Source: an uncultured Clostridia bacterium (GTDB lineage: Bacteria; Bacillota; Clostridia; Christensenellales; Borkfalkiaceae). From it: a DNA stretch of 64,000 nucleotides. Of the stretch, positions 1 to 64,000 are shown one piece after another. Positions within the stretch are counted from its first letter, which is position 1, and each line of letters opens with the position of its first letter. The position numbers and the translations under genes were made by a program. The notes beneath the pieces were generated by a model that was not told the origin of the DNA, did no database searches, and saw nothing but the letters and a program-made list of their open reading frames with translations. Where the stretch lies: positions 117,116 through 181,115 of the forward strand of contig CAMWIW010000001.1 of the NCBI GenBank assembly GCA_947174415.1, given 5' to 3'.

Positions 1-2264
1 TTTCTCAAAACGATAAATGCTGTTATTACGGCTATTACTGCAAGCCAGATGAATAGCGTCCACCACCATCCGCCTACGGTATAGACCATTGCGCTTATTA
101 CGTAGCTTGCAAGCAGCCAGAATAAAAGCGTCCACTTGAACTTGCCTTTGGGAAGTTCAGCCTTTGCCGTTGCGCAAGCCGCAAAGCAAGGAATAGTCGT
201 CATATTGAAAGCAATAAACGCAATTATTCCCGCGCTGGTTATACCCGTTGCCGAAGCCATTGCTGTAGCTTCCTCTATTCCCTCGATTCCTGCGATTGCG
301 TCGGGGATATCTATACCGCCGACGTTCGCGCCGAGAGCGGTTATGCAAGCTGCGAGCGTTGCAAACGTTGCAATAACGTTTTCCTTAGCAACAAGACCCG
401 TAATTGCCGCAACCGCGAACACCCAACCGAATTCGCCGAGCTGAGAGCCGAAACCGAGCGGTGTGAATATGGGCTGAACGAGCATTCCTAAGGAAGCTAA
501 AATAGAACTGTTCATTTCTTCGTCGGCAACGAAATTCCAACTCCAATCAAGGTGCGAGAAGAGCCAGATTATGACCGTTGAAGCAAAGATAATTGTAAAC
601 GCCTTTTTAACGAAGTGCTTGGTCTTATCCCACAGGTGAAGCATAAGGTTCTTAAAACCGGGTGCGTGATATGCGGGAAGCTCCATAATAAACGGAGGCG
701 TTTCGCCTTTTTGCGTGGTGTTGCGCATTAAAAGCACGCAAACAATTGCCGAAACGATGCCGAGAACGTACATTCCCAAGGTGATTACGTCTACGTTTGA
801 TAAGCCTACCATTGCGCAAAGTGCGCCGCCGCAAGCGGTTAATATGGGAAGCTTAGCACCGCACGAGAAGAAAGGAATTACTCTGATTGTCGCCGTCCTC
901 TCCTTTTCGTCGGCAAGAGTTCTCGTATTGATTGCAGCGGGAACGGAACAGCCGAAGCCCATTATCATAGGCATAAACGCTCTGCCCGAAAGCCCGAAAC
1001 GGCGGAAAATTCTGTCCAAAACGAACGCGATACGCGCCATATAGCCTGTGTCTTCCAAAATAGAGAAGAACATAAACAGCACAAGAATTTGGGGAAGGAA
1101 ACCGAGCACGGCGAAAATACCGCCTAAGATGCCGTCGCCGACAAGACCCGTTGCCCACTCTGCCGCGCCGCCGTTTTCCATTAAGGTTACGATGCCGCCC
1201 GAAATGTGGTCAAGGAACAAGTTCAAAAAGTTAGTTAATATTACGCCGGGCGAATAAATTGCGCCGTCATAGAATATTGCAAGTATTTCAACGCCGAAGT
1301 TGTTGTATTCTATCTCACCGTCGATTTCGGTTGCAAGCCCGCAATCTACGAGTGAGGGCATCCACGCCTGCTCTTCGGTAAAGCCGTTCAAAAAGAATAA
1401 ATTTTCCGAGAAAGTCAAGTGGAAAATACAGAAAAGAATTACGATAAAGATGGGAATTGCCCATACTCTGTGAGTTAAAACCTTGTCGATTTTATCGGAC
1501 TTTGTCAAAACCTCTTTGTTTGCCTTAACCTTGGCGTTTGCTAGGTTCGAGGATATGTATTTATACCTTTCGTCGGCAATAACCGCCTCCATGTCCTCGT
1601 CGCCGAGTTTTGCAAGCGTTGACGAAGCGCCTTTTCGCGAAAGCTCTATCTCGTCCTTTTCAAGAAGCTTTATTGCGTGGAATAAGGGTGATGAAATTTC
1701 TTCCGCTTCATAGTACGCGCAAGCCGTTTCAAGCTGCTTTTCAAGCGCTCCTTTTAACACGGTAGAGCCCTTTCTTTCGGCGGGCATTGCCGCAGCCCTT
1801 TCCATAAGTTGTTTTATGCCCGTACCCTTTAAAGCCGAAACGGGTACTACGGGAACGCCAAGCGCATTTTCAAGCGCGGACGCGTCGATTTTGTCGCCGC
1901 TTTTTTCCACCTCGTCAATCATATTCAATGCTACGATTACGGGCACGTCCATTTCAAGAAGCTGAGTTGTCAAATACAGGTTGCGCTCTAAGTTGGTTGC
2001 GTCAACTATGTTTATTATGCCGTCGGGCTTTTCGTCAAGAATGAAATTGCGGGAAATAACTTCTTCGGGGGTGTAGGGCGAAAGGGAATAAATTCCGGGC
2101 AAGTCTACTATGTTTATATTTTTCGAACCGCCTTTATAAGTGCCCTCGCGCTTGTCAACCGTAACGCCGGGCCAGTTGCCCACGTGCGCAGTTGAACCCG
2201 TAAGCGCGTTGAAAAGCGTTGTTTTGCCGCAGTTGGGGTTACCCGCTAATGCGAAAGTTTTCAT
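1..2264 (-). CDS. feoB: Ferrous iron transport protein B (3' end cut by window edge)
   Basis: GTP-dependent Fe(II) permease of the cytoplasmic membrane. Reading the minus strand from the ATG at 2264 gives an open frame of 754 codons to the window edge, so only the last residues are missing. The N-terminal G domain shows the P-loop GNPNCGKT (residues 8-15), DLPG and NMID. After a linker come the membrane segments with the family motifs GCSVPA and FFSCGAKLP, whose Cys is thought to lie in the iron path. The start codon overlaps the stop of the upstream feoA (ATGA), so the two genes are translationally coupled. Family assignment is certain; regulation by iron is inferred from upstream sites. Confidence 0.97.
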   Translation of the reverse strand, partial: MKTFALAGNPNCGKTTLFNALTGSTAHVGNWPGVTVDKREGTYKGGSKNINIVDLPGIYSLSPYTPEEVISRNFILDEKPDGIINIVDATNLERNLYLTTQLLEMDVPVIVALNMIDEVEKSGDKIDASALENALGVPVVPVSALKGTGIKQLMERAAAMPAERKGSTVLKGALEKQLETACAYYEAEEISSPLFHAIKLLEKDEIELSRKGASSTLAKLGDEDMEAVIADERYKYISSNLANAKVKANKEVLTKSDKIDKVLTHRVWAIPIFIVILFCIFHLTFSENLFFLNGFTEEQAWMPSLVDCGLATEIDGEIEYNNFGVEILAIFYDGAIYSPGVILTNFLNLFLDHISGGIVTLMENGGAAEWATGLVGDGILGGIFAVLGFLPQILVLFMFFSILEDTGYMARIAFVLDRIFRRFGLSGRAFMPMIMGFGCSVPAAINTRTLADEKERTATIRVIPFFSCGAKLPILTACGGALCAMVGLSNVDVITLGMYVLGIVSAIVCVLLMRNTTQKGETPPFIMELPAYHAPGFKNLMLHLWDKTKHFVKKAFTIIFASTVIIWLFSHLDWSWNFVADEEMNSSILASLGMLVQPIFTPLGFGSQLGEFGWVFAVAAITGLVAKENVIATFATLAACITALGANVGGIDIPDAIAGIEGIEEATAMASATGITSAGIIAFIAFNMTTIPCFAACATAKAELPKGKFKWTLLFWLLASYVISAMVYTVGGWWWTLFIWLAVIAVITAFIVLR

Positions 2265-2491
2265 TTGGTTTCCACCTCCACGCAAGCGGCTTCGGTTTTA
2301 CGCAAAGTAAGCTCGTAACCGCGGATATTTATTTCTATGGGATCGCCGAGTGGAGCTTTCTTCTTCATTGTGAGTTCAGCTCCGGGAGTTACGCCCATAT
2401 CGAACAGTCTGCGACGAATTTTGCCTTCACCGTTGACCGCAACTATTTTACCGCTCTCTCCGACGGTAAATTCGCTGAGTAATTTGGTCAT
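2261..2491 (-). CDS. feoA: FeoA domain protein
   Basis: Small SH3-like cytosolic protein (76 aa) that assists FeoB. A longer in-frame ORF reaches 2572, but the ATG at 2491 has a good AAGGAG site just upstream and yields the normal FeoA length, so I chose it. The segment RRRLFDMGVTPGAELTMKK is the typical FeoA core. The stop codon overlaps the feoB start by one base-pair step (ATGA). It is the second of two FeoA-type genes in this operon. Confidence 0.93.
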   Translation of the reverse strand: MTKLLSEFTVGESGKIVAVNGEGKIRRRLFDMGVTPGAELTMKKKAPLGDPIEINIRGYELTLRKTEAACVEVETK

Positions 2492-2519
2492 TTTTTCTCC
2501 TTTATTAATATATAAATAT

Positions 2520-2531
2520 AAACTTTGGTTT
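2520..2531. promoter_or_regulatory. Candidate iron-regulator operator, copy 2
   Basis: AAACTTTGGTTT, the reverse complement of the motif upstream of the operon, placed between the two feoA genes about 30 bp before the second start. Nearby (2551-2567) is a short perfect hairpin, TGACCCG-CGAA-CGGGTCA, without a proper T-tract on the minus strand. The region may hold a second regulated promoter or an mRNA processing site. Confidence 0.35.
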
Positions 2532-2575
2532 ATTTTTATGACTGATTTTTTGACCCGCGAACGGGTCAACACGAT

Positions 2576-2788
2576 TTAAGCTACTAAAATTTTAGAAGCA
2601 AGATTTTTATCAAGGCAAAGCCTGCCCTCTTTTACGATAACGATAACGTTGCCGCCCGAGGACGATAAAAGCGTTATGGTGCTGCCGACGGTTATCCCGA
2701 GCTCTTGCAAGTGCTTTTTAGTCTTTTCTTCAGCACCTATTTTTCTTACAACCAACTCTCTGTTGGACGGAGCGATAGCAATGGGCAT
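2576..2788 (-). CDS. FeoA domain protein, first gene of the feo operon
   Basis: A 70-aa FeoA-like protein. The segment KTKKHLQELGITVGSTITLL matches the FeoA SH3-like fold. It starts at an ATG preceded by AAGGAG and sits about 85 bp upstream of the second feoA. Tandem FeoA proteins upstream of FeoB are common in Firmicutes, where they are thought to modulate the transporter. The gene is the promoter-proximal member of the operon. Confidence 0.88.
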   Translation of the reverse strand: MPIAIAPSNRELVVRKIGAEEKTKKHLQELGITVGSTITLLSSSGGNVIVIVKEGRLCLDKNLASKILVA

Positions 2789-2838
2789 ACTGTTCTCCTT
2801 TTAACCGCAAAATAACTTAACTGCGGTTTATCGTCTTC

Positions 2839-2867
2839 ATTATATTATAATTTATTTATTGTGTCAA
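2839..2867 (-). promoter_or_regulatory. Promoter of the feoA-feoA-feoB operon
   Basis: On the minus strand a perfect TTGACA (2862-2867) is followed after 17 bp by a perfect TATAAT (2839-2844). It lies about 50 bp upstream of the first feoA start. Confidence 0.85.
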
Positions 2868-2875
2868 CAAAAAAA

Positions 2876-2887
2876 TAACCAAAGTTT
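2876..2887. promoter_or_regulatory. Candidate iron-regulator operator, copy 1
   Basis: A 12-bp imperfect dyad (AACCAAAGTTT core, AAAC/GTTT-type half-sites) about 9 bp upstream of the feo -35 box. The same motif in inverted orientation recurs at 2520-2531, and both are preceded on the minus strand by a TCATAAAAA-type stretch. The role as a metal-regulator box is inference from position. Confidence 0.4.
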
Positions 2888-2904
2888 ATTTTTTATGAAA
2901 ATAT

Positions 2905-2934
2905 TTTCCCCGACGGTCTTACGCCGTCGGGGAA
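2905..2934 (-). terminator. Hairpin after the sensor kinase gene, probable terminator
   Basis: Stem CCCCGACGG / CCGTCGGGG with a short loop directly downstream of the kinase stop. The following minus-strand sequence is AAAATATTTT, a poor T-tract, so termination strength is uncertain. Confidence 0.45.
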
Positions 2935-2942
2935 ACGCTCTA

Positions 2943-4367
2943 TTATATTTCTATTTCTGCAGGCACGCAAGGGAAATCGACCCAAAACAGCGAGCCCTTA
3001 TTAACCTCGCTTTCGACGCCGAAGTCAAAAGCGTGATTTTCGAGAATTGCCTTTACGATATTAAGCCCCAATCCCGTACCTTTTACGGGGCGGTTATGGT
3101 TTTCCTTTACGCGGTAAAACCTGTTCCATATTTCGGGCAAATCGTCTTTGGATATTCCCTTGCCCGTATCCTTTACAGAGAAGCGCACACGCTTGCCGTC
3201 CATATTAGTTTTCAAGCTTATATAGACCGTCTTATCCTCGCCCGTATAGTTAGCGGCGTTGCCCAACAAATTATAGATAACCTGACTTATCTTTTCTTCG
3301 TCGGCACGGGTGTAAATATTCGGTTCTATATCAAGCATAAAGCTATAACCCTGCGCCTCTTGCAGGTATCCGAACTTGTTTATAATGCCGTAGACGAGGT
3401 CGGTTAAGTTGAAAACTTTTAATTTGAGCTCGGACATATTAGCCTGCAATTTCGAAACGCTCAAAACGTCGTTTACAAGACCCGTAAGCCTATCCGCCTC
3501 GTCAATAATTACCTGCAAGTGTTTCTCGCGCTTTTCGGGGTTGTTACCCGAAATTTCCTTAATCATAGACGCGTACGCCTTAATCATGGTAAGCGGAGTT
3601 TTTAAATCGTGGGTTACGTTTGCAAGAATTTCATGCTGAAAGTCTTCGCTCTTCTTCACCTCGTCCCGAACGTAATTCAAGGCGTCGGACAGTTGAGCCA
3701 TTTCCTTATAGTCGGCGTTGGTGAACTTAATATCGTAGTTGCCTTCCGCAAGCAAGACTGCCGTATCTGACATTGTCTTCATGCCCGAAGTGAGCTTTTT
3801 GGAAAATCCGAAAGATACGAGTACGGCGGCAGCAAATACTCCGCAGCCTATTATTAAAAGATATAGCTGCAAATTCAGAACGGTATCCCGAACTATGGTA
3901 ACCGAATATGAAACCAAAAGATAGTGCGTTTTACCTGCATACTCCGTTTTAGAAGCATAATTTACGGTATTGCCCGAGCGGTAAGTCGTATGATAGCCAA
4001 CCTCTTCATTACCTACGCGTGAAGTTAATTCGGTTAAAACTTCGTTCACGTCCCCGTATCCGTCGGGCGCAACCAAGTCGCCGCCTTCCGTGAACAGATA
4101 GACGTTAATTCCCTCTACGCGGTTTCGGGCTATACTTTCTTCGATTGCGGCGGTATCTTCGCCCGATTGCAGGTTTGCTTCGAACTCTTTTCCTATTATA
4201 TATATCTTGTCCCGAGCCTGATTTTCAAGTGTTTCCGAGACGAGAATTAAAAAGCCGAGTTCAACGAGAAAGACCATAAGAAAAGCAAGCACGCAAAAAT
4301 AGCCTATCACAGTGCGGTTTACGCTTTTCGGCTTTTTGAGTTTTTTGCACCCTATGTCAGACTTCAA
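2943..4367 (-). CDS. Two-component sensor histidine kinase
   Basis: Membrane sensor kinase (474 aa). There is a transmembrane segment near residues 20-42, an extracytoplasmic region of about 120 residues, a second membrane segment near 165-188, then HAMP, HisKA and HATPase_c domains. The phospho-acceptor is H253 in VTHDLKTPLT, and the ATP-lid glycine motif GTGLGLNIV lies near the C-terminus. Translation appears to begin at a TTG that overlaps the response regulator stop by 11 nt, indicating coupling. The ligand is unknown. The H-box resembles the VanS/PhoR group, so a cell-envelope signal is plausible. Confidence 0.93.
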   Translation of the reverse strand: MKSDIGCKKLKKPKSVNRTVIGYFCVLAFLMVFLVELGFLILVSETLENQARDKIYIIGKEFEANLQSGEDTAAIEESIARNRVEGINVYLFTEGGDLVAPDGYGDVNEVLTELTSRVGNEEVGYHTTYRSGNTVNYASKTEYAGKTHYLLVSYSVTIVRDTVLNLQLYLLIIGCGVFAAAVLVSFGFSKKLTSGMKTMSDTAVLLAEGNYDIKFTNADYKEMAQLSDALNYVRDEVKKSEDFQHEILANVTHDLKTPLTMIKAYASMIKEISGNNPEKREKHLQVIIDEADRLTGLVNDVLSVSKLQANMSELKLKVFNLTDLVYGIINKFGYLQEAQGYSFMLDIEPNIYTRADEEKISQVIYNLLGNAANYTGEDKTVYISLKTNMDGKRVRFSVKDTGKGISKDDLPEIWNRFYRVKENHNRPVKGTGLGLNIVKAILENHAFDFGVESEVNKGSLFWVDFPCVPAEIEI

Positions 4368-5019
4368 ATTTGTACCCTAAGCCCCTTAAAGTTACTATGA
4401 ATTTTCTGTACTGTTTAAGGTTGGAACGGAGCATCTTTATATGCGTATCAACCGTTCTGTCGTCGCCGTAAAAGTCAAAGCCCCACACGTCCATTAAAAG
4501 CTTTTCACGCGTCAAAGCTATGCCCTTATTTTTGACGAAGTAGAAAAGAATTTCGTACTCCTTGGGGGTAAGCTCCGCCTTTTCTCCGTCAACGAATACG
4601 TTGCGCCCGACCATATCTATGGTAAGCCCCTCGAAAGTTACAACGTCGTCGTTGTTGTCCTGTGCGCCGCGCTTTAACACGGCGTGGATACGCGCCATAA
4701 CCTCTTTGGGTGAAAAGGGTTTAGTTACGTAGTCGTCAACACCTATCTCGAAACCGAAAAGTTTGTCGTATTCTTCTCCCCTTGCAGATAGCATAATGAC
4801 GGGGATATTCTTTATCTTTTTAATTTCCTTAACAGCAGAAAAACCGTCAAGGCGGGGCATCATTACGTCCATTAAAATTATATCGAAATCGTTTTCGCGG
4901 CAAAGCTTGACGGCTTGCATTCCGTCTGCCGCCTCGTAAGCAGTGCCGCCCTCGAACTCGACGTATTCTTTAAGTACGCCCCTTATCATCTCTTCGTCGT
5001 CAACGATTAAAACTTTCAT
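4357..5019 (-). CDS. OmpR/PhoB-family response regulator
   Basis: DNA-binding partner of the adjacent kinase (220 aa). The receiver domain has the acidic pair D8/D9, phospho-acceptor D51 in DIILMDVMMP, and K100 in VTKPF. A C-terminal winged helix ends in LRGLGYKFEV. The ATG has a strong GAGGAGG site. It is expressed ahead of the kinase with an 11-nt overlap, and the GNAT gene lies just upstream on the same strand. Its target genes cannot be read from the window. Confidence 0.95.
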   Translation of the reverse strand: MKVLIVDDEEMIRGVLKEYVEFEGGTAYEAADGMQAVKLCRENDFDIILMDVMMPRLDGFSAVKEIKKIKNIPVIMLSARGEEYDKLFGFEIGVDDYVTKPFSPKEVMARIHAVLKRGAQDNNDDVVTFEGLTIDMVGRNVFVDGEKAELTPKEYEILFYFVKNKGIALTREKLLMDVWGFDFYGDDRTVDTHIKMLRSNLKQYRKFIVTLRGLGYKFEV

Positions 5020-5094
5020 CGTAAGTACCTCCTCTTTAATAGTAAACCTCAGGAATATAAATTAATTAATATATTAATGAAATGTAGGTGAAAT

Positions 5095-5436
5095 TTACAG
5101 CGTTTTTATAAAAAACATTTCCATAGGCTGTGAATACGGCGTGTCTTCGAGAATTAGGCAACCGCACTCTTTATAGCCCGTTTTGCGGTAAAAATGCTGG
5201 GCTTCTTCGTCTGCTTGCGTGGAAAGTAGTATAGCCTTGTTGCCCGCCCTTCTCATTTTATCTTCGAAAAGGCGCATTGCTTCACTGCCTATTCCCTTGC
5301 GCCTGTATTCGGGCGTAAGCTTGATAAGGTTTAAATAGGGCATTCCGTCCCAAAAATCTTTGAATTTTATAACGCCTGCCGTTACACCGTCCGACAGTAT
5401 TTCATATCCGTTTTCTATTACTTTTAATTCAATCAT
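5095..5436 (-). CDS. GNAT-family N-acetyltransferase
   Basis: A 113-aa single-domain acetyltransferase. The acetyl-CoA pyrophosphate-binding motif A is visible as RRKGIGSEAM, followed by the typical AQHFYRKTGYKECG segment. The substrate is unknown. There is no Shine-Dalgarno sequence: the ATG lies exactly 6 nt after a TAGACT -10 box, so the mRNA is probably leaderless. Same strand as, and 75 bp upstream of, the two-component genes. Confidence 0.85.
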   Translation of the reverse strand: MIELKVIENGYEILSDGVTAGVIKFKDFWDGMPYLNLIKLTPEYRRKGIGSEAMRLFEDKMRRAGNKAILLSTQADEEAQHFYRKTGYKECGCLILEDTPYSQPMEMFFIKTL

Positions 5437-5442
5437 AGGTTA

Positions 5443-5471
5443 AGTCTATCATAAAAAATTTTTTTAGTCAA
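5443..5471 (-). promoter_or_regulatory. Promoter of the GNAT gene (leaderless start)
   Basis: Minus strand TTGACT (5466-5471), 17-bp spacer, TAGACT (5443-5448), then six bases and the ATG. Divergent from the radical SAM promoter only 15 bp away. Confidence 0.6.
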
Positions 5472-5485
5472 TTCGGCAAAAACCG

Positions 5486-5514
5486 TTGACAATATCGGTT
5501 GGGGGTGGTATTAT
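5486..5514 (+). promoter_or_regulatory. Promoter of the radical SAM operon
   Basis: TTGACA (5486-5491), 17-bp spacer, TATTAT (5509-5514). The expected transcription start falls on the palindrome at 5521-5536. Confidence 0.8.
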
Positions 5515-5520
5515 AAATTA

Positions 5521-5536
5521 GCAAACATATGTTTGC
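5521..5536. promoter_or_regulatory. LexA-like operator palindrome
   Basis: A perfect 16-bp palindrome, GCAAACATATGTTTGC, placed at the expected transcription start. The Gram-positive LexA box is CGAAC-N4-GTTCG. This site has the same layout with a symmetric G-to-A change in each half-site. Its position over the start of a presumed DNA-repair operon supports repression of the SOS type, but LexA binding itself is inferred. Confidence 0.5.
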
Positions 5537-5552
5537 TTAAAGGGAAACAGGT

Positions 5553-6812
5553 ATGATTGACGCCGAAAAACTCGAAATATTGACCGAAAGCGCTAAATAC
5601 GACGTTTCCTGTTCGTCCTCAGGTTCGAAACGGGTAAATCGAGCCGGAGGATTAGGTAACGCTTCCGTCAGCGGGATATGCCACTCCTTTACCCCTGACG
5701 GAAGATGTATATCGCTGCTTAAAATTCTTATGAGCAACGATTGCATTTACGATTGCGAATACTGCCCGAACCGCCGAAGCGCGGAAGTCAGAAGGGCGAC
5801 TATTACTCCAACCGAAATTTGCGAGCTTGTAATCGGATTTTACAAGAGAAATTATATTGAGGGACTTTTTCTCTCCTCCGCCGTTTTCGGCACGCCCGAC
5901 AGAACGATGGAGCTGCTTATTAAAACGGTTGAAATGCTGAGGCACGAATACCGCTTTAACGGATATATTCATTTAAAGGGCATTCCTCACGCCGACGATT
6001 TGCTTATTATGAAGGCGGCACGGCTCGTGGACAGAATGAGTTTTAACGTGGAATTGCCGAGCGAAAAGTCGTTAAAACTGCTTGCGCCGCAAAAGACGAA
6101 GCAAAGTCTTCTTCTGCCTATGAAGAGCTTGCAAAACGCTATGCTTTACGACAAAGAAAACAAGGTACGGCGGCGAGACGCAGTTATCCCTGCGGGACAG
6201 ACGACGCAGCTTATTGTCGGGGCATCGCCCGAAACGGACGGGCAAATTCTGAAGCTTACCGAAGCGCTGTATCGCAATATGGGACTTAGGCGGGTGTACT
6301 ACTCCTCTTATATTCCCGTGGTGCAAAGCAGCCTGCTGCCCACCGTCGGCGCGGGGCTGTTGAGAGAACACAGGCTTTATCAGGCGGATTGGCTGATAAG
6401 GTTTTACGGCTTTGACGTGAACGAAATTCTTGACGAGAGCGAAAACCTGTCAATGGAATACGACCCGAAGTGCGCGTGGGCGCTCAGAAATATGCATCTC
6501 TTCCCGATAGAAGTGAACACTGCTCCCCTTGCCACGCTTTTACGCGTGCCGGGCATAGGCGCAAAGAGTGCGTACAGGATTATCGAAGCAAGAAAGTACG
6601 GCAAAATAGATTTTGAAAATCTTGCCAAAATGCGCGTAGTATTGAAACGGGCAAGACATTTTATAACCTGCAAAGGAAAATTTTACGGAACGGAAAACTC
6701 TCAGCAAGTGAAGAATTGCTTGCTTTTAGAGGGCAAAAACGAAGTGAACGAACAGCTCTCTATGTTTTCAGAAAAATCGGTTGCACTTTCAGCGCTTACG
6801 GGTGAAGTATGA
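5553..6812 (+). CDS. Radical SAM protein linked to DNA modification/repair (TIGR03916-type)
   Basis: A 419-aa radical SAM enzyme. The 4Fe-4S-binding motif is C64-x3-C68-x2-C71 (CIYDCEYC). A helix-hairpin-helix DNA-binding motif is visible near residues 325-345 (LLRVPGIGAKSAYRIIEA). I recognise the family that is regularly paired with a DUF4130 protein and, in some lineages, with a uracil-DNA glycosylase; its reaction is not established. The ATG follows AGGGAA. The stop overlaps the next start (ATGA). The promoter carries a LexA-like box, consistent with a damage-response role. Confidence 0.9.
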   Translation: MIDAEKLEILTESAKYDVSCSSSGSKRVNRAGGLGNASVSGICHSFTPDGRCISLLKILMSNDCIYDCEYCPNRRSAEVRRATITPTEICELVIGFYKRNYIEGLFLSSAVFGTPDRTMELLIKTVEMLRHEYRFNGYIHLKGIPHADDLLIMKAARLVDRMSFNVELPSEKSLKLLAPQKTKQSLLLPMKSLQNAMLYDKENKVRRRDAVIPAGQTTQLIVGASPETDGQILKLTEALYRNMGLRRVYYSSYIPVVQSSLLPTVGAGLLREHRLYQADWLIRFYGFDVNEILDESENLSMEYDPKCAWALRNMHLFPIEVNTAPLATLLRVPGIGAKSAYRIIEARKYGKIDFENLAKMRVVLKRARHFITCKGKFYGTENSQQVKNCLLLEGKNEVNEQLSMFSEKSVALSALTGEV

Positions 6813-7534
6813 AATTTTTCATTTGCGACGACACGCCAGAAAGTTTTTTTACTGCCGTTTTCTACGCATACAGCGAAAGCGATTGCTTTATAACTTCGGA
6901 TAAGGAAATTCAGCTTTCGCTTGGCTCTGAAATCGTGCAAGTGCACAGCGATACCGAAAAATGCGAAAGGGTGCGGCGCGGGCTTTACCGATACGATAAC
7001 GGTGCGGAGAACGATATATTAAAAGCTTTGAGAAGTTGCAACAACAGAAAAGAACAGATTTGTTTTATGTATATTAAGCGGCTCTTAGAGTTCAAAAAGT
7101 CTGTAAGAAATGCATTCAATCTATCCGAAGTGGTTGAGTTGAACAATATCTTATATCAAATAACCGAAGAAACGCATAGATTTACGGGTTTTTTGAGATT
7201 TAAAGAAAACGCGAACGGGACGCTTTACGCTCCATACTCTCCCGACAACGATATTACCGGTCTACTTATGCCGCACTTTGCTGCAAGGCTTAATGCGCCG
7301 TTTGTAATCCACGACGTAAAACGAAAAATTGCGGGACTTTACAACGGTTCTACTTGGATTATTACTTGCGTAGGGGACGCAGAAATTTGCCCTTCCGACA
7401 GTGAACGGGCGTTTGAAAGTCTTTGGAAAAAGTACTATAAGGCGGTAAATATAAAAGAACGACCGCACGAAAAACAAATGAAAAGCAGCATGCCGGTGAG
7501 GTATTGGAAGTTTCTGCCCGAAAAAAACGATTAA
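6809..7534 (+). CDS. DUF4130 DNA-metabolism protein, partner of the radical SAM enzyme
   Basis: A 241-aa protein of the TIGR03915 type, known as the obligate neighbour of the radical SAM protein just upstream. Visible family features include the early FICDDTPESFFTAVF segment, a HDVKRKIAGLYNGSTW segment near two thirds of the length, and a terminal PVRYWKFLPE. The biochemical activity is unknown; a role in processing damaged or modified bases is inferred from the pairing. Its start overlaps the upstream stop by 4 nt. Confidence 0.85.
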   Translation: MKFFICDDTPESFFTAVFYAYSESDCFITSDKEIQLSLGSEIVQVHSDTEKCERVRRGLYRYDNGAENDILKALRSCNNRKEQICFMYIKRLLEFKKSVRNAFNLSEVVELNNILYQITEETHRFTGFLRFKENANGTLYAPYSPDNDITGLLMPHFAARLNAPFVIHDVKRKIAGLYNGSTWIITCVGDAEICPSDSERAFESLWKKYYKAVNIKERPHEKQMKSSMPVRYWKFLPEKND

Positions 7535-7549
7535 AATTAGGAGTAAAAC

Positions 7550-8005
7550 ATGGCTTATTCTTTAAAAAGCGTTACAATACGCACAGACAATTCAGAAAAA
7601 GGTATGGCAAAAATAAACGAGCTTTGGACGGATATAATGACGGGAAAAATTCCGCTTGAATTTATGAATAACGGGTTACCCGTCAAGGGGCTATCTCCCG
7701 TTTCGGCTTACAGCGCTTACGAGAGCGACGAAAAGGGGCACTATGATTTGACTGTTATAAGCGTAACCGTTGACTTCTTTGCAAAAATGGAAGAATTGGC
7801 AGCAAACGGGAAATACTGTAAAATTGACGAAAGCGGCGAAACAATTTCCGACTGTGCAAACAAGGCTTGGACGAAAGTTTGGGAGCTTTCTGCAACGGGC
7901 GAATTGAAACGCGCGTTTACAACAGATTACGAAAGCACAGTTCCCGCCGAATATACGAAAGACGGCAAATCCCACTGTTACTTGTATATAGCTCTGAAAA
8001 AATAA
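7550..8005 (+). CDS. GyrI-like / AraC effector-binding domain protein
   Basis: A 151-aa stand-alone small-molecule-binding domain of the SOUL/GyrI-like type. Segments such as VSAYSAYESDEKGHYDLTV and the terminal CYLYIALKK fit this fold. There is no HTH domain, so it is probably a ligand-binding or scavenging protein. It has a good AGGAG site 15 bp after the DUF4130 gene and is probably the last gene of that operon. Family is moderately sure; function is unknown. Confidence 0.65.
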   Translation: MAYSLKSVTIRTDNSEKGMAKINELWTDIMTGKIPLEFMNNGLPVKGLSPVSAYSAYESDEKGHYDLTVISVTVDFFAKMEELAANGKYCKIDESGETISDCANKAWTKVWELSATGELKRAFTTDYESTVPAEYTKDGKSHCYLYIALKK

Positions 8006-8010
8006 TTATA

Positions 8011-8050
8011 ATTGCCGCCCGCAAGTTATGCGGGCGGCAATTTGTTATTT
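8011..8050. terminator. Bidirectional terminator between convergent genes
   Basis: A 13-bp stem (ATTGCCGCCCGCA paired with its complement) and T-rich tail, between the GyrI-like gene (+) and the Mrp-type gene (-). Confidence 0.85.
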
Positions 8051-8884
8051 TAATTTGATTTTTTTAAGAATTTTTGAGAGGAATTCGTTTAAGGGGTTGT
8101 CCTCCACTTCCTCGATTTTACCGCCGTCGGCGGCAACGGTGAGGTCGCGGTCAATGGGGAGCTTGGCAACGTTGGGTATGCCGTATTCCATTGCTATTGC
8201 GTCAACCTTGCTTTCACCAAAAACGGGAATTTTTCTGCCGCAGTCGGGGCATTTGATATAACTCATATTCTCGACTATGCCGAGAATGGGAATATTCATC
8301 ATCTGTGCCATATTTACGGCTTTCTGCACTATCATTCCCACCAAATCCTGAGGAGTTGTTACAACCACGATTCCGTCAATGGGAATACTTTGGAAAACCG
8401 TCAAAGGCACGTCGCCCGTGCCGGGGGGCATATCGATAAACATTATATCCACGCCCGTCCAGATAACGTCCGTCCAGAACTGTAAAACCGTACCTGAAAT
8501 GAGCGAACCGCGCCAAACGACGGGCTCTGCCTCGTTTTCCAAAAGGACGTTCATTGACATAATCTGCACGCCGCCTTCGCTTACTACGGGCAAAATGCCG
8601 TTATCCGAACCCATTGCGCGCTTATCCGTGCCAAACATTCTGGGAATGGAAGGTCCTGTTATATCGGCGTCCATAACGGCGGTTACTTTACCGCTGTTTT
8701 GCGCCGCGGCTGCAAGAAGGGCACACGTCATAGACTTGCCCACTCCGCCTTTGCCGCTTACGACGGCGATAACTTTTTTAATATCGCTCATCTGGTGAGG
8801 TTTTTTTATTAAACTTTCTTTCTTGCGGGACGAGCAGCCGCCTTCGCCGCAGGAAGAACAGTCGTGCGAACAATTACTTGCCAT
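8045..8884 (-). CDS. Mrp/NBP35-family Fe-S cluster carrier ATPase
   Basis: Cytosolic P-loop ATPase (279 aa) that carries and delivers Fe-S clusters. The N-terminus has an Nbp35-like Cys-rich tail (CSHDCSSCGEGGC). The deviant Walker A GKGGVGKS lies near residues 44-51, and the conserved CPDCGRKIPVFG provides the C-terminal CxxC that binds a bridging cluster between subunits. FIDMPPGTGD is the Walker B region. An AGGTGG site precedes the ATG, and a consensus promoter lies just upstream. It is a single-gene unit. Confidence 0.93.
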   Translation of the reverse strand: MASNCSHDCSSCGEGGCSSRKKESLIKKPHQMSDIKKVIAVVSGKGGVGKSMTCALLAAAAQNSGKVTAVMDADITGPSIPRMFGTDKRAMGSDNGILPVVSEGGVQIMSMNVLLENEAEPVVWRGSLISGTVLQFWTDVIWTGVDIMFIDMPPGTGDVPLTVFQSIPIDGIVVVTTPQDLVGMIVQKAVNMAQMMNIPILGIVENMSYIKCPDCGRKIPVFGESKVDAIAMEYGIPNVAKLPIDRDLTVAADGGKIEEVEDNPLNEFLSKILKKIKLK

Positions 8885-8911
8885 ATTTTTCCACCTGAAA
8901 AGTTTTTCTTT

Positions 8912-8940
8912 ATTTTAGATTATCGACAAAAAATTGTCAA
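8912..8940 (-). promoter_or_regulatory. Promoter of the Mrp-type ATPase
   Basis: Minus strand TTGACA (8935-8940), 17-bp spacer, TAAAAT (8912-8917). Confidence 0.75.
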
Positions 8941-8978
8941 GCTAATACCGATTAAAGCGGCAAACGGGGCGAATTTAG

Positions 8979-9007
8979 TTGCAAAAATAATAATAATCTG
9001 TTAAAAT
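8979..9007 (+). promoter_or_regulatory. Promoter of the SRP RNA gene
   Basis: TTGCAA (8979-8984), 17-bp spacer, TAAAAT (9002-9007); predicts a transcript start near 9013. Confidence 0.7.
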
Positions 9008-9011
9008 GTTT

Positions 9012-9285
9012 GCACTGTGCTAAGTGGGGAGTTTGCGGTGCCCTGTACCTGCAATCCGCAATAGCAGGACTGAATGTCTTTCTCGACGCAATAAGTGGAA
9101 AGCTGCGCTTTGTAAGGGGTGTTGATACCAAGGTCTTATGCAACCGACAACTGCGAACCGTGTCAGGATAGGGATATAGCAGCACTAAACAGTCCCGTCG
9201 GTGTGCCATAAGGTAGCTTTGGAGTAGCTACCTGCACTGTTTACGTTTCGGCTTATTACGGCAAAAAAGACTGCACAGCTTGTTT
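9012..9285 (+). ncRNA. ffs: Signal recognition particle RNA, long Gram-positive type
   Basis: RNA scaffold for Ffh in co-translational targeting. The 5' Alu region shows GTGCTAAG, GGTGCCCTGTACCTGCAATC and a CCGCAATAGCAGG segment typical of Firmicute SRP RNA. The Ffh-binding hairpin is clear near 9160-9190: TCAGG on one side, GCAGCA on the other, capped by the GNRA tetraloop GGGA. The terminal helix pairs CTGTGC (about 9015) with GCACAG (about 9273). A promoter lies upstream and an intrinsic terminator follows. The ends are approximate. Confidence 0.9.
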
Positions 9286-9295
9286 TGAACGAATA

Positions 9296-9332
9296 ACCGC
9301 CCGCGCGTTTTGCGCGGGCGGTATTTCTTTAT
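9296..9332. terminator. Terminator of the SRP RNA, shared with the ABC permease gene
   Basis: An 11-bp GC-rich stem ACCGCCCGCGC with a short T loop and T-rich tail. It is symmetric enough to serve both the SRP RNA (+) and the convergent permease gene (-). Confidence 0.85.
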
Positions 9333-10453
9333 TTTTTAAGCATTATATTTTCTTTTTTGAACATGAAGCCCATTAATACCACCATTAAGGCTGCTAACAC
9401 CAAATTCGCAAGAATTGCAAGCAAAACGCCGACAACCGAGGCGGTCATAGAAAGCACCGCAGACATTGCAATTCCGCTGCCGATAAACGGTATTGCATAC
9501 AGTCCTACGGACGGGTTCGTGAAAAACATACTTGCCATTCCGAGTAGGATTATTACCAGCATTAAAGGTCCGATATAGGCGGAAGCTTCTTTGACGCTTT
9601 TTGCAAGAGTTGAAAGAACCGAGAACGCCGAAATCATTAAAAGAACTATTGAAATTATCAGTCCGAACAGCATAAAATACGTTCCCGCGCCGTATGAAAA
9701 TGCACCAAGATTTACTAAACCGCCCGAAAGTTTCGGAAGAGCCAGAATAACACCCAAGAAGCTGACAAGTCCGCTTAGTATTGCGTAGCACGAAAGACTG
9801 ATTATTTTTCCGAGAACTATTTCAATTCTTTTAACGGGGGTAATGAGCATAGTTGCCATAGTCCCCCTCTCCTTTTCACCCGCGATAGCCTCGGGCGCAA
9901 CAGAAATGCAAGACGACGCCAAAAGCGAGAACATAAGCATCGGTATAAGCATTGCTAAAATACTCGTGGCTTGCTCGTCTGCGTCAACCAAGTCGAAAGT
10001 GTCAGCGGAAGAATTTATCGTGAACGCGTTAAGGTAGCTTAAAACTGCCGTTGCCAAGGAATAGCCCGCAAACGACGTTTCATTCGACGAATTGTAGTAA
10101 ATTTTAACGTCGGGCGGAGTTATCGAACCGTATTTGTCCATAAAATCGGCGGGAAACTCTACTACTATATCCAAATCTCCGCTCGTTACCGCGCTTTTTG
10201 CGTCTTCGAGGCTGTCATACTCTTGCGGTTTAAACAAATCGGACATATCGTTGAAGTCGTCCGGCAGACGGTAGAAATAAGCCGAGGGCATATAGTCGTC
10301 GGGGATTGTCGGCGAGACGTTTTCCATTACCGTGCCGATTAGCGTATACAGACAGAAAATCAACACGCCGGGCAAAAAAATCATTAAAACCATTCTTTTG
10401 TCCTTAAAAAAGCGGTTAAATTCCTTTTTAATTATCAACAGAACGTTCTTCAT
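9329..10453 (-). CDS. ABC-2 type transporter permease (NatB-like)
   Basis: Membrane component of an ABC exporter (374 aa). There is an N-terminal transmembrane segment (about 20-42), a large extracytoplasmic loop, then five or more C-terminal membrane segments. PEAIAGEKERGTMATML is the characteristic ABC-2/NatB cytoplasmic motif. The gene overlaps its ATPase by 4 nt (ATGA). NatAB exports sodium in Bacillus; the substrate here is not proven. Confidence 0.85.
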   Translation of the reverse strand: MKNVLLIIKKEFNRFFKDKRMVLMIFLPGVLIFCLYTLIGTVMENVSPTIPDDYMPSAYFYRLPDDFNDMSDLFKPQEYDSLEDAKSAVTSGDLDIVVEFPADFMDKYGSITPPDVKIYYNSSNETSFAGYSLATAVLSYLNAFTINSSADTFDLVDADEQATSILAMLIPMLMFSLLASSCISVAPEAIAGEKERGTMATMLITPVKRIEIVLGKIISLSCYAILSGLVSFLGVILALPKLSGGLVNLGAFSYGAGTYFMLFGLIISIVLLMISAFSVLSTLAKSVKEASAYIGPLMLVIILLGMASMFFTNPSVGLYAIPFIGSGIAMSAVLSMTASVVGVLLAILANLVLAALMVVLMGFMFKKENIMLKK

Positions 10454-11223
10454 ATCTTTTCCCCCGTAACCCCTTCGTATAAATCGAAGAAAGTATCTTC
10501 AAGGCTTTTATCTTTTGTAAGGTTTGCAAGCGTATCGATTGCGGCAAGTTTGCCGCCGATAATTATGCCCACTCTGTCGCAAAGTTTTTCTACAAGGCTG
10601 AAAATGTGCGTAGAAAGTATAATGGTTTTGCCGTCTGCGCGAAGCTCTTGCAAAAAGTCGGTTACGACGCGTGCGGTAAGAACGTCAAGCCCGTTGGTAG
10701 GCTCGTCAAAAATGATAAAATCGGGGTCGTGCGCAATCGATACGACGAGCGCGACTTTTTGTTTCATACCCGTCGATAAATTGCCGTACTTCTGATACTT
10801 GAAAGCGTCTATACCGAATTTCTGAAAAAGGCTGAACTTTCTTGACTGAACCACACTCTTTTCTATACCGTAAAGCCCGCTGAAAAAGTCAAAAAGATAA
10901 TCGGGCGTAAACGCGTCTTCGAGCTTTAATTCACTCGTTAAAAAGCCTATTTTACGGCGCACGGCGTCTTCGTCGGAAACTATGCTTTTGCCGTCTACAA
11001 ATGCGTTGCCGCTATCGGGCTTTATTAAGGTGGCAAGCATTCTTAGCGTGGTGGTTTTGCCCGCGCCGTTAGGACCGAGAAGCCCGAAGATTTCACCTTT
11101 AAAAGCGATAAAAGACAAGTTGTCAACCGCAGTTACGTTATGCGGTCCTTCCGCCTTCTTAAAAAGTTTTTTGGGCTGTTTGAAAGATTTGGTAAGCCCA
11201 TCTACCTTTAAAATTTCTTCCAT
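10450..11223 (-). CDS. ABC transporter ATP-binding protein (NatA-like)
   Basis: ATPase subunit (257 aa) partnered with the permease that overlaps its 3' end. It has Walker A GPNGAGKTT, signature LSTGMKQKVAL, Walker B FIIFDEPTNGLD and the H-loop STHIFS. The signature LSTGMKQK is typical of the NatA/ABC-2 exporter group. An AAGGAG site precedes the ATG. The transported compound is unknown. Confidence 0.9.
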   Translation of the reverse strand: MEEILKVDGLTKSFKQPKKLFKKAEGPHNVTAVDNLSFIAFKGEIFGLLGPNGAGKTTTLRMLATLIKPDSGNAFVDGKSIVSDEDAVRRKIGFLTSELKLEDAFTPDYLFDFFSGLYGIEKSVVQSRKFSLFQKFGIDAFKYQKYGNLSTGMKQKVALVVSIAHDPDFIIFDEPTNGLDVLTARVVTDFLQELRADGKTIILSTHIFSLVEKLCDRVGIIIGGKLAAIDTLANLTKDKSLEDTFFDLYEGVTGEKI

Positions 11224-11247
11224 AGTGCTCCTTTTAAATTAATAAAG

Positions 11248-11270
11248 ACGGCTTAAAGCCGCCTTTTTTT
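11248..11270. terminator. Weak hairpin between uppP and the ABC operon
   Basis: A short CGGCTTAAAGCCG stem with T6 on the plus side and TTTATTAATTT on the minus side; possibly a partial terminator of uppP. Confidence 0.4.
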
Positions 11271-12087
11271 ATGCATTGAATACCGTAAAATGCAGCACCA
11301 AACTCGTTATAGACATTAAAACGAGATATAAGCTGAACCACTTGTAATTAGCTTTTTTGATAATTTTCAGCATAACTTTGATAGCGAAAAGCCCCGCAAC
11401 CGCAGAAATAATAAATCCGATTGCAACGCTCCAACCCAAAGCTCCGCCGTATTCCGCGAAGTTTTGCTGAATTTCGCCCTTGTAAAGTCCCAATGCAAGC
11501 TCGACGAAGAAACCGCCGAGGATTACGGGGATACTCATAAGGAAAGAAAATTTAGCTACGTCCTCACTGTTGCAGCCTGCCAAAGTGCCTGCGCAAATGG
11601 TTGAGCCGCTTCGGGAAATTCCGGGCAGAACCGCAAAAGCTTGCGCAACGCCCATAGGCATTGCCGTTTTCAGGCATAGGGGCAGAACGTTTTCACGGCG
11701 TTTTGCGACGAATTCGGTTACGAACAACAGAACTGCGGTAACCAAGAACAGCACACTGAGAACTATGCCGACACATTCCCGCGCAAGAAGTATATCGTCC
11801 AAACCGCAGGCTTCTATTACAACCCCCACTATCGCGGCGGGAATTGTGGCAAGCACCAAAAGCCCTAACGTTTTAAACGGCTTTTTGAAGAGAGCCAAAA
11901 TGTCCCTCCAAAACACCGCACACACCGCAACGAGCGTGCCGAGATGTAATATCAGCGTAAAGAAAACAACGTCCGTTTGGGTGTTGAAAATTGCGTCGAA
12001 AAACGCTATGTGCCCCGATGATGATACGGGTAAAAATTCCGTCAATCCCTGCACTAAGCCGAGAATTGCCGCTTGCCAAATTTCCAT
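11269..12087 (-). CDS. uppP: Undecaprenyl-diphosphatase
   Basis: Integral membrane enzyme (272 aa) that dephosphorylates undecaprenyl diphosphate to recycle the lipid carrier for peptidoglycan and other glycans. The two BacA/UppP signatures are present: LVQGLTEFLPVSSSGH near the N-terminus and PGISRSGST in the middle. Several hydrophobic helices follow. The start lies about 10 bp after the upstream lipoprotein gene, with AAGG as ribosome site, so the two are co-transcribed. The same carrier would serve the glycan locus in the central element. Confidence 0.95.
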   Translation of the reverse strand: MEIWQAAILGLVQGLTEFLPVSSSGHIAFFDAIFNTQTDVVFFTLILHLGTLVAVCAVFWRDILALFKKPFKTLGLLVLATIPAAIVGVVIEACGLDDILLARECVGIVLSVLFLVTAVLLFVTEFVAKRRENVLPLCLKTAMPMGVAQAFAVLPGISRSGSTICAGTLAGCNSEDVAKFSFLMSIPVILGGFFVELALGLYKGEIQQNFAEYGGALGWSVAIGFIISAVAGLFAIKVMLKIIKKANYKWFSLYLVLMSITSLVLHFTVFNA

Positions 12088-12096
12088 AACCTTGCC

Positions 12097-14292
12097 TTAA
12101 TCGTTATCAAGTTCAAGTAAATTCTTATATCTTGATTCGTATTTAGTTACCGTTGCGTCAACTTTGAAATCAGTGATTATCTGGCTTCTTCTCTTAGTGC
12201 TTATATCCGAAAGCGTGTTACTCTTGTACCACTCGTAGAAGAGATTTTCAAAAGTACCCTCGGTTTCGATATTTGCCGACCACTGAGGGTCGCCGTACTG
12301 CTCGCCTATATCGAAAGTATAGGTAACGTATATTAAGTGCCAACCGTAGTCGCCTGCACAAACGTAGTAAGTGCCTGCGCCGGCTTTTACCGCCTCGTGT
12401 GCGGCATACTCGAACTCTTTAATATAGCTCGTATCGCCCGCCTGTACGGAATAACCGATATACTGCGAAAGCACGCCCGTATCGGTGGTGTACGCGTATT
12501 GAAGCTCGTTAACAGCGCTTAAAACACGGTATTGGTAGCCGTCTCTGTTAAGAAGGTTTGCCCTTGTGCTGTCTACACCGTTATTATTTCCGAAATTCAC
12601 GCTACCCTTTGCGTAAACGAAGTTGGAATAGTCGATTTGCTTTTTGCCGGCTATAGTTACGAACTCGCCGCCGTCTTTCTTATAAAGTTTGTCTTCCAAG
12701 TTATCGTAGTATCCGTTAGTCGTTTGGCTGTTTGCAGTGCAGTTGCCGTCGGTTACGAAACTAATATAGTTTTCAAACTCGGTGAGCATTTGGTCGATAG
12801 TGAGTTCGTTAGGGATAAGAAGATAATCGTCGTCCTTTTCTATAACCGTGCCATTGTAGGGATACAAGCCTACGTATTTGTCGAGAGCTTCGTATTTATC
12901 GCTGTTTGCGATGTTATTTTCAAAGAAAAGCCATTCCTTTCCGTCGTTCTTGCCGTAATAGCTTAAATCCGTGTCTTTGGCGTTAAAAGCGTATTCCGTT
13001 TCACCGTTGAACCAAGCCGCGCGCTGGTCGGTGGTTTTGACGGATTTTAAAAGCTTATTTCTTGCCACGTAGTAATCAGGCTCGTAGCCGCCGTCAAGGT
13101 CGCTATCCGCGTACAGCGATTGAAGAACCTTCAAAGCGTCGCTTTGCGCCGTTGAGAAAGGCAACAAAATGTTGTAAACGTAGCCGAACCTGCCTCCGTC
13201 CTTGGTGTCGTCCGTTTCGGGAGCGTAAAGCACGAATGAAGTATCGGACATACTGTCCATTGCGGAAGTAAAGTTACTTTCTTCCTCGTAATTTTCTTTT
13301 TGGGAATTGAGCAAACTTCTGTAAGCGGAATTTATAAGCTTGTATTCGTCTTCGCCTTCGCCGAGCTGCTTTAACAGAGCTTCCTGCTCTTCTTCGTAAA
13401 CATCGTAGTACTTATTTATTACGCACTGCTCGAGCTGGGAAACGTATTCGTCCTGAATGTAGTTGAGGCTGAGCACGTCGCGAAGATTTTCGGTTTTGGT
13501 GTCAACCAAGTCGTACGAAGACGATGCAAGGCTGGAAATAAATTCGTTATAAGCCTTGATACGCGAAGCGATGGTCGTACCTTCGAGAGCGTCTTTCTTA
13601 TATGCGCCGCTGTCCTCTAAAAGATAACCCTGATAGCCCGTATAGATACCGTAATCGAGGTCGTCGTTTCCGCTTTTCTGGGGATAATAATCTTCCTTCT
13701 GCGTGTCAACGCCGTCGGGCGTCGTACGGGTATCCGTTCCCGAGGCGGAATCTTCTTTCTTTAAAATTTCCTCTTCGCGGGTGTCGATAGCTGAGTTAAT
13801 CGAATTGTAAAGATTGTACTTTGCAATTTTTACTTCTTTACTGTTCTCGCCCAAAAGATATTCGTACTTTTCTTTTTCGCCTTTCTTGCTTGCCTCGACG
13901 TACTCGTTAAGCGCGTTGGGATTATCTTTACCCAACTCTTTCAAAAGGTACATCGTGGAATACTGAACGAGAACGGCGTTCTCGATAAGGCTGTCAAGAA
14001 GAAGATTGAAAGTCTGCTCGTACGTGTAGCCGTAGTTCTGAACGTAAGAATATCCGTAGTTTATAAAGTATGCAACGAGCTCCCTCTTTATGATTGAGGT
14101 TTCGCCTACCGCGTTAACGTAATCTTCGGAAAATTCCGTACTGAGCGCAGTTGCATTTGAAATGTCAACGAGCGCAATCTGCTGGTTCATATCCGCCGCC
14201 GTGTTTGTTGAAACGAGCGAACAGCCGCCCAAAGTTGCTGCAAGTGCAACGGACGAGGCAAGAACTCCGCAAACGATACTTTTCTTTTTCAT
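12097..14292 (-). CDS. Large foldase-like lipoprotein downstream of mfd
   Basis: A secreted lipoprotein of 731 aa with a signal peptide and lipobox LGGC (Cys near residue 24). The N-terminal helical region resembles the SurA/PrsA N-terminal chaperone domain (LLLDSLIENAVLVQYSTMYL). The C-terminal part (GAGTYYVCAGDYGWHLIYVTY) resembles the end of a parvulin domain. Firmicutes often carry a PrsA-like peptidyl-prolyl isomerase gene next to mfd, as here. The large middle region, rich in acidic residues and Tyr, is unlike short PrsA proteins. Catalytic activity is uncertain. Confidence 0.65.
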   Translation of the reverse strand: MKKKSIVCGVLASSVALAATLGGCSLVSTNTAADMNQQIALVDISNATALSTEFSEDYVNAVGETSIIKRELVAYFINYGYSYVQNYGYTYEQTFNLLLDSLIENAVLVQYSTMYLLKELGKDNPNALNEYVEASKKGEKEKYEYLLGENSKEVKIAKYNLYNSINSAIDTREEEILKKEDSASGTDTRTTPDGVDTQKEDYYPQKSGNDDLDYGIYTGYQGYLLEDSGAYKKDALEGTTIASRIKAYNEFISSLASSSYDLVDTKTENLRDVLSLNYIQDEYVSQLEQCVINKYYDVYEEEQEALLKQLGEGEDEYKLINSAYRSLLNSQKENYEEESNFTSAMDSMSDTSFVLYAPETDDTKDGGRFGYVYNILLPFSTAQSDALKVLQSLYADSDLDGGYEPDYYVARNKLLKSVKTTDQRAAWFNGETEYAFNAKDTDLSYYGKNDGKEWLFFENNIANSDKYEALDKYVGLYPYNGTVIEKDDDYLLIPNELTIDQMLTEFENYISFVTDGNCTANSQTTNGYYDNLEDKLYKKDGGEFVTIAGKKQIDYSNFVYAKGSVNFGNNNGVDSTRANLLNRDGYQYRVLSAVNELQYAYTTDTGVLSQYIGYSVQAGDTSYIKEFEYAAHEAVKAGAGTYYVCAGDYGWHLIYVTYTFDIGEQYGDPQWSANIETEGTFENLFYEWYKSNTLSDISTKRRSQIITDFKVDATVTKYESRYKNLLELDND

Positions 14293-14335
14293 AATTAGTG
14301 CTCCAAATTAAGTGCTTTAAAAAAATCTAAATACT

Positions 14336-14364
14336 ATTATATAACTTCAAAACTTATTTAGCAA
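14336..14364 (-). promoter_or_regulatory. Promoter of the foldase-like lipoprotein gene
   Basis: Minus strand TTGCTA (14359-14364), 17-bp spacer, TATAAT (14336-14341). A TTTGGAGC ribosome site lies before the ATG. Confidence 0.7.
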
Positions 14365-14370
14365 CCGATT

Positions 14371-17300
14371 TTAATTGAAACTGAGGGCAAATTTGAGAAA
14401 TTTAGTCATATCCAACATAGTTTTTGCCGGCGAAGAGCGCGGCGCGAAGATTATAAGCGGCGCTTTGGCCATAGAAAGCTTGACGCTTTGCCTGTATTTT
14501 TCAAGCGCGGAGGAAAGTCTTTCGTCGTTTAAAGAATTGATTGAAGGTAGTTCGAAAGAGCCCTCCGTACCGTCTACGCTTATTTTTTTGACGTTGAACT
14601 TTGAAGCAAACGACTTCAACACCGCAATAATCAAGAGATTTAAAACCTCGTCGGGCATAGGTCCGTAATTGTCCTCAATGGAAAGGCATACGCGTTTATA
14701 GTCTTCAACCGAACGGATTTCGGCAATTTGCTTATAACAGTCAAGTCTGCCCGCACTGCTCTCGACGTACGCCTCAGGTATGTAGGCGGTCGCCTTGACG
14801 TCAAGTTCGGTTGAAAGCTGCTTGTCTCCCGTCAGCTCTTCCTTCAAAAGCTTGGAATACAGCTCGTAGCCGACTTTATCCATATGTCCGTGCTGTTCCG
14901 CGCCGAGAACGTTGCCCGCACCGCGGATTTCAAGGTCGCGCATGGCTATTTTGAAGCCCGAACCGAGCTCCGTAAAACGCATTATGGCTTTCAGACGCTC
15001 GGCAGCATCACTCGTCAACACCTTCGAGGGCTTGAACGTAAAGTACGCCTGAGCAAGGCGCGAGCCTCTGCCCACTCTGCCACGAAGTTGATAAAGCTGG
15101 GAAATTCCTAAGCGGTCGGCGTCGATAACTATTATCGTGTTTGCGTTGGGCAAATCGATTCCGTTTTCGATAATCGTAGTGGTTACAAGAATATTTTTTT
15201 CGCCGCGATAGAAAGAAAATACTGCGTTTTCGAGAACGTCTCTGTCTATTCTGCCGTGAGCGTAAGTTACTTTGGCTTCGGGAATAATTTCGGCTATTCT
15301 GCCCGTGAACGAGGAAATACTTTCGACGCGGTTGTAAAGAATGAAAACCTGCCCGCCGCGTGAAATCTCGCGTATACACGCGTCGCGAATGAGAGTTTCA
15401 CTCTCTTCGACTACGTAGGTCTGAACGGGCAACCGCTTTAAGGGCGGCGTGTTAATCGTTGAAATATCGCGTATTCCCGCAAGAGACATATGCAAAGTGC
15501 GGGGTATCGGCGTTGCCGTCATTGTCAGGCAGTCTATATTTTTTTTGACGTTTTTAATCTTTTCTTTGTGCTCTACACCAAAACGCTGCTCTTCGTCAAG
15601 GACGAGTAAGCCGAGGTCGTAGAAATTGACGTCCTTTGATAAAAGTCTGTGCGTGCCGACGATTAGGTCGATATTACCGTTTGCAAGTTCGGTTAAAATT
15701 TTGTTCTGCTGTGAGGGCGTTTTGAAACGGTTCAATGCCTCCACTCGCACTCCGAACTCCTTAAACCGCTCTAAGGCGGTGTTGTAGTGCTGTTCCGAAA
15801 GCACCGTGCTGGGACACATAAGCGCCGCTTGCTTACCGCCGAGAACGCAAAGATATATTGCGCGCAGGGCAACCTCAGTCTTCCCGTAGCCTACGTCGCC
15901 GCAAAGAAGTCTGTCCATAACTTTTTCAGAACACATATCCGCCTTTATCTCTTCAATCGAAGTGAGTTGGTCGGGAGTTTCCTCATAGGAAAAAGCGTCC
16001 TCGAATTCCTGCATCATAACGGTATTTTCGGGAAAGCGGAAACCGTGCTTTGCCTGTCTTTCGGCGTAGAGCTCTTTTAAATCGAAGGCAAGTTTTTTTA
16101 TGGACTGTTTGACGCGCTCCTTCACCCTCTCGAAGTCCGCACCGCCTATCTTGGATAGCGCGGGGCTTGCGTCTCCGACGTATTTGGAAAGCACGTCCAT
16201 CTGCTCGACGGGAACGTACAGAACGTCTCCGCCCTTGTACTCAATAGAGAGATATTCTTTTATTCCGTCGGTGGTTTCGATTTTTTTCGTGCCGGTGATT
16301 TTACCTATGCCGTGTTTTTCGTGCACGCAGAAGTCGCCTATTTCGGGCGAAACGAACATATCGCCTCTGCGCTTTTTTATACGCTTTGTAACAGACTTGG
16401 TATAAATATCACCGCTGCCGATAATGACGAGCTTGTTTTCGTGAATGATAAGACCGTGGGCGAGCTCTTCCGCACTGACAGAAACGCCACGCAGGGCTTG
16501 AAGTCTGTCGGGAACGGGATAAACGGGTAAGTACTCGTCCGAAAGGGTTGAAGAAAGCTTTTCAAAGCGTTGCACGTTGCCCGTAAACGCAAGTACGCGG
16601 TAGCCGTTCGAAAGCCAACTCTTTGCGTCTGAAATCAGTTGCGGTACTGCGTTTAAATACGACGGCGCGGGAGTTGCGCGAAAATCATAAGTTTTCAGAG
16701 GGCGGAAAAACGCCGTTGACGAAGTAAACGTTTGCAAAGCAAGACATCTGTATCTTTTAAAACCCTCTTTCAACGTTTCGGGGGGAATAAGCTGATTTTG
16801 GGAAAACGCAAACGCTTCGCCGCCTTTCTTCAAGTCGTTTACCCGCTCGGAATGCTCCTTATAAATTCCCTCCATTCTGTCGTCGATATTTTTACATTCA
16901 TCGAAGATAAAAAGAGTGTTTTCGTCCGTTAAATCAAATATATTACGGGTGCAATCAAGCAACGGCATTAAAAATGACGCACCCGAAAAAGAGTCGTTCA
17001 GAGCAAGCTTTTCGGCTATTTCGTCAGCTATTTTTTTAGCTCTTTCATACGCCTTTGCGTTTACCGATTTTTTGACTTGTGCCGTCAATTCGTTAACTAT
17101 TTTACTCTTTTCTTGTGGCAAAATCCGCGCATCGGTAGCGGCGACGACGGAAACGGACGGAATTTCGTCCAATCTTTCGCCGCTGACTGAATCGAACGGA
17201 CGGATTTTTTCAACGGAATCGCCGAAAAAATCGATACGCACGGGATTATCCGAATTTATGGGAAATACCTCTAAAATATCACCGCGAACGGCGAAGCAAC

Positions 17301-17784
17301 CGCGAGTATCTGCGGCATATTCACGGGTGTATCCCATTTTTACGAGCTTTTGCGGCAATGCTGAATAGTCGTACTCTTCCCCCGTTTTGAAGTGAACTAC
17401 CTCAATTTGCGAAGGAAAAAGCTGCATTATTGCCTCGATGTCGGCAACTACAATTTCCGCGCCGTTAAGCATGGAATAAATTGCAGAAATTCGGCGGTAA
17501 ATCGCGTCCTTGGAAAGTGCGTCTTTATATAAAATGACTTCGTCCTTAGGAGTTAAAAGGGCGCATTTTTTGCCGCTTAGAACTGAAATAGAATTGTAAG
17601 CGTTCTGCGCCGTTATAGCGTCCGCAGTAATATACAAAACTTTTTGTACGGGCAATGCGGCAAGCAAATATTTATGCGCGTCAAACAAGCCAAAAGCCGC
17701 CGTCGGCGTGCCGAGGCGGATATCGTTTTCAAGTGCGGCGTAGTTGCCGCCTAAGTTTTCAAAAGTAAAAAATTCCTTTATCAA
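14371..17784 (-). CDS. mfd: Transcription-repair coupling factor
   Basis: A 1137-aa SF2 translocase that removes stalled RNA polymerase and recruits UvrA. Order: UvrB-like N-terminal region, RNA polymerase-interaction domain ([17 protein letters not shown] segment near residue 490), then the RecG-like motor with [11 protein letters not shown] (motif I), [16 protein letters not shown] (motif II) and TATPIPRTL, and the C-terminal TRCF domain. Full length for the family. The start appears to be a TTG at 17784 with AAGGA 8 nt upstream. It follows pth, with a dispersed repeat in the gap. Confidence 0.97.
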
Positions 17785-17808
17785 GTGCGTTATCCTTGAT
17801 TAAAAAAT

Positions 17809-17838
17809 GCGTTATTTAAGGCATATATGGGGGTCTAT
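17809..17838. repeat. Dispersed repeat, copy A
   Basis: About 30 bp reading GTTATTTAAGGCATATAT followed by GGGGGTCTAT, in the pth-mfd gap. Near-identical to the copy at 60721-60750 (reverse orientation) and related to copies at 56791, 58246 and 59249. Confidence 0.7.
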
Positions 17839-17844
17839 CGTTTT

Positions 17845-18408
17845 CTACCCGTTAAATTTTGTCATTGCGCTTTCAACCGTTTCGCCGCTTGCTATGGCTA
17901 TTGCCGCGTCTGCTGCTCTGCCGCAAGAGGAGATAAATAAGTCGTAATCGTCCTTTCTGACTTCTGACAAAACGTAGTTTATAATGGGGATATTTATCTC
18001 GGGGTCGCGTATACCGATTCTTATGCGAGTGAAATTCTGAGTACCGATTTCTGCAATTATCGAGCGCATTCCGTTGTGCGTGCCCGCACTGCCCGAAGGG
18101 CGAATTCTTACGCTGCCCTTCGGAATATCGTAATCGTCGTATAATACGATTAAACGGCTTTCGTCCGTCTTGTATTTTGCAAGGAGCTGTTTAACAGCTC
18201 TACCGCTCGCATTCATATAGGTTACGGGTCGGGCTAGAATAATCTTCTCCCCTCCCACGTTCGCTTCTGCGGTGAACGCTTCACATTCCTTCTTTTTGAA
18301 TTTTACACCGAGTTTTGAGGCAACCTCGCCGACGGCTATATAGCCCATATTGTGAAAAGTTTTCAGATACTTTTCTTCGGGATTACCGAGCCCTACTATT
18401 ATATACAT
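17845..18408 (-). CDS. pth: Peptidyl-tRNA hydrolase
   Basis: Releases tRNA from peptidyl-tRNA that has dropped off ribosomes (187 aa). Family features: the N-terminal IVGLGNPEEKYLKTFHNMGY with the catalytic His, RPVTYMNASGRAV, and DDYDIPKGSVRIRPSGSAG with THNGMRSI. AAAGG site before the ATG. It sits between prs and mfd, a common Firmicute order. Confidence 0.97.
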   Translation of the reverse strand: MYIIVGLGNPEEKYLKTFHNMGYIAVGEVASKLGVKFKKKECEAFTAEANVGGEKIILARPVTYMNASGRAVKQLLAKYKTDESRLIVLYDDYDIPKGSVRIRPSGSAGTHNGMRSIIAEIGTQNFTRIRIGIRDPEINIPIINYVLSEVRKDDYDLFISSCGRAADAAIAIASGETVESAMTKFNG

Positions 18409-18418
18409 ACTTACCTTT

Positions 18419-18446
18419 TAAAAAAGCCGCGTGATATGCGCGGCTT
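18419..18446 (-). terminator. Terminator of prs
   Basis: Minus strand stem AAAGCCGCG / CGCGGCTTT, loop of 7, then T-run, between prs and pth. Confidence 0.75.
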
Positions 18447-18457
18447 TAGTTTCTTAA

Positions 18458-19405
18458 TCAGTCATAAATTTTGGACATTGACTTGTCGAGGTACACGTTC
18501 TCGATTGCCGAAGCAAAGATTTGCGCCGTTGAAATTATCTTGAAGATAGGCAACATCTTTTCCTTAGGGATATTAATCGTATCGAGGATTGCAAGCTCGT
18601 CTATGGGCGAATCGGCAAGTCTTTCGATTGCAGGTCCGGAGAGAACGCCGTGCGAGCAACAAGCGTAAATTGCTTTCGCGCCCGCCTCCTTCAAAGCCCT
18701 TGCGCCCTGAACTATCGTTCCTGCGGTATCTATCATATCGTCAACCATAAGGCAATTTTTACCCTTTACGTCGCCGATAATGTTCATTACTTCCATTACG
18801 TTGGCTTTGGGACGGCGTTTATCGATAATCGCCATTTGCGCGTCCATTCTTGCCGCAACTTTTCTTGCGCGTGCAACCGAGCCGATATCGGGGGAAACTA
18901 CGACGAAGTTTTCGTCAACCTTCGGTTTGAAATAATTATAAAGCGTAGGACCGCCGACGAGGTTGTCCAAAGGAATATCGAAGAAACCTTGAATTTGCGC
19001 ACAGTGCAAATCCATTGTAAGAACCCTGTCTGCGCCCGCGCTTGTTATAAGGTTTGCTACGAGCTTGGCGGTGATAGGTTCACGGGAACGGGCTTTTCTG
19101 TCCTGACGGGCATAACCGAAATAGGGAATAACCGCAGTAATTCTGCCCGCGCTTGCGCGCTTTGCCGCGTCAATCATAATCAGCAATTCCATAAGGTTAA
19201 CGTTTACGGGATAGCTTGTGGATTGAATGAGGAAAACGTCCATACCGCGGATAGTTTCGTTAAAGCGAACGTAGATTTCGCCGTCGGAAAAGTGCGTTAC
19301 TTCCATTTCACCGAGAGAAGTGTTCAATTTCGCCGCAATTTTTTCGGCAAGGGGTTTGTTTGAATTGCCCGAAAAGATTTTTATTTCGTTTCCGTGGTTA
19401 ATCAT
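18458..19405 (-). CDS. prs: Ribose-phosphate pyrophosphokinase
   Basis: Makes PRPP from ribose 5-phosphate and ATP for purine, pyrimidine, His and NAD synthesis (315 aa). Visible are [18 protein letters not shown] (ATP-binding loop), the [11 protein letters not shown] segment and the PRPP-binding loop [12 protein letters not shown]. Strong GGAGG site. The gene has its own promoter about 75 bp upstream and its own terminator. Confidence 0.97.
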
Positions 19406-19480
19406 TAGGTTTCCTCCGATGTGATTTAATTTTTTCAGGGAGTTTACCTTCCCCGTTTTGCGCTTTGACCGCGCCTTTTT

Positions 19481-19509
19481 ATTGTATAATTTACAGAAAA
19501 TAAAGTCAA
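19481..19509 (-). promoter_or_regulatory. Promoter of prs
   Basis: Minus strand TTGACT (19504-19509), 17-bp spacer, TACAAT (19481-19486). The leader is about 70 nt; I see no obvious riboswitch fold in it. Confidence 0.75.
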
Positions 19510-19523
19510 CTAAATTAAAGTTA

Positions 19524-19988
19524 TTAAACTTTCTTATTTTCTTTGCTCAACTCGCGCATTTGTTTGAAAAAAGTTGACAAAATTTTCGCACACTCCTCTT
19601 CCATAACGCCGCCTTCAACCTCGATAACATGATTAACAAGATTGGCGTTGGCAAGCTTGTCCGTTAAAGACCTGCCCTTTGCCTCATATGCGCCGAAATA
19701 AACTTTTTTTATACGCGCGTTTAGCATTGCCCCCATACACATAGGGCAAGGCTCTAAAGTTACGTAGATTTCACATTCGGGTATGCGCCAGCTTTTAAGC
19801 TTTTTACAAGCCTTTTCGATAGCTTCGACTTCCGCATGCGCTGTGGCAATCTGCTTTTTCGTTCTTCTGTTATGCCCGCGGGAGATTATCTTGCCGTCGC
19901 ACACTACCACCGCGCCGATTGGAACTTCGCCCTCTTCGAGACCCTTTTGCGCGCATTTAAGCGCGGCTTTCATAAATTTATTTACCAT
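19524..19988 (-). CDS. tadA: tRNA-specific adenosine deaminase
   Basis: Zinc deaminase (154 aa) converting A34 to inosine in tRNA-Arg(ACG). Zinc ligands and catalytic Glu are H51-A-E53 and PCPMC (C81, C84). Length is typical. Its start overlaps the M14 peptidase stop by 11 nt, so it is the last gene of a CPBP-rlmH-M14-tadA operon. Confidence 0.95.
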
Positions 19989-20799
19989 AGTTTTCAGAAA
20001 ATACTTTTATAAGCTTGTAACATTTTTTTAAGTGTTTTATTTCTGTTATCGGGTGCGCCAGTTCGTCCGAGCCGCACTCTATCGTGTAGGCGGGTATTTT
20101 CAACTTTTTAATGCACCAATCCTTATAGCCGCCCGCCGAACCGAAGATACGCTTAATCTCATATCCTGTAACAGCGTTTATAATCTGCGCGCCTCTTAAA
20201 TCACCTCTGCCGCCGTACTCGTAGTAAATTTCTTCGCCCTTTGTGTGGAAACTGAGCGTAACAAACGGGCGGATTTTAAGGGTAAATTCACGCAATGCTA
20301 TCGTTTCAGGTTCGGAAAACGGGTAATCGCCAATACAGTTTTCTCCGCCGCGAACTCGGGTATTCAATCTTCCGCTGCCCCAATCGGCGTCGAAATTGCA
20401 ATTCAGGTCTACGCCCCTGCCGTTAGCCTTCCACAGCGGAAAGGCGGTTTCGGAAATAAGTACACCGTCAGGATTTAAAAGAGGTATTATCCAGCCGCCT
20501 CCGCTGCTTATACCCTTTTTTATATGCTTCAAGGCAAGGCGCGCCGTTATCCACTCGCGCGCATGAACGGCGTAAACTGCAATAAACTGTCTGCCCGTTT
20601 CCTGTCCGACATGAAACGCGAAAATTTCTTTACCGCTACAGGAATAGCCTATTACGCATTTTTTGTATTGATAGTTCTTGTAAAATTTTGAAACTTCATC
20701 GAATATCACACAAATAAAGTATGATTTTGTGCAAATTTTGATTACTTGTGATAAGTCGAGCCGCTGTTTATCATAAACGCGCGGTAAACTTGTTCGCAT
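19978..20799 (-). CDS. M14-family zinc carboxypeptidase
   Basis: Metallopeptidase of the carboxypeptidase A/gamma-D-glutamyl-diaminopimelate peptidase fold. The zinc motif HAREW is followed by the GVDLNCNFDADW segment, a later His in LSFHTKGEEIYYEYGG, and the catalytic Glu in PAYTIECG. There is no signal peptide, so cytoplasmic turnover of muropeptides is plausible. The frame overlaps rlmH by 58 nt and has no good ribosome site at 20799. A GTG at 20709, just before the catalytic fold begins, may be the true start. Confidence 0.8.
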   Translation of the reverse strand: MRTSLPRVYDKQRLDLSQVIKICTKSYFICVIFDEVSKFYKNYQYKKCVIGYSCSGKEIFAFHVGQETGRQFIAVYAVHAREWITARLALKHIKKGISSGGGWIIPLLNPDGVLISETAFPLWKANGRGVDLNCNFDADWGSGRLNTRVRGGENCIGDYPFSEPETIALREFTLKIRPFVTLSFHTKGEEIYYEYGGRGDLRGAQIINAVTGYEIKRIFGSAGGYKDWCIKKLKIPAYTIECGSDELAHPITEIKHLKKCYKLIKVFSENYGK

Positions 20800-21176
20800 A
20801 AAATTACGCGCATAAGTTGGTGCGGAAAAGTCATATCCGAGAAAGAAAGCTTAAAGTCGGCTTCTTGTTTGACGGTATCCGAAAGCCCGCAGGAAGAGCC
20901 TATTATAAAGGTCATTTCCTCACCCATATCGCACAGAGTTTTAATTTGCCGCGCAAGTCCTTCGCTCGTAAGCTTTTTGCCTTCTACGCACAGCGCAAAA
21001 ATATAGCCGCGTGCGGCGCGCAAAATATCCTTAGCCTCGCTCTCCAAATCGTCTTCGGCAATTTCTTTTACTTCTACTTTTGCAAAGCGCGAAAGGCGCT
21101 TCAAATATTCCGAAACCGCGCTACGGTAAAACTCTTCTTTGATTTTACCCACGCATACTACGTTTATCTTCTGCAC
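20742..21176 (-). CDS. rlmH: 23S rRNA (pseudouridine-1915-N3)-methyltransferase
   Basis: SPOUT-class methyltransferase (144 aa) acting on helix 69 of 23S rRNA. The knotted SAM site is visible as FIIGSSCGLSD, and the terminal segment MRVILCEQVYRAFMI is typical. It is slightly shorter than the usual 155-160 aa, with INSGSTYHK at the end as expected. It lies 3 bp after the CPBP gene. Confidence 0.95.
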   Translation of the reverse strand: MQKINVVCVGKIKEEFYRSAVSEYLKRLSRFAKVEVKEIAEDDLESEAKDILRAARGYIFALCVEGKKLTSEGLARQIKTLCDMGEEMTFIIGSSCGLSDTVKQEADFKLSFSDMTFPHQLMRVILCEQVYRAFMINSGSTYHK

Positions 21177-21179
21177 GCG

Positions 21180-22118
21180 CTACCTCACGAAAAACGATAA
21201 TATCCACATTAAACCCAAGATTACAATACCGACGGAGGCGTAAATAAAGAAAGCCTTTACCGAACCTTTAGTGCATTTGATTAGCGGCTTTTTATCGAAA
21301 ATCAGCCAAATCATACCGCCAATAAAGCTGACGGCTGAAACGACGATTAACGCTATTTGCGCACCCGACGATAAGATAAGGTTGCCTTCGGCGTCTAAAA
21401 GTCCGCAAGCGGCAAATATAATTATTATCGCGTTATTGATAAAGTGCATTACAACCGACGGCAATATAGAGCCTGCGCGTATTGCGATAAAAGCGAATAC
21501 GCAGCCCGCAAGAAACTGATAGACGGTCTGTTCGGCGGAAGCGTGGAAAAGCGAGAACGCGAAGCCCACTATAAAAACGGTGCGCACCGTCCCTACACCG
21601 TCCTCGCAAGAGTTCAAAATTACGCCGCGGAAGAGCCCCTCTTCAAAGATTGCGGGCATTACCGCTATAACAATCAGCGCGGGAACGATAAGCCCGCCCG
21701 AAAGGTTTGGAAGATATGCGTCCTTACCTTTTGGAACGTAGCCCATTAATTTTAAAAACTCGGTAACACCCGTGTCTATCCAGCTCACAGAAAAAATAAG
21801 CCCGAAAATTAATAGCAAAGCTATTAAAAAATACTTGGGGTGGCATTTGACGGGGTAAGCCTTTTTAACGGGAAATTTTTTGAACTTTAAAGTTATTCCC
21901 ATTGCGGCGGTCATTGCAACGGGCGCGGCAAGGTAATTTAAGTAAAGATAAGCGTCGGAATTCTCTTCGACGCGCGCAACGGCTATAATTATAGCTATTA
22001 AACCGCCCGCCAAAACGTAGAGAATGGCAGAAAGACTTAACGCAAAACCGCCGATATGGGAATTATGTTGTAATAAAGGATTTGCATACTGCATACCCTT
22101 AGCGTTACCGTTGTCCAT
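21180..22118 (-). CDS. CPBP-family intramembrane glutamic endopeptidase
   Basis: Multi-pass membrane protein (312 aa) of the CAAX/Abi protease family. The motifs EEGLFRG, the FSLFHAS His motif and HFINN lie in the conserved membrane helices. The substrate is unknown; members act in bacteriocin immunity, membrane protein turnover or anchoring. The ATG at 22118 lies exactly 6 nt after a TATAAT, with no ribosome site, implying a leaderless mRNA. An internal ATG at 22094 with AAGGG is the alternative. Confidence 0.85.
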   Translation of the reverse strand: MDNGNAKGMQYANPLLQHNSHIGGFALSLSAILYVLAGGLIAIIIAVARVEENSDAYLYLNYLAAPVAMTAAMGITLKFKKFPVKKAYPVKCHPKYFLIALLLIFGLIFSVSWIDTGVTEFLKLMGYVPKGKDAYLPNLSGGLIVPALIVIAVMPAIFEEGLFRGVILNSCEDGVGTVRTVFIVGFAFSLFHASAEQTVYQFLAGCVFAFIAIRAGSILPSVVMHFINNAIIIIFAACGLLDAEGNLILSSGAQIALIVVSAVSFIGGMIWLIFDKKPLIKCTKGSVKAFFIYASVGIVILGLMWILSFFVR

Positions 22119-22124
22119 ATCCCG

Positions 22125-22152
22125 ATTATACCTTAAAATAATTTTTAAGTAA
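22125..22152 (-). promoter_or_regulatory. Promoter of the CPBP-rlmH-M14-tadA operon
   Basis: Minus strand TATAAT (22125-22130) with a weak TTACTT -35 (22147-22152) at 16 bp. Six bases separate the -10 from the ATG. Confidence 0.55.
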
Positions 22153-22160
22153 ATTATTTA

Positions 22161-22189
22161 TTTACTTTTAATCGAATTTGTTGTAAAAT
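22161..22189 (+). promoter_or_regulatory. Promoter of the fumarase operon (leaderless start)
   Basis: TTTACT (22161-22166), 17-bp spacer, TAAAAT (22184-22189), six bases, then ATG. Divergent from the CPBP promoter. Confidence 0.6.
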
Positions 22190-22195
22190 TTAAGT

Positions 22196-23035
22196 ATGCG
22201 TAAGATAAATACTTCTTTATTGGAAGAAAAAATCTATGATATGGTTTTGCGCGCGGGCGTGAGCATAACCCCCTCCTGCCTTGACGCAATGAACTTTGCG
22301 TGCGAAATCGAAGGAAACGAAGCGGCTAGGTTTGCGCTGGAAACTCTTATCGATAACGCGCACGTTGCAAAAACGGAAAACATGCCCGTATGTCAGGATA
22401 CGGGACTTGCGGTGGTAATGCTCGAAATTGGTCAGGAAGTTTTTCTCGAAGGCAAACCTTTGAAAGAAGCTGTGAACGCGGGCGTACGGCGCGCGTATGC
22501 GGACGGGTATTTCAGAAAATCCGTTTGCGACCCGTTGACGCGTAAAAACACGGGCGACAACACCCCTGCCGTTATTCATACGGAAATTATCGACGGAGAC
22601 AAAATAAATATCACTTTCTTGCCAAAAGGGTTTGGCAGCGAGAATATGTCCCGCCTTTATATGCTCAAACCCGCACAGGGCGTTGAAGGGATTATCGGCT
22701 CGATAGTTGAAACGGTAAAGCTTGCGGGGTCTCGCCCCTGTCCTCCCGTTTGCATCGGGGTTGGAATAGGCGGTTCTTTCGATACCTGCGCTTACCTCGC
22801 AAAAAAGGCGTTAACGCGAGAGATAGGAACGTACAATCAGCGCGCAGACGTTGCCGAAATAGAGCGCGAAGCGTTGCGCCGTATTAACGGACTTAATATC
22901 GGTTGTCAAGGCTTCCACGGCGACACCACTGCGCTATCGGTTGCGTGCGAATGGGCTTACACACACATTGCGGGGCTACCCGTGGCAGTCAACGTTCAGT
23001 GCCATTGCGTTCGCTGCGAAAAGGAGGTTTTATGA
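22196..23035 (+). CDS. Class I fumarate hydratase, alpha subunit
   Basis: 4Fe-4S-dependent hydro-lyase subunit (279 aa) interconverting fumarate and malate. Family motifs: NMPVCQDTGLAVV with the first cluster Cys, NTGDNTPAVIH, PPVCIGVGIGGSF and the C-terminal NVQCHCVRC. Oxygen-labile class I two-subunit fumarases are common in anaerobes. Tartrate dehydratase is a close relative, so substrate is likely but not proven. No ribosome site is seen at the ATG, which abuts the -10 box. Overlaps the beta subunit start (ATGA). Confidence 0.9.
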   Translation: MRKINTSLLEEKIYDMVLRAGVSITPSCLDAMNFACEIEGNEAARFALETLIDNAHVAKTENMPVCQDTGLAVVMLEIGQEVFLEGKPLKEAVNAGVRRAYADGYFRKSVCDPLTRKNTGDNTPAVIHTEIIDGDKINITFLPKGFGSENMSRLYMLKPAQGVEGIIGSIVETVKLAGSRPCPPVCIGVGIGGSFDTCAYLAKKALTREIGTYNQRADVAEIEREALRRINGLNIGCQGFHGDTTALSVACEWAYTHIAGLPVAVNVQCHCVRCEKEVL

Positions 23036-23550
23036 AAAAACTGACTTTACCGCTCACAAAAGAAGACGTCAAGGAACTGAGAGCGGGTGAAAGCGTAAGT
23101 ATTACGGGCGTAATTCTTACTGCGCGGGACTGTGCTCATAAGCGCCTAATAACTCTTTTGGAAGAAAAAAAACCTTTGCCGTTTGAGATAAAGGACGCGG
23201 TGATTTATTACGCAGGACCTTGCCCCGCAAAGCCTGATACGGCTTCGGGAAGCTGCGGACCGACTACTTCGGCAAGAATGGAAAGTTTTGCACCCGCTCT
23301 TCTTGACTTAGGGCTCGGTGCGATTATCGGCAAGGGCGAAATGAACGGTGAAACGCGCGAAGCGTTAAAAAGAAACTCCGCCGTATACTTTGCGGCAATC
23401 GGCGGCGCGGGTGCTTTGTACGGGCTTTCGATAAAATCCTCTAAGTGCATAGCCTTCGACGATTTACTGTCCGAAGCGGTATATAGGCTCGAAGTCGAGG
23501 ATTTCCCCGCAATAGTTGCATACGACTGCTACGGCGGAAGCATTTATTAA
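23032..23550 (+). CDS. Class I fumarate hydratase, beta subunit
   Basis: C-terminal-type subunit (172 aa) of the two-subunit fumarase/tartrate dehydratase. The segment YAGPCPAKP is followed by GSCGPTTSARM, the substrate-binding core, then the conserved GKGEM and IGGAGALY. The ATG at 23032 overlaps the alpha subunit stop and has an AAGGAGG site. A longer frame reading back into the alpha gene is not the start. Confidence 0.92.
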   Translation: MKKLTLPLTKEDVKELRAGESVSITGVILTARDCAHKRLITLLEEKKPLPFEIKDAVIYYAGPCPAKPDTASGSCGPTTSARMESFAPALLDLGLGAIIGKGEMNGETREALKRNSAVYFAAIGGAGALYGLSIKSSKCIAFDDLLSEAVYRLEVEDFPAIVAYDCYGGSIY

Positions 23551-23560
23551 ACTGTCCACA

Positions 23561-23606
23561 AATAATAAAACAAGGCGCGTAATAATTCGCCTTGTTTTAT
23601 TATTTG
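23561..23606. terminator. Bidirectional terminator after the fumarase operon
   Basis: Long stem AATAATAAAACAAGGCG with its exact complement, 10-nt loop; serves the fumarase operon (+) and the convergent small gene (-). Confidence 0.85.
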
Positions 23607-23995
23607 ATTTCTTTTTTACAGTTTGGACATACTTTATCTTCTGGAAAAAGTTGATAACCGCAGAATTCACATAATTTGACCCCTTCGGGCAACGAAGTTT
23701 CAACATTAGTTTCCGCAACATCTTCAAACTCGTTTTCTTCTTTGATTTCTTCAATTGAAATATTAAGTTGTTTCTTCAAATTTTCAAGTTGAGTTTCTAG
23801 TTTTGCTATCTTGTTTTGGTTCTCAGTTGACCTACCGTCTACTCTGATAAGTACAACGGTTAAAGCAACTATATAAAGAACCGATAATAAAAGACCGATA
23901 CCAAACCATACAGCTCCACTCGTCATTAGCATAATTGCTTCTATAAATAGAGCAAGCGCACTGATAAATCCAAAAATACCTATAATGATAATCAT
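23600..23995 (-). CDS. Small membrane protein with C-terminal zinc ribbon
   Basis: A 131-aa protein of unknown function. There are two hydrophobic helices (about 1-25 and 28-50), then a predicted coiled coil (NQNKIAKLETQLENLKKQL), an acidic linker, and a zinc ribbon with two CxxC pairs (CEFCGYQ and CPNCKK). Such proteins are common in Firmicutes without assigned roles. An SD-like GAGG precedes the ATG, and a TATAAT lies about 20 bp further up. Single-gene unit. Confidence 0.75.
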   Translation of the reverse strand: MIIIIGIFGFISALALFIEAIMLMTSGAVWFGIGLLLSVLYIVALTVVLIRVDGRSTENQNKIAKLETQLENLKKQLNISIEEIKEENEFEDVAETNVETSLPEGVKLCEFCGYQLFPEDKVCPNCKKEIK

Positions 23996-24051
23996 AATCG
24001 CAACCTCGTTTTAATTATATCTCTGCGCAACAAAAAACGCAATAAAATTAT

Positions 24052-24080
24052 TTGACAATAAAGAGTTTAAAGGATATAAT
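24052..24080 (+). promoter_or_regulatory. Promoter of the T-box-pheST unit
   Basis: Perfect TTGACA (24052-24057), 17-bp spacer, perfect TATAAT (24075-24080). Confidence 0.88.
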
Positions 24081-24087
24081 TTTATTA

Positions 24088-24335
24088 ATTTCAAAGGCTA
24101 AGACCAAGACAGACGCTTTGCAAAACCCTTTTCAGAGAGAGAAATCCGAAAACGGCTGAAAGATTTCTTATCGGGTTAAAGCGGTATTCACTTGCGAGCC
24201 GACGGGCGAAAGGTTTACTCAGTAGTCCGCTCCGTTTCTCCGCGTAAAGGGGTTAATTAAGGCGGCTTTTTGCCGTGAAAATAGGTGGTACAGCGATAAT
24301 TTCGCCCTATGCGTTGCATAGGGCGTATTTTTTTG
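24088..24335 (+). promoter_or_regulatory. T-box riboswitch leader, Phe-specific
   Basis: A transcription-attenuation leader that senses uncharged tRNA-Phe. The conserved T-box element AGGTGGTACAGCG is at 24283-24295. A plausible specifier codon TTC (Phe) occurs in TATTCACTTG (24187-24189). An intrinsic terminator with stem CGCCCTATGC / GCATAGGGCG and a T-run (24303-24333) precedes pheS. Identity is firm from the T-box motif and the downstream gene; the specifier assignment is from position. Confidence 0.9.
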
Positions 24336-24345
24336 GAGGATAACC

Positions 24346-25368
24346 GTGCAAGACAAGATTAACGAGATTGAAAAAAGCATTGACGATGCCGTTAAAGACG
24401 TTCAGTCGTCAAAGACTTTACAAGAGATAAAAATGCGCTTTTTGGGCAAAACGGGGGAAATTTCTTCGCTTATGAAAAACATGCGCGAAGTGCCGCCCGA
24501 GCAGCGCCCTTCTATGGGCAAGCTTTTAAACGCCCTCAGGGAATGGACGGAAGAAAAATTTAACGCAATCGAAAAGCGGATAAAAGATTTCGAACTTAAA
24601 AAGAAATATTCCGACGAAAAAATTGACGTTACATTGCCCGCAAGAAGCACCGACGACGGCGCATACCACCCCAACACTCTCATTCGTCGGGAGCTAATCT
24701 CTATCTTCTCGGGAATGGGGTTCGAGGTGTTCGAAGGTCCTGAAATCGAGAACGACTATTACAATTTTACCGCTCTCAACACGCCCGCAGACCACCCTGC
24801 GCGGGATATGCAGGATACGTTCTATCTTTCAAGCGATTTACTTTTAAGAACGCAAACTTCGGCAGGACAGATTCGCGTTATGGAAAAAAAGAAACCGCCC
24901 ATAAAGATTTTGTCCCCCGGTAAAGTTTACAGAAGCGACGACGACGCGACCCACTCGCCTATGTTCTCGCAGATGGAAGGGCTTGTTGTGGATAAAGGAA
25001 TTACTCTTTGCGATTTGAAAGGTATGCTTGACGAGTTCGCAAAAAAGATTTTCGGTGCGGGAGTTAAAACGAGGCTTCGCCCCTCCTACTTCCCCTTTAC
25101 CGAGCCTTCGGTTGAGGTTGACGTAAGCTGCTTCGAGTGCGGCGGCAATGGTTGCCGTCTTTGCAAAGGCACGGGCTGGATCGAAGTTCTCGGCGCGGGC
25201 ATGGTAAACAGGCACGTTTTAGAGGGTTGCGGCGTTGACCCCGATATTTACAGCGGCTTTGCTTTCGGTATGGGAATCGAGCGAATTGCTATGCTAAAAT
25301 ACGGCATAAACAATATGAAGCTTCTTTTCGAAGGCGATACGAGATTTTTGAAACAGTTCAAAGCGTGA
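24346..25368 (+). CDS. pheS: Phenylalanyl-tRNA synthetase alpha subunit
   Basis: Catalytic subunit (340 aa) of the heterotetrameric class II synthetase. There is an N-terminal coiled coil, then the core with [34 protein letters not shown] and motif 3 [17 protein letters not shown]. It starts at a GTG (24346) preceded by GGAGGA. Under T-box control; pheT follows after 10 bp. Confidence 0.97.
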
Positions 25369-25378
25369 GGTATATAGA

Positions 25379-27787
25379 ATGAAAGCACCTTTAAGTTGGC
25401 TTAAAGCCTACGTTGACATAGACGTTTCCGCGGAAGAATTACAGACAAAGCTGTTTTCCTGCGGGTTCGAAGTCGAAGAATTAATCGAAGTCGGCAAGGA
25501 TATTACGGGCGTAGTCGTTGGCGAAGTTATCGAATGTGAGCCCGTGGAAGGCACTCACCTGTCGGTTTGCAAAGTCGATTGCGGCGATAAGGGAATTTTC
25601 CAGATTTGCTGCGGCGCGGATAACGTTAAAAAGGGAATTAAAGCCCCTTGCGCTCTCATCGGCGCGACCGTGTACGCAACGGCGAAAGACCACGTTACTA
25701 TCGAGGGCGTGATGACCATTAAAAAAGGCAAACTGCGCGGAATAGAGTCCGACGGTATGCTTTGCTCGGGCGTGGAGCTCGGGCTTAACGACGACCTTTA
25801 CGAGGGCGCGGGTTATTGCGGGCTGTTGCTTCTTCCCAAAACGAGCAAGAACGGCGCTGACGTTAAACCTATCGTGGGACTTGACGACTATATATTTGAT
25901 ATAAGCGTTACGGCAAACCGCCCCGATTGCCAAAGTATTTTGGGCATAGCGCGTGAAGTTGCCGCAGTTTTAAACAAAAAATTAAAAGAACCCGACTACT
26001 CCTACTCAACCGTCAAGGCGGATAAAGAAGTTAAAATAACCGACTACGCGCCCGACCTGTGCTCACGCTATATCGGGCACTTAGTAACGGGCGTGAAGTG
26101 CTCCCCTTCACCCGCTTGGCTTAAACAGAGGCTTGCAAAGTGCGGGTTGCGCTCTATCAGCAATATCGTAGATATTACAAACTATATTCTTCTTGAATTG
26201 GGCCAGCCTATGCACGCTTTCGATTTAAGAACTCTTTCGGGGCACGAGGTTAATATCCGCCGAGCCAAAGACGGCGAAAAAATCATAACGTTGGACGAAA
26301 ACGAATTTAAGCTTAATCACGACAACCTTGTGATTTGCGATAAGGACAAGCCCGTCGCGATTGCGGGCGTTATGGGCGGACTTAACAGCGAAATTAAGGC
26401 CGACACGGCGGAAGTATTGTTCGAGGCGGCGAAGTTCGCGCGCGACAGCGTAAGAAAGACCGCCCGAGCTCTGGGACAGCACACGGACAGTTCGGCATTG
26501 TTTGAAAAGGGCGTAAACGAATACACCACCGAACGCGCTATGGCAAGGGCGTTACACCTTATTGAGGAGTTGAAGTGCGGCACGGTTACAGACCTTCATT
26601 TGGATATAAAGACCGAAAACTCGTATACCGCCGAAAAACAAATGACGGTTAGCGTAACGAAAATCAACGCGCTTTTAGGCATAGAAGTGCCCGCAAAACG
26701 AATGGTCGAAATTCTTGAAAATCTCAACTTTAAAGTTACGGTTAAGGGCGACGAAATGAGCCTTACCGTCCCCGGTTACAGGGAGGATATAGACGGCTAT
26801 CCCGACATCGCGGAAGAGATTATCCGCTTCTACGGATACGATAATATCGAGGGCACTTTCCTCCCCTCCGCTTCAATTACTAACGGCGGCTTCACTGACG
26901 AACAAAAAGCAGAAAATAGGTTAAAAGACGCTCTCGTCGCAAAGGGCTTGTACGAAATTTCTTCGTATTCTTTCTATTCGCAGAAAGATTTGGATATGCT
27001 GCACTTTGCACCCGACGCACCCGAGCGCAAGGCAATTAGAATTTTAAACCCCATTTCCGAAGATTTATCCGTAATGCGGACGACGCTTGCGCCCTCTATG
27101 GTAAACGTAATCGTAAGAAATTTAAGGCGCGGGAATATGGCGGGTAAGCTGTTCGAAATAAGCAAAGTCTATCTTGCAAACGAACTGCCTATAAAATCTT
27201 TTCCCAAAGAGAGAGAAAAGATTTCCATAGGCGTTTGGGGTAAGTATAATTTCTTCGATATCAAGGGCGTTACCGAAAGCATAGCAAACCTTCTCAATAC
27301 CGAATTTGCATACGAGCCGACGACAAAACCTTTCCTCCACCCCGGAATTACCGCAAAAATTTTATGCGACGGCGTTGAAATCGGTTATCTCGGTATGCTC
27401 TCACCTGAAATTTCGGAAGAGTTGGCGTTGGAACGGATTGCGTACGTTGCGGAGCTTGACTACGAAGAACTGAAAAAGCACGCAAAGCCTTTTAAATACG
27501 TGCCCATTTCAAAGTTTGCGGAAGTTACGCGCGATTTGGCTTTGACTTGCGATAAAGCGGTAACTTGCGCCCAAATCGAAAACGAAATTTATTCGGCTTG
27601 TAAATTCGTTTCGAGCGTATATCTATTTGATATTTACGAGGGCGCGCAGATTGAAAGCGGCAAGAAATCAATGGCGTTTAAAATCACTTTCACGCCCAAA
27701 GACGAACCTATCGAAAACAAGATTGACGGTTTTGTTAAAAAGATTTTGAGCAACTTGAAATTTAAGTTGAATATTGATTTAAGGTAA
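25379..27787 (+). CDS. pheT: Phenylalanyl-tRNA synthetase beta subunit
   Basis: Large subunit (802 aa) with the usual order: EMAP/OB-type tRNA-binding domain (about 40-150), B3/B4 editing domain (about 210-380), B5 (about 400-480), class II-like core and the C-terminal FDX-ACB anticodon-binding domain (about 710-802, starting around KYVPISKFAEVTRDLALT). Full length. Translationally close to pheS, with a terminator right after its stop. Confidence 0.97.
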   Translation: MKAPLSWLKAYVDIDVSAEELQTKLFSCGFEVEELIEVGKDITGVVVGEVIECEPVEGTHLSVCKVDCGDKGIFQICCGADNVKKGIKAPCALIGATVYATAKDHVTIEGVMTIKKGKLRGIESDGMLCSGVELGLNDDLYEGAGYCGLLLLPKTSKNGADVKPIVGLDDYIFDISVTANRPDCQSILGIAREVAAVLNKKLKEPDYSYSTVKADKEVKITDYAPDLCSRYIGHLVTGVKCSPSPAWLKQRLAKCGLRSISNIVDITNYILLELGQPMHAFDLRTLSGHEVNIRRAKDGEKIITLDENEFKLNHDNLVICDKDKPVAIAGVMGGLNSEIKADTAEVLFEAAKFARDSVRKTARALGQHTDSSALFEKGVNEYTTERAMARALHLIEELKCGTVTDLHLDIKTENSYTAEKQMTVSVTKINALLGIEVPAKRMVEILENLNFKVTVKGDEMSLTVPGYREDIDGYPDIAEEIIRFYGYDNIEGTFLPSASITNGGFTDEQKAENRLKDALVAKGLYEISSYSFYSQKDLDMLHFAPDAPERKAIRILNPISEDLSVMRTTLAPSMVNVIVRNLRRGNMAGKLFEISKVYLANELPIKSFPKEREKISIGVWGKYNFFDIKGVTESIANLLNTEFAYEPTTKPFLHPGITAKILCDGVEIGYLGMLSPEISEELALERIAYVAELDYEELKKHAKPFKYVPISKFAEVTRDLALTCDKAVTCAQIENEIYSACKFVSSVYLFDIYEGAQIESGKKSMAFKITFTPKDEPIENKIDGFVKKILSNLKFKLNIDLR

Positions 27788-27789
27788 TA

Positions 27790-27816
27790 AAAAGCCCGCT
27801 TCAAGCGGGCTTTTCT
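27790..27816 (+). terminator. Terminator of pheST
   Basis: AAAAGCCCGCT, TCA loop, AGCGGGCTTTT stem-loop immediately after the stop. Confidence 0.88.
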
Positions 27817-27849
27817 ACAATTTGTGGAGCGTTTTCCACGGATTTGGCG

Positions 27850-27878
27850 TTGAATTCTTACTCTATCGGGCGTAGAAT
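27850..27878 (+). promoter_or_regulatory. Promoter of the XRE membrane regulator
   Basis: TTGAAT (27850-27855), 17-bp spacer, TAGAAT (27873-27878). This places transcription start after the first ATG of the open frame and supports the downstream TTG start. Confidence 0.6.
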
Positions 27879-27909
27879 ATCTGTATTGAAAGATTTACGG
27901 AGGTTAACA

Positions 27910-29430
27910 TTGGGCAAACAGACAATGGGAGAATTTTTAGCCCTTTTAAGGCGGGCTAACGGCTTTACCCAACAAGAAGTGGCGGATAAACTTAATATTT
28001 CAAACAGAACGCTGTCCTCTTGGGAAACGGACAGGACTACGCCCGACATTTTACTTCTTCCCTCCATTGCCGACTTGTACGGAGTTACGGTTGACGAACT
28101 TTTGCGGTGTGAGAAATGTGCAAACGACAGCTCGGACAACAGGTTATCTGAGGCGGCACTACGCGCGCAAAGAAAACACCGCTTCGGCAAGTATTCGGCA
28201 AAGAGCCTGTTACTGTCCTGCTTAGGGTGTTTCGGCGCGGTGCTTTTGGCGCTTGCATTTGTGTTTATTTTATATACCTCTTGCCCAATGTGGCTATTTA
28301 TTCTGCTTGTGGTTTTGGCTTCTTGCGACATGATAGTGTGCGCGGCAGTTCTATTTTACTGCTTATACAATGTAAGACTTGCCGAAGGGCTGGTTTTAAA
28401 TGAAGATTACACCAAAGAAAAAAGAGCTTACGCCCTTGCGCTGAGAAGTAAGACGGCGAAGTTTTTTCTTTTCTGCGCCCTTCCTTTAATTGCGTTTGCT
28501 CTGATTACCCTTATCGTGTTTTTTGCCGCCGAACCACAGTACGTTTACGTCGGCGGAATTACCATTGATTACAGCGAAACTTATTACGTTGCTATGGGTA
28601 TATGCGGCGGTTTTGGCGTTTTGATTTTAGTTGCATATATTATTTACGCAAACTTAAATTTTAAAAGTCTGGCCAACGAAAAACAATCAGAAAACCACAG
28701 GCATAACTCAAAACTTATCGTCAAGACGGTCGGTTTCGGAGCTATTCCCGTATTTATTACGTTAGTGCTTATGATTGTATTTATTTACGTATATCCTCGC
28801 GAGGTGGATACGGTTTATTTTACTGCAAACAGCGTTGAAGAAGTCAAACAAAAATTTCAGACTATTCATATAGATAATTACGAAGCAAACCTCTTTGAAA
28901 TCGACGAGGGCGACTATTATCTGAACTTCAACACTGACGACGAGAATAAAATCACTTTTTCCTCTACAGATTACTGGGGCAATACTGATTTTTATTATGT
29001 GCTTTACGACCTCGGGAACGGTTTTTACGGCAGAACGTCGGGTGTTATTTGGCAAGTATACCATCTTGACGATAAACTGCCGCCTGAACAGATGCCTGAA
29101 AATGAAACTTTATATTCTTATTTCTCTTACGTTGCAAGCGGATATAGTGAATTGCCTGTTTATTCACCAACGTCAGATTATGAAACGGCAGTCAACGTCG
29201 CTTTCAGCTACCACGATACTATGCCCGTTTTGGAAGGACCGTTTATCTATAAACAGGAAATAAATTTATGGTATTATGTAGAAGACGGATTCTGGCGCTA
29301 CGAACTTGACGTTTGGCGCGATTTTTCGGTAATATTTTTAGGTATCTTCCTTGGCACTACTTGCGCAACCGTTTTGGTTTCAAGCATAATTTACTTAGCA
29401 AAACACAAAAAACAAAGCTTTGAATTTTAA
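27910..29430 (+). CDS. XRE-family HTH protein with multi-pass membrane region
   Basis: A 506-aa protein with an N-terminal HTH_3 domain (LRRANGFTQQEVADKLNISN, then LSSWETDRTTPD) followed by a cytoplasmic linker, four membrane helices in the middle, a roughly 200-residue extracytoplasmic acidic/Tyr-rich region and a final membrane helix. The architecture suggests a membrane-tethered regulator sensing something outside the cell. I chose the TTG at 27910 because GGAGG precedes it and the promoter lies downstream of the more upstream ATG at 27844. No ligand can be named. Confidence 0.8.
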   Translation: MGKQTMGEFLALLRRANGFTQQEVADKLNISNRTLSSWETDRTTPDILLLPSIADLYGVTVDELLRCEKCANDSSDNRLSEAALRAQRKHRFGKYSAKSLLLSCLGCFGAVLLALAFVFILYTSCPMWLFILLVVLASCDMIVCAAVLFYCLYNVRLAEGLVLNEDYTKEKRAYALALRSKTAKFFLFCALPLIAFALITLIVFFAAEPQYVYVGGITIDYSETYYVAMGICGGFGVLILVAYIIYANLNFKSLANEKQSENHRHNSKLIVKTVGFGAIPVFITLVLMIVFIYVYPREVDTVYFTANSVEEVKQKFQTIHIDNYEANLFEIDEGDYYLNFNTDDENKITFSSTDYWGNTDFYYVLYDLGNGFYGRTSGVIWQVYHLDDKLPPEQMPENETLYSYFSYVASGYSELPVYSPTSDYETAVNVAFSYHDTMPVLEGPFIYKQEINLWYYVEDGFWRYELDVWRDFSVIFLGIFLGTTCATVLVSSIIYLAKHKKQSFEF

Positions 29431-29436
29431 CGAAAG

Positions 29437-29466
29437 CCCCGCGGCGGAACGCCGCGGGGGTTGCGT
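29437..29466. terminator. Terminator between the XRE gene and yunB
   Basis: A very strong 10-bp stem, CCCCGCGGCG / CGCCGCGGGG, with GAA loop, between convergent genes. The T-tract is modest on both strands. Confidence 0.6.
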
Positions 29467-29467
29467 T

Positions 29468-30139
29468 TCAATTTTTCGGGACTAACAGTCCGTCAGAGCC
29501 GATTATAGAAGCTTGAAGATATGTATCCGGTATTTTACCCGCTATTACGCTTTCGCATATGAGCACCTCTATGGTTGAAGCAAGGTTTGTTGACTTAGAC
29601 GGCAAAATAATAGATATATCCGAAACTATTTCAAGGTATAAAGAGTGCTTTGTCTGGTTTATGCCCGCGTCGGTGAATTTTGAAACGAAGCGGCACTCAA
29701 CGTTGGATATGGGAATTATTTTGATATTTATTTTAGTTCCGAAACCCGCCAGCGCCTCAATGCCCGTTAGCGCACCTATGGGGACTTGTATGCCCTCCGC
29801 ACTCATTTTTGTCAAGTTCTCTTGCGATAGATACGCCGTATCCCTTGCTATTCTGTTGATTTTAAGGCTGTCAGTCGTAATAGACGTTACGTTGCCAACC
29901 TCGTCGCGCTCTATTGCAATCAGGTCTTCATAGCGCATAGTGTCGTTTAAGGTATAATATATAGCGTCGTTGACGGCAACGGTGGTTATCGAACGGATTG
30001 TTGCCTCGCTTATGGAAATCAAAACGCGCGTAACGTTGCGTTGGAAGTACAAAAGAACTCCTACCACCAAAAGGCATAATATTAGCAACAGCACTTTAAA
30101 CCGCTTGAATTTTTTGTTTGATACGAATTTGCGCGCCAT
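29468..30139 (-). CDS. yunB: Sporulation protein YunB
   Basis: A 223-aa protein with one N-terminal transmembrane helix (about 15-33) and an extracytoplasmic domain. Recognised from the early VNDAIYYTL segment, the MSAEGIQVPIGALTG motif and the IPISNVECRFVSKFTDAGIN segment that define YunB, a Bacillus sporulation protein of unknown mechanism. Last gene of the spoVA operon here, about 30 bp after spoVAE. Confidence 0.9.
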   Translation of the reverse strand: MARKFVSNKKFKRFKVLLLILCLLVVGVLLYFQRNVTRVLISISEATIRSITTVAVNDAIYYTLNDTMRYEDLIAIERDEVGNVTSITTDSLKINRIARDTAYLSQENLTKMSAEGIQVPIGALTGIEALAGFGTKINIKIIPISNVECRFVSKFTDAGINQTKHSLYLEIVSDISIILPSKSTNLASTIEVLICESVIAGKIPDTYLQASIIGSDGLLVPKN

Positions 30140-30170
30140 ACTCTATTGTATGGCGCGCCTTGTCCTTTTA

Positions 30171-30560
30171 TTAATTAGGTTTAGTGCGTGATTTGAATAT
30201 AATCGCCATAATAAAGGCAAAGACGACGGCGGCGGTAACGCCCGCGCTTGCCGCGGCGAGCGAGCCCGTTATAGCGCCGAAGAAACCTTTTTCCGCACCT
30301 TTTATTGCTCCGCTCGCAAGAAGATAACCGAAACCCGATATAGGCACGGTTGCGCCTGCACCCGCAAACTCGACGAGGGGTTGATAAACGCCGACGGCGG
30401 TTAACACTACGCCCGCTAGCATAAAGTACACTAAAATTTTACCTGCCGTTAAATCGGTAAAGTTTATTATAATCTGCGCTATAAGACATATTCCACCGCC
30501 CACGGCAAACGCCTTTAAAAACTGTAAAAATATCGTAAGCATTTCGTTATTGAAATCCAT
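30171..30560 (-). CDS. spoVAE: Stage V sporulation protein AE (SpoVAEb type)
   Basis: Membrane subunit (129 aa) of the SpoVA channel that moves Ca-dipicolinate into the developing spore and out on germination. Four hydrophobic segments surround the family motif FAGAGATVPISGFG. The ATG follows AGAGGTG and lies 2 nt after the spoVAD 3' half. Its normal upstream partner spoVAD is split by the 25-kb element. Confidence 0.93.
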   Translation of the reverse strand: MDFNNEMLTIFLQFLKAFAVGGGICLIAQIIINFTDLTAGKILVYFMLAGVVLTAVGVYQPLVEFAGAGATVPISGFGYLLASGAIKGAEKGFFGAITGSLAAASAGVTAAVVFAFIMAIIFKSRTKPN

Positions 30561-30561
30561 A

Positions 30562-30945
30562 TTACACCTCTAACTGCACGGCGTGGCTTATACAGGGAAT
30601 ACTCTCCCCTTGACCCGACGAAACCGTAGACAAAAGCGCACCCGTTGCCGCAAACAATACCCGCTTATAAAGCCCCGCTTTCATTTTGGTAAGGATATAC
30701 GAGTTCAACACGCTTGCCGAGCAACCCGCGCCGCTGCCGCCCTGAAATTCCTTTTCAATAACCTTATATACTATTTCGCCGCAATCGACGTGGTTTGCCG
30801 AGATGTTATAACCCTTTTCCCAACACAGGTCCTTGACGATACGGCTACCGAGCGCACCCAAATCGCCCGTTAAAATCATATCGTAATCAGTCGGGTCTGT
30901 GCCCGTATCCTTTAAGTGCTGCATTATGGTGTCTGCCGCGGCGGG
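30562..30945 (-). pseudogene. spoVAD: 3' half of interrupted spoVAD (SpoVAD residues about 207-331)
   Basis: Encodes the C-terminal third of SpoVAD, a soluble thiolase-fold protein that binds dipicolinic acid. Recognisable segments: AAADTIMQHLKDTG, MILTGDLGALGSRIV, HVDCGEIVY, GGSGAGCSASVL and VLFAATGALLS. An open frame runs on to a TTG at 30957 inside the element, but the homology begins at APA, exactly at the CCCGCCG core (30939-30945). The N-terminal part is at 56153-56770 on the same strand. I mark it as part of a split gene rather than a decayed one, because precise excision would restore the frame. Confidence 0.93.
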
Positions 30946-30970
30946 GGCGGTTGTCAATTAAACACCATAA
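30921..30970. other. Left attachment junction of the spoVAD element
   Basis: Host half (spoVAD codons) up to the shared core CGGCGGG (30939-30945, plus strand), then the element half ending in ACCATAA (30964-30970). ACCATAA is the inverted copy of TTATGGT at the right end. The proposed crossover dinucleotide is GG at 30944-30945 (CC on the minus strand). Confidence 0.85.
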
Positions 30971-30982
30971 GTTTTTTAGAAA

Positions 30983-31006
30983 AAAAGCGGGATAATCCCG
31001 CTTTTA
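30983..31006 (-). terminator. Terminator of the recombinase gene
   Basis: Minus strand stem AAAAGCGGGAT / ATCCCGCTTTT followed by T-run. It overlaps the recombinase stop and shields the spoVAD 3' half from read-through. Confidence 0.85.
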
Positions 31007-32698
31007 TGCCGTTTCGGAGGAAGCTTTATCCGCAGTTTTATGCTGTCCGATATATTCTTCTGCGGCAAGGAACGCGTCTCTGCACTTTAAGTGGATTTCT
31101 ACTTCCCCGCCCTCGTGAACGAAGATATTTTCAACGAGTTCAATTAAAACGTCTCGCGAAAGCTCCTTTAAACCGCCGTATTTTTTAAATGTTGCAACGA
31201 ACGGATTGCTGCCGTCTACGCCGTTTGCAAAGTTGCGCATTTCTTCCTTTATGCGCGAAATTTCACGCTCTGCGCGGGCAACTGCGTTGCCGTACTTTTC
31301 CTTTAAAGCGAAGTATTGCTCTCTTTCGATTATCCCGCTTTTATAATCGGGGTATAAATCGAGCAAAATCTTTTGCGCCCGTTCGAGTTCTTTTTGGTTG
31401 GAGGAAAGCTCTGCCGAAAGCCGTTTCGACCTCGCGCCCCCTTTTTGCACTCTGTTTATCTTTTCTAAAAGTCTGTCAAAGTCAACGGCAAGCTGAATAT
31501 ATTTGTTGAGAGTTGTTAAAACCGCCTCTTCGAGCACTTCCGCACGGATTGCGTGCTTGGTGCAAAGCGAGCTATGCATTTTACGGTAGGTCGAGCAAAT
31601 ATAATATTCGTACGTTTTATTGGGCTGTTTAACGGTGCGCTTTTGCATAGCTCTGCCGCAATCGGCACACTTCAAAAAGCCCGCAAATACGGATAACTTG
31701 CCCTCCTTTTCGTTGGGGGAAACGCGGGTATCGCGCCTCAACAGCGACTGAACCTTATCAAAATCTTGCTGAGAAATTATGGGCTTATGAGTGCCCTTTA
31801 CCGTTATTCGGTTGCTTTTATCGACTTGTTTCGAAAGATGTATCTTGTAGCTTATGACCTCGTTTTTCTTTTGGACGAGATTGCCGATATAAACCTCGCT
31901 CGTGAGTATTCTTCTGACTGTGGAATCGGTCCACGCACCGCCGTTTTTGCAGGTTGAAATGCGGCGGCAATTAAGTCCCTTTGCCGCTTTGTACTCGGAC
32001 GGGTTGGGAACGCCTCGGGCGTTAAGAGCTCGGGCAACCCCTATTATACTGAAACCCGCTAAAAATTTCTCGTAAATAAAGCGCACGGTTGCGGCGGCTT
32101 CTTCGTCGATAACGAGCTTGTTGTGGTCGCTTTCGTCTTTCTTATAGCCGTAAGCGGCGAAAGAGCCTATAAACTTGCCTTGCTTGCGACGAATGTCGAG
32201 GGCGCTTCTGACTTTTACGGAAATGTCGCGGCAGTATTCGTCGTTAATGATATTTTTGAAAGGCACGATTATATTGTTCATTGTGGACGGTTGAGCGAAG
32301 CTGTCTATGCCGTCGTTAACGGCGATAAAACGGAGTTTGAAAGTGGGAAAAACCACTTCCAAATACTTACCCGCTTCAACGTAATTTCTGCCGAAACGGG
32401 ACAAGTCCTTGACGATTACGCAGTTTATTTTTTTGCTTGCCGCCTCCGAAATCATACGCTGAAAAGCGGGACGTTCGAAGTCCGTTCCGCTGTATCCGTC
32501 GTCGATATAGTATTCGGTCAAGTTAATTTCGGGGTTTTCTGAAACGAACCGCTCTAAAAGAGCTTTTTGCGAGGACACGCTTTCACTCTCTATTTTATCG
32601 CCGTCCTCACGCGAAAGCCTGATATAGAGGCCCGCCTTCCATACTCTTTCGGTATCTCCCGAAATTCGTTGAACGCTGTATTTGCTTGTTCTTGACAT
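31004..32698 (-). CDS. Large serine recombinase of the spoVAD element
   Basis: Site-specific DNA recombinase (564 aa). The resolvase catalytic domain begins with AGLYIRLSREDG, the nucleophile being S29 counted from the chosen start. Then come DLSRFGRNYVE, the Recombinase domain (about 170-290), a zinc ribbon (CADCGRAMQKR followed by YYICSTYRK) and a C-terminal coiled coil. This is the TnpX/skin-Cd recombinase type of clostridia. I start at the ATG at 32698, which has AAAGGTG upstream; the open frame extends 16 codons further without support. It lies about 60 bp inside the element end, the usual place for a gene that integrates and excises its own element. Confidence 0.95.
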   Translation of the reverse strand: MSRTSKYSVQRISGDTERVWKAGLYIRLSREDGDKIESESVSSQKALLERFVSENPEINLTEYYIDDGYSGTDFERPAFQRMISEAASKKINCVIVKDLSRFGRNYVEAGKYLEVVFPTFKLRFIAVNDGIDSFAQPSTMNNIIVPFKNIINDEYCRDISVKVRSALDIRRKQGKFIGSFAAYGYKKDESDHNKLVIDEEAAATVRFIYEKFLAGFSIIGVARALNARGVPNPSEYKAAKGLNCRRISTCKNGGAWTDSTVRRILTSEVYIGNLVQKKNEVISYKIHLSKQVDKSNRITVKGTHKPIISQQDFDKVQSLLRRDTRVSPNEKEGKLSVFAGFLKCADCGRAMQKRTVKQPNKTYEYYICSTYRKMHSSLCTKHAIRAEVLEEAVLTTLNKYIQLAVDFDRLLEKINRVQKGGARSKRLSAELSSNQKELERAQKILLDLYPDYKSGIIEREQYFALKEKYGNAVARAEREISRIKEEMRNFANGVDGSNPFVATFKKYGGLKELSRDVLIELVENIFVHEGGEVEIHLKCRDAFLAAEEYIGQHKTADKASSETA

Positions 32699-32711
32699 AT
32701 GTACACCTTTA

Positions 32712-32734
32712 AAAGCCGTCTTGTAAACGGCTTT
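32712..32734 (-). promoter_or_regulatory. Leader hairpin before the recombinase
   Basis: An 8-bp stem AAAGCCGT / ACGGCTTT in the transcript leader, ending next to the ribosome site AAAGGTG. It could limit translation or act as a weak attenuator; the function is inferred. Confidence 0.45.
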
Positions 32735-32760
32735 AAGGCGATGCACTTTAACGCAATTTC

Positions 32761-32789
32761 ATTTTATAGGAATACTTTTATATTTGCAA
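32761..32789 (-). promoter_or_regulatory. Promoter of the recombinase gene
   Basis: Minus strand TTGCAA (32784-32789), 17-bp spacer, TAAAAT (32761-32766). Looks sigma-A-like; no convincing sigma-E or sigma-G consensus overlaps it. Confidence 0.6.
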
Positions 32790-32794
32790 GAAGT

Positions 32795-33004
32795 TCAGTC
32801 AAATCTGCGGGTGGCAATATTTACCAACAGGTTTTCTACTGCGGGGGCGTTCGCTTTATCCGAAAATACTATTTTTACGGGCGTTTGCTTTACGCGGAAA
32901 CAGTACGGGTTTTTCACGGTTTTTATAAAGCTTGCAAGCCGTTCGGGAACGGTGTTTGCGGTTATTTCTACGGTCGTTATATCAATAAGTTCTTTGTTTG
33001 CCAT
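32795..33004 (-). CDS. Small element-encoded protein, candidate recombination directionality factor
   Basis: A 69-aa hypothetical protein between the glycan operon and the recombinase. It has a weak AAGGGA site upstream of the ATG. Sequence is mixed alpha/beta in character (FIKTVKNPYCFRVKQTPVKI, then APAVENLLVNIA), somewhat like small TnpW-type proteins of clostridial elements. Its position immediately upstream of a serine recombinase, its size and its charge make it the best candidate in the element for an excision factor, but no motif proves this. Confidence 0.55.
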   Translation of the reverse strand: MANKELIDITTVEITANTVPERLASFIKTVKNPYCFRVKQTPVKIVFSDKANAPAVENLLVNIATRRFD

Positions 33005-33043
33005 ATTTGGTTTTTTCCCTTGGCGGGCGTTTTTTATACGGGC

Positions 33044-33074
33044 AAAAAAAGCGGCGGGCTGTTGCCCGCCGCTT
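33044..33074 (-). terminator. Terminator of the 16-gene glycan operon
   Basis: Minus strand stem AAGCGGCGGGC / GCCCGCCGCTT followed by T7, directly after the rfbB stop. Confidence 0.9.
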
Positions 33075-33079
33075 AAATT

Positions 33080-34099
33080 TTACTTATTGCCGTACATTTT
33101 TTTATAATAGTCTTTGTATTCGCCCGTTATTATGGGACGCCACCACGCTTCGTTTTCAAGATACCACTTTATGGTCTTTTGTATACCGTCCGAAAACTTA
33201 GTTTCGGGAAGCCAACCGAGTTCATTATGAATTTTCGCGGGGTCGATAGCGTAGCGCATATCGTGCCCCTTTCTGTCGCCGACGTGTTTTATCAGGCTTT
33301 CGGGCTTGCCCAAGGCTTTGCAAATGAGTTTTACTATGTCGATATTCTTCATTTCGTTATGACCGCCGACGTTGTAGACTTCGCCCACGCGCCCTTTATG
33401 GATTATCAGGTCAATCGCCTTGCAATGGTCCTCTACGTACAGCCAATCGCGGACGTTTATTCCCTCGCCGTACACGGGAAGGTCCTTATCCGCAAGGGCG
33501 TTAATTATCATAAGCGGAATAAGCTTTTCGGGGAAATGATAAGGTCCGTAATTGTTCGAGCAACGGCTAATCGTTACGGGTAAACCGTATGTGCGGTGAT
33601 AGGCAAGCACCAACAGGTCTGCCGAAGCCTTCGAACTCGAATACGGGCTGCTCGTGTGCAGAGGCGTATCTTCGGTAAAGAAAAGGTCGGGTCTGTCGAG
33701 GGGCAAATCGCCGTAAACCTCGTCAGTGGAAACCTGATGATAGCGCTTTACGCCGAACGCGCGGCAAGCGTCCATAAGGGTCGCCGTGCCTAAAATATTG
33801 GTTTTTAAGAAAATTTCGGGGTCTTCGATACTTCTGTCCACGTGGCTTTCCGCGGCGAAATTGACGACTACGTCGGGCTTTTCTTCTTCGAAAAGCTTAA
33901 ATACCGCCGCTCTGTCGCAAATATCCGCCTTGACGAAACGGAAATTCGGATTATCCATTACATCTTTCAAAGTGGAAAGATTGCCCGCGTAAGTGAGCTT
34001 ATCAATGCAGATTATGCGGTAATCGGGGTGGGCTTTGAGCATATGAAAAATGAAATTGCTGCCTATAAAGCCTGCGCCGCCCGTAACTAATACTTTCAT
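33080..34099 (-). CDS. rfbB: dTDP-glucose 4,6-dehydratase
   Basis: Second enzyme of dTDP-L-rhamnose synthesis (339 aa). Extended SDR with the NAD motif TGGAGFIGSNF, catalytic YSSSKAS, and FAAESHVDRSI. Full length. Last gene of the leftward operon; its start overlaps the rfbD stop by 1 nt. The rhamnose would go into the glycan assembled by the rest of the locus. Confidence 0.96.
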   Translation of the reverse strand: MKVLVTGGAGFIGSNFIFHMLKAHPDYRIICIDKLTYAGNLSTLKDVMDNPNFRFVKADICDRAAVFKLFEEEKPDVVVNFAAESHVDRSIEDPEIFLKTNILGTATLMDACRAFGVKRYHQVSTDEVYGDLPLDRPDLFFTEDTPLHTSSPYSSSKASADLLVLAYHRTYGLPVTISRCSNNYGPYHFPEKLIPLMIINALADKDLPVYGEGINVRDWLYVEDHCKAIDLIIHKGRVGEVYNVGGHNEMKNIDIVKLICKALGKPESLIKHVGDRKGHDMRYAIDPAKIHNELGWLPETKFSDGIQKTIKWYLENEAWWRPIITGEYKDYYKKMYGNK

Positions 34100-34971
34100 T
34101 ATCGTAACTCCTTTAAATACCTTTCAAGTGCGGACTGCCACGAAGGCAAACGCTTAAAACCGCCGTTATCGAGCGAGATTTTGCTCATTCTCGAGTTCAA
34201 AGGGCGCTTAGCCTGCTGCGGAACGAGCTTTAAATATTCTTCGGTGGTAACGGGATTGACTTTTACGGTTTTGTTTGCAAGCTTAAAAATTTCCACGGCA
34301 AAATCGTACCAACTGCAAACGCCCTCGTTAGTGGCGTGATAAACGCCGAATTTATCAGTTTCGAGCATATCGCAGAGCAATTTCGATAAATCGTACGTGT
34401 AAGTCGGCGAACCGATTTGGTCGCAAACGACGTTAAGCTCGGTTATGCCCGCGTCCGCAAGGCGCAACATAGTTTTAACGAAATTGTTGCCGTTTTTTCC
34501 GAACACCCACGAAACGCGGACGATAAAGTATTTTTCAAGGGTATTGATTACGAAATCTTCCCCTTGCGCTTTGGTTTTTCCGTAAACGGAAAGTCCGGAT
34601 TTTGTATCGTCCGTATCGTAATAATTTTCGCCTGTGCCCCCGAAAACGTAGTCGGTGGAAATATATATTAGCTTTGCATTTACGGCTTTACAGGCTTCGG
34701 CGATATATTTAACTCCCAAAGCGTTTACTTTGTAGACTTCTTCGGGTAGCTCTTCGGCCTTGTCAACCGCCGTCCACGCGGCGTTATGCATAACTGCGTC
34801 CGGCTTGTATTCTTCTATAAATTTTTTAACTGCGGCTTCGTCGGTGATATCCAAATCGTCATAGTCAATTCCGCTAACCGAGGTATAGCCCCTCTCTTTT
34901 AGCTCGCGTACGCAGTCGTATCCGAGTTGCCCCTTTACGCCCGTAACGAGTATTTTCATTTTTTTAGGCAT
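34099..34971 (-). CDS. rfbD: dTDP-4-dehydrorhamnose reductase
   Basis: Last step to dTDP-L-rhamnose (290 aa). N-terminal ILVTGVKGQLGYDCVREL, the ISTDYVFGG motif and YGKTKAQGE with the catalytic Tyr/Lys. Lies 8 bp downstream of rfbC. All four rhamnose genes (A, C, D, B) are contiguous. Confidence 0.95.
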   Translation of the reverse strand: MPKKMKILVTGVKGQLGYDCVRELKERGYTSVSGIDYDDLDITDEAAVKKFIEEYKPDAVMHNAAWTAVDKAEELPEEVYKVNALGVKYIAEACKAVNAKLIYISTDYVFGGTGENYYDTDDTKSGLSVYGKTKAQGEDFVINTLEKYFIVRVSWVFGKNGNNFVKTMLRLADAGITELNVVCDQIGSPTYTYDLSKLLCDMLETDKFGVYHATNEGVCSWYDFAVEIFKLANKTVKVNPVTTEEYLKLVPQQAKRPLNSRMSKISLDNGGFKRLPSWQSALERYLKELR

Positions 34972-34979
34972 ATCGCACC

Positions 34980-35540
34980 TTAAAATTCTATTTTGCTTTC
35001 ATTAAGCGTGGGGTGAAGTTTGTCCTTTTCGGATAAAATCACTTCGCCTTCAAACGGCCACTCTATTCCTATTTCAGGGTCGTTCCAAAGAATCCCGCCC
35101 TCATCCTCGGGGTGGTAAAGCTCGTCGCACTTATAAGCGAAGGTTGCGGTGTCAGAGAGCACTACGAAGCCGTGAGCAAACCCGCGGGGGATCATAAACT
35201 GTCTGTTGTTCTCGGCTGAAAGAAGCGCGCCCGTCCACTTACCGTACGTTTTGCTGCCCCGTCTTAAATCGACGGCGACGTCGTAAACCTCGCCTTCGAG
35301 CACGCGCACGAGCTTGGCCTGCGGATAATTCTTTTGGAAATGCAAGCCCCTTAAAACGCCCATTTTCGATTTGGACTGATTGTCCTGAACGAATTTATAG
35401 TTTAAACCCGCTTTATTGTAATCCTCTTCCTTGTAGGTTTCCATAAAATAGCCGCGGTTGTCGCCGTAAAGCTTTGGTTCTATTATAAATACGCCCTCTA
35501 TCTCCGTTTCGTAAAAAGAGAAATTGCCGACTGTTTTCAT
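34980..35540 (-). CDS. rfbC: dTDP-4-dehydrorhamnose 3,5-epimerase
   Basis: Cupin epimerase (186 aa). FIIEPKLYGDNRGYFMETYK, FVQDNQSKSKMGVLRGLHFQ and the catalytic His region are canonical. The open frame extends upstream inside rfbA, but the ATG at 35540, which overlaps the rfbA stop (TAATG), gives the normal length and was chosen. Confidence 0.95.
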   Translation of the reverse strand: MKTVGNFSFYETEIEGVFIIEPKLYGDNRGYFMETYKEEDYNKAGLNYKFVQDNQSKSKMGVLRGLHFQKNYPQAKLVRVLEGEVYDVAVDLRRGSKTYGKWTGALLSAENNRQFMIPRGFAHGFVVLSDTATFAYKCDELYHPEDEGGILWNDPEIGIEWPFEGEVILSEKDKLHPTLNESKIEF

Positions 35541-36424
35541 TAATATAATATCCTCTCTTCCAACACTTTTAAAAGATGTTGTCCGTATTGGTTCTTCTTC
35601 ATAAGCTCGGCTTGCTTTTTCAGCTCTTCTGCCGTTATCCAACCGTTCTTGTAAGCGATTTCTTCAAGGCAACCTATCTTTAAACCCTGATGCTCCTCAA
35701 TCATTTTGACGAAAGCTGAAGCATCTGCCAAAGACTCGTGCGTGCCTGTGTCGAGCCATGTAAAGCCTCTGCCGAATGTTACCACGTTGAGTTTATCTTT
35801 ACTTAAATATATTTGGTTTACGCTCGTTATTTCAAGCTCGCCGCGGGGCGAGGGTTTGACGCTTTTTGCGATTTTTACGACCTCGTTCGTGTAAAAATAC
35901 AGTCCGACAACGGCGTAATTCGACTTGGGGTTTTCGGGTTTTTCTTCAATGGAAACGGCTTTACCGTGGGCATCGAACTCTACTACGCCGAAGCTTTCAG
36001 GGTTTTCGACGTAATACCCGAACACCGTTGAATATCCGTTTTTCACGTTTTCAACTGCGTGTTGCAAGTTCTTTTTAAATCCGTTACCGTAGAAAATATT
36101 ATCGCCCAAAACCATACAGATGTCGTCGCCGCCTATAAACTTTTCACCGATTATAAAAGCCTGTGCAAGTCCGTCGGGCGAGGGCTGAACGGCGTAGCTT
36201 AAATTGAGACCGAACTTTTTGCCGTCTCCCAAAAGGCTTTGAAAGCGCGGCGTATCGTCGGGGGTAGATATTATGAGTATATCCCTTATCCCCGCAAGCA
36301 TAAGCGTGGAAAGCGGATAATAAATCATTGGCTTATCGTATATGGGCAGAAGCTGTTTGCTTGTTACCATAGTCAACGGATACAGACGCGTTCCGCTGCC
36401 GCCCGCAAGTATTATTCCTTTCAT
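35540..36424 (-). CDS. rfbA: Glucose-1-phosphate thymidylyltransferase
   Basis: Makes dTDP-glucose (294 aa), first step of the rhamnose pathway. [18 protein letters not shown] is the nucleotide-binding start and [18 protein letters not shown] follows. Typical length of the short RmlA group. Overlaps the flippase stop by 4 nt. Confidence 0.96.
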
Positions 36425-37914
36425 ACCTCGCTCTCCTTATCTTCCGTTTGATTGGCTTCTTCCGACGCAACTTCCTGCGCCACTTCCGCAACGGGAACGG
36501 ATTTTCGTTTAAATACTTTTCTGAATAAATTTATTATGGATTTATAGTTTATTGCCGCGTAGACTGCGAAAACGCCGCAATAAACGGCAAGCCCTATCCA
36601 TAGACTTAAAAGCGTTGCGCATAGTATAAACGCAACCGTCATAACTGCTTCTATGATAAAATCTTTAATTATTTTTACGTGTATCGTTTTTAAAACGCAG
36701 ATTTCCGAAAGAACGGAATTGAGCATAATTACGAAAACGACGCAACCGAGCATTGCCGTCAGATTATCGAAAACGAACGCGCAAAGGGTAAACAATACTG
36801 CGCCCACCGCTATTGAAATTGCATTGACAAGCAGCATTAACTTTTCTTTGCGGTAAACCTTTAAATAGTTGTTTGTAAGCAAACTTACCTTTGACGAAAA
36901 TATGATTATGGGAAGGAAAATTCCAAGATAGTACAGTGATATTTCGTAGTCAGGCAGCCACATCTTCAATAACCAACTGCCGACAAAATAAAATATCATC
37001 ATAAAAAACAGTAACGGCGATAAAATGCCTCTTATCGTTTTGTACATAGAGGGTAGCTTTTCTTGGTCTATTCGTTTTAACGACGGAAAAAGAACCACGC
37101 TTATTGCCGTAACGAACACGAGGAAAACGTTCGATACGTTGAACGAAAATGACACTTTCCCGAACACCAACTCGTCCCAATGCCACTGCACTATCATTTT
37201 TGCGCTGCCTATCATAAGCATTGCCGACCAGTTAGCCAGCATCAGAATTATGCCCGCTAAAACGTTGACTTTCAGCTCTTTAAACGCCTCTTTTAAAGGG
37301 ATAGCTTTACCAAAAAACAGCCCCTTGTTAAAGATTACGCCTATAACTATTCCCACTGCGTCGCCGCATAAATCGGCTACGCAATACCAAATAAAATCGT
37401 TGACTTTACACGCAATTAAAACGACGACCACAAGTCCGTAAGTGAGTCTTTGGGCAATCGTTAAAATGACGTATTTGTTTATTCTGTTTGTTATTTGGAG
37501 CATGTAGGAACTGTAAGTTACGAGGTTTTTCGTAACAATTCCCACGGCAACTAAAATGAAAATAATTTCAAGGGGCGCGCCCAACGCAAGCAATGAAACC
37601 GCTGTGGTTATAAGCGTTATCGCGCTCGTAAAAATGAGCAGAATTATAAACTGCGAGCGCAGGCGGGCTTTGTCGAGCTCTTCGTAATCGAACTTTGAAT
37701 ACCTTAAAACCAACCCGTCCAAAAGACCGAAATGCAATACGCCGACGTAGCCCACGTACAGTATGTACGTCTGCCAATAGGAATACTGAAATTTGTCAAT
37801 ATATTTTGGCAAAATAAGCGTCAAAACGAAGCTTACCGCCAAAGATATTATTTGCGCAACGATTGACATTACAACGTTTTTCGCAAATTTTTTTGTCGTT
37901 ATAGTTTCTGCCAT
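36421..37914 (-). CDS. Wzx-type polysaccharide flippase
   Basis: Polytopic membrane protein (497 aa) with about 12-14 hydrophobic helices, starting [20 protein letters not shown], of the oligosaccharidyl-lipid flippase (MATE/MOP) superfamily. It ends in a charged cytoplasmic tail rich in Glu. It would move the undecaprenyl-linked repeat unit across the membrane before polymerisation by the Wzy proteins in this locus. Sequence gives the family, not the repeat-unit specificity. Confidence 0.88.
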
Positions 37915-37935
37915 AGTTTGTTAAAGTAAGTGTAA

Positions 37936-38580
37936 TCAGGAGAAAAACCGCTCTTCCAACATTAAACAAAGTGTGTGATAAACGGGCAAATGCAATTCCT
38001 GTATCATATACGTTTCCGTGGACGGAACTTTTATAGCAACGTCCGAAACGGTTGAGAGCTCGCCGCCCTTTGCACCCGTTAAGCCTATTACTTTAAGCCC
38101 CATTGCACGCGCGACGACCGTTGCGTTCAACACGTTTTTCGAATTGCCCGAAGTCGATATTCCGAGGAAAACGTCCCCCGCCATTCCGTAACCGTAGACT
38201 TGTTGGGCATACGTTAAAAGTCCGCCGCCCGAAACGTCGTTTATAAACGCCGTATTGAGCGCCTGATGTCCGTTCAAAGCTATTGCAGGCAAGCCGCCTT
38301 GAAGGCTTTCGGCAAGCTCCGTGCCTCTGTTTTCGTCTACCTTCTTCAATTTTTCGGCAAACTGGGCGGAGCATTTGCGTTTAAGCTTGAAGCCTTTCAT
38401 AAGCTCGCCCACGATATGTTCTGCGTCGGCGCAGCTTCCGCCGTTGCCCGCTATTAAAAGCTTATTGCCGTTTAAAAAACATTCTTCAAGGATATTATAG
38501 GCTTTTATTATATCTTCTTTGCATACGGCGAGCGCGGGATAACGCTCGGTTAGCAATCCGATATGCTTTTGCAAGTCCAT
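37936..38580 (-). CDS. gmhA: Sedoheptulose-7-phosphate isomerase
   Basis: SIS-domain isomerase (214 aa) that starts ADP/GDP-heptose synthesis. Visible are LLIAGNGGSCADAEHIVGEL, the GISTSGNSKNVLNA phosphosugar loop and the C-terminal HLPVYHTLCLMLEE. Directly followed upstream in transcription by the other three GDP-heptose enzymes, which fixes the role. Confidence 0.93.
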   Translation of the reverse strand: MDLQKHIGLLTERYPALAVCKEDIIKAYNILEECFLNGNKLLIAGNGGSCADAEHIVGELMKGFKLKRKCSAQFAEKLKKVDENRGTELAESLQGGLPAIALNGHQALNTAFINDVSGGGLLTYAQQVYGYGMAGDVFLGISTSGNSKNVLNATVVARAMGLKVIGLTGAKGGELSTVSDVAIKVPSTETYMIQELHLPVYHTLCLMLEERFFS

Positions 38581-38582
38581 AA

Positions 38583-39872
38583 TCAGTTCTCCAAAATTTT
38601 ATTTACGCAATCGGCTAAGTCCTTGCCGCAGATATTTGCCGAAAGGTTTTGACCTATAAACGCAGTTTTACAGCCTGCGTTTATACCGCAAAGAACGTCG
38701 TTTTCGCCGTCGCCTATCATCCACGATTTTAACAAATCGACATTGAAATCTTTTGCCGCTTCAAATATCATACCAGGTTTAGGCTTACGGCAATTACAAT
38801 CGAATTTAAGTTCGGGGACTTCACCCTCATAGCCTTTGTGCGGGTGGTGCGGACAGAAATAAATAGCGTCGAGATATGCTCCGTCCTGTCCCAACAATGT
38901 TTCCATTTTGTTGTGAATTTCTTCAAGCTCGCCGTAGGTTACTTCCCCTCTTGCTATAACGGGTTGGTTTGTTATAACTATTGCAAGATAGCCGCTTGAA
39001 TTAATTCTCTTTACAGCTTCGGATACGCCGTCAATAAGGGCGAAATCGTCCGCGCTCTTTAAAAAACCGACGTATTTATTAATAGTTCCGTCTCTGTCGA
39101 GAAAAATCGCCTTTTGCTTGTTAGTTAAATTTTTAGCCTCAACCGTACCGCAGGCAAAGTCGCGGCAAACGCTTTCGTAGCGGTCGGGCGTACCCATATC
39201 CTTGACGTATTCGGGACTGTCGTAAACGAACATTTTGCCCGTGCCCGCCAAAGGCTTTAAAAGCTGTCTGTCCAAATCGACTTTGGGCGAGTTTATATCC
39301 GCTTCGAGAATTTTTTTGGAAACGACGTGCAAGCCCGCGTTAACTCTGTTTTTGTAGTATACGGGGCGGCAGTCCTCTTTTGCAAGCCACTTCAAAACCG
39401 AGCCGTTATTATCGGAGATAATAAGTCCGCTGTCGTAAGGGTGGCTGTTGGGGTGGGTGAACAGCGTTACAAGCCCGCCTTTTTTTCTGTGATAATCTAT
39501 AAATCTCAAAAAGTCTATATCGAACACGGCGTCTGCATTCAAAAGCAGAAAATCGTCCGTCAGCTTGTCCTTTATTTTAAACAACGCGCCCGCGTTGCCC
39601 AACGGCTCTTCTTCGAAATAATACTCTATTTTAACGCCGAACGGCTTGCCCGTTGCGGGAGAAATTTTACTACCGTCGCCGAAGTAGTCCATTATTATAC
39701 TGCCCAAGTGCGAAACGGTGATAATAATATCCGTCAAGCCTTGTTTTTTAAGGCACGCTATTTCTCTTTCGAGAACGGGCTGCCCGTCGATTTTTATCAT
39801 AGGCTTGGGGATATCCTTTGCAACAGACGAAATGCGCGTGCCCTTACCCCCCGCCATTATAACGGTTTTCAT
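38583..39872 (-). CDS. Fused heptose-1-phosphate guanylyltransferase / heptose-1,7-bisphosphate phosphatase (HddC-GmhB)
   Basis: A 429-aa two-domain protein. Residues about 1-235 form a nucleotidyltransferase (MAGGKGTRISSVAKDIPKPM). Residues about 250-429 form a HAD phosphatase of the GmhB/HisB-N type (KAIFLDRDGTINKYVG, then FCPHHPH and a Cys/His zinc loop CNCRKPKPGM). The fusion joins the third and fourth steps of GDP-D-glycero-alpha-D-manno-heptose synthesis. GmhA and the kinase lie on either side with 2- and 1-nt gaps. Nucleotide preference (GDP) is inferred from the context with HddA. Confidence 0.88.
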   Translation of the reverse strand: MKTVIMAGGKGTRISSVAKDIPKPMIKIDGQPVLEREIACLKKQGLTDIIITVSHLGSIIMDYFGDGSKISPATGKPFGVKIEYYFEEEPLGNAGALFKIKDKLTDDFLLLNADAVFDIDFLRFIDYHRKKGGLVTLFTHPNSHPYDSGLIISDNNGSVLKWLAKEDCRPVYYKNRVNAGLHVVSKKILEADINSPKVDLDRQLLKPLAGTGKMFVYDSPEYVKDMGTPDRYESVCRDFACGTVEAKNLTNKQKAIFLDRDGTINKYVGFLKSADDFALIDGVSEAVKRINSSGYLAIVITNQPVIARGEVTYGELEEIHNKMETLLGQDGAYLDAIYFCPHHPHKGYEGEVPELKFDCNCRKPKPGMIFEAAKDFNVDLLKSWMIGDGENDVLCGINAGCKTAFIGQNLSANICGKDLADCVNKILEN

Positions 39873-39873
39873 G

Positions 39874-40887
39874 TTATTCCTCTATGCTCGTCTTTTTATC
39901 GAATGCCTCGGGCGTGTAGTAAATTACACGCGTACCCGCGTTTTCGAACTTGAAGGGGACTTCCATTAAATCGGAGAACGCCTTTCTAACCGCAGCTTGT
40001 TTTTCGGGCTGAACGTAGAAAAGAAGGAAACCGCCTCCGCCCGCGCCCAAAAGCTTGCCGCCGAGCGCGCCTGCCTTTATACCTTTTTCGTAGAGCCCGT
40101 CGATAGAGCCCGTGGAAATTTCGCTGCCTGTCTGTTTTTTAAGCCGCCACGATTTATCGAGAAGGCGACCGAAATCGTCTAAATCCTTTGACGGATTTTC
40201 CAATATATCCTGAGCCTCGTCAACGAGAGAAAGCATTTTCATAAGCTGACCGTGCTTATCTTCAATCGAAGCCGTGGTTGACTTTTGGATTTGAGAGGAA
40301 AGTCGAGTAAAGCCCGTAAAGAAAAGCATAAGACTGTCGTTTAACTTTATTTTCCTTTCGGGGGAAATTATGAGGGGGTTGACGTGATAGCCTCTTTCGT
40401 TGAAATCAATTCTGTTCAACCCGCCGAACGCCGCGGCTATTTGGTCCTGCCAACCGCCCGCCTCGTTGCAGAGCGTTCTTTCAAGATAAATAGCATCGTT
40501 GGCAAGTTCCTTTTTGGAGCGGTACTGACCCTTTAAACAGTAGAAAGCGTTTAAAAGACCGACGGCGAAAGTGCTTGAAGTACCTAAACCCGTTCTTGCG
40601 GGCAAATCGGCGTCGTATGAGATATGAAGTTCTTTCATATCGAGCATTTTAATAGCGTTGCGCACCATGGGGTGTTCCATATCGTCAATGCGGTTAATTC
40701 GCTCGGTTTTGGCGTATATAAGCTCGGTAGAGTAGTCAAAAAACCTCGGCAAATGTCTTACCGTAACGTAAGCGTATTTATCGAAAGACGTTGACAAAAC
40801 TGCTCCGCCGTAACGCTCGAAAAATTGCGGCATATCCGTGCCGCCGCCGAAAAAGCTCATTCTGAAAGGCGTTTTCGTAATTATCAT
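39874..40887 (-). CDS. hddA: D-glycero-alpha-D-manno-heptose-7-phosphate kinase
   Basis: GHMP-superfamily kinase (337 aa). N-terminal TPFRMSFFGGGTDMPQFFER, the ATP loop LPARTGLGTSSTFAVGLLNA and C-terminal GAGGGGFLLFYV. Placed between the epimerase and the fused HddC-GmhB gene. With gmhA it completes the GDP-heptose set known from Aneurinibacillus S-layer glycans. Confidence 0.92.
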   Translation of the reverse strand: MIITKTPFRMSFFGGGTDMPQFFERYGGAVLSTSFDKYAYVTVRHLPRFFDYSTELIYAKTERINRIDDMEHPMVRNAIKMLDMKELHISYDADLPARTGLGTSSTFAVGLLNAFYCLKGQYRSKKELANDAIYLERTLCNEAGGWQDQIAAAFGGLNRIDFNERGYHVNPLIISPERKIKLNDSLMLFFTGFTRLSSQIQKSTTASIEDKHGQLMKMLSLVDEAQDILENPSKDLDDFGRLLDKSWRLKKQTGSEISTGSIDGLYEKGIKAGALGGKLLGAGGGGFLLFYVQPEKQAAVRKAFSDLMEVPFKFENAGTRVIYYTPEAFDKKTSIEE

Positions 40888-40899
40888 TTTATTCCCCTA

Positions 40900-41892
40900 T
40901 TAACGGTTTTTCTTCATATATTCAATCATTTTTTCAAACGAATGAACCAAATCTACGCTTGCCGACCAACCTAAATTCTGTAATTTTTTCGTGCTTAAAT
41001 TCATGTTAAGCGTTGGAGCATATCCAAGCTTTGCTATATCTTCGCCCTCGCTGATAACGACTTTTACTTTGCCGTTGCCAAACCTTTCGGCTACCGTGCA
41101 AGCCATATCGTATACAGAACAGTAAGTTTCTTCGTTGGCGGCGTTATATGCTTCCCCCACCTTGCCTTGCAATAGGACGGTGAGAATTGCGTTAACTGCG
41201 TCGTCAATATATATATAGTTTCTTTTGGTTTCGCCTTTTGTTTTTAAGATTATATCCCGACCCTCTATTACGCACCGAGCCAATTCCGCGAATACCCTGC
41301 CGTCGTTGTAGTCAACACCCTCGCCGAAAGTCTGAGTTAATCTGACGACTTTTGCAGGAACGCCGTATTCTGCGGCGTAAGCCGAGCAAAGACATTCGCA
41401 CGCTCTTTTGCCCTCGGGATAGCTCGAACGGACTTTCATAGGGTCTATATCGGTAGGTGAATTTTCAAAAATTTTACAGTCGTCGGACGGTGTACCGTAA
41501 ACCTCCATCGACGAAAGATAGACGAAACCGTTAACGGGATTGGCGCGCGCAAATTCGAGAACCTTCTCCGTGCCCTTTAAAGAACTTGAAAGCACTTCTA
41601 CGGGCTTGTCCACAAAATCCTTGCTTGCCGTTTTACTTGCGGCGTGGATTACGTAATTAACGCCCGAATTTTCTGCGTTCAGGTCGCAGACGTCGCACGC
41701 AAGATACTCTATATTTTCCTGCGGTAAAGACGAAAAGGTTTTGCGGGCTCTTTCTTCGTTTCTTACAAGGGCTACAACCTTTACAGGCTTCTTGCCTTTA
41801 TGAGATACAAGTCTTTTGACGAGGGCGCTGCCGATAAGCCCGCTCGCGCCTGTTATTAATATTTTTTTACCTTCAAAAGGGGTTAAATCCAC
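40900..41892 (-). CDS. NAD-dependent sugar epimerase/dehydratase
   Basis: Extended SDR (330 aa). Rossmann motif ILITGASGLIGSALV, the YLSSMEVYG segment and catalytic YPEGK. Such enzymes epimerise, dehydrate or decarboxylate NDP-sugars; the exact reaction cannot be read. It sits 3 bp after the IspD-like cytidylyltransferase, a pairing that suggests the two act on the same CDP-linked precursor. Confidence 0.88.
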   Translation of the reverse strand: MDLTPFEGKKILITGASGLIGSALVKRLVSHKGKKPVKVVALVRNEERARKTFSSLPQENIEYLACDVCDLNAENSGVNYVIHAASKTASKDFVDKPVEVLSSSLKGTEKVLEFARANPVNGFVYLSSMEVYGTPSDDCKIFENSPTDIDPMKVRSSYPEGKRACECLCSAYAAEYGVPAKVVRLTQTFGEGVDYNDGRVFAELARCVIEGRDIILKTKGETKRNYIYIDDAVNAILTVLLQGKVGEAYNAANEETYCSVYDMACTVAERFGNGKVKVVISEGEDIAKLGYAPTLNMNLSTKKLQNLGWSASVDLVHSFEKMIEYMKKNR

Positions 41893-41895
41893 CTG

Positions 41896-42648
41896 TCAAT
41901 TCTCCTCGTCAACTCCGTAAATTTGGGCGTTCTCTTTTGCGTCGAGAATTGCGCGCATAGTATAAAAATCGTCGGGTGTGGTAATTTTTATATTTTCATA
42001 AGGGCCGTCTATCATAAACAGTTTATAGCCGTAATTTTTCATTAACGTACACGAATCGATAGTGTTCGTAACGTTCTCTTTCAACGCCTGCCCGTGCGCG
42101 GACAAAATTTCGTCAAGCCAAAAACTTTGCGGGGCTTTTGCCACACGGGACTGTTCCCTTGACGGAACTTGTTCTATGCAGCCGTCGTTATCGACTACTA
42201 CGATAGTTTCTTTAACCACGCCCGCAGTGATTGCCGAGCCGTGTTCTTTCACGCAACGGATATTTTCAGATAAAAGCTTTGAGTTTATTAAAGGGCGCAC
42301 GCCGTCGTGAATCAGAACGATTGCCTTCGTATCTTTTGCTACTTCCCTTGCGGCGCAAAGTCCGTTGTAAATCGAAAGCTGTCCCGTCTTTCCGCCCGCA
42401 ACTACTTTTTTAACTTTTTCTATGCGGTACTTGTAAAGAAGATTTTTAAGGTGAGGTATCCACTCTTCCACGCAAGCAATGACGACAGCGTCAATTTCTT
42501 CGTTCTTTTCAAAGTGTTCGAGGGTGTGAATTATTATCGGTTTACCGTGAACGCTTAAAAACTGCTTTGGCATATCCTTGCTGTGCATCCGGCTACCAAC
42601 GCCGCCCGCAAATATAACGCCGATATTCGTGATTTTATCGTTTTTCAT
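41896..42648 (-). CDS. IspD/TarI-family cytidylyltransferase
   Basis: CTP-dependent nucleotidyltransferase (250 aa). GVIFAGGVGSRMHSKDMPKQ is the CTP-binding start, with VLIHDGVRPL and the later ITTPDDFYTM. The family includes IspD (isoprenoids) and TarI (CDP-ribitol). Because the gene lies in a glycan operon with a LicD phosphotransferase, a polyol-phosphate role of the TarI kind is more likely than isoprenoid synthesis; this is inference. Confidence 0.85.
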   Translation of the reverse strand: MKNDKITNIGVIFAGGVGSRMHSKDMPKQFLSVHGKPIIIHTLEHFEKNEEIDAVVIACVEEWIPHLKNLLYKYRIEKVKKVVAGGKTGQLSIYNGLCAAREVAKDTKAIVLIHDGVRPLINSKLLSENIRCVKEHGSAITAGVVKETIVVVDNDGCIEQVPSREQSRVAKAPQSFWLDEILSAHGQALKENVTNTIDSCTLMKNYGYKLFMIDGPYENIKITTPDDFYTMRAILDAKENAQIYGVDEEN

Positions 42649-42661
42649 TGCACCGCTCCTA

Positions 42662-43990
42662 TTAAACCGCTTGTTTTACACTTATCTTTTTACTGCGTTT
42701 TTTACGGAAAACAGCAAAATAAATTATTGCACACCAGCCTATTTCGTAGACGATTCCCAAGTGAAGCCTTGCAAATAACTGTTCTGCAATGGGGAAAAAT
42801 ACTATGGGATAAATCAGCAAACAGTATAATATCCAAGAAAAACCGTATTTCCTGCTCTTCATTTTTCCAAACAGCCATTGGAAAAATACTCCCGAAATTA
42901 AAGGAAAAATTATTACTCCGAGATAACCGAAATCCTGAACGTAAGGTTTAAGCGATGAATAAATGTTTGAACTGTAAACGTAACCGTTTGCCGATTGATA
43001 CGTTATAAACGTATCAAAACGAACGTATTCTGTAAAGTCAAAGTCTAATCCGAAAGGTCGTAATACTTCGTTGATTGTATTCAAAAGCGTTGAAAACGTT
43101 GCGCCGCCGTACGCAAGCTCGCCGTCAAATTCTTCAACCCATAAATTGAAATTGTATAATCCCGATCCGCCGTAAATTCCAAGTGATCTGAAAATGTTCG
43201 ATTTGTACTGTTTCAAAGCACCCATAAGGAAAAACAATAAAACCATAACAATCAACAGAATTATAACTATCTGAATTATTTTTGCGTTTACGTTTTTCTT
43301 TTTACAATTTTCTCGGAAGAATAAAACGAATAAGCAAATTGCATAAAACGCATATCTTATAAAGATATTTCTGTCTGACGAAAAGACAACGGCAACAAGG
43401 AAAACTATTATAGGAATTATCAGCTTAATTCTACTGATTTTATCGCTTTTGGAATACAGTCTTAAAAAAAGTCTGTACGTATTAACGTAGGCAATTGCCA
43501 TTGAAATTTCCAAAAACTGATTAAATAGGAAGCCTGGGTAATAATCTTCATTAACTATTTTATCGTAAATTGCGCGGATTTTACCGCTTAAAGAGGTTGC
43601 GTCCCCCGCCGCTTCGGTAAGTAGCTTATATATATATAAAGCCGCACAAACAACGGAAATTATTATGAATAAATTTACAGGATAACGCCTTTTGAAGTTA
43701 AAATCGTCTACACGAACTTTTAATAATCCGTTATCTGCCGAAGCGGGAATAGGGCGAAGCGCTTTAACAAACTGACACCCGACGCCGAACGATATTAACG
43801 CTGTTGTTACGTAAAGTATGAACGTGCCGTTTATGTTAACTTCCCAATTGGCATAGTTGATTAAAATTATGGCAAACGAAGCAAAGACCGCAAGGCATAT
43901 CAAAAACCAAGGAGAAAGTAAATCCCTGTTTCCCAAAAAATATGCAATTACGATGAGTGCAACTAAAATTGCAAAAAACAAAAACGCCAT
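42662..43990 (-). CDS. Oligosaccharide repeat-unit polymerase (Wzy-like)
   Basis: Multi-pass membrane protein (442 aa) with about 10-12 hydrophobic segments and a large external loop around residues 270-350 (ANGYVYSSNIYSSLKPYVQD), as in O-antigen/capsule polymerases of the EpsG/Wzy type. No soluble motifs. Assigned by topology and its place between glycosyltransferase and flippase genes. A second polymerase/ligase lies at 48653. Confidence 0.78.
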   Translation of the reverse strand: MAFLFFAILVALIVIAYFLGNRDLLSPWFLICLAVFASFAIILINYANWEVNINGTFILYVTTALISFGVGCQFVKALRPIPASADNGLLKVRVDDFNFKRRYPVNLFIIISVVCAALYIYKLLTEAAGDATSLSGKIRAIYDKIVNEDYYPGFLFNQFLEISMAIAYVNTYRLFLRLYSKSDKISRIKLIIPIIVFLVAVVFSSDRNIFIRYAFYAICLFVLFFRENCKKKNVNAKIIQIVIILLIVMVLLFFLMGALKQYKSNIFRSLGIYGGSGLYNFNLWVEEFDGELAYGGATFSTLLNTINEVLRPFGLDFDFTEYVRFDTFITYQSANGYVYSSNIYSSLKPYVQDFGYLGVIIFPLISGVFFQWLFGKMKSRKYGFSWILYCLLIYPIVFFPIAEQLFARLHLGIVYEIGWCAIIYFAVFRKKRSKKISVKQAV

Positions 43991-44009
43991 TTGCTCTATC
44001 TAATTAACC

Positions 44010-44933
44010 TTAATACCAGCCGAATAATACTTTTATGAAAAAACCTAAACGGCTTTCGCCTGAGTACAGGCGAAGCTGTTTTTGATTTTTTAACAACTTT
44101 CTTTTATACTTAAATTTTTTTGCTTTCGCGCTTATTTCTATAAGCGGAAAATTATTAACTTCTTCGGGGAATTTATAAAATAATTCCTGAGCGAGCATAC
44201 TTCTGCCGTTTCTGTGTTCGGAATGGAATAATTTTTTTATTTTCGATTTTAATTTTTTGACGAAACCCGCTTTATTTGCGCCGACCACGTTGTTTTCGTG
44301 TTGTCTGTATTTAATGAAAGAGCGCTCGTCGTAAATTATACCTTCAAACAACGATGCCGTTACGGCAAGCCAAACGTCGTGTATCCGATTGCGCAAAAGC
44401 TCTGCCGTCGGGCGGCGGTTTTCTTGAGTTAAAATTTTATAAAATCCGTTCGTAATAACCATAGTACAGCCCGCAATCATATTTTCCTGTAAAATACTTA
44501 CGGGTGTTAAATGAATGTCCTCGTCGGATTTATATCTTAAACCGATTGATTTCCCTTCTTTATCCACGCACTCCTGATTTGAAGCGTACAAAAGCCCCCC
44601 CTTCTCTTCCAAAAAACGGATTGCTTCGGCAAGCTTGTTCTCTTCCCAAATATCGTCTTGGTCTGCAAATGCGTAAAAATCAAAGCCGTCGGGAACTGAA
44701 TACAGCAAATTCATAAAGCTGTTCCCAACGCCGACGTTTTCAGCAAAATCAAGGTGAACGGTCGGATTATTTTCCGCATACTCCGTAAGAATTTGACGCG
44801 TTCCGTCAGACGAGCCGTCGTCGCGAACGAAGACTTCCGCCTCAACCCCTTTTTGGTTTAACAGCGTGTCCAACTGTTCGAGCAAAAATCTTTCGCCGTT
44901 ATACGTGCTTAATAATATTGCAACCGACTTCAT
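44010..44933 (-). CDS. Glycosyltransferase family 2
   Basis: A 307-aa GT-A fold transferase. ILLSTYNGERFLLEQLDTLL is the nucleotide-sugar binding start, followed by VFVRDDGSSDGT and the metal-binding FADQDDIWEENKL. This resembles rhamnosyltransferases of the WfgF/RfbF kind, which would fit the dTDP-rhamnose genes, but acceptor and donor are not proven. Overlaps licD by 4 nt. Confidence 0.9.
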   Translation of the reverse strand: MKSVAILLSTYNGERFLLEQLDTLLNQKGVEAEVFVRDDGSSDGTRQILTEYAENNPTVHLDFAENVGVGNSFMNLLYSVPDGFDFYAFADQDDIWEENKLAEAIRFLEEKGGLLYASNQECVDKEGKSIGLRYKSDEDIHLTPVSILQENMIAGCTMVITNGFYKILTQENRRPTAELLRNRIHDVWLAVTASLFEGIIYDERSFIKYRQHENNVVGANKAGFVKKLKSKIKKLFHSEHRNGRSMLAQELFYKFPEEVNNFPLIEISAKAKKFKYKRKLLKNQKQLRLYSGESRLGFFIKVLFGWY

Positions 44934-45754
44934 TCTTCTTCCTTAAAAAACGCAGTGAAAGTATGGTGCGAAACTTGTTTTTCTACGGGCGGTAACTGCA
45001 TATAATCGCCGTAAATGCTTGACATATAAGTATCGTAAGCAGCTATTGCTTTGAAGGTGCGTCCCTCAAACGGCAAATCGATATACTCCGTCCAAACGGT
45101 CTTAGGGAGAATTTCCTTTTCACGGTAAGAACCGCCCACCGCACCCGCGTATTGTACGGAATTGAAATCAATCTTTTTATACTTCTTTTGTATTTTATTA
45201 AAGAGCCGCGATTTGTTCACTAATCTGCTTAAAACGTAAAAAGCAAAACGGAAAGGCTCGTAATACCAACCGTGAGTCTTCGACCTGAAAAATCTATTCC
45301 ACTGTGCGGCAACAAGCAAATTGCGCTTAAACCGCGTTGATTTGAACGCCTTTTTTGCCTTTTTATAAGTATCGCCCAAACCGTCTATGGGGAACACGTC
45401 GATATTTACACCTATACTGCTACCGCCGACGATATTGTCGTCTTGAAGAATTGTATCGGGATTGTAGACCTTGGCAGACATATCTACGAAAGTCTTATCC
45501 GTTTCAAAGCTACGTATTTTGAACGGTGTCTCGTTATTTAGACAATAAGAAATAAAAGCTTCGTAATCGGGTCGGGGCATCATAATATCGATATCGTCGT
45601 CCCAAGGGATAAAGCCCTTGTGCCTTACCGCACCGAGCAAAGTGCCGCCGCCCAAGGAATATCTTAAATTTTGCTTCTGACAGATTTCGTCAACGGCGGA
45701 CAGCAATCCGACTTCGAGTTCTTTAAGCTGCGCCAAGTTAATTTCTTTATTCAT
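44930..45754 (-). CDS. LicD-family phosphotransferase
   Basis: A 274-aa protein of the LicD/fukutin-related nucleotidyltransferase-fold family. Typical segments: YSLGGGTLLGAVRHKGFIPW and DDDIDIMMPRPDYEAF with the catalytic acidic residues. Members attach phosphocholine or polyol phosphates from CDP donors to glycans, which ties in with the cytidylyltransferase in the same operon. Overlaps neighbours on both sides. Confidence 0.92.
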   Translation of the reverse strand: MNKEINLAQLKELEVGLLSAVDEICQKQNLRYSLGGGTLLGAVRHKGFIPWDDDIDIMMPRPDYEAFISYCLNNETPFKIRSFETDKTFVDMSAKVYNPDTILQDDNIVGGSSIGVNIDVFPIDGLGDTYKKAKKAFKSTRFKRNLLVAAQWNRFFRSKTHGWYYEPFRFAFYVLSRLVNKSRLFNKIQKKYKKIDFNSVQYAGAVGGSYREKEILPKTVWTEYIDLPFEGRTFKAIAAYDTYMSSIYGDYMQLPPVEKQVSHHTFTAFFKEEE

Positions 45755-46592
45755 TGTTTTTTGATTTTTTGTGAATTAAATTAAAAAATACAAACTTCCT
45801 CAACCATTTAGGCATTATACATACGAAAAATTGTATAAAGTTTGTTTTAAAGTACTGCCCGTATGAAATAAAACCCGTTTTATAGATTTGTTTGCGAGCG
45901 TTTTTGTATTTTTTAAAATACCTAATGCCGCCGCGACGCGCGATCATATCTCTGTTTGTTCTGGCTTTGCATAGAAACTTATCAATATTAACGCACTGAG
46001 CGCCGCTTAAAATCATATCAACCCAAAGCATATCGTCTTCCATTAAAGGACAATGCTTATAGTTTCCCGCAGCGAGAACCTTACTCTTTTTATACATAAC
46101 TGTCATATGGTTAAAGGCACTGCGCTTTTTTTGATATTTAACTATTTCTTCATGAGATAACGGCACTATGCGTTCGGCAATCGGACAATTCTCGTCTGTC
46201 TCAAATTCAATTATCTGCCCGCCGCACAAATCCAAATCCGGATTTTTTTCGAATTCCGCAAGCTGCAATTCAAATCTTTCGGGGACGGCAATATCGTCTG
46301 TGTCCATTCTTGCTATCAGTTCAAAGCTACACTCGGGAACTCCGACAGAAAGAGCAATTCCTAACCCCTTATTCTCTTCCAACTGAATTTCCTTTATAGT
46401 AACGCCGTCGTAGTTTTTATATTTGTCTATAACGTTCTGTAATTCTTCGGAAATCGGACCGTCTTTGACGATTACCCACTCGTTCGCTTTAACGGTCTGA
46501 TTATATACGCTTTCCAAAGCTTTATCGAAAAATTCGGGTTTTTCTTTGTGATATATAGAAAATAACACCGAAAACTGCTGTCTTTCTTCCAT
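45747..46592 (-). CDS. Glycosyltransferase family 2
   Basis: A 281-aa GT-A transferase. VLFSIYHKEKPEFFDKALES, then EWVIVKDGPISEELQ and the metal motif ARMDTDDIAVPERF. The type is close to amylovoran/galactosyl-transferase-like GT2 enzymes. A basic, hydrophobic C-terminal end suggests membrane association. Donor unknown. Confidence 0.88.
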   Translation of the reverse strand: MEERQQFSVLFSIYHKEKPEFFDKALESVYNQTVKANEWVIVKDGPISEELQNVIDKYKNYDGVTIKEIQLEENKGLGIALSVGVPECSFELIARMDTDDIAVPERFELQLAEFEKNPDLDLCGGQIIEFETDENCPIAERIVPLSHEEIVKYQKKRSAFNHMTVMYKKSKVLAAGNYKHCPLMEDDMLWVDMILSGAQCVNIDKFLCKARTNRDMIARRGGIRYFKKYKNARKQIYKTGFISYGQYFKTNFIQFFVCIMPKWLRKFVFFNLIHKKSKNNE

Positions 46593-46593
46593 A

Positions 46594-47283
46594 CTACCTC
46601 TTCAATACGGCGAAGACGGTGCGGAACATAGTTCCGATATCACGCCAAAATCCGTACTTTTTCAGTGATTGTAAATTGTATGCCATTTTTTGGGGGAGCA
46701 CGGTGTTTACGTATACGTCATCTACGCTTTCGGCGTCTTTCAAAAGCTCGTCCTCGTTCCTGAATTGTATACTCGCCTCGCTGGTTACGCCTGCGGGCAG
46801 GAGCAAGGTTGCAAGCATTTCTTCGGAATATCTTTCAACGTATTTCGGCACTTCGGGACGAGTTCCGACAAACGTCATCGTGCCACGCCATACGTCGATA
46901 AGCTGACTGACTTCGTCAAGGCGGCACTTACGGATAAACCTGCCTACACGCGTAATTCTCGCGTCTTGACTTACCGTAACCTGCGAACCGATTTTATCCG
47001 CATTGTTTACCATAGTCCTGAACTTGAATATTCTGAAGGTTTTGCCGTATTGAGTTATTCTTTCCTGTCTGAAAAACACCGGACCTCTGGAATCTATTTT
47101 TATGGCTATTGCAAGAATTAAAAACAGAACACTCAATAAAATCAGCATTATCGAGGAAACGAAAATATCGAAAATTCTTTTCCAAAACAAGCTGAAATTT
47201 TTCTTCCTCAACCTTTCGTAATAAGGCCGCACTGCTTCCGTTTGCATGTTCTGCGGCAATTTTTCCCACTTTTTAACAAGCAT
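46594..47283 (-). CDS. Initiating sugar-phosphate transferase (polyprenyl-phosphate glycosyl-1-phosphate transferase)
   Basis: A 229-aa membrane enzyme of the bacterial sugar transferase family. One hydrophobic re-entrant helix (about 35-62), then GPVFFRQERITQYGKTFRIF, KFRTM and the KCRLDEVSQLIDVWRGTM core. It loads the first sugar phosphate onto undecaprenyl phosphate. It is monotopic and PglC-like in size, which fits the aminotransferase and PglF-type dehydratase in the element. Confidence 0.92.
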   Translation of the reverse strand: MLVKKWEKLPQNMQTEAVRPYYERLRKKNFSLFWKRIFDIFVSSIMLILLSVLFLILAIAIKIDSRGPVFFRQERITQYGKTFRIFKFRTMVNNADKIGSQVTVSQDARITRVGRFIRKCRLDEVSQLIDVWRGTMTFVGTRPEVPKYVERYSEEMLATLLLPAGVTSEASIQFRNEDELLKDAESVDDVYVNTVLPQKMAYNLQSLKKYGFWRDIGTMFRTVFAVLKR

Positions 47284-48485
47284 TATAAATACTCTCTGAC
47301 AACTTCCGTGAAATTACCTATAACAAAATCCACCTCCTCGTCGGTGAGGCAAGTGTGTAACGGTAAGGTAATTTCGTTTTCAAAGTTCATATATGCATTA
47401 GGGTAATTTTTTATATCGAAACCGAGATTTTTATATGCTGTATGCATAGGCAACGGCTTATAGTGCACGTTGCAGGCAATACCTCTTTCAGCCATTTTAG
47501 TTATAATTTCATTGCGCTGACACAACGAAATATCAGGCACGCGGGTGATATAGAGATGACCCGAAGACGAATAAGCTTCCGTAAAGTGCGTAAGAACCTT
47601 TATACCCAACGGTTTAAACGCGGCGTCGTATCTTTCTATAATTTCCTTTCTGCGTTTCAGCATTGCGGGATAACGCTGCATCTGTGCAAGCCCCATCGCG
47701 GCAGCTACGTCCGTCATATTGCACTTGTACCAAGTTCCTATAATATCGTACTCCCATGCGCCGAGCTTAGTCTTTGCGAGTGCGTCCTTCGACTGACCGT
47801 GCAGTGATAAAAGCTGTATTTGACGATATATTTCTTCATTGTCTACGCCTTTAATATCGCGCCAAGTGAGAGCGCCGCCTTCCGCCGTTGTGAAGTTTTT
47901 TACCGCGTGGAAAGAAAAGGCGGAAAAATCCGCAATGCTGCCGACGGGCTTACCGTGCCAAGAAGCGCCGAATGCGTGAGCCGTATCGGCAAGGACGGCT
48001 ACTCTCCCTATTGCTTTTTGGATTTTGTTTGAACCTTTAAACAAGTTTTTCTTGCTTTCTACGATTTTCAAAATTCTGTCGTAATCACAAGGAATGCCTG
48101 CCAAGTCAACGGGAATAACAGCCTTTGTTTTTTCGTTAATCGCACTTTCGAGTTGGTCATAGTCCATTTCGAGCCCGTCTTTTTGCGTATCGACAAGAAC
48201 GATTTTTGCCCCGACGTGGTCTATAACCGACGCCGTAGCAGTATAAGTATAAGCCGAGGTTATAACCTCGTCCCCTTCACCTATTCCGAGTACGCGCAAA
48301 GCCATTTCTGCGCAAGCCGTCTGTGAATTGAGGCAGACGGCGCGGCTTACACCGCAATATGAGGCAACTTTTGTTTCAAGTTCTTTGGTTTTAGGTCCGG
48401 TAGTTATCCAGCCCGACCTTAAAGCCGAAGCAACTTCCTGAATTTCTTTATCCGTTATATCGGGGGGTGAAAACTGTATTTTCAT
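47283..48485 (-). CDS. DegT/DnrJ/EryC1-family sugar aminotransferase
   Basis: PLP-dependent aminotransferase (400 aa). The PLP Lys lies in FSFHAVKNFTTAEGG; the start KIQFSPPDITDKEIQEVASAL and GWITTGPKTKELE are PglE/PseC-like. It would aminate a 4-keto sugar nucleotide made by the CapD/PglF-type enzyme at 50148. First gene of the 16-gene leftward operon. Confidence 0.93.
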   Translation of the reverse strand: MKIQFSPPDITDKEIQEVASALRSGWITTGPKTKELETKVASYCGVSRAVCLNSQTACAEMALRVLGIGEGDEVITSAYTYTATASVIDHVGAKIVLVDTQKDGLEMDYDQLESAINEKTKAVIPVDLAGIPCDYDRILKIVESKKNLFKGSNKIQKAIGRVAVLADTAHAFGASWHGKPVGSIADFSAFSFHAVKNFTTAEGGALTWRDIKGVDNEEIYRQIQLLSLHGQSKDALAKTKLGAWEYDIIGTWYKCNMTDVAAAMGLAQMQRYPAMLKRRKEIIERYDAAFKPLGIKVLTHFTEAYSSSGHLYITRVPDISLCQRNEIITKMAERGIACNVHYKPLPMHTAYKNLGFDIKNYPNAYMNFENEITLPLHTCLTDEEVDFVIGNFTEVVREYL

Positions 48486-48516
48486 AATCTCTTCCGTGAA
48501 CCCGTAATTAATAATA

Positions 48517-48546
48517 ATTATAATATAATTATTCTATCATATGCAA
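48517..48546 (-). promoter_or_regulatory. Promoter of the 16-gene glycan operon
   Basis: Minus strand TTGCAT (48541-48546), 18-bp spacer, TATAAT (48517-48522); about 32 bp before the aminotransferase ATG. Confidence 0.6.
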
Positions 48547-48615
48547 GCATAAAAATCAAGCGTTGTTAAAGGTTTTAATATAAGTATGCGCAATAAATCA
48601 AATGATAATTTCACC

Positions 48616-48644
48616 TTGACTTTTTGTGGCGGTTGAATTATACT
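48616..48644 (+). promoter_or_regulatory. Promoter of the divergent polymerase/ligase gene
   Basis: TTGACT (48616-48621), 17-bp spacer, TATACT (48639-48644), 8 bases before an ATG. Confidence 0.65.
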
Positions 48645-48652
48645 TATCCTGT

Positions 48653-50092
48653 ATGGGCATTTCATTCGAAAAGATAAAACGCTGCAAAGTGTTAGATATA
48701 ATAAAAAAGATAATTTCGTCTAAATTTCTACCGTTTGCGACTGCGGCAGTTCTGCTGTTTTGCTACTATCTCGGCCTAGACATAGTTGCAATGTATTATC
48801 TGGGCATCGTTACGATACTTATACTTTTGCTTCTTGACGATATTACACCGCTCGTATCGCATATATCTTTTATGACTTTGGTCGTGTCTTTAAAAAACAC
48901 CCCTTCCCCCTCGATGGGCGGTTCAGACTATTACGCATCTACCGCAATATTGGCGCAGATAATCATTATAGTTTCACTTATGGTTTGCTCGCTGATATAC
49001 AGGCTTGTTATTTGTTGCTTAAAAAAGAAAATAAAAATCAACCCTATATTTTACGGACTGTGCTTCCTTGCCTTTGCATTCATGCTGAACGGACTTTTCA
49101 GTGAAGAATATACGGTAAAAGATCTCCTCTACGGAGTTGTAATGGCGGCTTGCTTCCTTGTAATATACGTTGCCGTAAAGGACAACGTAAAGACCGATAA
49201 AAACTGCTTTGAACGGATAGCTTTCGGATTTATCGCTTTAAGCGCACTGTTAATCATTGAATTGATAGTAGCGTACGCCACGACTGAAAACCTTTTTGTT
49301 GACGGCGAAATAAATAGGGGCGCGCTGATTTTCGGCTGGGGCGTTTACAACACTTACGGCTTGCTGATTTTGATGTGTATTCCCGCTACGCTTTATCTTG
49401 CAGGAAAAATGAAACACGGTTACTTGTTTACGCTTTATTCACTGTTGATTTTAGCCGCAACTTTCCTTTCTTGCAGCAGACAGGCTATGATAGGCGCATT
49501 GATTATCTATCCGGTAAGTCTTGTTATTCTCCTTGTCAAAGGTAAATACAGAATTCCGAATTTATGTATTACAGCTGCAGCGGTGGTTGCCGGTATCGTT
49601 CTTATTTGTATTTTCAGAGAAAAATTCGTAACCGCGTTTAAAACGATTTTCGATAACGTCGTCGTAAACGGAGAATTAAACGGAAGCGGGCGTTGGCGAA
49701 TTTGGAAAGAGGCTTTTAAATATTTTAACTCTTCTCCACTGTTCGGGTCAGGCTTCTACGTGGACTACAATTACGACGGTTCTGCCGGTGTAACGTTTAT
49801 TCCTATGATGTGCCATAACACGGTATTGCAATTGTTGGCGTCTTGCGGCGCTGTGGGATTAATAGCGTATTTAATTCACAGGGTACAGACGGTTATTTCT
49901 TTTTGTAAAAACGTAACGATTGAGCGCACTTTTATCGCTTTGACGATTCTTCCCATTCTTCTCTTATCGCTGTTGGACGTTCATATTTTTATTATCTTCC
50001 CTACGGTTATTTACAGTTGCCTTTTGGCAGTGCTTATAAAATCCGAAGAAAAGACGCCCGAAGACGCAGGCGAAGTTAAAGACACGAAATAA
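48653..50092 (+). CDS. O-antigen ligase/polymerase family protein (Wzy_C)
   Basis: Polytopic membrane protein (about 480 aa, some 11 hydrophobic segments) with the Wzy_C signature region GRWRIWKEAFKYFNSSPLFG followed by GFYVDYNY and the HNTVLQLLASCGAVGL segment. It would polymerise repeat units or ligate the finished glycan. The open frame extends to a GTG at 48626, but that lies upstream of the -10 box; ATG 48653 (leaderless) or GTG 48689 are the realistic starts. It is the only plus-strand gene of the element. Confidence 0.85.
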   Translation: MGISFEKIKRCKVLDIIKKIISSKFLPFATAAVLLFCYYLGLDIVAMYYLGIVTILILLLLDDITPLVSHISFMTLVVSLKNTPSPSMGGSDYYASTAILAQIIIIVSLMVCSLIYRLVICCLKKKIKINPIFYGLCFLAFAFMLNGLFSEEYTVKDLLYGVVMAACFLVIYVAVKDNVKTDKNCFERIAFGFIALSALLIIELIVAYATTENLFVDGEINRGALIFGWGVYNTYGLLILMCIPATLYLAGKMKHGYLFTLYSLLILAATFLSCSRQAMIGALIIYPVSLVILLVKGKYRIPNLCITAAAVVAGIVLICIFREKFVTAFKTIFDNVVVNGELNGSGRWRIWKEAFKYFNSSPLFGSGFYVDYNYDGSAGVTFIPMMCHNTVLQLLASCGAVGLIAYLIHRVQTVISFCKNVTIERTFIALTILPILLLSLLDVHIFIIFPTVIYSCLLAVLIKSEEKTPEDAGEVKDTK

Positions 50093-50106
50093 ATTATAAA
50101 TTGCAT

Positions 50107-50147
50107 AACAAAACGGCTTTCGCAAACTGCGAAAGCCGTTTTGTTAG
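50107..50147. terminator. Bidirectional terminator between the ligase gene and the CapD-type gene
   Basis: An 18-bp perfect stem (AACAAAACGGCTTTCGCA and complement) with a 3-nt loop between convergent genes. Confidence 0.9.
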
Positions 50148-51977
50148 TTAGTTTTGAGGTTTATAAGTTGTTACGAGCTGTGCAACGAGGTTTTTCATAT
50201 CGGGCGTTTCGTCATAAGCCGCTTTTTTGAGTTTGTCGAGCGTCGCCCACAGATGCTCTTCGTCAAGCTCGATAGGATTAGCTATATTGATTAAACCGTT
50301 GGGGGTCTTTTGCATACCCTCCTCGTCCATTAATCTTTCTTCATAAAGCTTTTCGCCGGGGCGTAAACCCGTGCATTTTATCTCGATGTCCACGTCAGGT
50401 TCAAGCCCTGAAAGCTTTATAAGATTATATGCTAAATCGTAGATTTTTACGGGTTCGCCCATATCGAGGACGAAAATTTGTCCGCCTTGAGCGTAAGCGC
50501 CTGCCTGCAAAACGAGGGAAACCGCCTCAGGTATTGTCATAAAGTATCTGATTATGTCCTTATGCGTTACCGTTACAGGTCCGCCCTCAGCTATCTGCTT
50601 TTCGAAAAGAGGAATAACCGAACCGTTAGAACCGAGAACGTTACCGAACCTGACGGCAACGAACTTAGTCTGTTTACTGTGCTTTCCTATGGTTTGGATA
50701 ATCATTTCACAGATACGTTTGGTCGCGCCCATTACGTTGGTGGGATTGACGGCTTTATCGGTGGAAATTTGTACGAACACCTTAGAACCGAATTTGTCTG
50801 CGCAACGCGCCATATTCAAAGTGCCGAAGACGTTGTTTTTAACCGCCTCGTTGGGGCTTGTTTCCATTAACGGAACGTGTTTATGCGCTGCGGCGTTAAA
50901 CACTATTTCGGGCGAGTATTTTTTAAATACGTCCTCCATTTTACCGACGTCCCTCACGCTCGCAATCAGCGTAAGAAGATTTAACTCGGGGTGGCGGCGT
51001 TTAAGCTCCTGCTCTATATCGTATGCGTTATTTTCGTAAATATCGAGGATTATAAGCTGTCTCGGAGAATGGGTCGCTATTTGGCGACAAAGCTCACTGC
51101 CTATCGAGCCGCCTCCGCCTGTAACCAACACGACGCGGTCTTCAATATAGCCCATAATTTCGTCGAGATTGACTTTTATCTGGTCTCTGCCCAAAAGGTC
51201 GGAAATCTGAACCTCTCTTAAAGCGGTTACGCTTGCGTCGCCGTTAACTATCTGATAGATACCGGGAAGAGTTTTTACCTTACAGCTTGTATTTTCGCAG
51301 ATACCGTAAATGCGCTTTATATCAGCCTTGGGAACGGACGGCATTGCTATTAATATTTCGTCGATGCCGTATTTTTCAACGAATTCGGGGATACGCTCAG
51401 TACCGCCTACTATTTTTACGTTGTATATGTTTTTGCCTATTTTATTCGGGTCGTCGTCGATTACGCAGACAGGGTGATAAGTTATTTTGTCGGTTGTAAG
51501 TATTTCCCTTATAAGCATAGTACCGGCATTGCCGCCGCCGACTATCATTGCCCTGACTTTACTTTTATTCTTCCTTGAAACGGAATATTTTACGGCAACG
51601 TAGAGTCGCTTCGAAAACCTTATAAGCAGCACGAAAACCGTCAATAAAATCGCGTAAGCGCCGCAGACGCGGATATCAATCAGATTAAAAATAAACGAAA
51701 AACCGATATTAGCGGCAAATATACACGCGACCGCACCCACCGTTTTAAGCGTGTCAACTATGCCTACCGACGTAAATACGATAAAGTATAGTCTGAACAG
51801 AGCAAAGAATAAGTATCCGATTAAGAGATTTAACAGATACCAATACAGCAGGTCAAGACAAAAATCAACCGCACTGTTCGCAATTAAAAGCGACAGCAGA
51901 ACAGACAGCGTTATTGCGGCGAAATCGCAGGCGGCGATAATGCCTATTTCTTTAATTTTCTTATATTTGTTTTTCAT
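50148..51977 (-). CDS. CapD/PglF-type NDP-sugar 4,6-dehydratase, membrane-anchored
   Basis: A 609-aa protein: four N-terminal membrane helices (about 10-120), a first Rossmann-like domain (AMIVGGGNAGTMLIREIL), then the SDR catalytic domain (VVLVTGGGGSIGSELCRQI, FNAAAHKHVPLMETS, ISTDKAVNPTNVMGATKR). Full-length members convert UDP-GlcNAc to a UDP-4-keto-6-deoxy sugar. With the DegT aminotransferase and the initiating transferase this predicts an amino-dideoxyhexose as first sugar of the glycan. Downstream of glmS by about 30 bp. Confidence 0.93.
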   Translation of the reverse strand: MKNKYKKIKEIGIIAACDFAAITLSVLLSLLIANSAVDFCLDLLYWYLLNLLIGYLFFALFRLYFIVFTSVGIVDTLKTVGAVACIFAANIGFSFIFNLIDIRVCGAYAILLTVFVLLIRFSKRLYVAVKYSVSRKNKSKVRAMIVGGGNAGTMLIREILTTDKITYHPVCVIDDDPNKIGKNIYNVKIVGGTERIPEFVEKYGIDEILIAMPSVPKADIKRIYGICENTSCKVKTLPGIYQIVNGDASVTALREVQISDLLGRDQIKVNLDEIMGYIEDRVVLVTGGGGSIGSELCRQIATHSPRQLIILDIYENNAYDIEQELKRRHPELNLLTLIASVRDVGKMEDVFKKYSPEIVFNAAAHKHVPLMETSPNEAVKNNVFGTLNMARCADKFGSKVFVQISTDKAVNPTNVMGATKRICEMIIQTIGKHSKQTKFVAVRFGNVLGSNGSVIPLFEKQIAEGGPVTVTHKDIIRYFMTIPEAVSLVLQAGAYAQGGQIFVLDMGEPVKIYDLAYNLIKLSGLEPDVDIEIKCTGLRPGEKLYEERLMDEEGMQKTPNGLINIANPIELDEEHLWATLDKLKKAAYDETPDMKNLVAQLVTTYKPQN

Positions 51978-52008
51978 TGATTTTTTCCGATTTTTTGTAA
52001 ATTTATTT

Positions 52009-53838
52009 TTATTCGACGGTTACGCTCTTTGCCAAATTTCTCGGCTTGTCCACGTCGTTACCCCTCAAAACGCTGAGATAGTACGCGAAGAACTGCAACG
52101 GAATTACCGCAAGGCTTGCCGCAAACCGCTCGTCGGTTTCGGGTATACGCAATACAAAGTCAAGCCCTTTTTCCGGAAGGGTAATTCCCTCCGACGCAAC
52201 CGCAGCTATCAAAGCTCCGCGGCTTGCCGTTTCAACTAAATTGCTAAGCGTTTTTTCTGCAAGCTTTTTTTGAGTTAAGACACCGAAAACGAGCGTCCCG
52301 TTTTCGATAAGGCTAATCGTACCGTGTTTAAGTTCGCCAGCAGCGTAAGCCTCGGAATGGATATAACTTATTTCTTTAAGTTTCAGGCTTCCCTCTACGC
52401 TTACCGCATAGTCAACGCCCCTTCCGATAAAAAAGACGTCCTTTTTATCCATAGTTTTTGCGGCGAACTTTTGAATTTGTTCCTTTTGGGACAATAAAAG
52501 CTCCAACTTTTCGGGAAGAGCGCTCAGCTCTTTAAGAAGCTTTGAATATTCGTTATCTTCAATAGTTTTGCGGATTTTTGCTAATTTTAATGCAAAAGTA
52601 TAGCCCGCAACAAGCTGTGCGCTGTACGCCTTAGTCGTAGCAACCGAAATCTCCGGTCCTGCCTTAGTGTAGAAAACGTAGTCGGCTTCGCGCGCAATTG
52701 ACGAGCCTACGACGTTAACTATTGCAAGCGTTTTAAGCCCCGCTTCCTTTGCCGCCCTTACCGCCGCAAGAGTATCCGCGGTTTCGCCGCTTTGGCTTAT
52801 TGCGATAACGAGTTCGCCGTTTACAACGGGGTTACGGTATCTGAATTCGGAGGCAAGCTCTACCCGTACGGGCACGCGCGCCAAATCTTCGGTTACGTAC
52901 TGCATAACCAAACCGACGTGATAAGCCGAGCCGCACCCGACAATTATAAGTCCGTTTATTTTTTTGAAATCTTTATCTGAAAGCCCCACTTCTGAAAAAC
53001 CGAGGTTTCCGTTCTGATAAATATAATTTACAGTATCTTTTACGACTTTGGGCTGTTCGTGAATTTCTTTGAGCATAAAATGCTCGAATCCGCCCTTTTC
53101 GGCCGCTTCGGCATCCCACGTGATTTTGACAATTTCTTTTTCGACTTCTTCCCTGTCAAGATTAAAGAAGGTAACCCCGCCCCTTTCAAGGCGAGCTATC
53201 TGAAGATTGTCAACGTAGTAAACGCTTTTGGTATATTTTAAAATTGCGGGAACGTCCGAAGCAAGGTACGCCGCGCCGCCCGCAACTCCGATTATCATCG
53301 GGCTATCCTTGCGGATTGCAAAAACGGTTTCCGGGAAGTCCTTATATATAACCGCCAAAGCGTACGAACCGCGCACCCTTAACGCGAATTCGGATATAGC
53401 CCTTAAAGGGTCTCCGTACTTTTTGTAATAGTAGTCCACGAGCTTCGTGGCGACTTCCGTGTCCGTTTGTGAATAGAATTTATATCCGCGCTTTATAAGC
53501 TTTTCTTTAAGTTCGGCGTAATTTTCAATTATTCCGTTGTGAACGGCCGCAATGGTCTTTTCGTCGTTGCAATGGGGGTGAGCGTTGTTTTCACTCGGCT
53601 CGCCGTGAGTCGCCCAACGGGTATGACCTATGCCGCAAGTACCTTTCACCGCCTTGCCGCCGTCCGTCATTTCGTACAGAACCTTTAATCTGCCCTTTGC
53701 CTTTACGATGTCGATATCACCCGCGTTCAAAAGGGCAATACCCGCGGAATCGTAACCTCTGTATTCTAATTTTTTAAGCCCGTCAAGGAGAATGGGCGCT
53801 GCTTGTTCTTTACCTATATAACCGACGATACCGCACAT
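52009..53838 (-). CDS. glmS: Glutamine-fructose-6-phosphate aminotransferase
   Basis: Makes glucosamine 6-phosphate (609 aa). The N-terminal glutaminase has the nucleophile Cys2 (MCGIVGYIG) and HTRWATHGEP; two SIS domains follow (VGCGSAYHVGL, AISQSGETADTL), and the end is PRNLAKSVTVE. Complete. I see no glmS ribozyme upstream: only about 10 bp separate it from glmM. Remarkable for lying inside an apparently excisable element; the host probably has another copy. Confidence 0.97.
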   Translation of the reverse strand: MCGIVGYIGKEQAAPILLDGLKKLEYRGYDSAGIALLNAGDIDIVKAKGRLKVLYEMTDGGKAVKGTCGIGHTRWATHGEPSENNAHPHCNDEKTIAAVHNGIIENYAELKEKLIKRGYKFYSQTDTEVATKLVDYYYKKYGDPLRAISEFALRVRGSYALAVIYKDFPETVFAIRKDSPMIIGVAGGAAYLASDVPAILKYTKSVYYVDNLQIARLERGGVTFFNLDREEVEKEIVKITWDAEAAEKGGFEHFMLKEIHEQPKVVKDTVNYIYQNGNLGFSEVGLSDKDFKKINGLIIVGCGSAYHVGLVMQYVTEDLARVPVRVELASEFRYRNPVVNGELVIAISQSGETADTLAAVRAAKEAGLKTLAIVNVVGSSIAREADYVFYTKAGPEISVATTKAYSAQLVAGYTFALKLAKIRKTIEDNEYSKLLKELSALPEKLELLLSQKEQIQKFAAKTMDKKDVFFIGRGVDYAVSVEGSLKLKEISYIHSEAYAAGELKHGTISLIENGTLVFGVLTQKKLAEKTLSNLVETASRGALIAAVASEGITLPEKGLDFVLRIPETDERFAASLAVIPLQFFAYYLSVLRGNDVDKPRNLAKSVTVE

Positions 53839-53847
53839 ACCTTGTCC

Positions 53848-55236
53848 TCAATTCCGAGTATAGCCTTTTTCTCTCATAACGGAAATTATTTCTTCTGTGA
53901 AAGTTTTGCAGGTTTCCTTGCTTTCCGCCTCTACCATCACTCTTATAACGGGCTCTGTGCCCGAAGGTCTAACGAGAATTCTCCCTACACCCTCTAACTT
54001 CTTTTCCGCTTTTTTGACTGCGGCGGAAACGGCTTTGTCGTTCAAAACCTTTTCTTTATCGTCAACTCGGACGTTTACAAGCTCCTGCGGATAGAACTTA
54101 ACGGGTTCGGAAAGCTTCGAAAGGGGTAACTTCTTTGCCATAATAACTTCCATTATCTTTAAGCTCGTAAGTATTCCGTCTCCCGTCGTCGCGTACTTCG
54201 AAAAGATTATATGACCCGACTGCTCTCCACCGAGCCTGTTACCGTGCGCGGACATATACTCGTAAACGTATCTGTCGCCAACCGCCGTCTTCTCGTAATT
54301 TATACCAACCTCGTCCAAAGCCTTGAAAAAGCCAAAATTAGACATGACGGTAGCAACTACCGTATTGCCCAAAAGTTTACCGCGCTCTTTCATATATAGC
54401 CCGTAAATATACAGGATATGGTCGCCTGTAACAACGTTACCCTTTTCGTCAACGCAAAGACATCTGTCAGCGTCGCCGTCGTAGGCAAAGCCTACGTCAA
54501 GGTTATTGTCTTTAACAAGCTTCTGCAAGCCCTCGATATGAGTAGAGCCTGCGTTCTCGTTAATATTAAATCCGTCGGGCTGAGCGTTTATAACGTAAGT
54601 AGTTGCTCCGAGAGCCTCAAAAACGGACTTTGCAATATTCCAAGCACTGCCGTTTGCGCAATCGAGACCGACTCTCATTCCGCGGAAAGAATACATTCCG
54701 AGGGAAATCAAATATCCGATATAACGGTTTCTGCCCGAAGAAAAATCGACCGTTTTGCCTATTTTCTCCCTTGTAGCGTAAGGAAGCGTTTCCCACTTCT
54801 TTCCGAAAATTTCGAGTTTGCCGTCGAGAAAATCTTCAATAAGAGAAACCGTGTCCTCGTCCATTTTCTCGCCGTGGGAATTTAGAAGCTTAATACCGTT
54901 GTCGTAATAAGGGTTGTGGCTTGCGGAAATCATTATTCCGCAGTCGAACCCGTCCACCCTTGCGATATACGCAACCGACGGCGTTGTGGTAACGTGAAGC
55001 ATATATGCGTCCGCTCCGGACGCAGTAAGCCCAGCAACGAGAGTATACTCGAACATATAGCTCGACCTTCTCGTGTCTTTACCGATAACGACTTGGGGGG
55101 CGGAATTATCGCCTTTTTGTCTTTTAAGCTCCCCGTAATACCAGCCGAGAAATCTCCCGACTTTATATGCGTGGTCGGCGGTAAGCGTAGCGTTTGCCTC
55201 CCCTCTGAAACCGTCCGTACCGAAATATCTGCCCAT
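53848..55236 (-). CDS. glmM: Phosphoglucosamine mutase
   Basis: Converts GlcN-6-P to GlcN-1-P (462 aa). N-terminal RYFGTDGFRGEAN, phosphoserine loop ISASHNPYYDNG (about S106), metal loop DGDADR and sugar loop GGEQSGHI. The ATG at 55236 with AAGGAGAA was chosen over a longer frame to 55323 because it starts exactly at the family N-terminus. Between the hexapeptide transferase gene and glmS. Confidence 0.93.
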   Translation of the reverse strand: MGRYFGTDGFRGEANATLTADHAYKVGRFLGWYYGELKRQKGDNSAPQVVIGKDTRRSSYMFEYTLVAGLTASGADAYMLHVTTTPSVAYIARVDGFDCGIMISASHNPYYDNGIKLLNSHGEKMDEDTVSLIEDFLDGKLEIFGKKWETLPYATREKIGKTVDFSSGRNRYIGYLISLGMYSFRGMRVGLDCANGSAWNIAKSVFEALGATTYVINAQPDGFNINENAGSTHIEGLQKLVKDNNLDVGFAYDGDADRCLCVDEKGNVVTGDHILYIYGLYMKERGKLLGNTVVATVMSNFGFFKALDEVGINYEKTAVGDRYVYEYMSAHGNRLGGEQSGHIIFSKYATTGDGILTSLKIMEVIMAKKLPLSKLSEPVKFYPQELVNVRVDDKEKVLNDKAVSAAVKKAEKKLEGVGRILVRPSGTEPVIRVMVEAESKETCKTFTEEIISVMREKGYTRN

Positions 55237-55264
55237 AATTCTCCTTTTCTTAGGTAATGCAAAC

Positions 55265-55918
55265 TTAATTCTTTTTAACTGTTTTTCCGCCCGTCTTGAA
55301 AATACTGTTTTCGGGTATAACACCCCGTATGCAAGACAACGGATAAACGCTTACGTTTCTGCCGATAACCGTTCCCGGATTTAATACGCTGTTGCAACCG
55401 ACTTCTGTGAAGTCGCCGACCAGCGCGCCCAACTTTTTCAAACCCGTTTTTATCTCTGTATCGCCGCCTTTGACCGTAACGGGCGTTTTATCGGACTTGA
55501 CGTTTGAAGTTATAGCTCCCGCGCCCAAATGGGCTTTAAAGCCCAAAATAGAGTCGCCGACGTAGTTGTAGTGCGGAACTTGCACACCGTCGAACAAAAT
55601 TACGTTTTTTAGCTCGGTTGAATTACCCACGACGCAACCGTTGCCGATAAGCGCACTGCCGCGAACGAACGCGCAGTGTCTGACTTCGGTATTTTCGCCA
55701 ACGATGCAAGGTGCGCCCAAATAAGCCGTAGGCGCGATTTTAGCACTTTTATGAACCCATACGCAAGGCGCAATTTCTTCGTACCCGCAGTCAAGGCTTC
55801 TTCCTAAGCCGATTATAAATTCTTTAAGACCGCTCAACGCTTGCCACGGATACTCGAATTTCATAAGGTAATCCGCAGCCAAGGAGTGAGTTAAGTCAAA
55901 CAAATCGCACATTTTCAA
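55265..55918 (-). CDS. Left-handed beta-helix (hexapeptide) acyltransferase, GlmU C-terminal-like
   Basis: A 217-aa protein. The first 50 residues are alpha-helical, followed by hexapeptide repeats (APTAYLGAPCIVGENTEVRH onward) and a C-terminal GRNVSVYPLSCIRG. It lacks a pyrophosphorylase domain. In an operon with glmM and glmS it most likely acetylates glucosamine 1-phosphate or a related amino sugar. The related nucleotidyltransferase-linked bacterial acyltransferases are alternatives. Confidence 0.8.
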   Translation of the reverse strand: MKMCDLFDLTHSLAADYLMKFEYPWQALSGLKEFIIGLGRSLDCGYEEIAPCVWVHKSAKIAPTAYLGAPCIVGENTEVRHCAFVRGSALIGNGCVVGNSTELKNVILFDGVQVPHYNYVGDSILGFKAHLGAGAITSNVKSDKTPVTVKGGDTEIKTGLKKLGALVGDFTEVGCNSVLNPGTVIGRNVSVYPLSCIRGVIPENSIFKTGGKTVKKN

Positions 55919-55967
55919 GTAATAGCTCCCTGAAAAGTTTATTTAACTATTATATATGCCGTTAATT

Positions 55968-55996
55968 ATTTTAACGCTAACAGCTCGCAAAGTCAA
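55968..55996 (-). promoter_or_regulatory. Promoter of the acyltransferase-glmM-glmS-capD operon
   Basis: Minus strand TTGACT (55991-55996), 17-bp spacer, TAAAAT (55968-55973), about 50 bp before the first start. Confidence 0.7.
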
Positions 55997-56131
55997 CAAA
56001 TAACGACGGCTAAATATCCGATTTTACTCGTTTAAGCCAAATGAAAGGCGTCTAAACTAAATTGCGGCTTCCTCATCGTCTTTTTGTTTTTTTGCGTTAA
56101 AGTGTTTAGGTTGCCGCGTATTTCACGCCCG

Positions 56132-56182
56132 TTATGGTTCTATTATAGCAACGGCGGGCGCCATTGCCGCCCCCATATTGTT
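56132..56182. other. Right attachment junction of the spoVAD element
   Basis: The element half starts at TTATGGT (56132-56138) and leads to the shared core CGGCGGG (56152-56158), then host spoVAD codons. The TAA inside TTATGGT (minus strand) ends the truncated reading frame. GG at 56157-56158 is the proposed crossover dinucleotide. Confidence 0.85.
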
Positions 56183-56770
56183 TACGTCGGTTACGCCGAA
56201 ATCGCATACCTTGCCCATCGTGCCGCTGACGATTTTAATACCTTTCTTCTCCGAAGAAACAACGCAACCGCCCGCAGCAGTAACCGTCCATTGCGATTGC
56301 GGGGGACGGGTACAACCGAGCTCCAAAGGATAACGGTACTGTCTTTCAGCCGAGGCGAAGTGGCTGCCCGTTGCGGCAACGACCCTGTTAACGTAGCCCG
56401 CATCGACGAGCATTGCGCCTAAAAGCAAGCTTTCACTCATAGTCGAGCAAGCCGAGTACAGACCGAGGAACGGGAAGTTATAGTCTCTTGCGGCAAAGCT
56501 TGCCGAAATGATTTGGTTTAACAAATCACCCGAAAAAAGAAGGTCTATATCGTCTTCTTTATAGCCTCCCTTTTCTATTGCGAGAGAAATCGCCGTGGAA
56601 AGCATCTTGCATTCAGCCTTTTCAAAAGTGCTCTCTTCGAACATATCATCGTCCAGAGCAATGTCAGCAAACTTGCCGAGAACGCCCTGCTTTTCCTTAG
56701 TTCCGCATACGGCGGCAAAAGATGTTATGCAGGGAGAATTTTTAAAAAATACGGTGTTACCTTTTTTCAT
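56132..56770 (-). pseudogene. spoVAD: 5' half of interrupted spoVAD (SpoVAD residues 1-206)
   Basis: Encodes the first two thirds of SpoVAD: TVFFKNSPCITSFAAVCGTK, DDIDLLFSGDLLNQIISASF, GLYSACSTMSESLLLGAML and TVTAAGGCVVSSEKKG, up to MGAAMAPA. It then runs into six element-encoded residues (VAIIEP) and a stop at 56132. SpoVAD should be about 335 aa, so the fragment by itself lacks part of the thiolase fold and is probably inactive. No internal frameshift or stop is seen. Together with 30562-30945 it makes 331 codons. Confidence 0.94.
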
Positions 56771-56790
56771 TTATTTACTTCCAAAAATAT

Positions 56791-56820
56791 CGTTATTTGC
56801 AGTATATATAGGGGGCAATT
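56791..56820. repeat. Dispersed repeat, copy E
   Basis: CGTTATTTGCAGTATATA followed by TAGGGGGCAATT in the spoVAC-spoVAD gap; the most diverged of the five copies. Confidence 0.55.
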
Positions 56821-56826
56821 GAAAGT

Positions 56827-57276
56827 TTACAGGAATAAATACAGAAGCCCTACGAGCACGCCGGAAAACACCCCGAACACTATTATCGCGCCCGCAACGG
56901 TGAACATTTTTGCCGCCATTCCGTATATCCAGCCTTCGGTTTTAAACTCAATTGCGGGGGACGTTACGCTGTTTGCAAAGCCCGTTATAGGAACTATAGA
57001 CCCTGCGCCTGCGTATCTGCCTATTCTGTCGTAAACTCCCAAACCTGTCAGAAAACAGCCCAAAAATATCAAAACTATTGAAGTTGCACCTGCAAGCTCG
57101 TCTCCCGAGAGTCCCGCAAATTCAAACATGTAGCGTATAAACTGACCTATGCAGCAAATAAGTCCGCCGACGCCGAATGCGGCGGCACAGTTCTTGAAAT
57201 GCTGAGTAGGCGGGTCTTGGGTTTTAACGTAATTAAGATAATTGGCGTTGTAGTTATCACGGGTTCTGCCTGTCAT
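56827..57276 (-). CDS. spoVAC: Stage V sporulation protein AC
   Basis: Mechanosensitive membrane subunit (149 aa) of the dipicolinate channel. Hydrophobic helices with family motifs GGLICCIGQFI, GLGVYDRIGRYAGAGS and VPITGFANSV. Strong GGAGGAG site. The usual order spoVAC-spoVAD-spoVAE is kept here apart from the inserted element. In Bacillus this operon is transcribed in the forespore by sigma G; I could not find a convincing sigma-G promoter in the 75 bp upstream. Confidence 0.95.
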   Translation of the reverse strand: MTGRTRDNYNANYLNYVKTQDPPTQHFKNCAAAFGVGGLICCIGQFIRYMFEFAGLSGDELAGATSIVLIFLGCFLTGLGVYDRIGRYAGAGSIVPITGFANSVTSPAIEFKTEGWIYGMAAKMFTVAGAIIVFGVFSGVLVGLLYLFL

Positions 57277-57351
57277 TCCTTTCTCCTCCCGTTTTTGCGG
57301 TTTTTATAAGACTTTCCCGCTCGTCTCGGCGCGATAAATCGAATTCTTTCC

Positions 57352-58155
57352 TCATTGGTTATACATCCTTTCATTTATTCTTAAAGTTACCTTTTCGGGC
57401 ATAACGCGCGAAAACAGACGGAAAACGGTGTTTTTAGTGCCGCAAGTTTTAATTACGGGAGGGTTGTCCGTAATCAGAAGATTATAGATAATTTCCGCAA
57501 CCGCCGAAGGCGACATTCCACCTTGCTCCATATTGGCAAGTGCGGCTACCGCACGGTTAACCTTGCCCGAATAAGCCTTGTTCTCTTCGTCCGTGTAGAC
57601 TTTTCTTTTAAAGGTAAAGCCCGTTGCCGTACCGCCGGGCAAAAGTCCCGTAACCTTTATACCGTAGGGCTTCAGTTCGGAGTACGCCGAACGGCAAAAC
57701 ATTTCTAACGCAGCCTTGGAGGACGAGTAAAAGCTATCGAAGCTTATGGGCAAATCGCCGCCTAGCGAGCCAACAAGCACAATTCTTCCACCCTTTTGTT
57801 TAAAAGCGGGCACAACCGCCTGCACTGCCTTTAACGCACCGAAAAAGTTGACTTCGAAAAGGTATTTATAATCTGCTTCCTTAGCGTATTCTATCGGTGC
57901 TGCCATAGAAAACCCCGCACTGTAAACCAGTGCGGAAACCGAGTATTTATCACACGCGGTCTTGATTGCTTCGACCGCGTCGTTACCCGAAGAAACGTCT
58001 GCCGTAACGTTTGCAACCTTTACGTTTTTACAAGGCGTGCGCGAGATGTTCACGACGTTCCAACCGCGGTTAACCAACCTCAGACAGGTTTCACACCCAA
58101 TTCCGGAGCTGCCGCCTATCACTATTGCGGTTTTTTTATTACTGCTTTTTTCCAT
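57352..58155 (-). CDS. Short-chain dehydrogenase/reductase
   Basis: Classical SDR (267 aa). NAD(P) motif IGGSSGIGCETCLRL, VYSAGFS, catalytic Ser in VGSLGG and YSSSKAA. The substrate is unknown. Upstream of spoVAC on the same strand with a 75-bp gap, so it may be in the sporulation operon. Preceded by the zupT-side terminator, so it starts its own transcript. Confidence 0.88.
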   Translation of the reverse strand: MEKSSNKKTAIVIGGSSGIGCETCLRLVNRGWNVVNISRTPCKNVKVANVTADVSSGNDAVEAIKTACDKYSVSALVYSAGFSMAAPIEYAKEADYKYLFEVNFFGALKAVQAVVPAFKQKGGRIVLVGSLGGDLPISFDSFYSSSKAALEMFCRSAYSELKPYGIKVTGLLPGGTATGFTFKRKVYTDEENKAYSGKVNRAVAALANMEQGGMSPSAVAEIIYNLLITDNPPVIKTCGTKNTVFRLFSRVMPEKVTLRINERMYNQ

Positions 58156-58202
58156 ACCGTTATGTTGCGGAAAATTTTAGTAATTATTCAAATAATTTGA
58201 AG

Positions 58203-58236
58203 TAAAAGCGCGGGCAATCAGAGCACCGCGCTTTTA
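58203..58236 (-). terminator. Terminator after the ZIP transporter gene
   Basis: Stem AAAAGCGCGG / CCGCGCTTTT with a 12-nt loop, about 50 bp after the transporter stop. Confidence 0.75.
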
Positions 58237-58245
58237 GCTAAATTT

Positions 58246-58276
58246 GCGTTATTTCAAGCATATATTGGGGGCAATT
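58246..58276. repeat. Dispersed repeat, copy B
   Basis: GCGTTATTTCAAGCATATAT followed by TGGGGGCAATT, directly downstream of the ZIP transporter stop codon. Confidence 0.65.
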
Positions 58277-58283
58277 TTGAATT

Positions 58284-59057
58284 TTAGCCAAAAGCAAGGT
58301 CTAAAATCATCATTAGTGCGAACCCGAAAATTACACCTATCGTCGCCTTTACCTTACCTTGCGCAAAACTTTCGGGGATTAATTCGGAACATACTACGGC
58401 AAGCATCGCGCCCGCCGAAAACGATAACGCCCAAGGAAGAATTCCGTTCACGGCAGTTACTGCAAGTGCGCCGATTACGCCGGCAACTATTTCCACCGCA
58501 CCCGAAAGTTGACCTATTAAAAAGGATTTCTTTCTTGAAAACCCGTTCGCACGCAGCGGGAAAGCAACACACATTCCTTCAGGGAAATTTTGTATTCCTA
58601 TCCCGATGGCAAGCATAACTGCGGCTACGCCCTCTACCGTCTGACCCGAGGCAAGCGCTCCGAACGCTACACCCACCGCCATCCCTTCGGGAATGTTGTG
58701 CATAGTTACGGCAATGCACATGACGGCACATCCGCGCTTGCTTTGATTGTCCGAAAACATATGTAATTTACTTATTACGATATCGGTAACAATTATAAGC
58801 GCACCGCCAAGCACGAACCCGCAAGTCAGAACGAGGTAAGAATATTCTTCCACCATTTCCATTGCAGGCATTAAAAGTGAAAAAAACGTTGACGCAAGCA
58901 TTATTCCGGCAGCACTGCTCATCATAAACGAAAAAGCTTTTTCGCTTAAGTTTTTGTAAAAGAATACGAGCGACGCGCCGAGCGCAGTGAGAAACCAGGT
59001 AAATCCCGTCCCCATAAGCGCAAGTTGCCAGCCTGTAAAATTATTCAGCCATTCCAT
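58284..59057 (-). CDS. ZIP-family metal transporter
   Basis: Zinc/divalent metal permease (257 aa, about 8 membrane helices). The metal-binding helix IV/V motifs are HNIPEGMAVGVAFG and QNFPEGMCVAFPL, and there is a cytoplasmic loop after helix III. ZupT-like. A GGAG site lies before the ATG. Directly follows the TVP38 gene, from which it is separated by a strong terminator. Confidence 0.92.
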   Translation of the reverse strand: MEWLNNFTGWQLALMGTGFTWFLTALGASLVFFYKNLSEKAFSFMMSSAAGIMLASTFFSLLMPAMEMVEEYSYLVLTCGFVLGGALIIVTDIVISKLHMFSDNQSKRGCAVMCIAVTMHNIPEGMAVGVAFGALASGQTVEGVAAVMLAIGIGIQNFPEGMCVAFPLRANGFSRKKSFLIGQLSGAVEIVAGVIGALAVTAVNGILPWALSFSAGAMLAVVCSELIPESFAQGKVKATIGVIFGFALMMILDLAFG

Positions 59058-59103
59058 TCTGTTTGTACTTCTCCAAGTAGAAATAAAATCACTGTATTAT
59101 ATG

Positions 59104-59143
59104 AAAAAAAACCGCCTTGGCGTGAAGTTTCACGCCAAGGCGG
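59104..59143 (-). terminator. Terminator after the TVP38-family gene
   Basis: Minus strand 13-bp stem CCGCCTTGGCGTG with its complement and T8. Confidence 0.88.
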
Positions 59144-59179
59144 GCAATTGTTTAACAAACAAAAAATTTAACCTTTTCT

Positions 59180-60199
59180 CTATTCTTTTTTTATATTTTC
59201 AGGCGGCGGAGGTTGTTCGCCGTTTTCTTGCTCTTCTTGCTCAAAAATGTCATTATTTGAGGCATATGTGGGGGGCAATTCAATTTTTTTGGGCTCTGGG
59301 GCAGCCGAAACTTTACTGTTTTTTCTGCGGGAAAACTTAGAAATAAGCCACGTTTCGAATTTGCCCTGATACTTAAAAGACAGAACGGCAAGCACTATGC
59401 ACACGGCAAATATGGCAACCCAAACGTAAATTCCCCATCCGCTGAACGGTATAATATCGCCGCTGCCCAAGAAACAATAAACTGCGATTATAGCGGGTCG
59501 GACAGTACACATCGTTACGATAAAAAACACGAAGTTCATACTCGTTAAGCCTGCAATCATACAAAGAATATCGTCGGGAAAGAATGGCAGAATTTGCATA
59601 ATAACGAAAATTCCCTTGCCACGCTTGCCGAAATATGCAGAATACTTTTCCGTTGTTTCCTTGCCCGCTATCCAAATTACGGCTTTCTTGCCCCAAATTC
59701 TGCCTATAAAATATGAAATTACCGATCCGATAATCACCCCTATAGAGGCAAGCAGAGTTGCCATCGGCGCACCCCATATTACCGTACCCGGAAGGTAACA
59801 AACAACTGCGGGCAAAGGCAAAATGACCACTTGCAGGATCTGAATAAGGACGTATACCACCATCCCCCACGCGCCGGTTTCACCTATTATCTGAACTAAA
59901 CCGTTGATTTTGTCTTCGTCGCTTTCGTAGTCGTTTAAGTGTCCGAGCTCACTTATTATAATGAACGCCGCAAGAACTATAACTGCGACTATCAAAAGCA
60001 CGAATGCAGACTTCAATACAGCAATTTTTTTCAAAAAAAACGTAATAAAACTTACTACGATACCTGCGCCTGAAATTACGTAAAAGGCAACTCTTATAAG
60101 AACGCCCCAGCTACTCATTAAAAAGTAAGTCAGAAAGACTGTGGCGACGCACAATAAGATATTTACGACTAAAATCGTAATTTTGCCTTTATTGCCCAT
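59180..60199 (-). CDS. TVP38/TMEM64 (DedA-related) membrane protein
   Basis: Membrane protein (339 aa) of the VTT/SNARE-associated superfamily. N-terminal helices (about 7-85), then the family core with VCYLPGTVIWGAPMATLLAS, GRIWGKKAVIWIAG and FLPFFPDDILCMIAGLT. The C-terminal cytoplasmic tail is Pro/Glu-rich. Its codons for about LPPTYASNND are formed by a dispersed-repeat copy (59249-59280). Relatives act as lipid scramblases or carrier-lipid flippases. Starts 1 bp from the dfrA stop. Confidence 0.87.
   Translation of the reverse strand: MGNKGKITILVVNILLCVATVFLTYFLMSSWGVLIRVAFYVISGAGIVVSFITFFLKKIAVLKSAFVLLIVAVIVLAAFIIISELGHLNDYESDEDKINGLVQIIGETGAWGMVVYVLIQILQVVILPLPAVVCYLPGTVIWGAPMATLLASIGVIIGSVISYFIGRIWGKKAVIWIAGKETTEKYSAYFGKRGKGIFVIMQILPFFPDDILCMIAGLTSMNFVFFIVTMCTVRPAIIAVYCFLGSGDIIPFSGWGIYVWVAIFAVCIVLAVLSFKYQGKFETWLISKFSRRKNSKVSAAPEPKKIELPPTYASNNDIFEQEEQENGEQPPPPENIKKE
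59249..59280. repeat. Dispersed repeat, copy C (inside coding sequence)
   Basis: CATTATTTGAGGCATATGT followed by GGGGGGCAATT, lying within the C-terminal tail codons of the TVP38-family gene. Confidence 0.6.
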
Positions 60200-60200
60200 T

Positions 60201-60701
60201 TCAATACGCTTTCAAATTCAAATTTTTATATGTTGTAAACTTGACGAAATAGCCGTTGGTTTCAACGGGTTCGCTTTCGTAAATTAATTTGAAATCGGGG
60301 TTTTTGTCCAAATTTTCAAAGAAAGCGTCTGCATCGCCCTCCGCGTCAACTTTGGTTACAAGAACCTCTTCGCAATAAGGCAGGAGCGTCCTGTACATCA
60401 TTTGCCCGCCTATAACGAACACATTTTCGGGAGGATATTTTTTTATTTCTTCGAAAAGTTCGCTTACGGAGCGCACGATTTTGCAATCCTCTCTGTCCTC
60501 ACCGTCGGGATAAAGAACGATATTCGTTCTGTCTTTAAGCGGTTTTCCGTTGGGAAAAGACTTTAAAGTATTGCTACCCATAACGACGACGTTGCCCGTA
60601 GTAGTTTCTTTAAAAAATTTCATATCTGCGGGAATTTTAAACATAAGTCCGTTATTTTTGCCTATTCCCCAATTTTTATCTGCGTGTAAAATTGCTTTCA
60701 T
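60201..60701 (-). CDS. dfrA: Dihydrofolate reductase
   Basis: Reduces dihydrofolate to tetrahydrofolate (166 aa). MKAILHADKNWGIGKNNGLM is the usual start, followed by FKETTTGNVVVMGSNTLKSF and ENVFVIGGQMMYRTLLP. GAGG site before the ATG. Downstream of thyA, whose product consumes methylene-tetrahydrofolate; the two are a natural pair. Confidence 0.95.
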   Translation of the reverse strand: MKAILHADKNWGIGKNNGLMFKIPADMKFFKETTTGNVVVMGSNTLKSFPNGKPLKDRTNIVLYPDGEDREDCKIVRSVSELFEEIKKYPPENVFVIGGQMMYRTLLPYCEEVLVTKVDAEGDADAFFENLDKNPDFKLIYESEPVETNGYFVKFTTYKNLNLKAY

Positions 60702-60720
60702 AATAACCTCTTTTTACTAA

Positions 60721-60750
60721 ATTGACCCCCATATATGCCTTAAATAACGC
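60721..60750. repeat. Dispersed repeat, copy D (reverse orientation)
   Basis: On the minus strand GCGTTATTTAAGGCATATAT followed by GGGGGTCAAT, in the thyA-dfrA gap; matches copy A over about 28 of 30 bases. Confidence 0.7.
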
Positions 60751-60761
60751 GTTTTTGCTTA

Positions 60762-61592
60762 TTATTCGGCAACGGGAATAGAGTACTTCTTTTCGTTATA
60801 TTTATAGTCGGTTAAACGGAAGCTGTCCACCGTAAAATCATAGAAGTTTTTAACCGATTTATCAACTTCCAAACGAGGTGCGGCAAGACGGGGCATCTCG
60901 ATAATCTCTTTAACAATGGGCACGTGCCTGTCGTAAATATGAGCGTCCGCTATTACGTGTACCAGCTCGCCAGCTTTAAGTCCCGAAACCTGCGCAAACA
61001 TAATCAAAAGGATTGCGTACTGCACTACGTTCCAATTGTTGGCGGTAAGCATATCGTTAGAACGCTGATTTAATATTCCGTTCAGCGTATTACCCGAAAC
61101 GTTGAAAGTCATAGAGTATGCGCAAGGGTATAAATTCATTTCGTGAAGGTCGGCAAAAGTATAGATGTTGGTCATAATCCTGCGGCTTGCGGGGTTGTTT
61201 TTCAAGTCAAAAAGAACTCTGTCAACCTGATCGAACTCTCCCTCCTTATACTTGTGCTTGACGCCGAGTTGATAGCCGTAGGCTTTACCGATAGAACCTT
61301 TTTCGTCAGCCCACTGATCCCAAATATGGGAATTGAGGTCATTAATATTATTGCTTTTTTTCTGCCATATCCATAACAGTTCGTCTATACAGGACTTGAA
61401 TGCCGTGCGGCGGATTGTCAGAATAGGGAATTCTTCTTGAAGATTATAACGGTTCACTATGCCGAATTTTTTGACGGTATGCGCCGACGTTCCGTCGCTC
61501 CATTTAGGTCGAACGGGTAAATCGGTATCCCATACGCCGTTCGATAAAATTTCTTTCATGTTGGATATGAATATTTCGTCGGCTCTGCTCAT
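60762..61592 (-). CDS. thyA: Thymidylate synthase
   Basis: Methylates dUMP to dTMP (276 aa). The catalytic Cys is in NLYPCAYSMTFNV (about residue 158); also LNQRSNDMLTANNWNVVQYA and HIYDRHVPIVKE. The group is the YosS/ThyA2-like bacterial type, judged by the short N-terminus. GGAG site before the ATG. Confidence 0.95.
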   Translation of the reverse strand: MSRADEIFISNMKEILSNGVWDTDLPVRPKWSDGTSAHTVKKFGIVNRYNLQEEFPILTIRRTAFKSCIDELLWIWQKKSNNINDLNSHIWDQWADEKGSIGKAYGYQLGVKHKYKEGEFDQVDRVLFDLKNNPASRRIMTNIYTFADLHEMNLYPCAYSMTFNVSGNTLNGILNQRSNDMLTANNWNVVQYAILLIMFAQVSGLKAGELVHVIADAHIYDRHVPIVKEIIEMPRLAAPRLEVDKSVKNFYDFTVDSFRLTDYKYNEKKYSIPVAE

Positions 61593-61619
61593 TTTATTTC
61601 TCCGAAAGTGTTTTTAATC

Positions 61620-61648
61620 ATTATATTATAAAAAGCTTAGCAAGTCAA
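61620..61648 (-). promoter_or_regulatory. Promoter of thyA-dfrA
   Basis: Minus strand TTGACT (61643-61648), 17-bp spacer, TATAAT (61620-61625). Confidence 0.78.
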
Positions 61649-61676
61649 TTTTATTTTGCGTTGGCACAATTTTTGA

Positions 61677-61705
61677 TTGACGGAAAAATAAAATAATTAT
61701 ATAAT
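61677..61705 (+). promoter_or_regulatory. Promoter of tRNA-Pro
   Basis: TTGACG (61677-61682), 17-bp spacer, TATAAT (61700-61705). Confidence 0.8.
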
Positions 61706-61715
61706 GAATGCGTAT

Positions 61716-61791
61716 TGAGGCGTAGCGCAGTTGGTAGCGCGTATGGTTCGGGACCATAAGGTCGTGGGTTCAAATCCCGTCGCCTCAACCA
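61716..61791 (+). tRNA. tRNA-Pro(CGG)
   Basis: A 76-nt cloverleaf with encoded CCA. Acceptor TGAGGCG / CGCCTCA; D-arm GCGC-AGTTGGTA-GCGC; anticodon stem TATGG / CCATA with loop TTCGGGA, giving anticodon CGG and G37 as expected for Pro; T-loop TTCAAAT. Reads CCG codons. It has its own promoter and terminator. Confidence 0.96.
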
Positions 61792-61794
61792 AAT

Positions 61795-61856
61795 GAACAC
61801 TCTATAAAGTTTTGAACCCTAATAGTCCAAAATCAATAGAGTGTTCTTTTATTTTT
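61795..61856 (+). terminator. Terminator of tRNA-Pro
   Basis: GAACACTCTAT pairs with ATAGAGTGTTC across a 30-nt loop, followed by TTTTATTTTT. A second hairpin CCCTA-TAA-TAGGG with T7 follows at 61868-61887. Confidence 0.75.
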
Positions 61857-61867
61857 GTCAATTTTAG

Positions 61868-61887
61868 CCCTATAATAGGGTTTTTTT
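61868..61887 (+). terminator. Second terminator downstream of tRNA-Pro
   Basis: Short stem CCCTA / TAGGG and a T7 tract. From here to the transposase stop at 61985 I see no gene, only AT-rich sequence that probably includes the left end of the insertion sequence. Confidence 0.6.
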
Positions 61888-61984
61888 ATTAATTTATAAA
61901 ATATTTAAATTGGACAACTTTTATTAAAACCTTTCAATCCGCAATGCAAACCGCTGAAAAGTTTATATTCGAACCCCCACGGTC

Positions 61985-63118
61985 CTATTGTTTCTCTATT
62001 GAATTGTAATAGTCTTGCTCTTTCTTTAACGGCGTTCTGTAACTATTTTGATAATGCGGACGCTTTTCATTGTAGAAAACAATGTATTCGTCAACCGATT
62101 TATAAAACTCATTTTCAGATTTAAACTTCCGCCTATACAACTCTTCTCTTTTCATAGACGCAAAAAAACTTTCCATCACCGAATTGTCGTATGGAACATA
62201 AGGTCTTGAAAAGGATTGTTCTACGTTCAACTTTATAAGATAAGATTGAAAAGTTCTGCAACAATAATTGCCGCCATTATCAGAATGGAACATTAAACCG
62301 CTTTGCGGTTGCCTCTTTGTGTATGCCAATTTGAAAGTGCTTTTAGTTAATTGAGTGCTGTTTTTAATTCCTATTTTATAACCTACTACTGCTCTTGAAT
62401 ACAAATCTAAAATCACACAGATATAAAAATTCTTTTCTTTTAACCTAAACATTGTAATATCGCTTACCCATACTTGATTAGGCTTTAAAGGATTAAACTG
62501 TTGCTGTAATAGATTTCGATTTCTTTTCTTCTCTTTATCATAAAGACTTTTCGCTTCTTGCCGAATGCTTTTAATGCCCATATCTCGCATCAAAAGTCTT
62601 ATTGTCTTTTCGCCTGCTTTTATTCCTTGCTCTTTTAATACGGCCATTATCTTGCCTGCGCCAAAAATCTGATGACTGTCGTCGTAGATTTTTTGTATTT
62701 TCTCTCTCAATTCTTCTTTACGCTGAACATAAACTGTATTTTGTTTTTTGTTTCTTAAAATATGATTATAGAATGTGCCTCTTGAAACATCTAATGCCTC
62801 GCACAAAATATGTACGCTATGCTGTCCGTACAATTCCTCTAATGCATACAATTTTTCTTTCAATGGTGAGTTGTAATTGCAGTTTACTGTTTTATAGATT
62901 TGAACAATCTCTTCCAAGCGCTTAACTTTTCCTTGTAACCTTTTATAACTTACTACGCTTATAAAGTTACTCTTTTCATTTTGAGCTTCACGAAACTGCT
63001 TAACCCACAAATATAGTGCGCTACGAGATATGCCTATTTCGCTAATTATTGCCGATGCACTTTCACCAGATAAATATCGTTTTACCGCAATCTCTTTTTG
63101 ATCTTTTGTTTTTCTCAT
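61985..63118 (-). CDS. IS3-family transposase
   Basis: A 377-aa transposase as a single frame, joining an OrfA-like N-terminus (HTH, AVKRYLSGESASAIISEIGI) to an OrfB-like part with the HTH_21 region (SHQIFGAGKIMAVLKEQGIK) and the rve DDE core (NQVWVSDITMF, LMFHSDNGGNY, then SVMESFFASMKREEL). Intact. GGAGG site before the ATG. I could not identify matching terminal inverted repeats or a target duplication, so the element ends are not given. Confidence 0.92.
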   Translation of the reverse strand: MRKTKDQKEIAVKRYLSGESASAIISEIGISRSALYLWVKQFREAQNEKSNFISVVSYKRLQGKVKRLEEIVQIYKTVNCNYNSPLKEKLYALEELYGQHSVHILCEALDVSRGTFYNHILRNKKQNTVYVQRKEELREKIQKIYDDSHQIFGAGKIMAVLKEQGIKAGEKTIRLLMRDMGIKSIRQEAKSLYDKEKKRNRNLLQQQFNPLKPNQVWVSDITMFRLKEKNFYICVILDLYSRAVVGYKIGIKNSTQLTKSTFKLAYTKRQPQSGLMFHSDNGGNYCCRTFQSYLIKLNVEQSFSRPYVPYDNSVMESFFASMKREELYRRKFKSENEFYKSVDEYIVFYNEKRPHYQNSYRTPLKKEQDYYNSIEKQ

Positions 63119-63127
63119 TGTTCAACC

Positions 63128-63180
63128 TCCAAAAAATAAAAATATAACCGAGCACCTTTTTCCGATGCTCGGTTATATTT
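63128..63180 (-). terminator. Terminator upstream of the transposase
   Basis: Minus strand 14-bp stem (TGCTCGGTTATATT with complement) and a T-rich tail. It ends the partial gene at 63214-64000 and prevents read-through into the transposase. Confidence 0.75.
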
Positions 63181-63213
63181 TGAAGTAATTTTTTATTATA
63201 AACAATTTATCAT

Positions 63214-64000
63214 TTAAGAACATTTTAAATATAACTTACCTTTTCTCGGCGTATATGTAGCAATATTTTTTTCTTTCATATAGTCTGCAATAGCCCTTAT
63301 ATTAGGATTATCTTCTAATACAGTCTTCCTTGTCTTGTCCCACAATTCAGCAAATTCTTCAGAAATAGAAATAAAATAATTCTTAAAACTATTTAAATTC
63401 GTTATAATGTTTTGATTTACAGCTATTGATAACAACTCAACTTTCAACGATTCATCAATATTAACACCTATAAATTTATACAAAAGCTTTTCAGTTATCT
63501 TACAATTATTATCTGTTATGAATAGTGCAAGTTTAGTTTCTATGCTGACCAAATCAACTAATGAGCCCCCACATCTAAAAACAAATTCTTTTTTAAATTC
63601 AATACTCAAATATTTATTATCAATTATTGCCTCCATATATGATGCTTCAAATGTATGTCCACTAAAAAATTGACCCATTGCTTTTAAAATTTCATCTTGA
63701 TGGCATATTAAATAAGGGAACATATTATGAGTATTTGACAATAAAGACATATCGTTTACATTGTATACAAAACAGTCGTTTAATACAAATTGCTCACAAT
63801 TTTCATTCTTTGCATAAGCACTTGTCATTGTAAACCGAATATCAAGTGATTTTGCTAAATTTAAATATAAATCTTCTTTAAAATTTGCAGCTAATAAATA
63901 ATTAAATACTTCTATTTGTAAATTTCTATCTTGCTTAGCATAAGAACCATTTATTTTTCCGTCATTCAACGATATAAATTCATTTAATAAATCCCTATAC
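63214..64000 (-). CDS. C-terminal part of an unrecognised large protein (runs off the window)
   Basis: At least 262 codons, open to the right window edge, so the start lies outside; the in-frame TTG at 63969 has no support as a start. AT-rich with many Asn, Lys and Leu, unlike the housekeeping genes and suggesting horizontal origin. Predicted mostly alpha-helical, with no membrane segment. The pattern (ITEKLLYKFIGVNIDESLKV near the middle) recalls the C-terminal helical part of large YobI-type P-loop NTPases, but I cannot claim it. Lies next to an insertion sequence and a tRNA gene. Confidence 0.6.
   Translation of the reverse strand, partial: YRDLLNEFISLNDGKINGSYAKQDRNLQIEVFNYLLAANFKEDLYLNLAKSLDIRFTMTSAYAKNENCEQFVLNDCFVYNVNDMSLLSNTHNMFPYLICHQDEILKAMGQFFSGHTFEASYMEAIIDNKYLSIEFKKEFVFRCGGSLVDLVSIETKLALFITDNNCKITEKLLYKFIGVNIDESLKVELLSIAVNQNIITNLNSFKNYFISISEEFAELWDKTRKTVLEDNPNIRAIADYMKEKNIATYTPRKGKLYLKCS

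Follow-up and report, generated by a model that had tools for sequence, protein, structure and literature searches.

Intervening elements in sporulation genes

Among the closest described systems is skin, the element within sigK of B. subtilis and C. difficile, which resembles the spoVAD element described here in carrying an internal serine recombinase, splitting a sporulation gene and allowing precise in-frame rejoining. sigK is a mother-cell gene and skin excision is confined to that terminal cell; in C. difficile the recombinase is reported to be constitutive and to act with a directionality factor (PMC5025042). The spoVAD element differs in its target, which by analogy with C. difficile is a forespore gene rather than a mother-cell gene, in its glycan cargo, and in its ends, which have a predicted junction promoter and a covarying leader. 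Cyanobacteria provide a further case of a serine recombinase at work in development, XisF, which excises the fdxN element of heterocysts. As heterocysts are terminal cells, fdxN excision needs no reintegration, whereas the spoVAD element would need it.

SP-beta, which interrupts spsM of B. subtilis, likewise has a serine recombinase and an att core at both ends, and a sporulation gene is rebuilt on its removal, but by the published account it is an active prophage, excised in the mother cell only (PMC4191935). In that case a polysaccharide gene is split by a phage; in the present one the polysaccharide locus is the insert and a spore channel gene is the target. The gin element in gerE of B. 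cereus is described as an intervening element of non-phage type that has serine recombinases and the accessory factor GirX (PMC5595907), and yin in yabG of C. botulinum as a prophage-like one (PMC10747680); both target other genes and are tied to the mother-cell factor sigma-K. To the knowledge of its authors yin was unique (PMC10747680), whereas breaks at the spoVAD site occur in 17 species of a single genus and also in other groups.

Promoters that serve in the excised circle only, like the one predicted for the spoVAD element, are also on record: the TnpX circle-junction promoter of Tn4451/Tn4453 (Lyras and Rood 2000, cited in PMC13023037) is a precedent, and state-dependent promoters are reported for ICEclc and ICEKp1 (PMC13023037). 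These promoters drive the recombinase or integrase gene, whereas transcription from that of the spoVAD element would begin with a short leader that complements the recombinase transcript.

Structure of the split spoVAD locus

The window is the whole stretch of DNA analysed, 64,000 nucleotides in length. Within it the SpoVAD coding frame is interrupted after codon 206 by 25.2 kb of element DNA, and the two halves are flanked by spoVAC and spoVAE:

56827..57276, minus strand: spoVAC, upstream neighbour (PF03862, 9.2e-39; TIGR02838 score exceeds the cut-off)
56132..56770, minus strand: ORF of the spoVAD N-half (PF07451 positions 3-206, 1.1e-82)
30562..30938 (ORF 30562-30957), minus strand: spoVAD C-half (PF07451 positions 201-329, 9.8e-51)
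30171..30560, minus strand: spoVAE, downstream neighbour (PF03862, 2e-30; best NCBIfam match TIGR02839 spore_V_AE, 125.3 bits, slightly below the cut-off of 131.1)

The N-half ORF consists of 206 native codons (nt 56153-56770) and 6 element-derived codons. Direct reading places CCCGCCG at both breaks (plus strand, 56152-56158 and 30939-30945), and joining the halves in codon register gives a frame of 331 aa; the length quoted for SpoVAD of B. subtilis is 338 aa. The original prediction had claimed a spoVAD gene split in this way, with this repeat and this joined length, and is borne out in coordinates, strand, order and gene identities; a large serine recombinase (ORF 31004-32746) indeed adjoins the C-half, as had also been claimed. 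Two of the checks it proposed, for a second intact spoVAD and for a differing breakpoint in relatives, likewise turned out in its favour: no second intact copy was found in the source genome assembly (95.65% complete), and relatives have the same breakpoint.

This break occurs in 17 of the 81 spoVAD-bearing genomes of the genus (17 species, namely the gut bacterium of the window and 16 relatives), and the site is also broken in groups outside the genus. In 30 intact loci of the genus the frame runs uninterrupted across the break site, and 16 of these have the residues MAPAAAD, identical to the joined window. Judged by these comparisons, the split at a conserved site is more than chance. The locus has two features of an intervening element: joining the flanks is predicted to restore the frame of a sporulation gene, and the insert, bounded on each side by an att core, carries its own recombinase. 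The data support an intervening element that is precise and recombinase-borne, with a predicted removal that would restore spoVAD. In our main reading, to which we assign a probability of roughly 70%, a glycan island splits spoVAD at a serine-recombinase att site and its own recombinase would excise it, likely in the forespore, rebuilding the gene.

Attachment sites, recombinase and leader

The two ends of the element were compared among the split loci, and the limits of attL and attR were set by conservation:

56132..56174, minus strand: attL, junction of N-half and element, core CCCGCCG at 56152-56158 (direct reading; 14 split loci compared)
30928..30970, minus strand: attR, junction of element and C-half, core CCCGCCG at 30939-30945 (direct reading; 16 split loci compared)
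56142..56147, minus strand: TATAAT, -10 of the predicted circle-only promoter (14 attL sites compared)
30952..30957, minus strand: TTGACA, -35 of the same predicted promoter (16 attR sites compared)

The attL hexamer is TATAAT in nine of the 14 sites, TATTAT in four and TAAAAT in one; the attR hexamer is TTGACA in 15 of 16 and TTGACC in the other, and TTGACA is missing from several distant attR sites. On the predicted circle the two would be spaced by 17 bp in 12 of the 13 genus genomes with both ends (computed for six genomes and read from the compared sequences for the rest), and in G069 the spacer would be 18 bp. At the sequence level the -35 and -10 are united only by circularisation, and it is likely that together they would make a promoter only on the excised circle.

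Two genes lie next to the attR end:

31004..32698, minus strand: large serine recombinase (PF00239, PF07508, PF13408; phrog_95 integrase, 1.2e-108)
32795..33004, minus strand: DUF6870 protein, 69 aa (PF21757, 8.4e-15)

The recombinase ORF is listed from a GTG at 32746, and an invariant M17 points to the ATG at 32698 as the likely start. A cognate recombinase (E<=1e-100 and identity of at least 60%; 60-100% found) is present in 12 of 17 split genomes against none of 62 intact genomes of the genus (Fisher p=1.2e-10), G010 and G011 being excluded as their spoVAD is apparently cut at contig ends. It is conserved among split loci, and related recombinases occur near spoVAD halves in other Clostridia, where the family is widespread. 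The match to the XisF model (99.9 bits) lies under the cut-off of 375. No promoter of a sporulation sigma type was recognised by eye ahead of the recombinase gene. DUF6870 relatives adjoin the recombinase in many loci, and the protein is a candidate recombination directionality factor or regulator; it gave no PDB fold match at E<=0.001, and a search of a limited body of literature returned no paper on it.

Just inside attL is a region whose sequence is complementary in part to the 5' end of the recombinase transcript:

56040..56131, minus strand: region of a predicted leader RNA or small RNA (13 leaders compared by eye; no Rfam match)
56092..56104, minus strand: segment CACTTTAACGCAA of the leader, complement of the recombinase mRNA 5' end (covariation, 14 elements)
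32744..32756, minus strand: 5' segment of the recombinase mRNA, TTGCGTTAAAGTG, complement of the leader (inferred transcript start)

A Shine-Dalgarno-like stretch of the AAGGAGG type is clear in most leaders of the genus and weak in that of the window. The segment TTGCGTTAAAGTG directly follows a -10-like TATAAA (32763-32768). Over 14 elements the complementarity covaries, with none of 200,000 permutations as good. In a wide-window test the own partner was best in its row for 8 of the 14 elements, and in G070 and G117 the top match differed from the transcript-start segment. Such a covarying pair suggests RNA control of the large serine recombinase.

The complementary segments may instead be a protein operator present in two inverted copies, or the leader may act as an antisense repressor and not as an activator; this is a serious competitor, to which we give a probability of a little over a third. 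Antisense control of transposases is known, and the copy at the recombinase gene is close to the inferred transcription start, a usual place for an operator. In genus elements a second complementary segment (B) is so ordered that it precludes one continuous duplex with the first (A); in G104, however, two adjacent segments (12 and 8 bp) pair co-linearly, and blocking them opens a predicted start hairpin. An operator or antisense repressor also sits poorly with the near-complete turnover of sequence between distant elements, in which complementarity is nonetheless kept, up to 23 bp. Predicted accessibility of the ribosome site is informative on both sides: across 13 distinct elements the own leader raises it by a mean of 0.21, against 0.03 for shuffled and 0.06 for foreign leaders, but the gain is small in the window's own element (0.07, with 5 of 13 foreign leaders equally good) and absent in G057 and G052, shuffled or foreign leaders about equal the own leader in G007 and G029, and in G056 the average of foreign leaders nearly does so.

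Cargo and class of the element

The 23 predicted genes of the element comprise the recombinase, the DUF6870 protein and a polysaccharide-biosynthesis locus:

33080..55918, no strand assigned: cargo of 21 genes, glycan/capsule biosynthesis locus (Pfam/NCBIfam matches)
55968..55996, minus strand: predicted sigma-A-like promoter of the glycan operon, TTGACT-17-TAAAAT, within the element (by eye)

The cargo includes an acetyltransferase, glmM, glmS, capD/FlaA1-like, Wzy-like and PglE/PglC-like genes, glycosyltransferases, LicD, an IspD-like gene, an epimerase, heptose-type genes, a flippase-like gene, and rmlA, C, D and B; the 497-aa flippase-like protein and a 442-aa protein had no Pfam match at the limits used. 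A sequence similar to this predicted promoter is present in 9 of 13 genus leaders, and in the examples read the recombinase and sugar-coat genes are inside the insert. A prophage was considered and rejected, as no phage structural or replication gene was found among the 23 genes with Pfam; when seven of the proteins were compared with PHROGs, the only matches were to the integrase family, which also covers invertases, and to a single family of unknown function. Neither relaxase nor conjugation genes were found among the 23 by Pfam, and the element is not classed as an ICE or IME.

The insert could also be an ordinary integrative element at a hot-spot attB, excised at low frequency for transfer and unlinked to spore development, with the rare excised cells being those that sporulate. 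The site also hosts related elements, among them a 53-kb ICE-like one in G117, with ORFs that look conjugative, and one in G120 with plasmid-like remnants (both by eye), the family is spread over Clostridia, and the recombinase promoters look sigma-A-like by eye. We nevertheless hold this to be unlikely. No transfer gene was found among the 23 genes of the window's element or, by eye, in the 8.3-kb element of G057, and if only rare excisants sporulated, the spore bottleneck would purge the element, barring reintegration. In G000, G029, G056 and G060, moreover, the element genes and the spoVA flanks have synonymous divergence of comparable magnitude, which fits vertical inheritance; in these four species the split is most simply accounted for as inherited.

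Excision and cell type

Neither an excised circle nor a rejoined junction turned up in 93 genus assemblies, where a search with an attP pattern, confined to assemblies and run without a positive control, gave no match; viral contigs held no excision junction, and loci fetched by recombinase similarity from phage and viral collections held no excised or rejoined forms. Recombinase similarity also produced hits among plasmids.

In C. difficile, spoVAD belongs to the sigma-G (forespore) regulon, in the published description (PMC3789822). The forespore assignment used here is borrowed from that species, and inspection by eye revealed no clear sigma-G site in front of spoVAC. With forespore expression of this kind, excision would touch the germ line and need later reintegration. 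Were the element excised in the mother cell, or ahead of asymmetric division, as with skin and SP-beta, this would accord with the intervening elements reported in the sources cited, which lie in sigK, spsM, spoVFB, spoVR, gerE and yabG, all mother-cell-expressed or sigma-K-linked genes, but joining in the mother cell would be useless to a forespore-expressed spoVAD; nor does the C-half have a clear start or ribosome site by eye, as would be expected were the halves to act as separate polypeptides. Both variants are improbable, and by analogy with C. difficile excision would probably take place in the future spore cell rather than the mother cell.

Selection on the two halves

Median dN/dS is 0.089 for the N-half (14 split genus loci; 45 of 91 pairs with dS < 1.5) and 0.086 for the C-half (16 split genus loci; 62 of 120 pairs with dS < 1.5), no stop codon occurs in the compared codons of these 14 N-halves and 16 C-halves, and constraint is as strong as on spoVAD of intact genomes. 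As measured by dN/dS (about 0.09), purifying selection still acts on both halves; in G000, G029, G056 and G060 the halves have dN/dS of 0.01-0.07 at dS of 0.36-1.05. SpoIVA was found in 14 of the 17 split genomes and as a fragment only in one more, and is absent from two (65% and 83% complete). It is also missing in many genus members that retain spoVAD, which indicates that sporulation is retained unevenly in the genus.

That uneven retention, and the failure to find an excision product in the genus assemblies and viral contigs searched, would suit a dead insertion that inactivated spoVAD where it was no longer needed and left decaying remnants, but this is most improbable given stop-free halves constrained like intact genes, like divergence of element and flanks in four species, SpoIVA in most split genomes, and conserved recombinase and att ends. 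Because both halves are still preserved by selection, the insert is likely removed cleanly at spore formation. The prediction of a developmentally excised element is thus supported in part: the precise recombinase-borne element, now seen in 17 species with both halves under purifying selection, stands, and its excision in sporulation would be the predicted step. The analogy with skin and SP-beta calls for amendment, as sigK and spsM act in the mother cell and spoVAD is a sigma-G gene in C. difficile.

A proposed cycle and its meaning

Under excision in the forespore by the island's own recombinase, the following cycle may be envisaged. In vegetative cells the island would stay integrated, and a sigma-A-like promoter of its own would drive the glycan operon. 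In the forespore, sigma-G transcription of spoVAC and the spoVAD N-half would read through attL and produce the leader RNA, which would pair with the recombinase mRNA, expose its ribosome site and so raise the amount of recombinase. Together with a directionality factor, for which the DUF6870 protein is the candidate, the recombinase would recombine attL with attR, excising the island and joining spoVAD in frame. The joined ends of the circle would form TTGACA-17-TATAAT, which would yield the same leader, keep the recombinase on and favour the island's return to spoVAD during germination or later, thereby retaining it in the germ line. Taken as a whole this remains a tentative and somewhat doubtful proposal: a self-mending germ-line gene, in which forespore transcription of the broken spoVAD would trigger its own repair through the leader RNA and the same RNA, from the circle promoter, would bring the island back at germination. 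It would amount to a reversible, RNA-triggered DNA splice coupling sugar coat and spore channel, common to a broad family of elements in Clostridia, with spoVAD serving as their port.

In the SP-beta study the stability of that element is attributed to its excision in the dying mother cell (PMC4191935). A split forespore gene kept under selection across species divergence would break this mother-cell rule and require the element to be excised and reintegrated in a cycle that passes through the spore, which raises the testable question of how a mobile element escapes loss at the spore bottleneck. For gut Clostridia, a split spoVAD can mislead calls of 'sporulating' or 'not sporulating' that depend on finding the gene intact, and it ties variable glycan loci to the spore programme.

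The divided spoVAD gene and its empty site

Direct reading of the sequence bore out the positions originally predicted for both spoVAD halves, and Pfam matches (profile positions 3–206 for the N-half, 201–329 for the C-half) identify them as SpoVAD. The claims that spoVAC and spoVAE lie on either side of the split, that CCCGCCG is common to both breaks, and that joining there in register gives a 331-aa frame, also held. No second intact spoVAD, named at the outset as counter-evidence to look for, was found in the genome (G000; 1.59 Mb in 40 contigs, 95.65% complete).

The gene is present in 81 of the 93 genomes of the genus. It is full length in 62, apparently cut at contig ends in 2 (G010, G011), and broken in 17, at the same site as in the window and not at a different breakpoint, which had also been named at the outset as counter-evidence. 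Thirteen of these 17 genomes retain both halves, one the N-half alone and three the C-half alone, and where both halves share a single contig (5 genomes) the insert measures 8 to 27 kb. In all 30 intact loci fetched from the genus the reading frame continues across the site without an insert; 16 carry MAPAAAD, as in the joined window gene, and 14 have different residues past MAPA. At one intact locus (L007) the DNA at the site is almost identical. A recombinase of the spoVAD type (60–100% identity, E≤1e-100) occurs in 12 of the 17 split genomes versus none of the 62 intact ones (Fisher p=1.2e-10, computed without G010 and G011); in none of the 5 split genomes lacking it is the element on a single contig. 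SpoIVA was detected in 14 of the 17 split genomes, as a fragment in G055, and not in G006 or G008.

Of 243 genomes sampled across the class, 187 had a spoVAD match. Since, among the matches listed, the best match was of half-gene strength only in G000 (1.1e-82) and G252 (1.8e-75), the split state would, by this rough measure, be rare overall and frequent in the genus of the window. Four further genomes (G156, G214, G339, G354) showed mere traces of spoVAD (1e-5 to 1e-3, among the matches listed).

The wider recombinase family

The recombinase alignment, run against 84,980 species genomes, found 457 relatives, the best 80 of which were retained. For 40 of these 80 the stretch fetched includes a spoVAD half, at a distance of 26 bases to 7.5 kb from the recombinase; of the other 40, there was less than 2.5 kb downstream in 16, and a spoVAD half was not found in 24. 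Among 37 genomes hand-picked from the best 80 loci of the 457, both halves were found in 29, the N-half only in 2, the C-half only in 3, the C-half plus a full-length gene in 2, and an intact gene only in 1; in G129, one of the 29, the N-half is in two pieces. Among the named hosts are Intestinimonas, Oscillibacter, Candidatus Fimimorpha, Candidatus Gallimonas and Lachnospiraceae. The recombinase tree places 40 of the 41 spoVAD-linked rows in a single supported set of 59, which also has 10 unlinked and 9 incomplete rows.

Several loci depart from the usual layout. Tandem pairs of large serine recombinases precede the spoVAD C-half at L146, L147, L163, L164, L166, L167, L171 and L173, and related pairs stand on fetched stretches without a spoVAD match (e.g. 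L158, L161, L187, L196), as well as, more distantly (41–46%), in the genus genomes G071, G076 and G088. One such pair of the Clostridia family is on a contig binned as Phocaeicola (Bacteroidota; L160), probably a binning error. At L155 and L182 the recombinase adjoins and faces the N-half, the opposite of the usual arrangement, and these may represent a second recombinase lineage or a flipped attP at the same site. In a termite-gut Clostridia contig (L141) the N-half (2854–2219, minus strand) and spoVAC are directed away from the recombinase and C-half, which are on the plus strand; this arrangement would be an inversion or an assembly fault.

Age of the island and constraint on spoVAD

Within the clade G000/G029/G056/G060, dS values of the recombinase, glmS, glmM, acetyltransferase and capD are of the same order as those of spoVAC, the two spoVAD halves, spoVAE and yunB. 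Most simply, the island would already have been in spoVAD before these four genomes diverged. The spoVAD halves of this clade have dN/dS of 0.01–0.07. Over all pairs with dS below 1.5 (pairs with dS ≥1.5, dS ≤0.05 or saturation excluded), median dN/dS was 0.089 (N-half) and 0.086 (C-half) in split genomes, and 0.159 (N part) and 0.104 (C part) in intact ones. The spoVAD codons compared contain no stop codons. A gene that has long been split, yet is highly constrained, is most simply explained if it is regularly rejoined.

Attachment ends and a predicted circle promoter

Each end of the element carries one half of a predicted promoter. At attR, the junction with the C-half, a -35 hexamer is present as TTGACA in 15 of 16 genus sites and TTGACC in the remaining one; TTGACA is missing from several distant attR sites. 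At attL, the junction with the N-half, all 14 genus sites have a -10 hexamer in constant codon register (TATAAT in 9, TATTAT in 4, TAAAAT in 1). When the ends are joined as in a circle, the spacing is 17 bp in 12 of the 13 genomes having both ends and 18 bp in G069 (computed for 6 genomes, read from the att sites for the remainder). Because the -35 place at attL is occupied by a GCGGCA-like hexamer and TTGACA sits in attR, a consensus promoter would be formed only once the element has been excised as a circle. Other promoters that arise through circularisation are known (Lyras and Rood 2000, as cited in PMC13023037). In the window, the arms TTATGGT/ACCATAA are the outer inverted repeat of the joined site.

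Excised forms were sought in assemblies. An attP pattern, matched to the reconstructed attP of the window by inspection alone, had no match with up to 2 mismatches in the 93 genus genomes, nor did a stricter pattern in viral contigs. Among 3 records from the phage collection and 32 loci from the viral collection that hold recombinase relatives, none showed a terminal repeat, and the junction-promoter check on the same sequences gave one promoter-like match (L276), without a spoVAD match. Two of these contigs (L252, L253) each carry the recombinase and the spoVAD C-half. A possible sign of a mixed state, a contig overlap of 52 bp at attL of G029, was rejected because the overlap ends away from the core. 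In Candidatus Agathobaculum pullistercoris (L139/L202) a paralogue or an excised allele was likewise rejected, since the C-half and the full-length spoVAD are only 92% identical over the shared part; the bin likely holds two relatives, one with the element and one without. L140 and L203 have no alignable DNA in common.

The leader and the recombinase transcript

Just inside attL, about 35–75 nt from the core, is a conserved stretch, followed in most genus leaders by an SD-like AAGGAGG (by eye; weak in the window) without an evident ORF. The complement of this stretch forms the presumed start of the recombinase transcript, directly after a -10-like site. Seven elements of other taxa have a complementary pair of 9 to 23 bp at the corresponding two places, with different sequences; in G117 a different segment scores slightly above the one at the transcript start. 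When own and swapped pairs were compared for 7 representative genus elements, using windows defined post hoc after the motif had been seen, own pairs did better: 4 of 5040 permutations were as good for segment A and 8 of 5040 for segment B, the two complementary stretches. With wide windows and 14 elements, the own pairs scored 213.5 and the permutations averaged 140.5 (sd 9.1), none of 200,000 permutations was as good, and the own partner topped its row in 8 of 14. G000, G029 and G060, near-copies of G056, were left out of these tests.

In co-folding predictions the own leader raises accessibility of the ribosome site and start of the recombinase mRNA by >0.05 in 15 of 17 elements. Over 13 distinct elements (omitting G000, G029, G060 and G093) the mean predicted gain was 0.21, whereas shuffled leaders gave 0.03 (Wilcoxon p=0.0009) and foreign leaders 0.06 (p=0.0085). 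The gain fails in G057 and G052, is unspecific in G007, G029 and G056, and is small (0.07) in the element of the window. Both the pairing and its activating sign are predictions. No Rfam family matched window positions 30000–58000. RNAalifold found no consensus structure over 12 leaders, so no conserved fold is proposed for them.

Cargo

The island of the window has 23 predicted genes: the recombinase, a DUF6870 protein and a glycan locus with UDP-GlcNAc-type, dTDP-rhamnose and heptose-type genes, LicD, glycosyltransferases, and polymerase-like and flippase-like proteins. By eye, the 8.3-kb island of G057 has just acetyltransferase-glmM-glmS-capD, DUF6870 and the recombinase, and those of G052 and G070 hold different large glycan loci; relatives of glmM, glmS and capD are also in the islands of G029, G056 and G065. 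Since element-type glmM is also located away from spoVAD, both in intact-gene relatives and in split genomes (e.g. G070), the cargo is exchangeable. That the cargo is essential was rejected, because G000 has a second glmS and glmM (42% and 55% identity) on contig C9. This pair (L067; G000:C9:4202–7331) has one TGA within the glmM match. The DUF6870 structure model (mean pLDDT 82.8) had no PDB match at E≤0.001, and no mention of DUF6870 was found in the literature searched.

About 170 bp inside attL (window 55968–55996), ahead of the glycan operon, stands a sigma-A-like promoter that was recognised by eye in 9 of the 13 genus leaders; the operon could therefore do without the junction promoter.

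Judged by eye, cargo in the wider family extends from a single receptor-like gene (4.7 kb, G104) up to an ICE-like element of 53 kb in spoVAD of Lachnospiraceae UBA7054 (G117; L233–L235), which has ParA/ParB-, VirD4-, methylase- and relaxase-like ORFs and one stretch of unknown letters. The latter possibly pictures an ancestor of the islands. In HAN096 (G098; L238 and L239) spoVAD holds what looks like a galactose-use island, with an AraC-like regulator, a sugar ABC transporter, and beta-galactosidase-like and galK/galE/galM-like genes.

Predicted excision and reintegration

Among the matches listed in literature searches, mostly of freely accessible papers, none described an element that interrupts spoVAD. 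Targets in a 2022 survey of large serine recombinases include competence genes, magnesium chelatase and prolyl isomerase, and spoVA is absent from its main text. In C. difficile, spoVAC-AD-AE is described as sigma-G-dependent and expressed in the forespore (PMC3789822); upstream of spoVAC, no sigma-G promoter was clear by eye in 14 loci.

For SP-beta, the stability of the element is attributed to its excision being restricted to the mother cell, which dies (PMC4191935). This logic would fail for spoVAD, because the chromosome of the compartment that needs this gene is the one passed on. Long vertical inheritance of the island, together with the need for spoVAD in the forespore, would imply reintegration. 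In the forespore, read-through from the broken spoVAD may produce the leader and, after excision, the circle promoter would produce it. The predicted circle promoter and leader together suggest a plausible path to both excision and reintegration.
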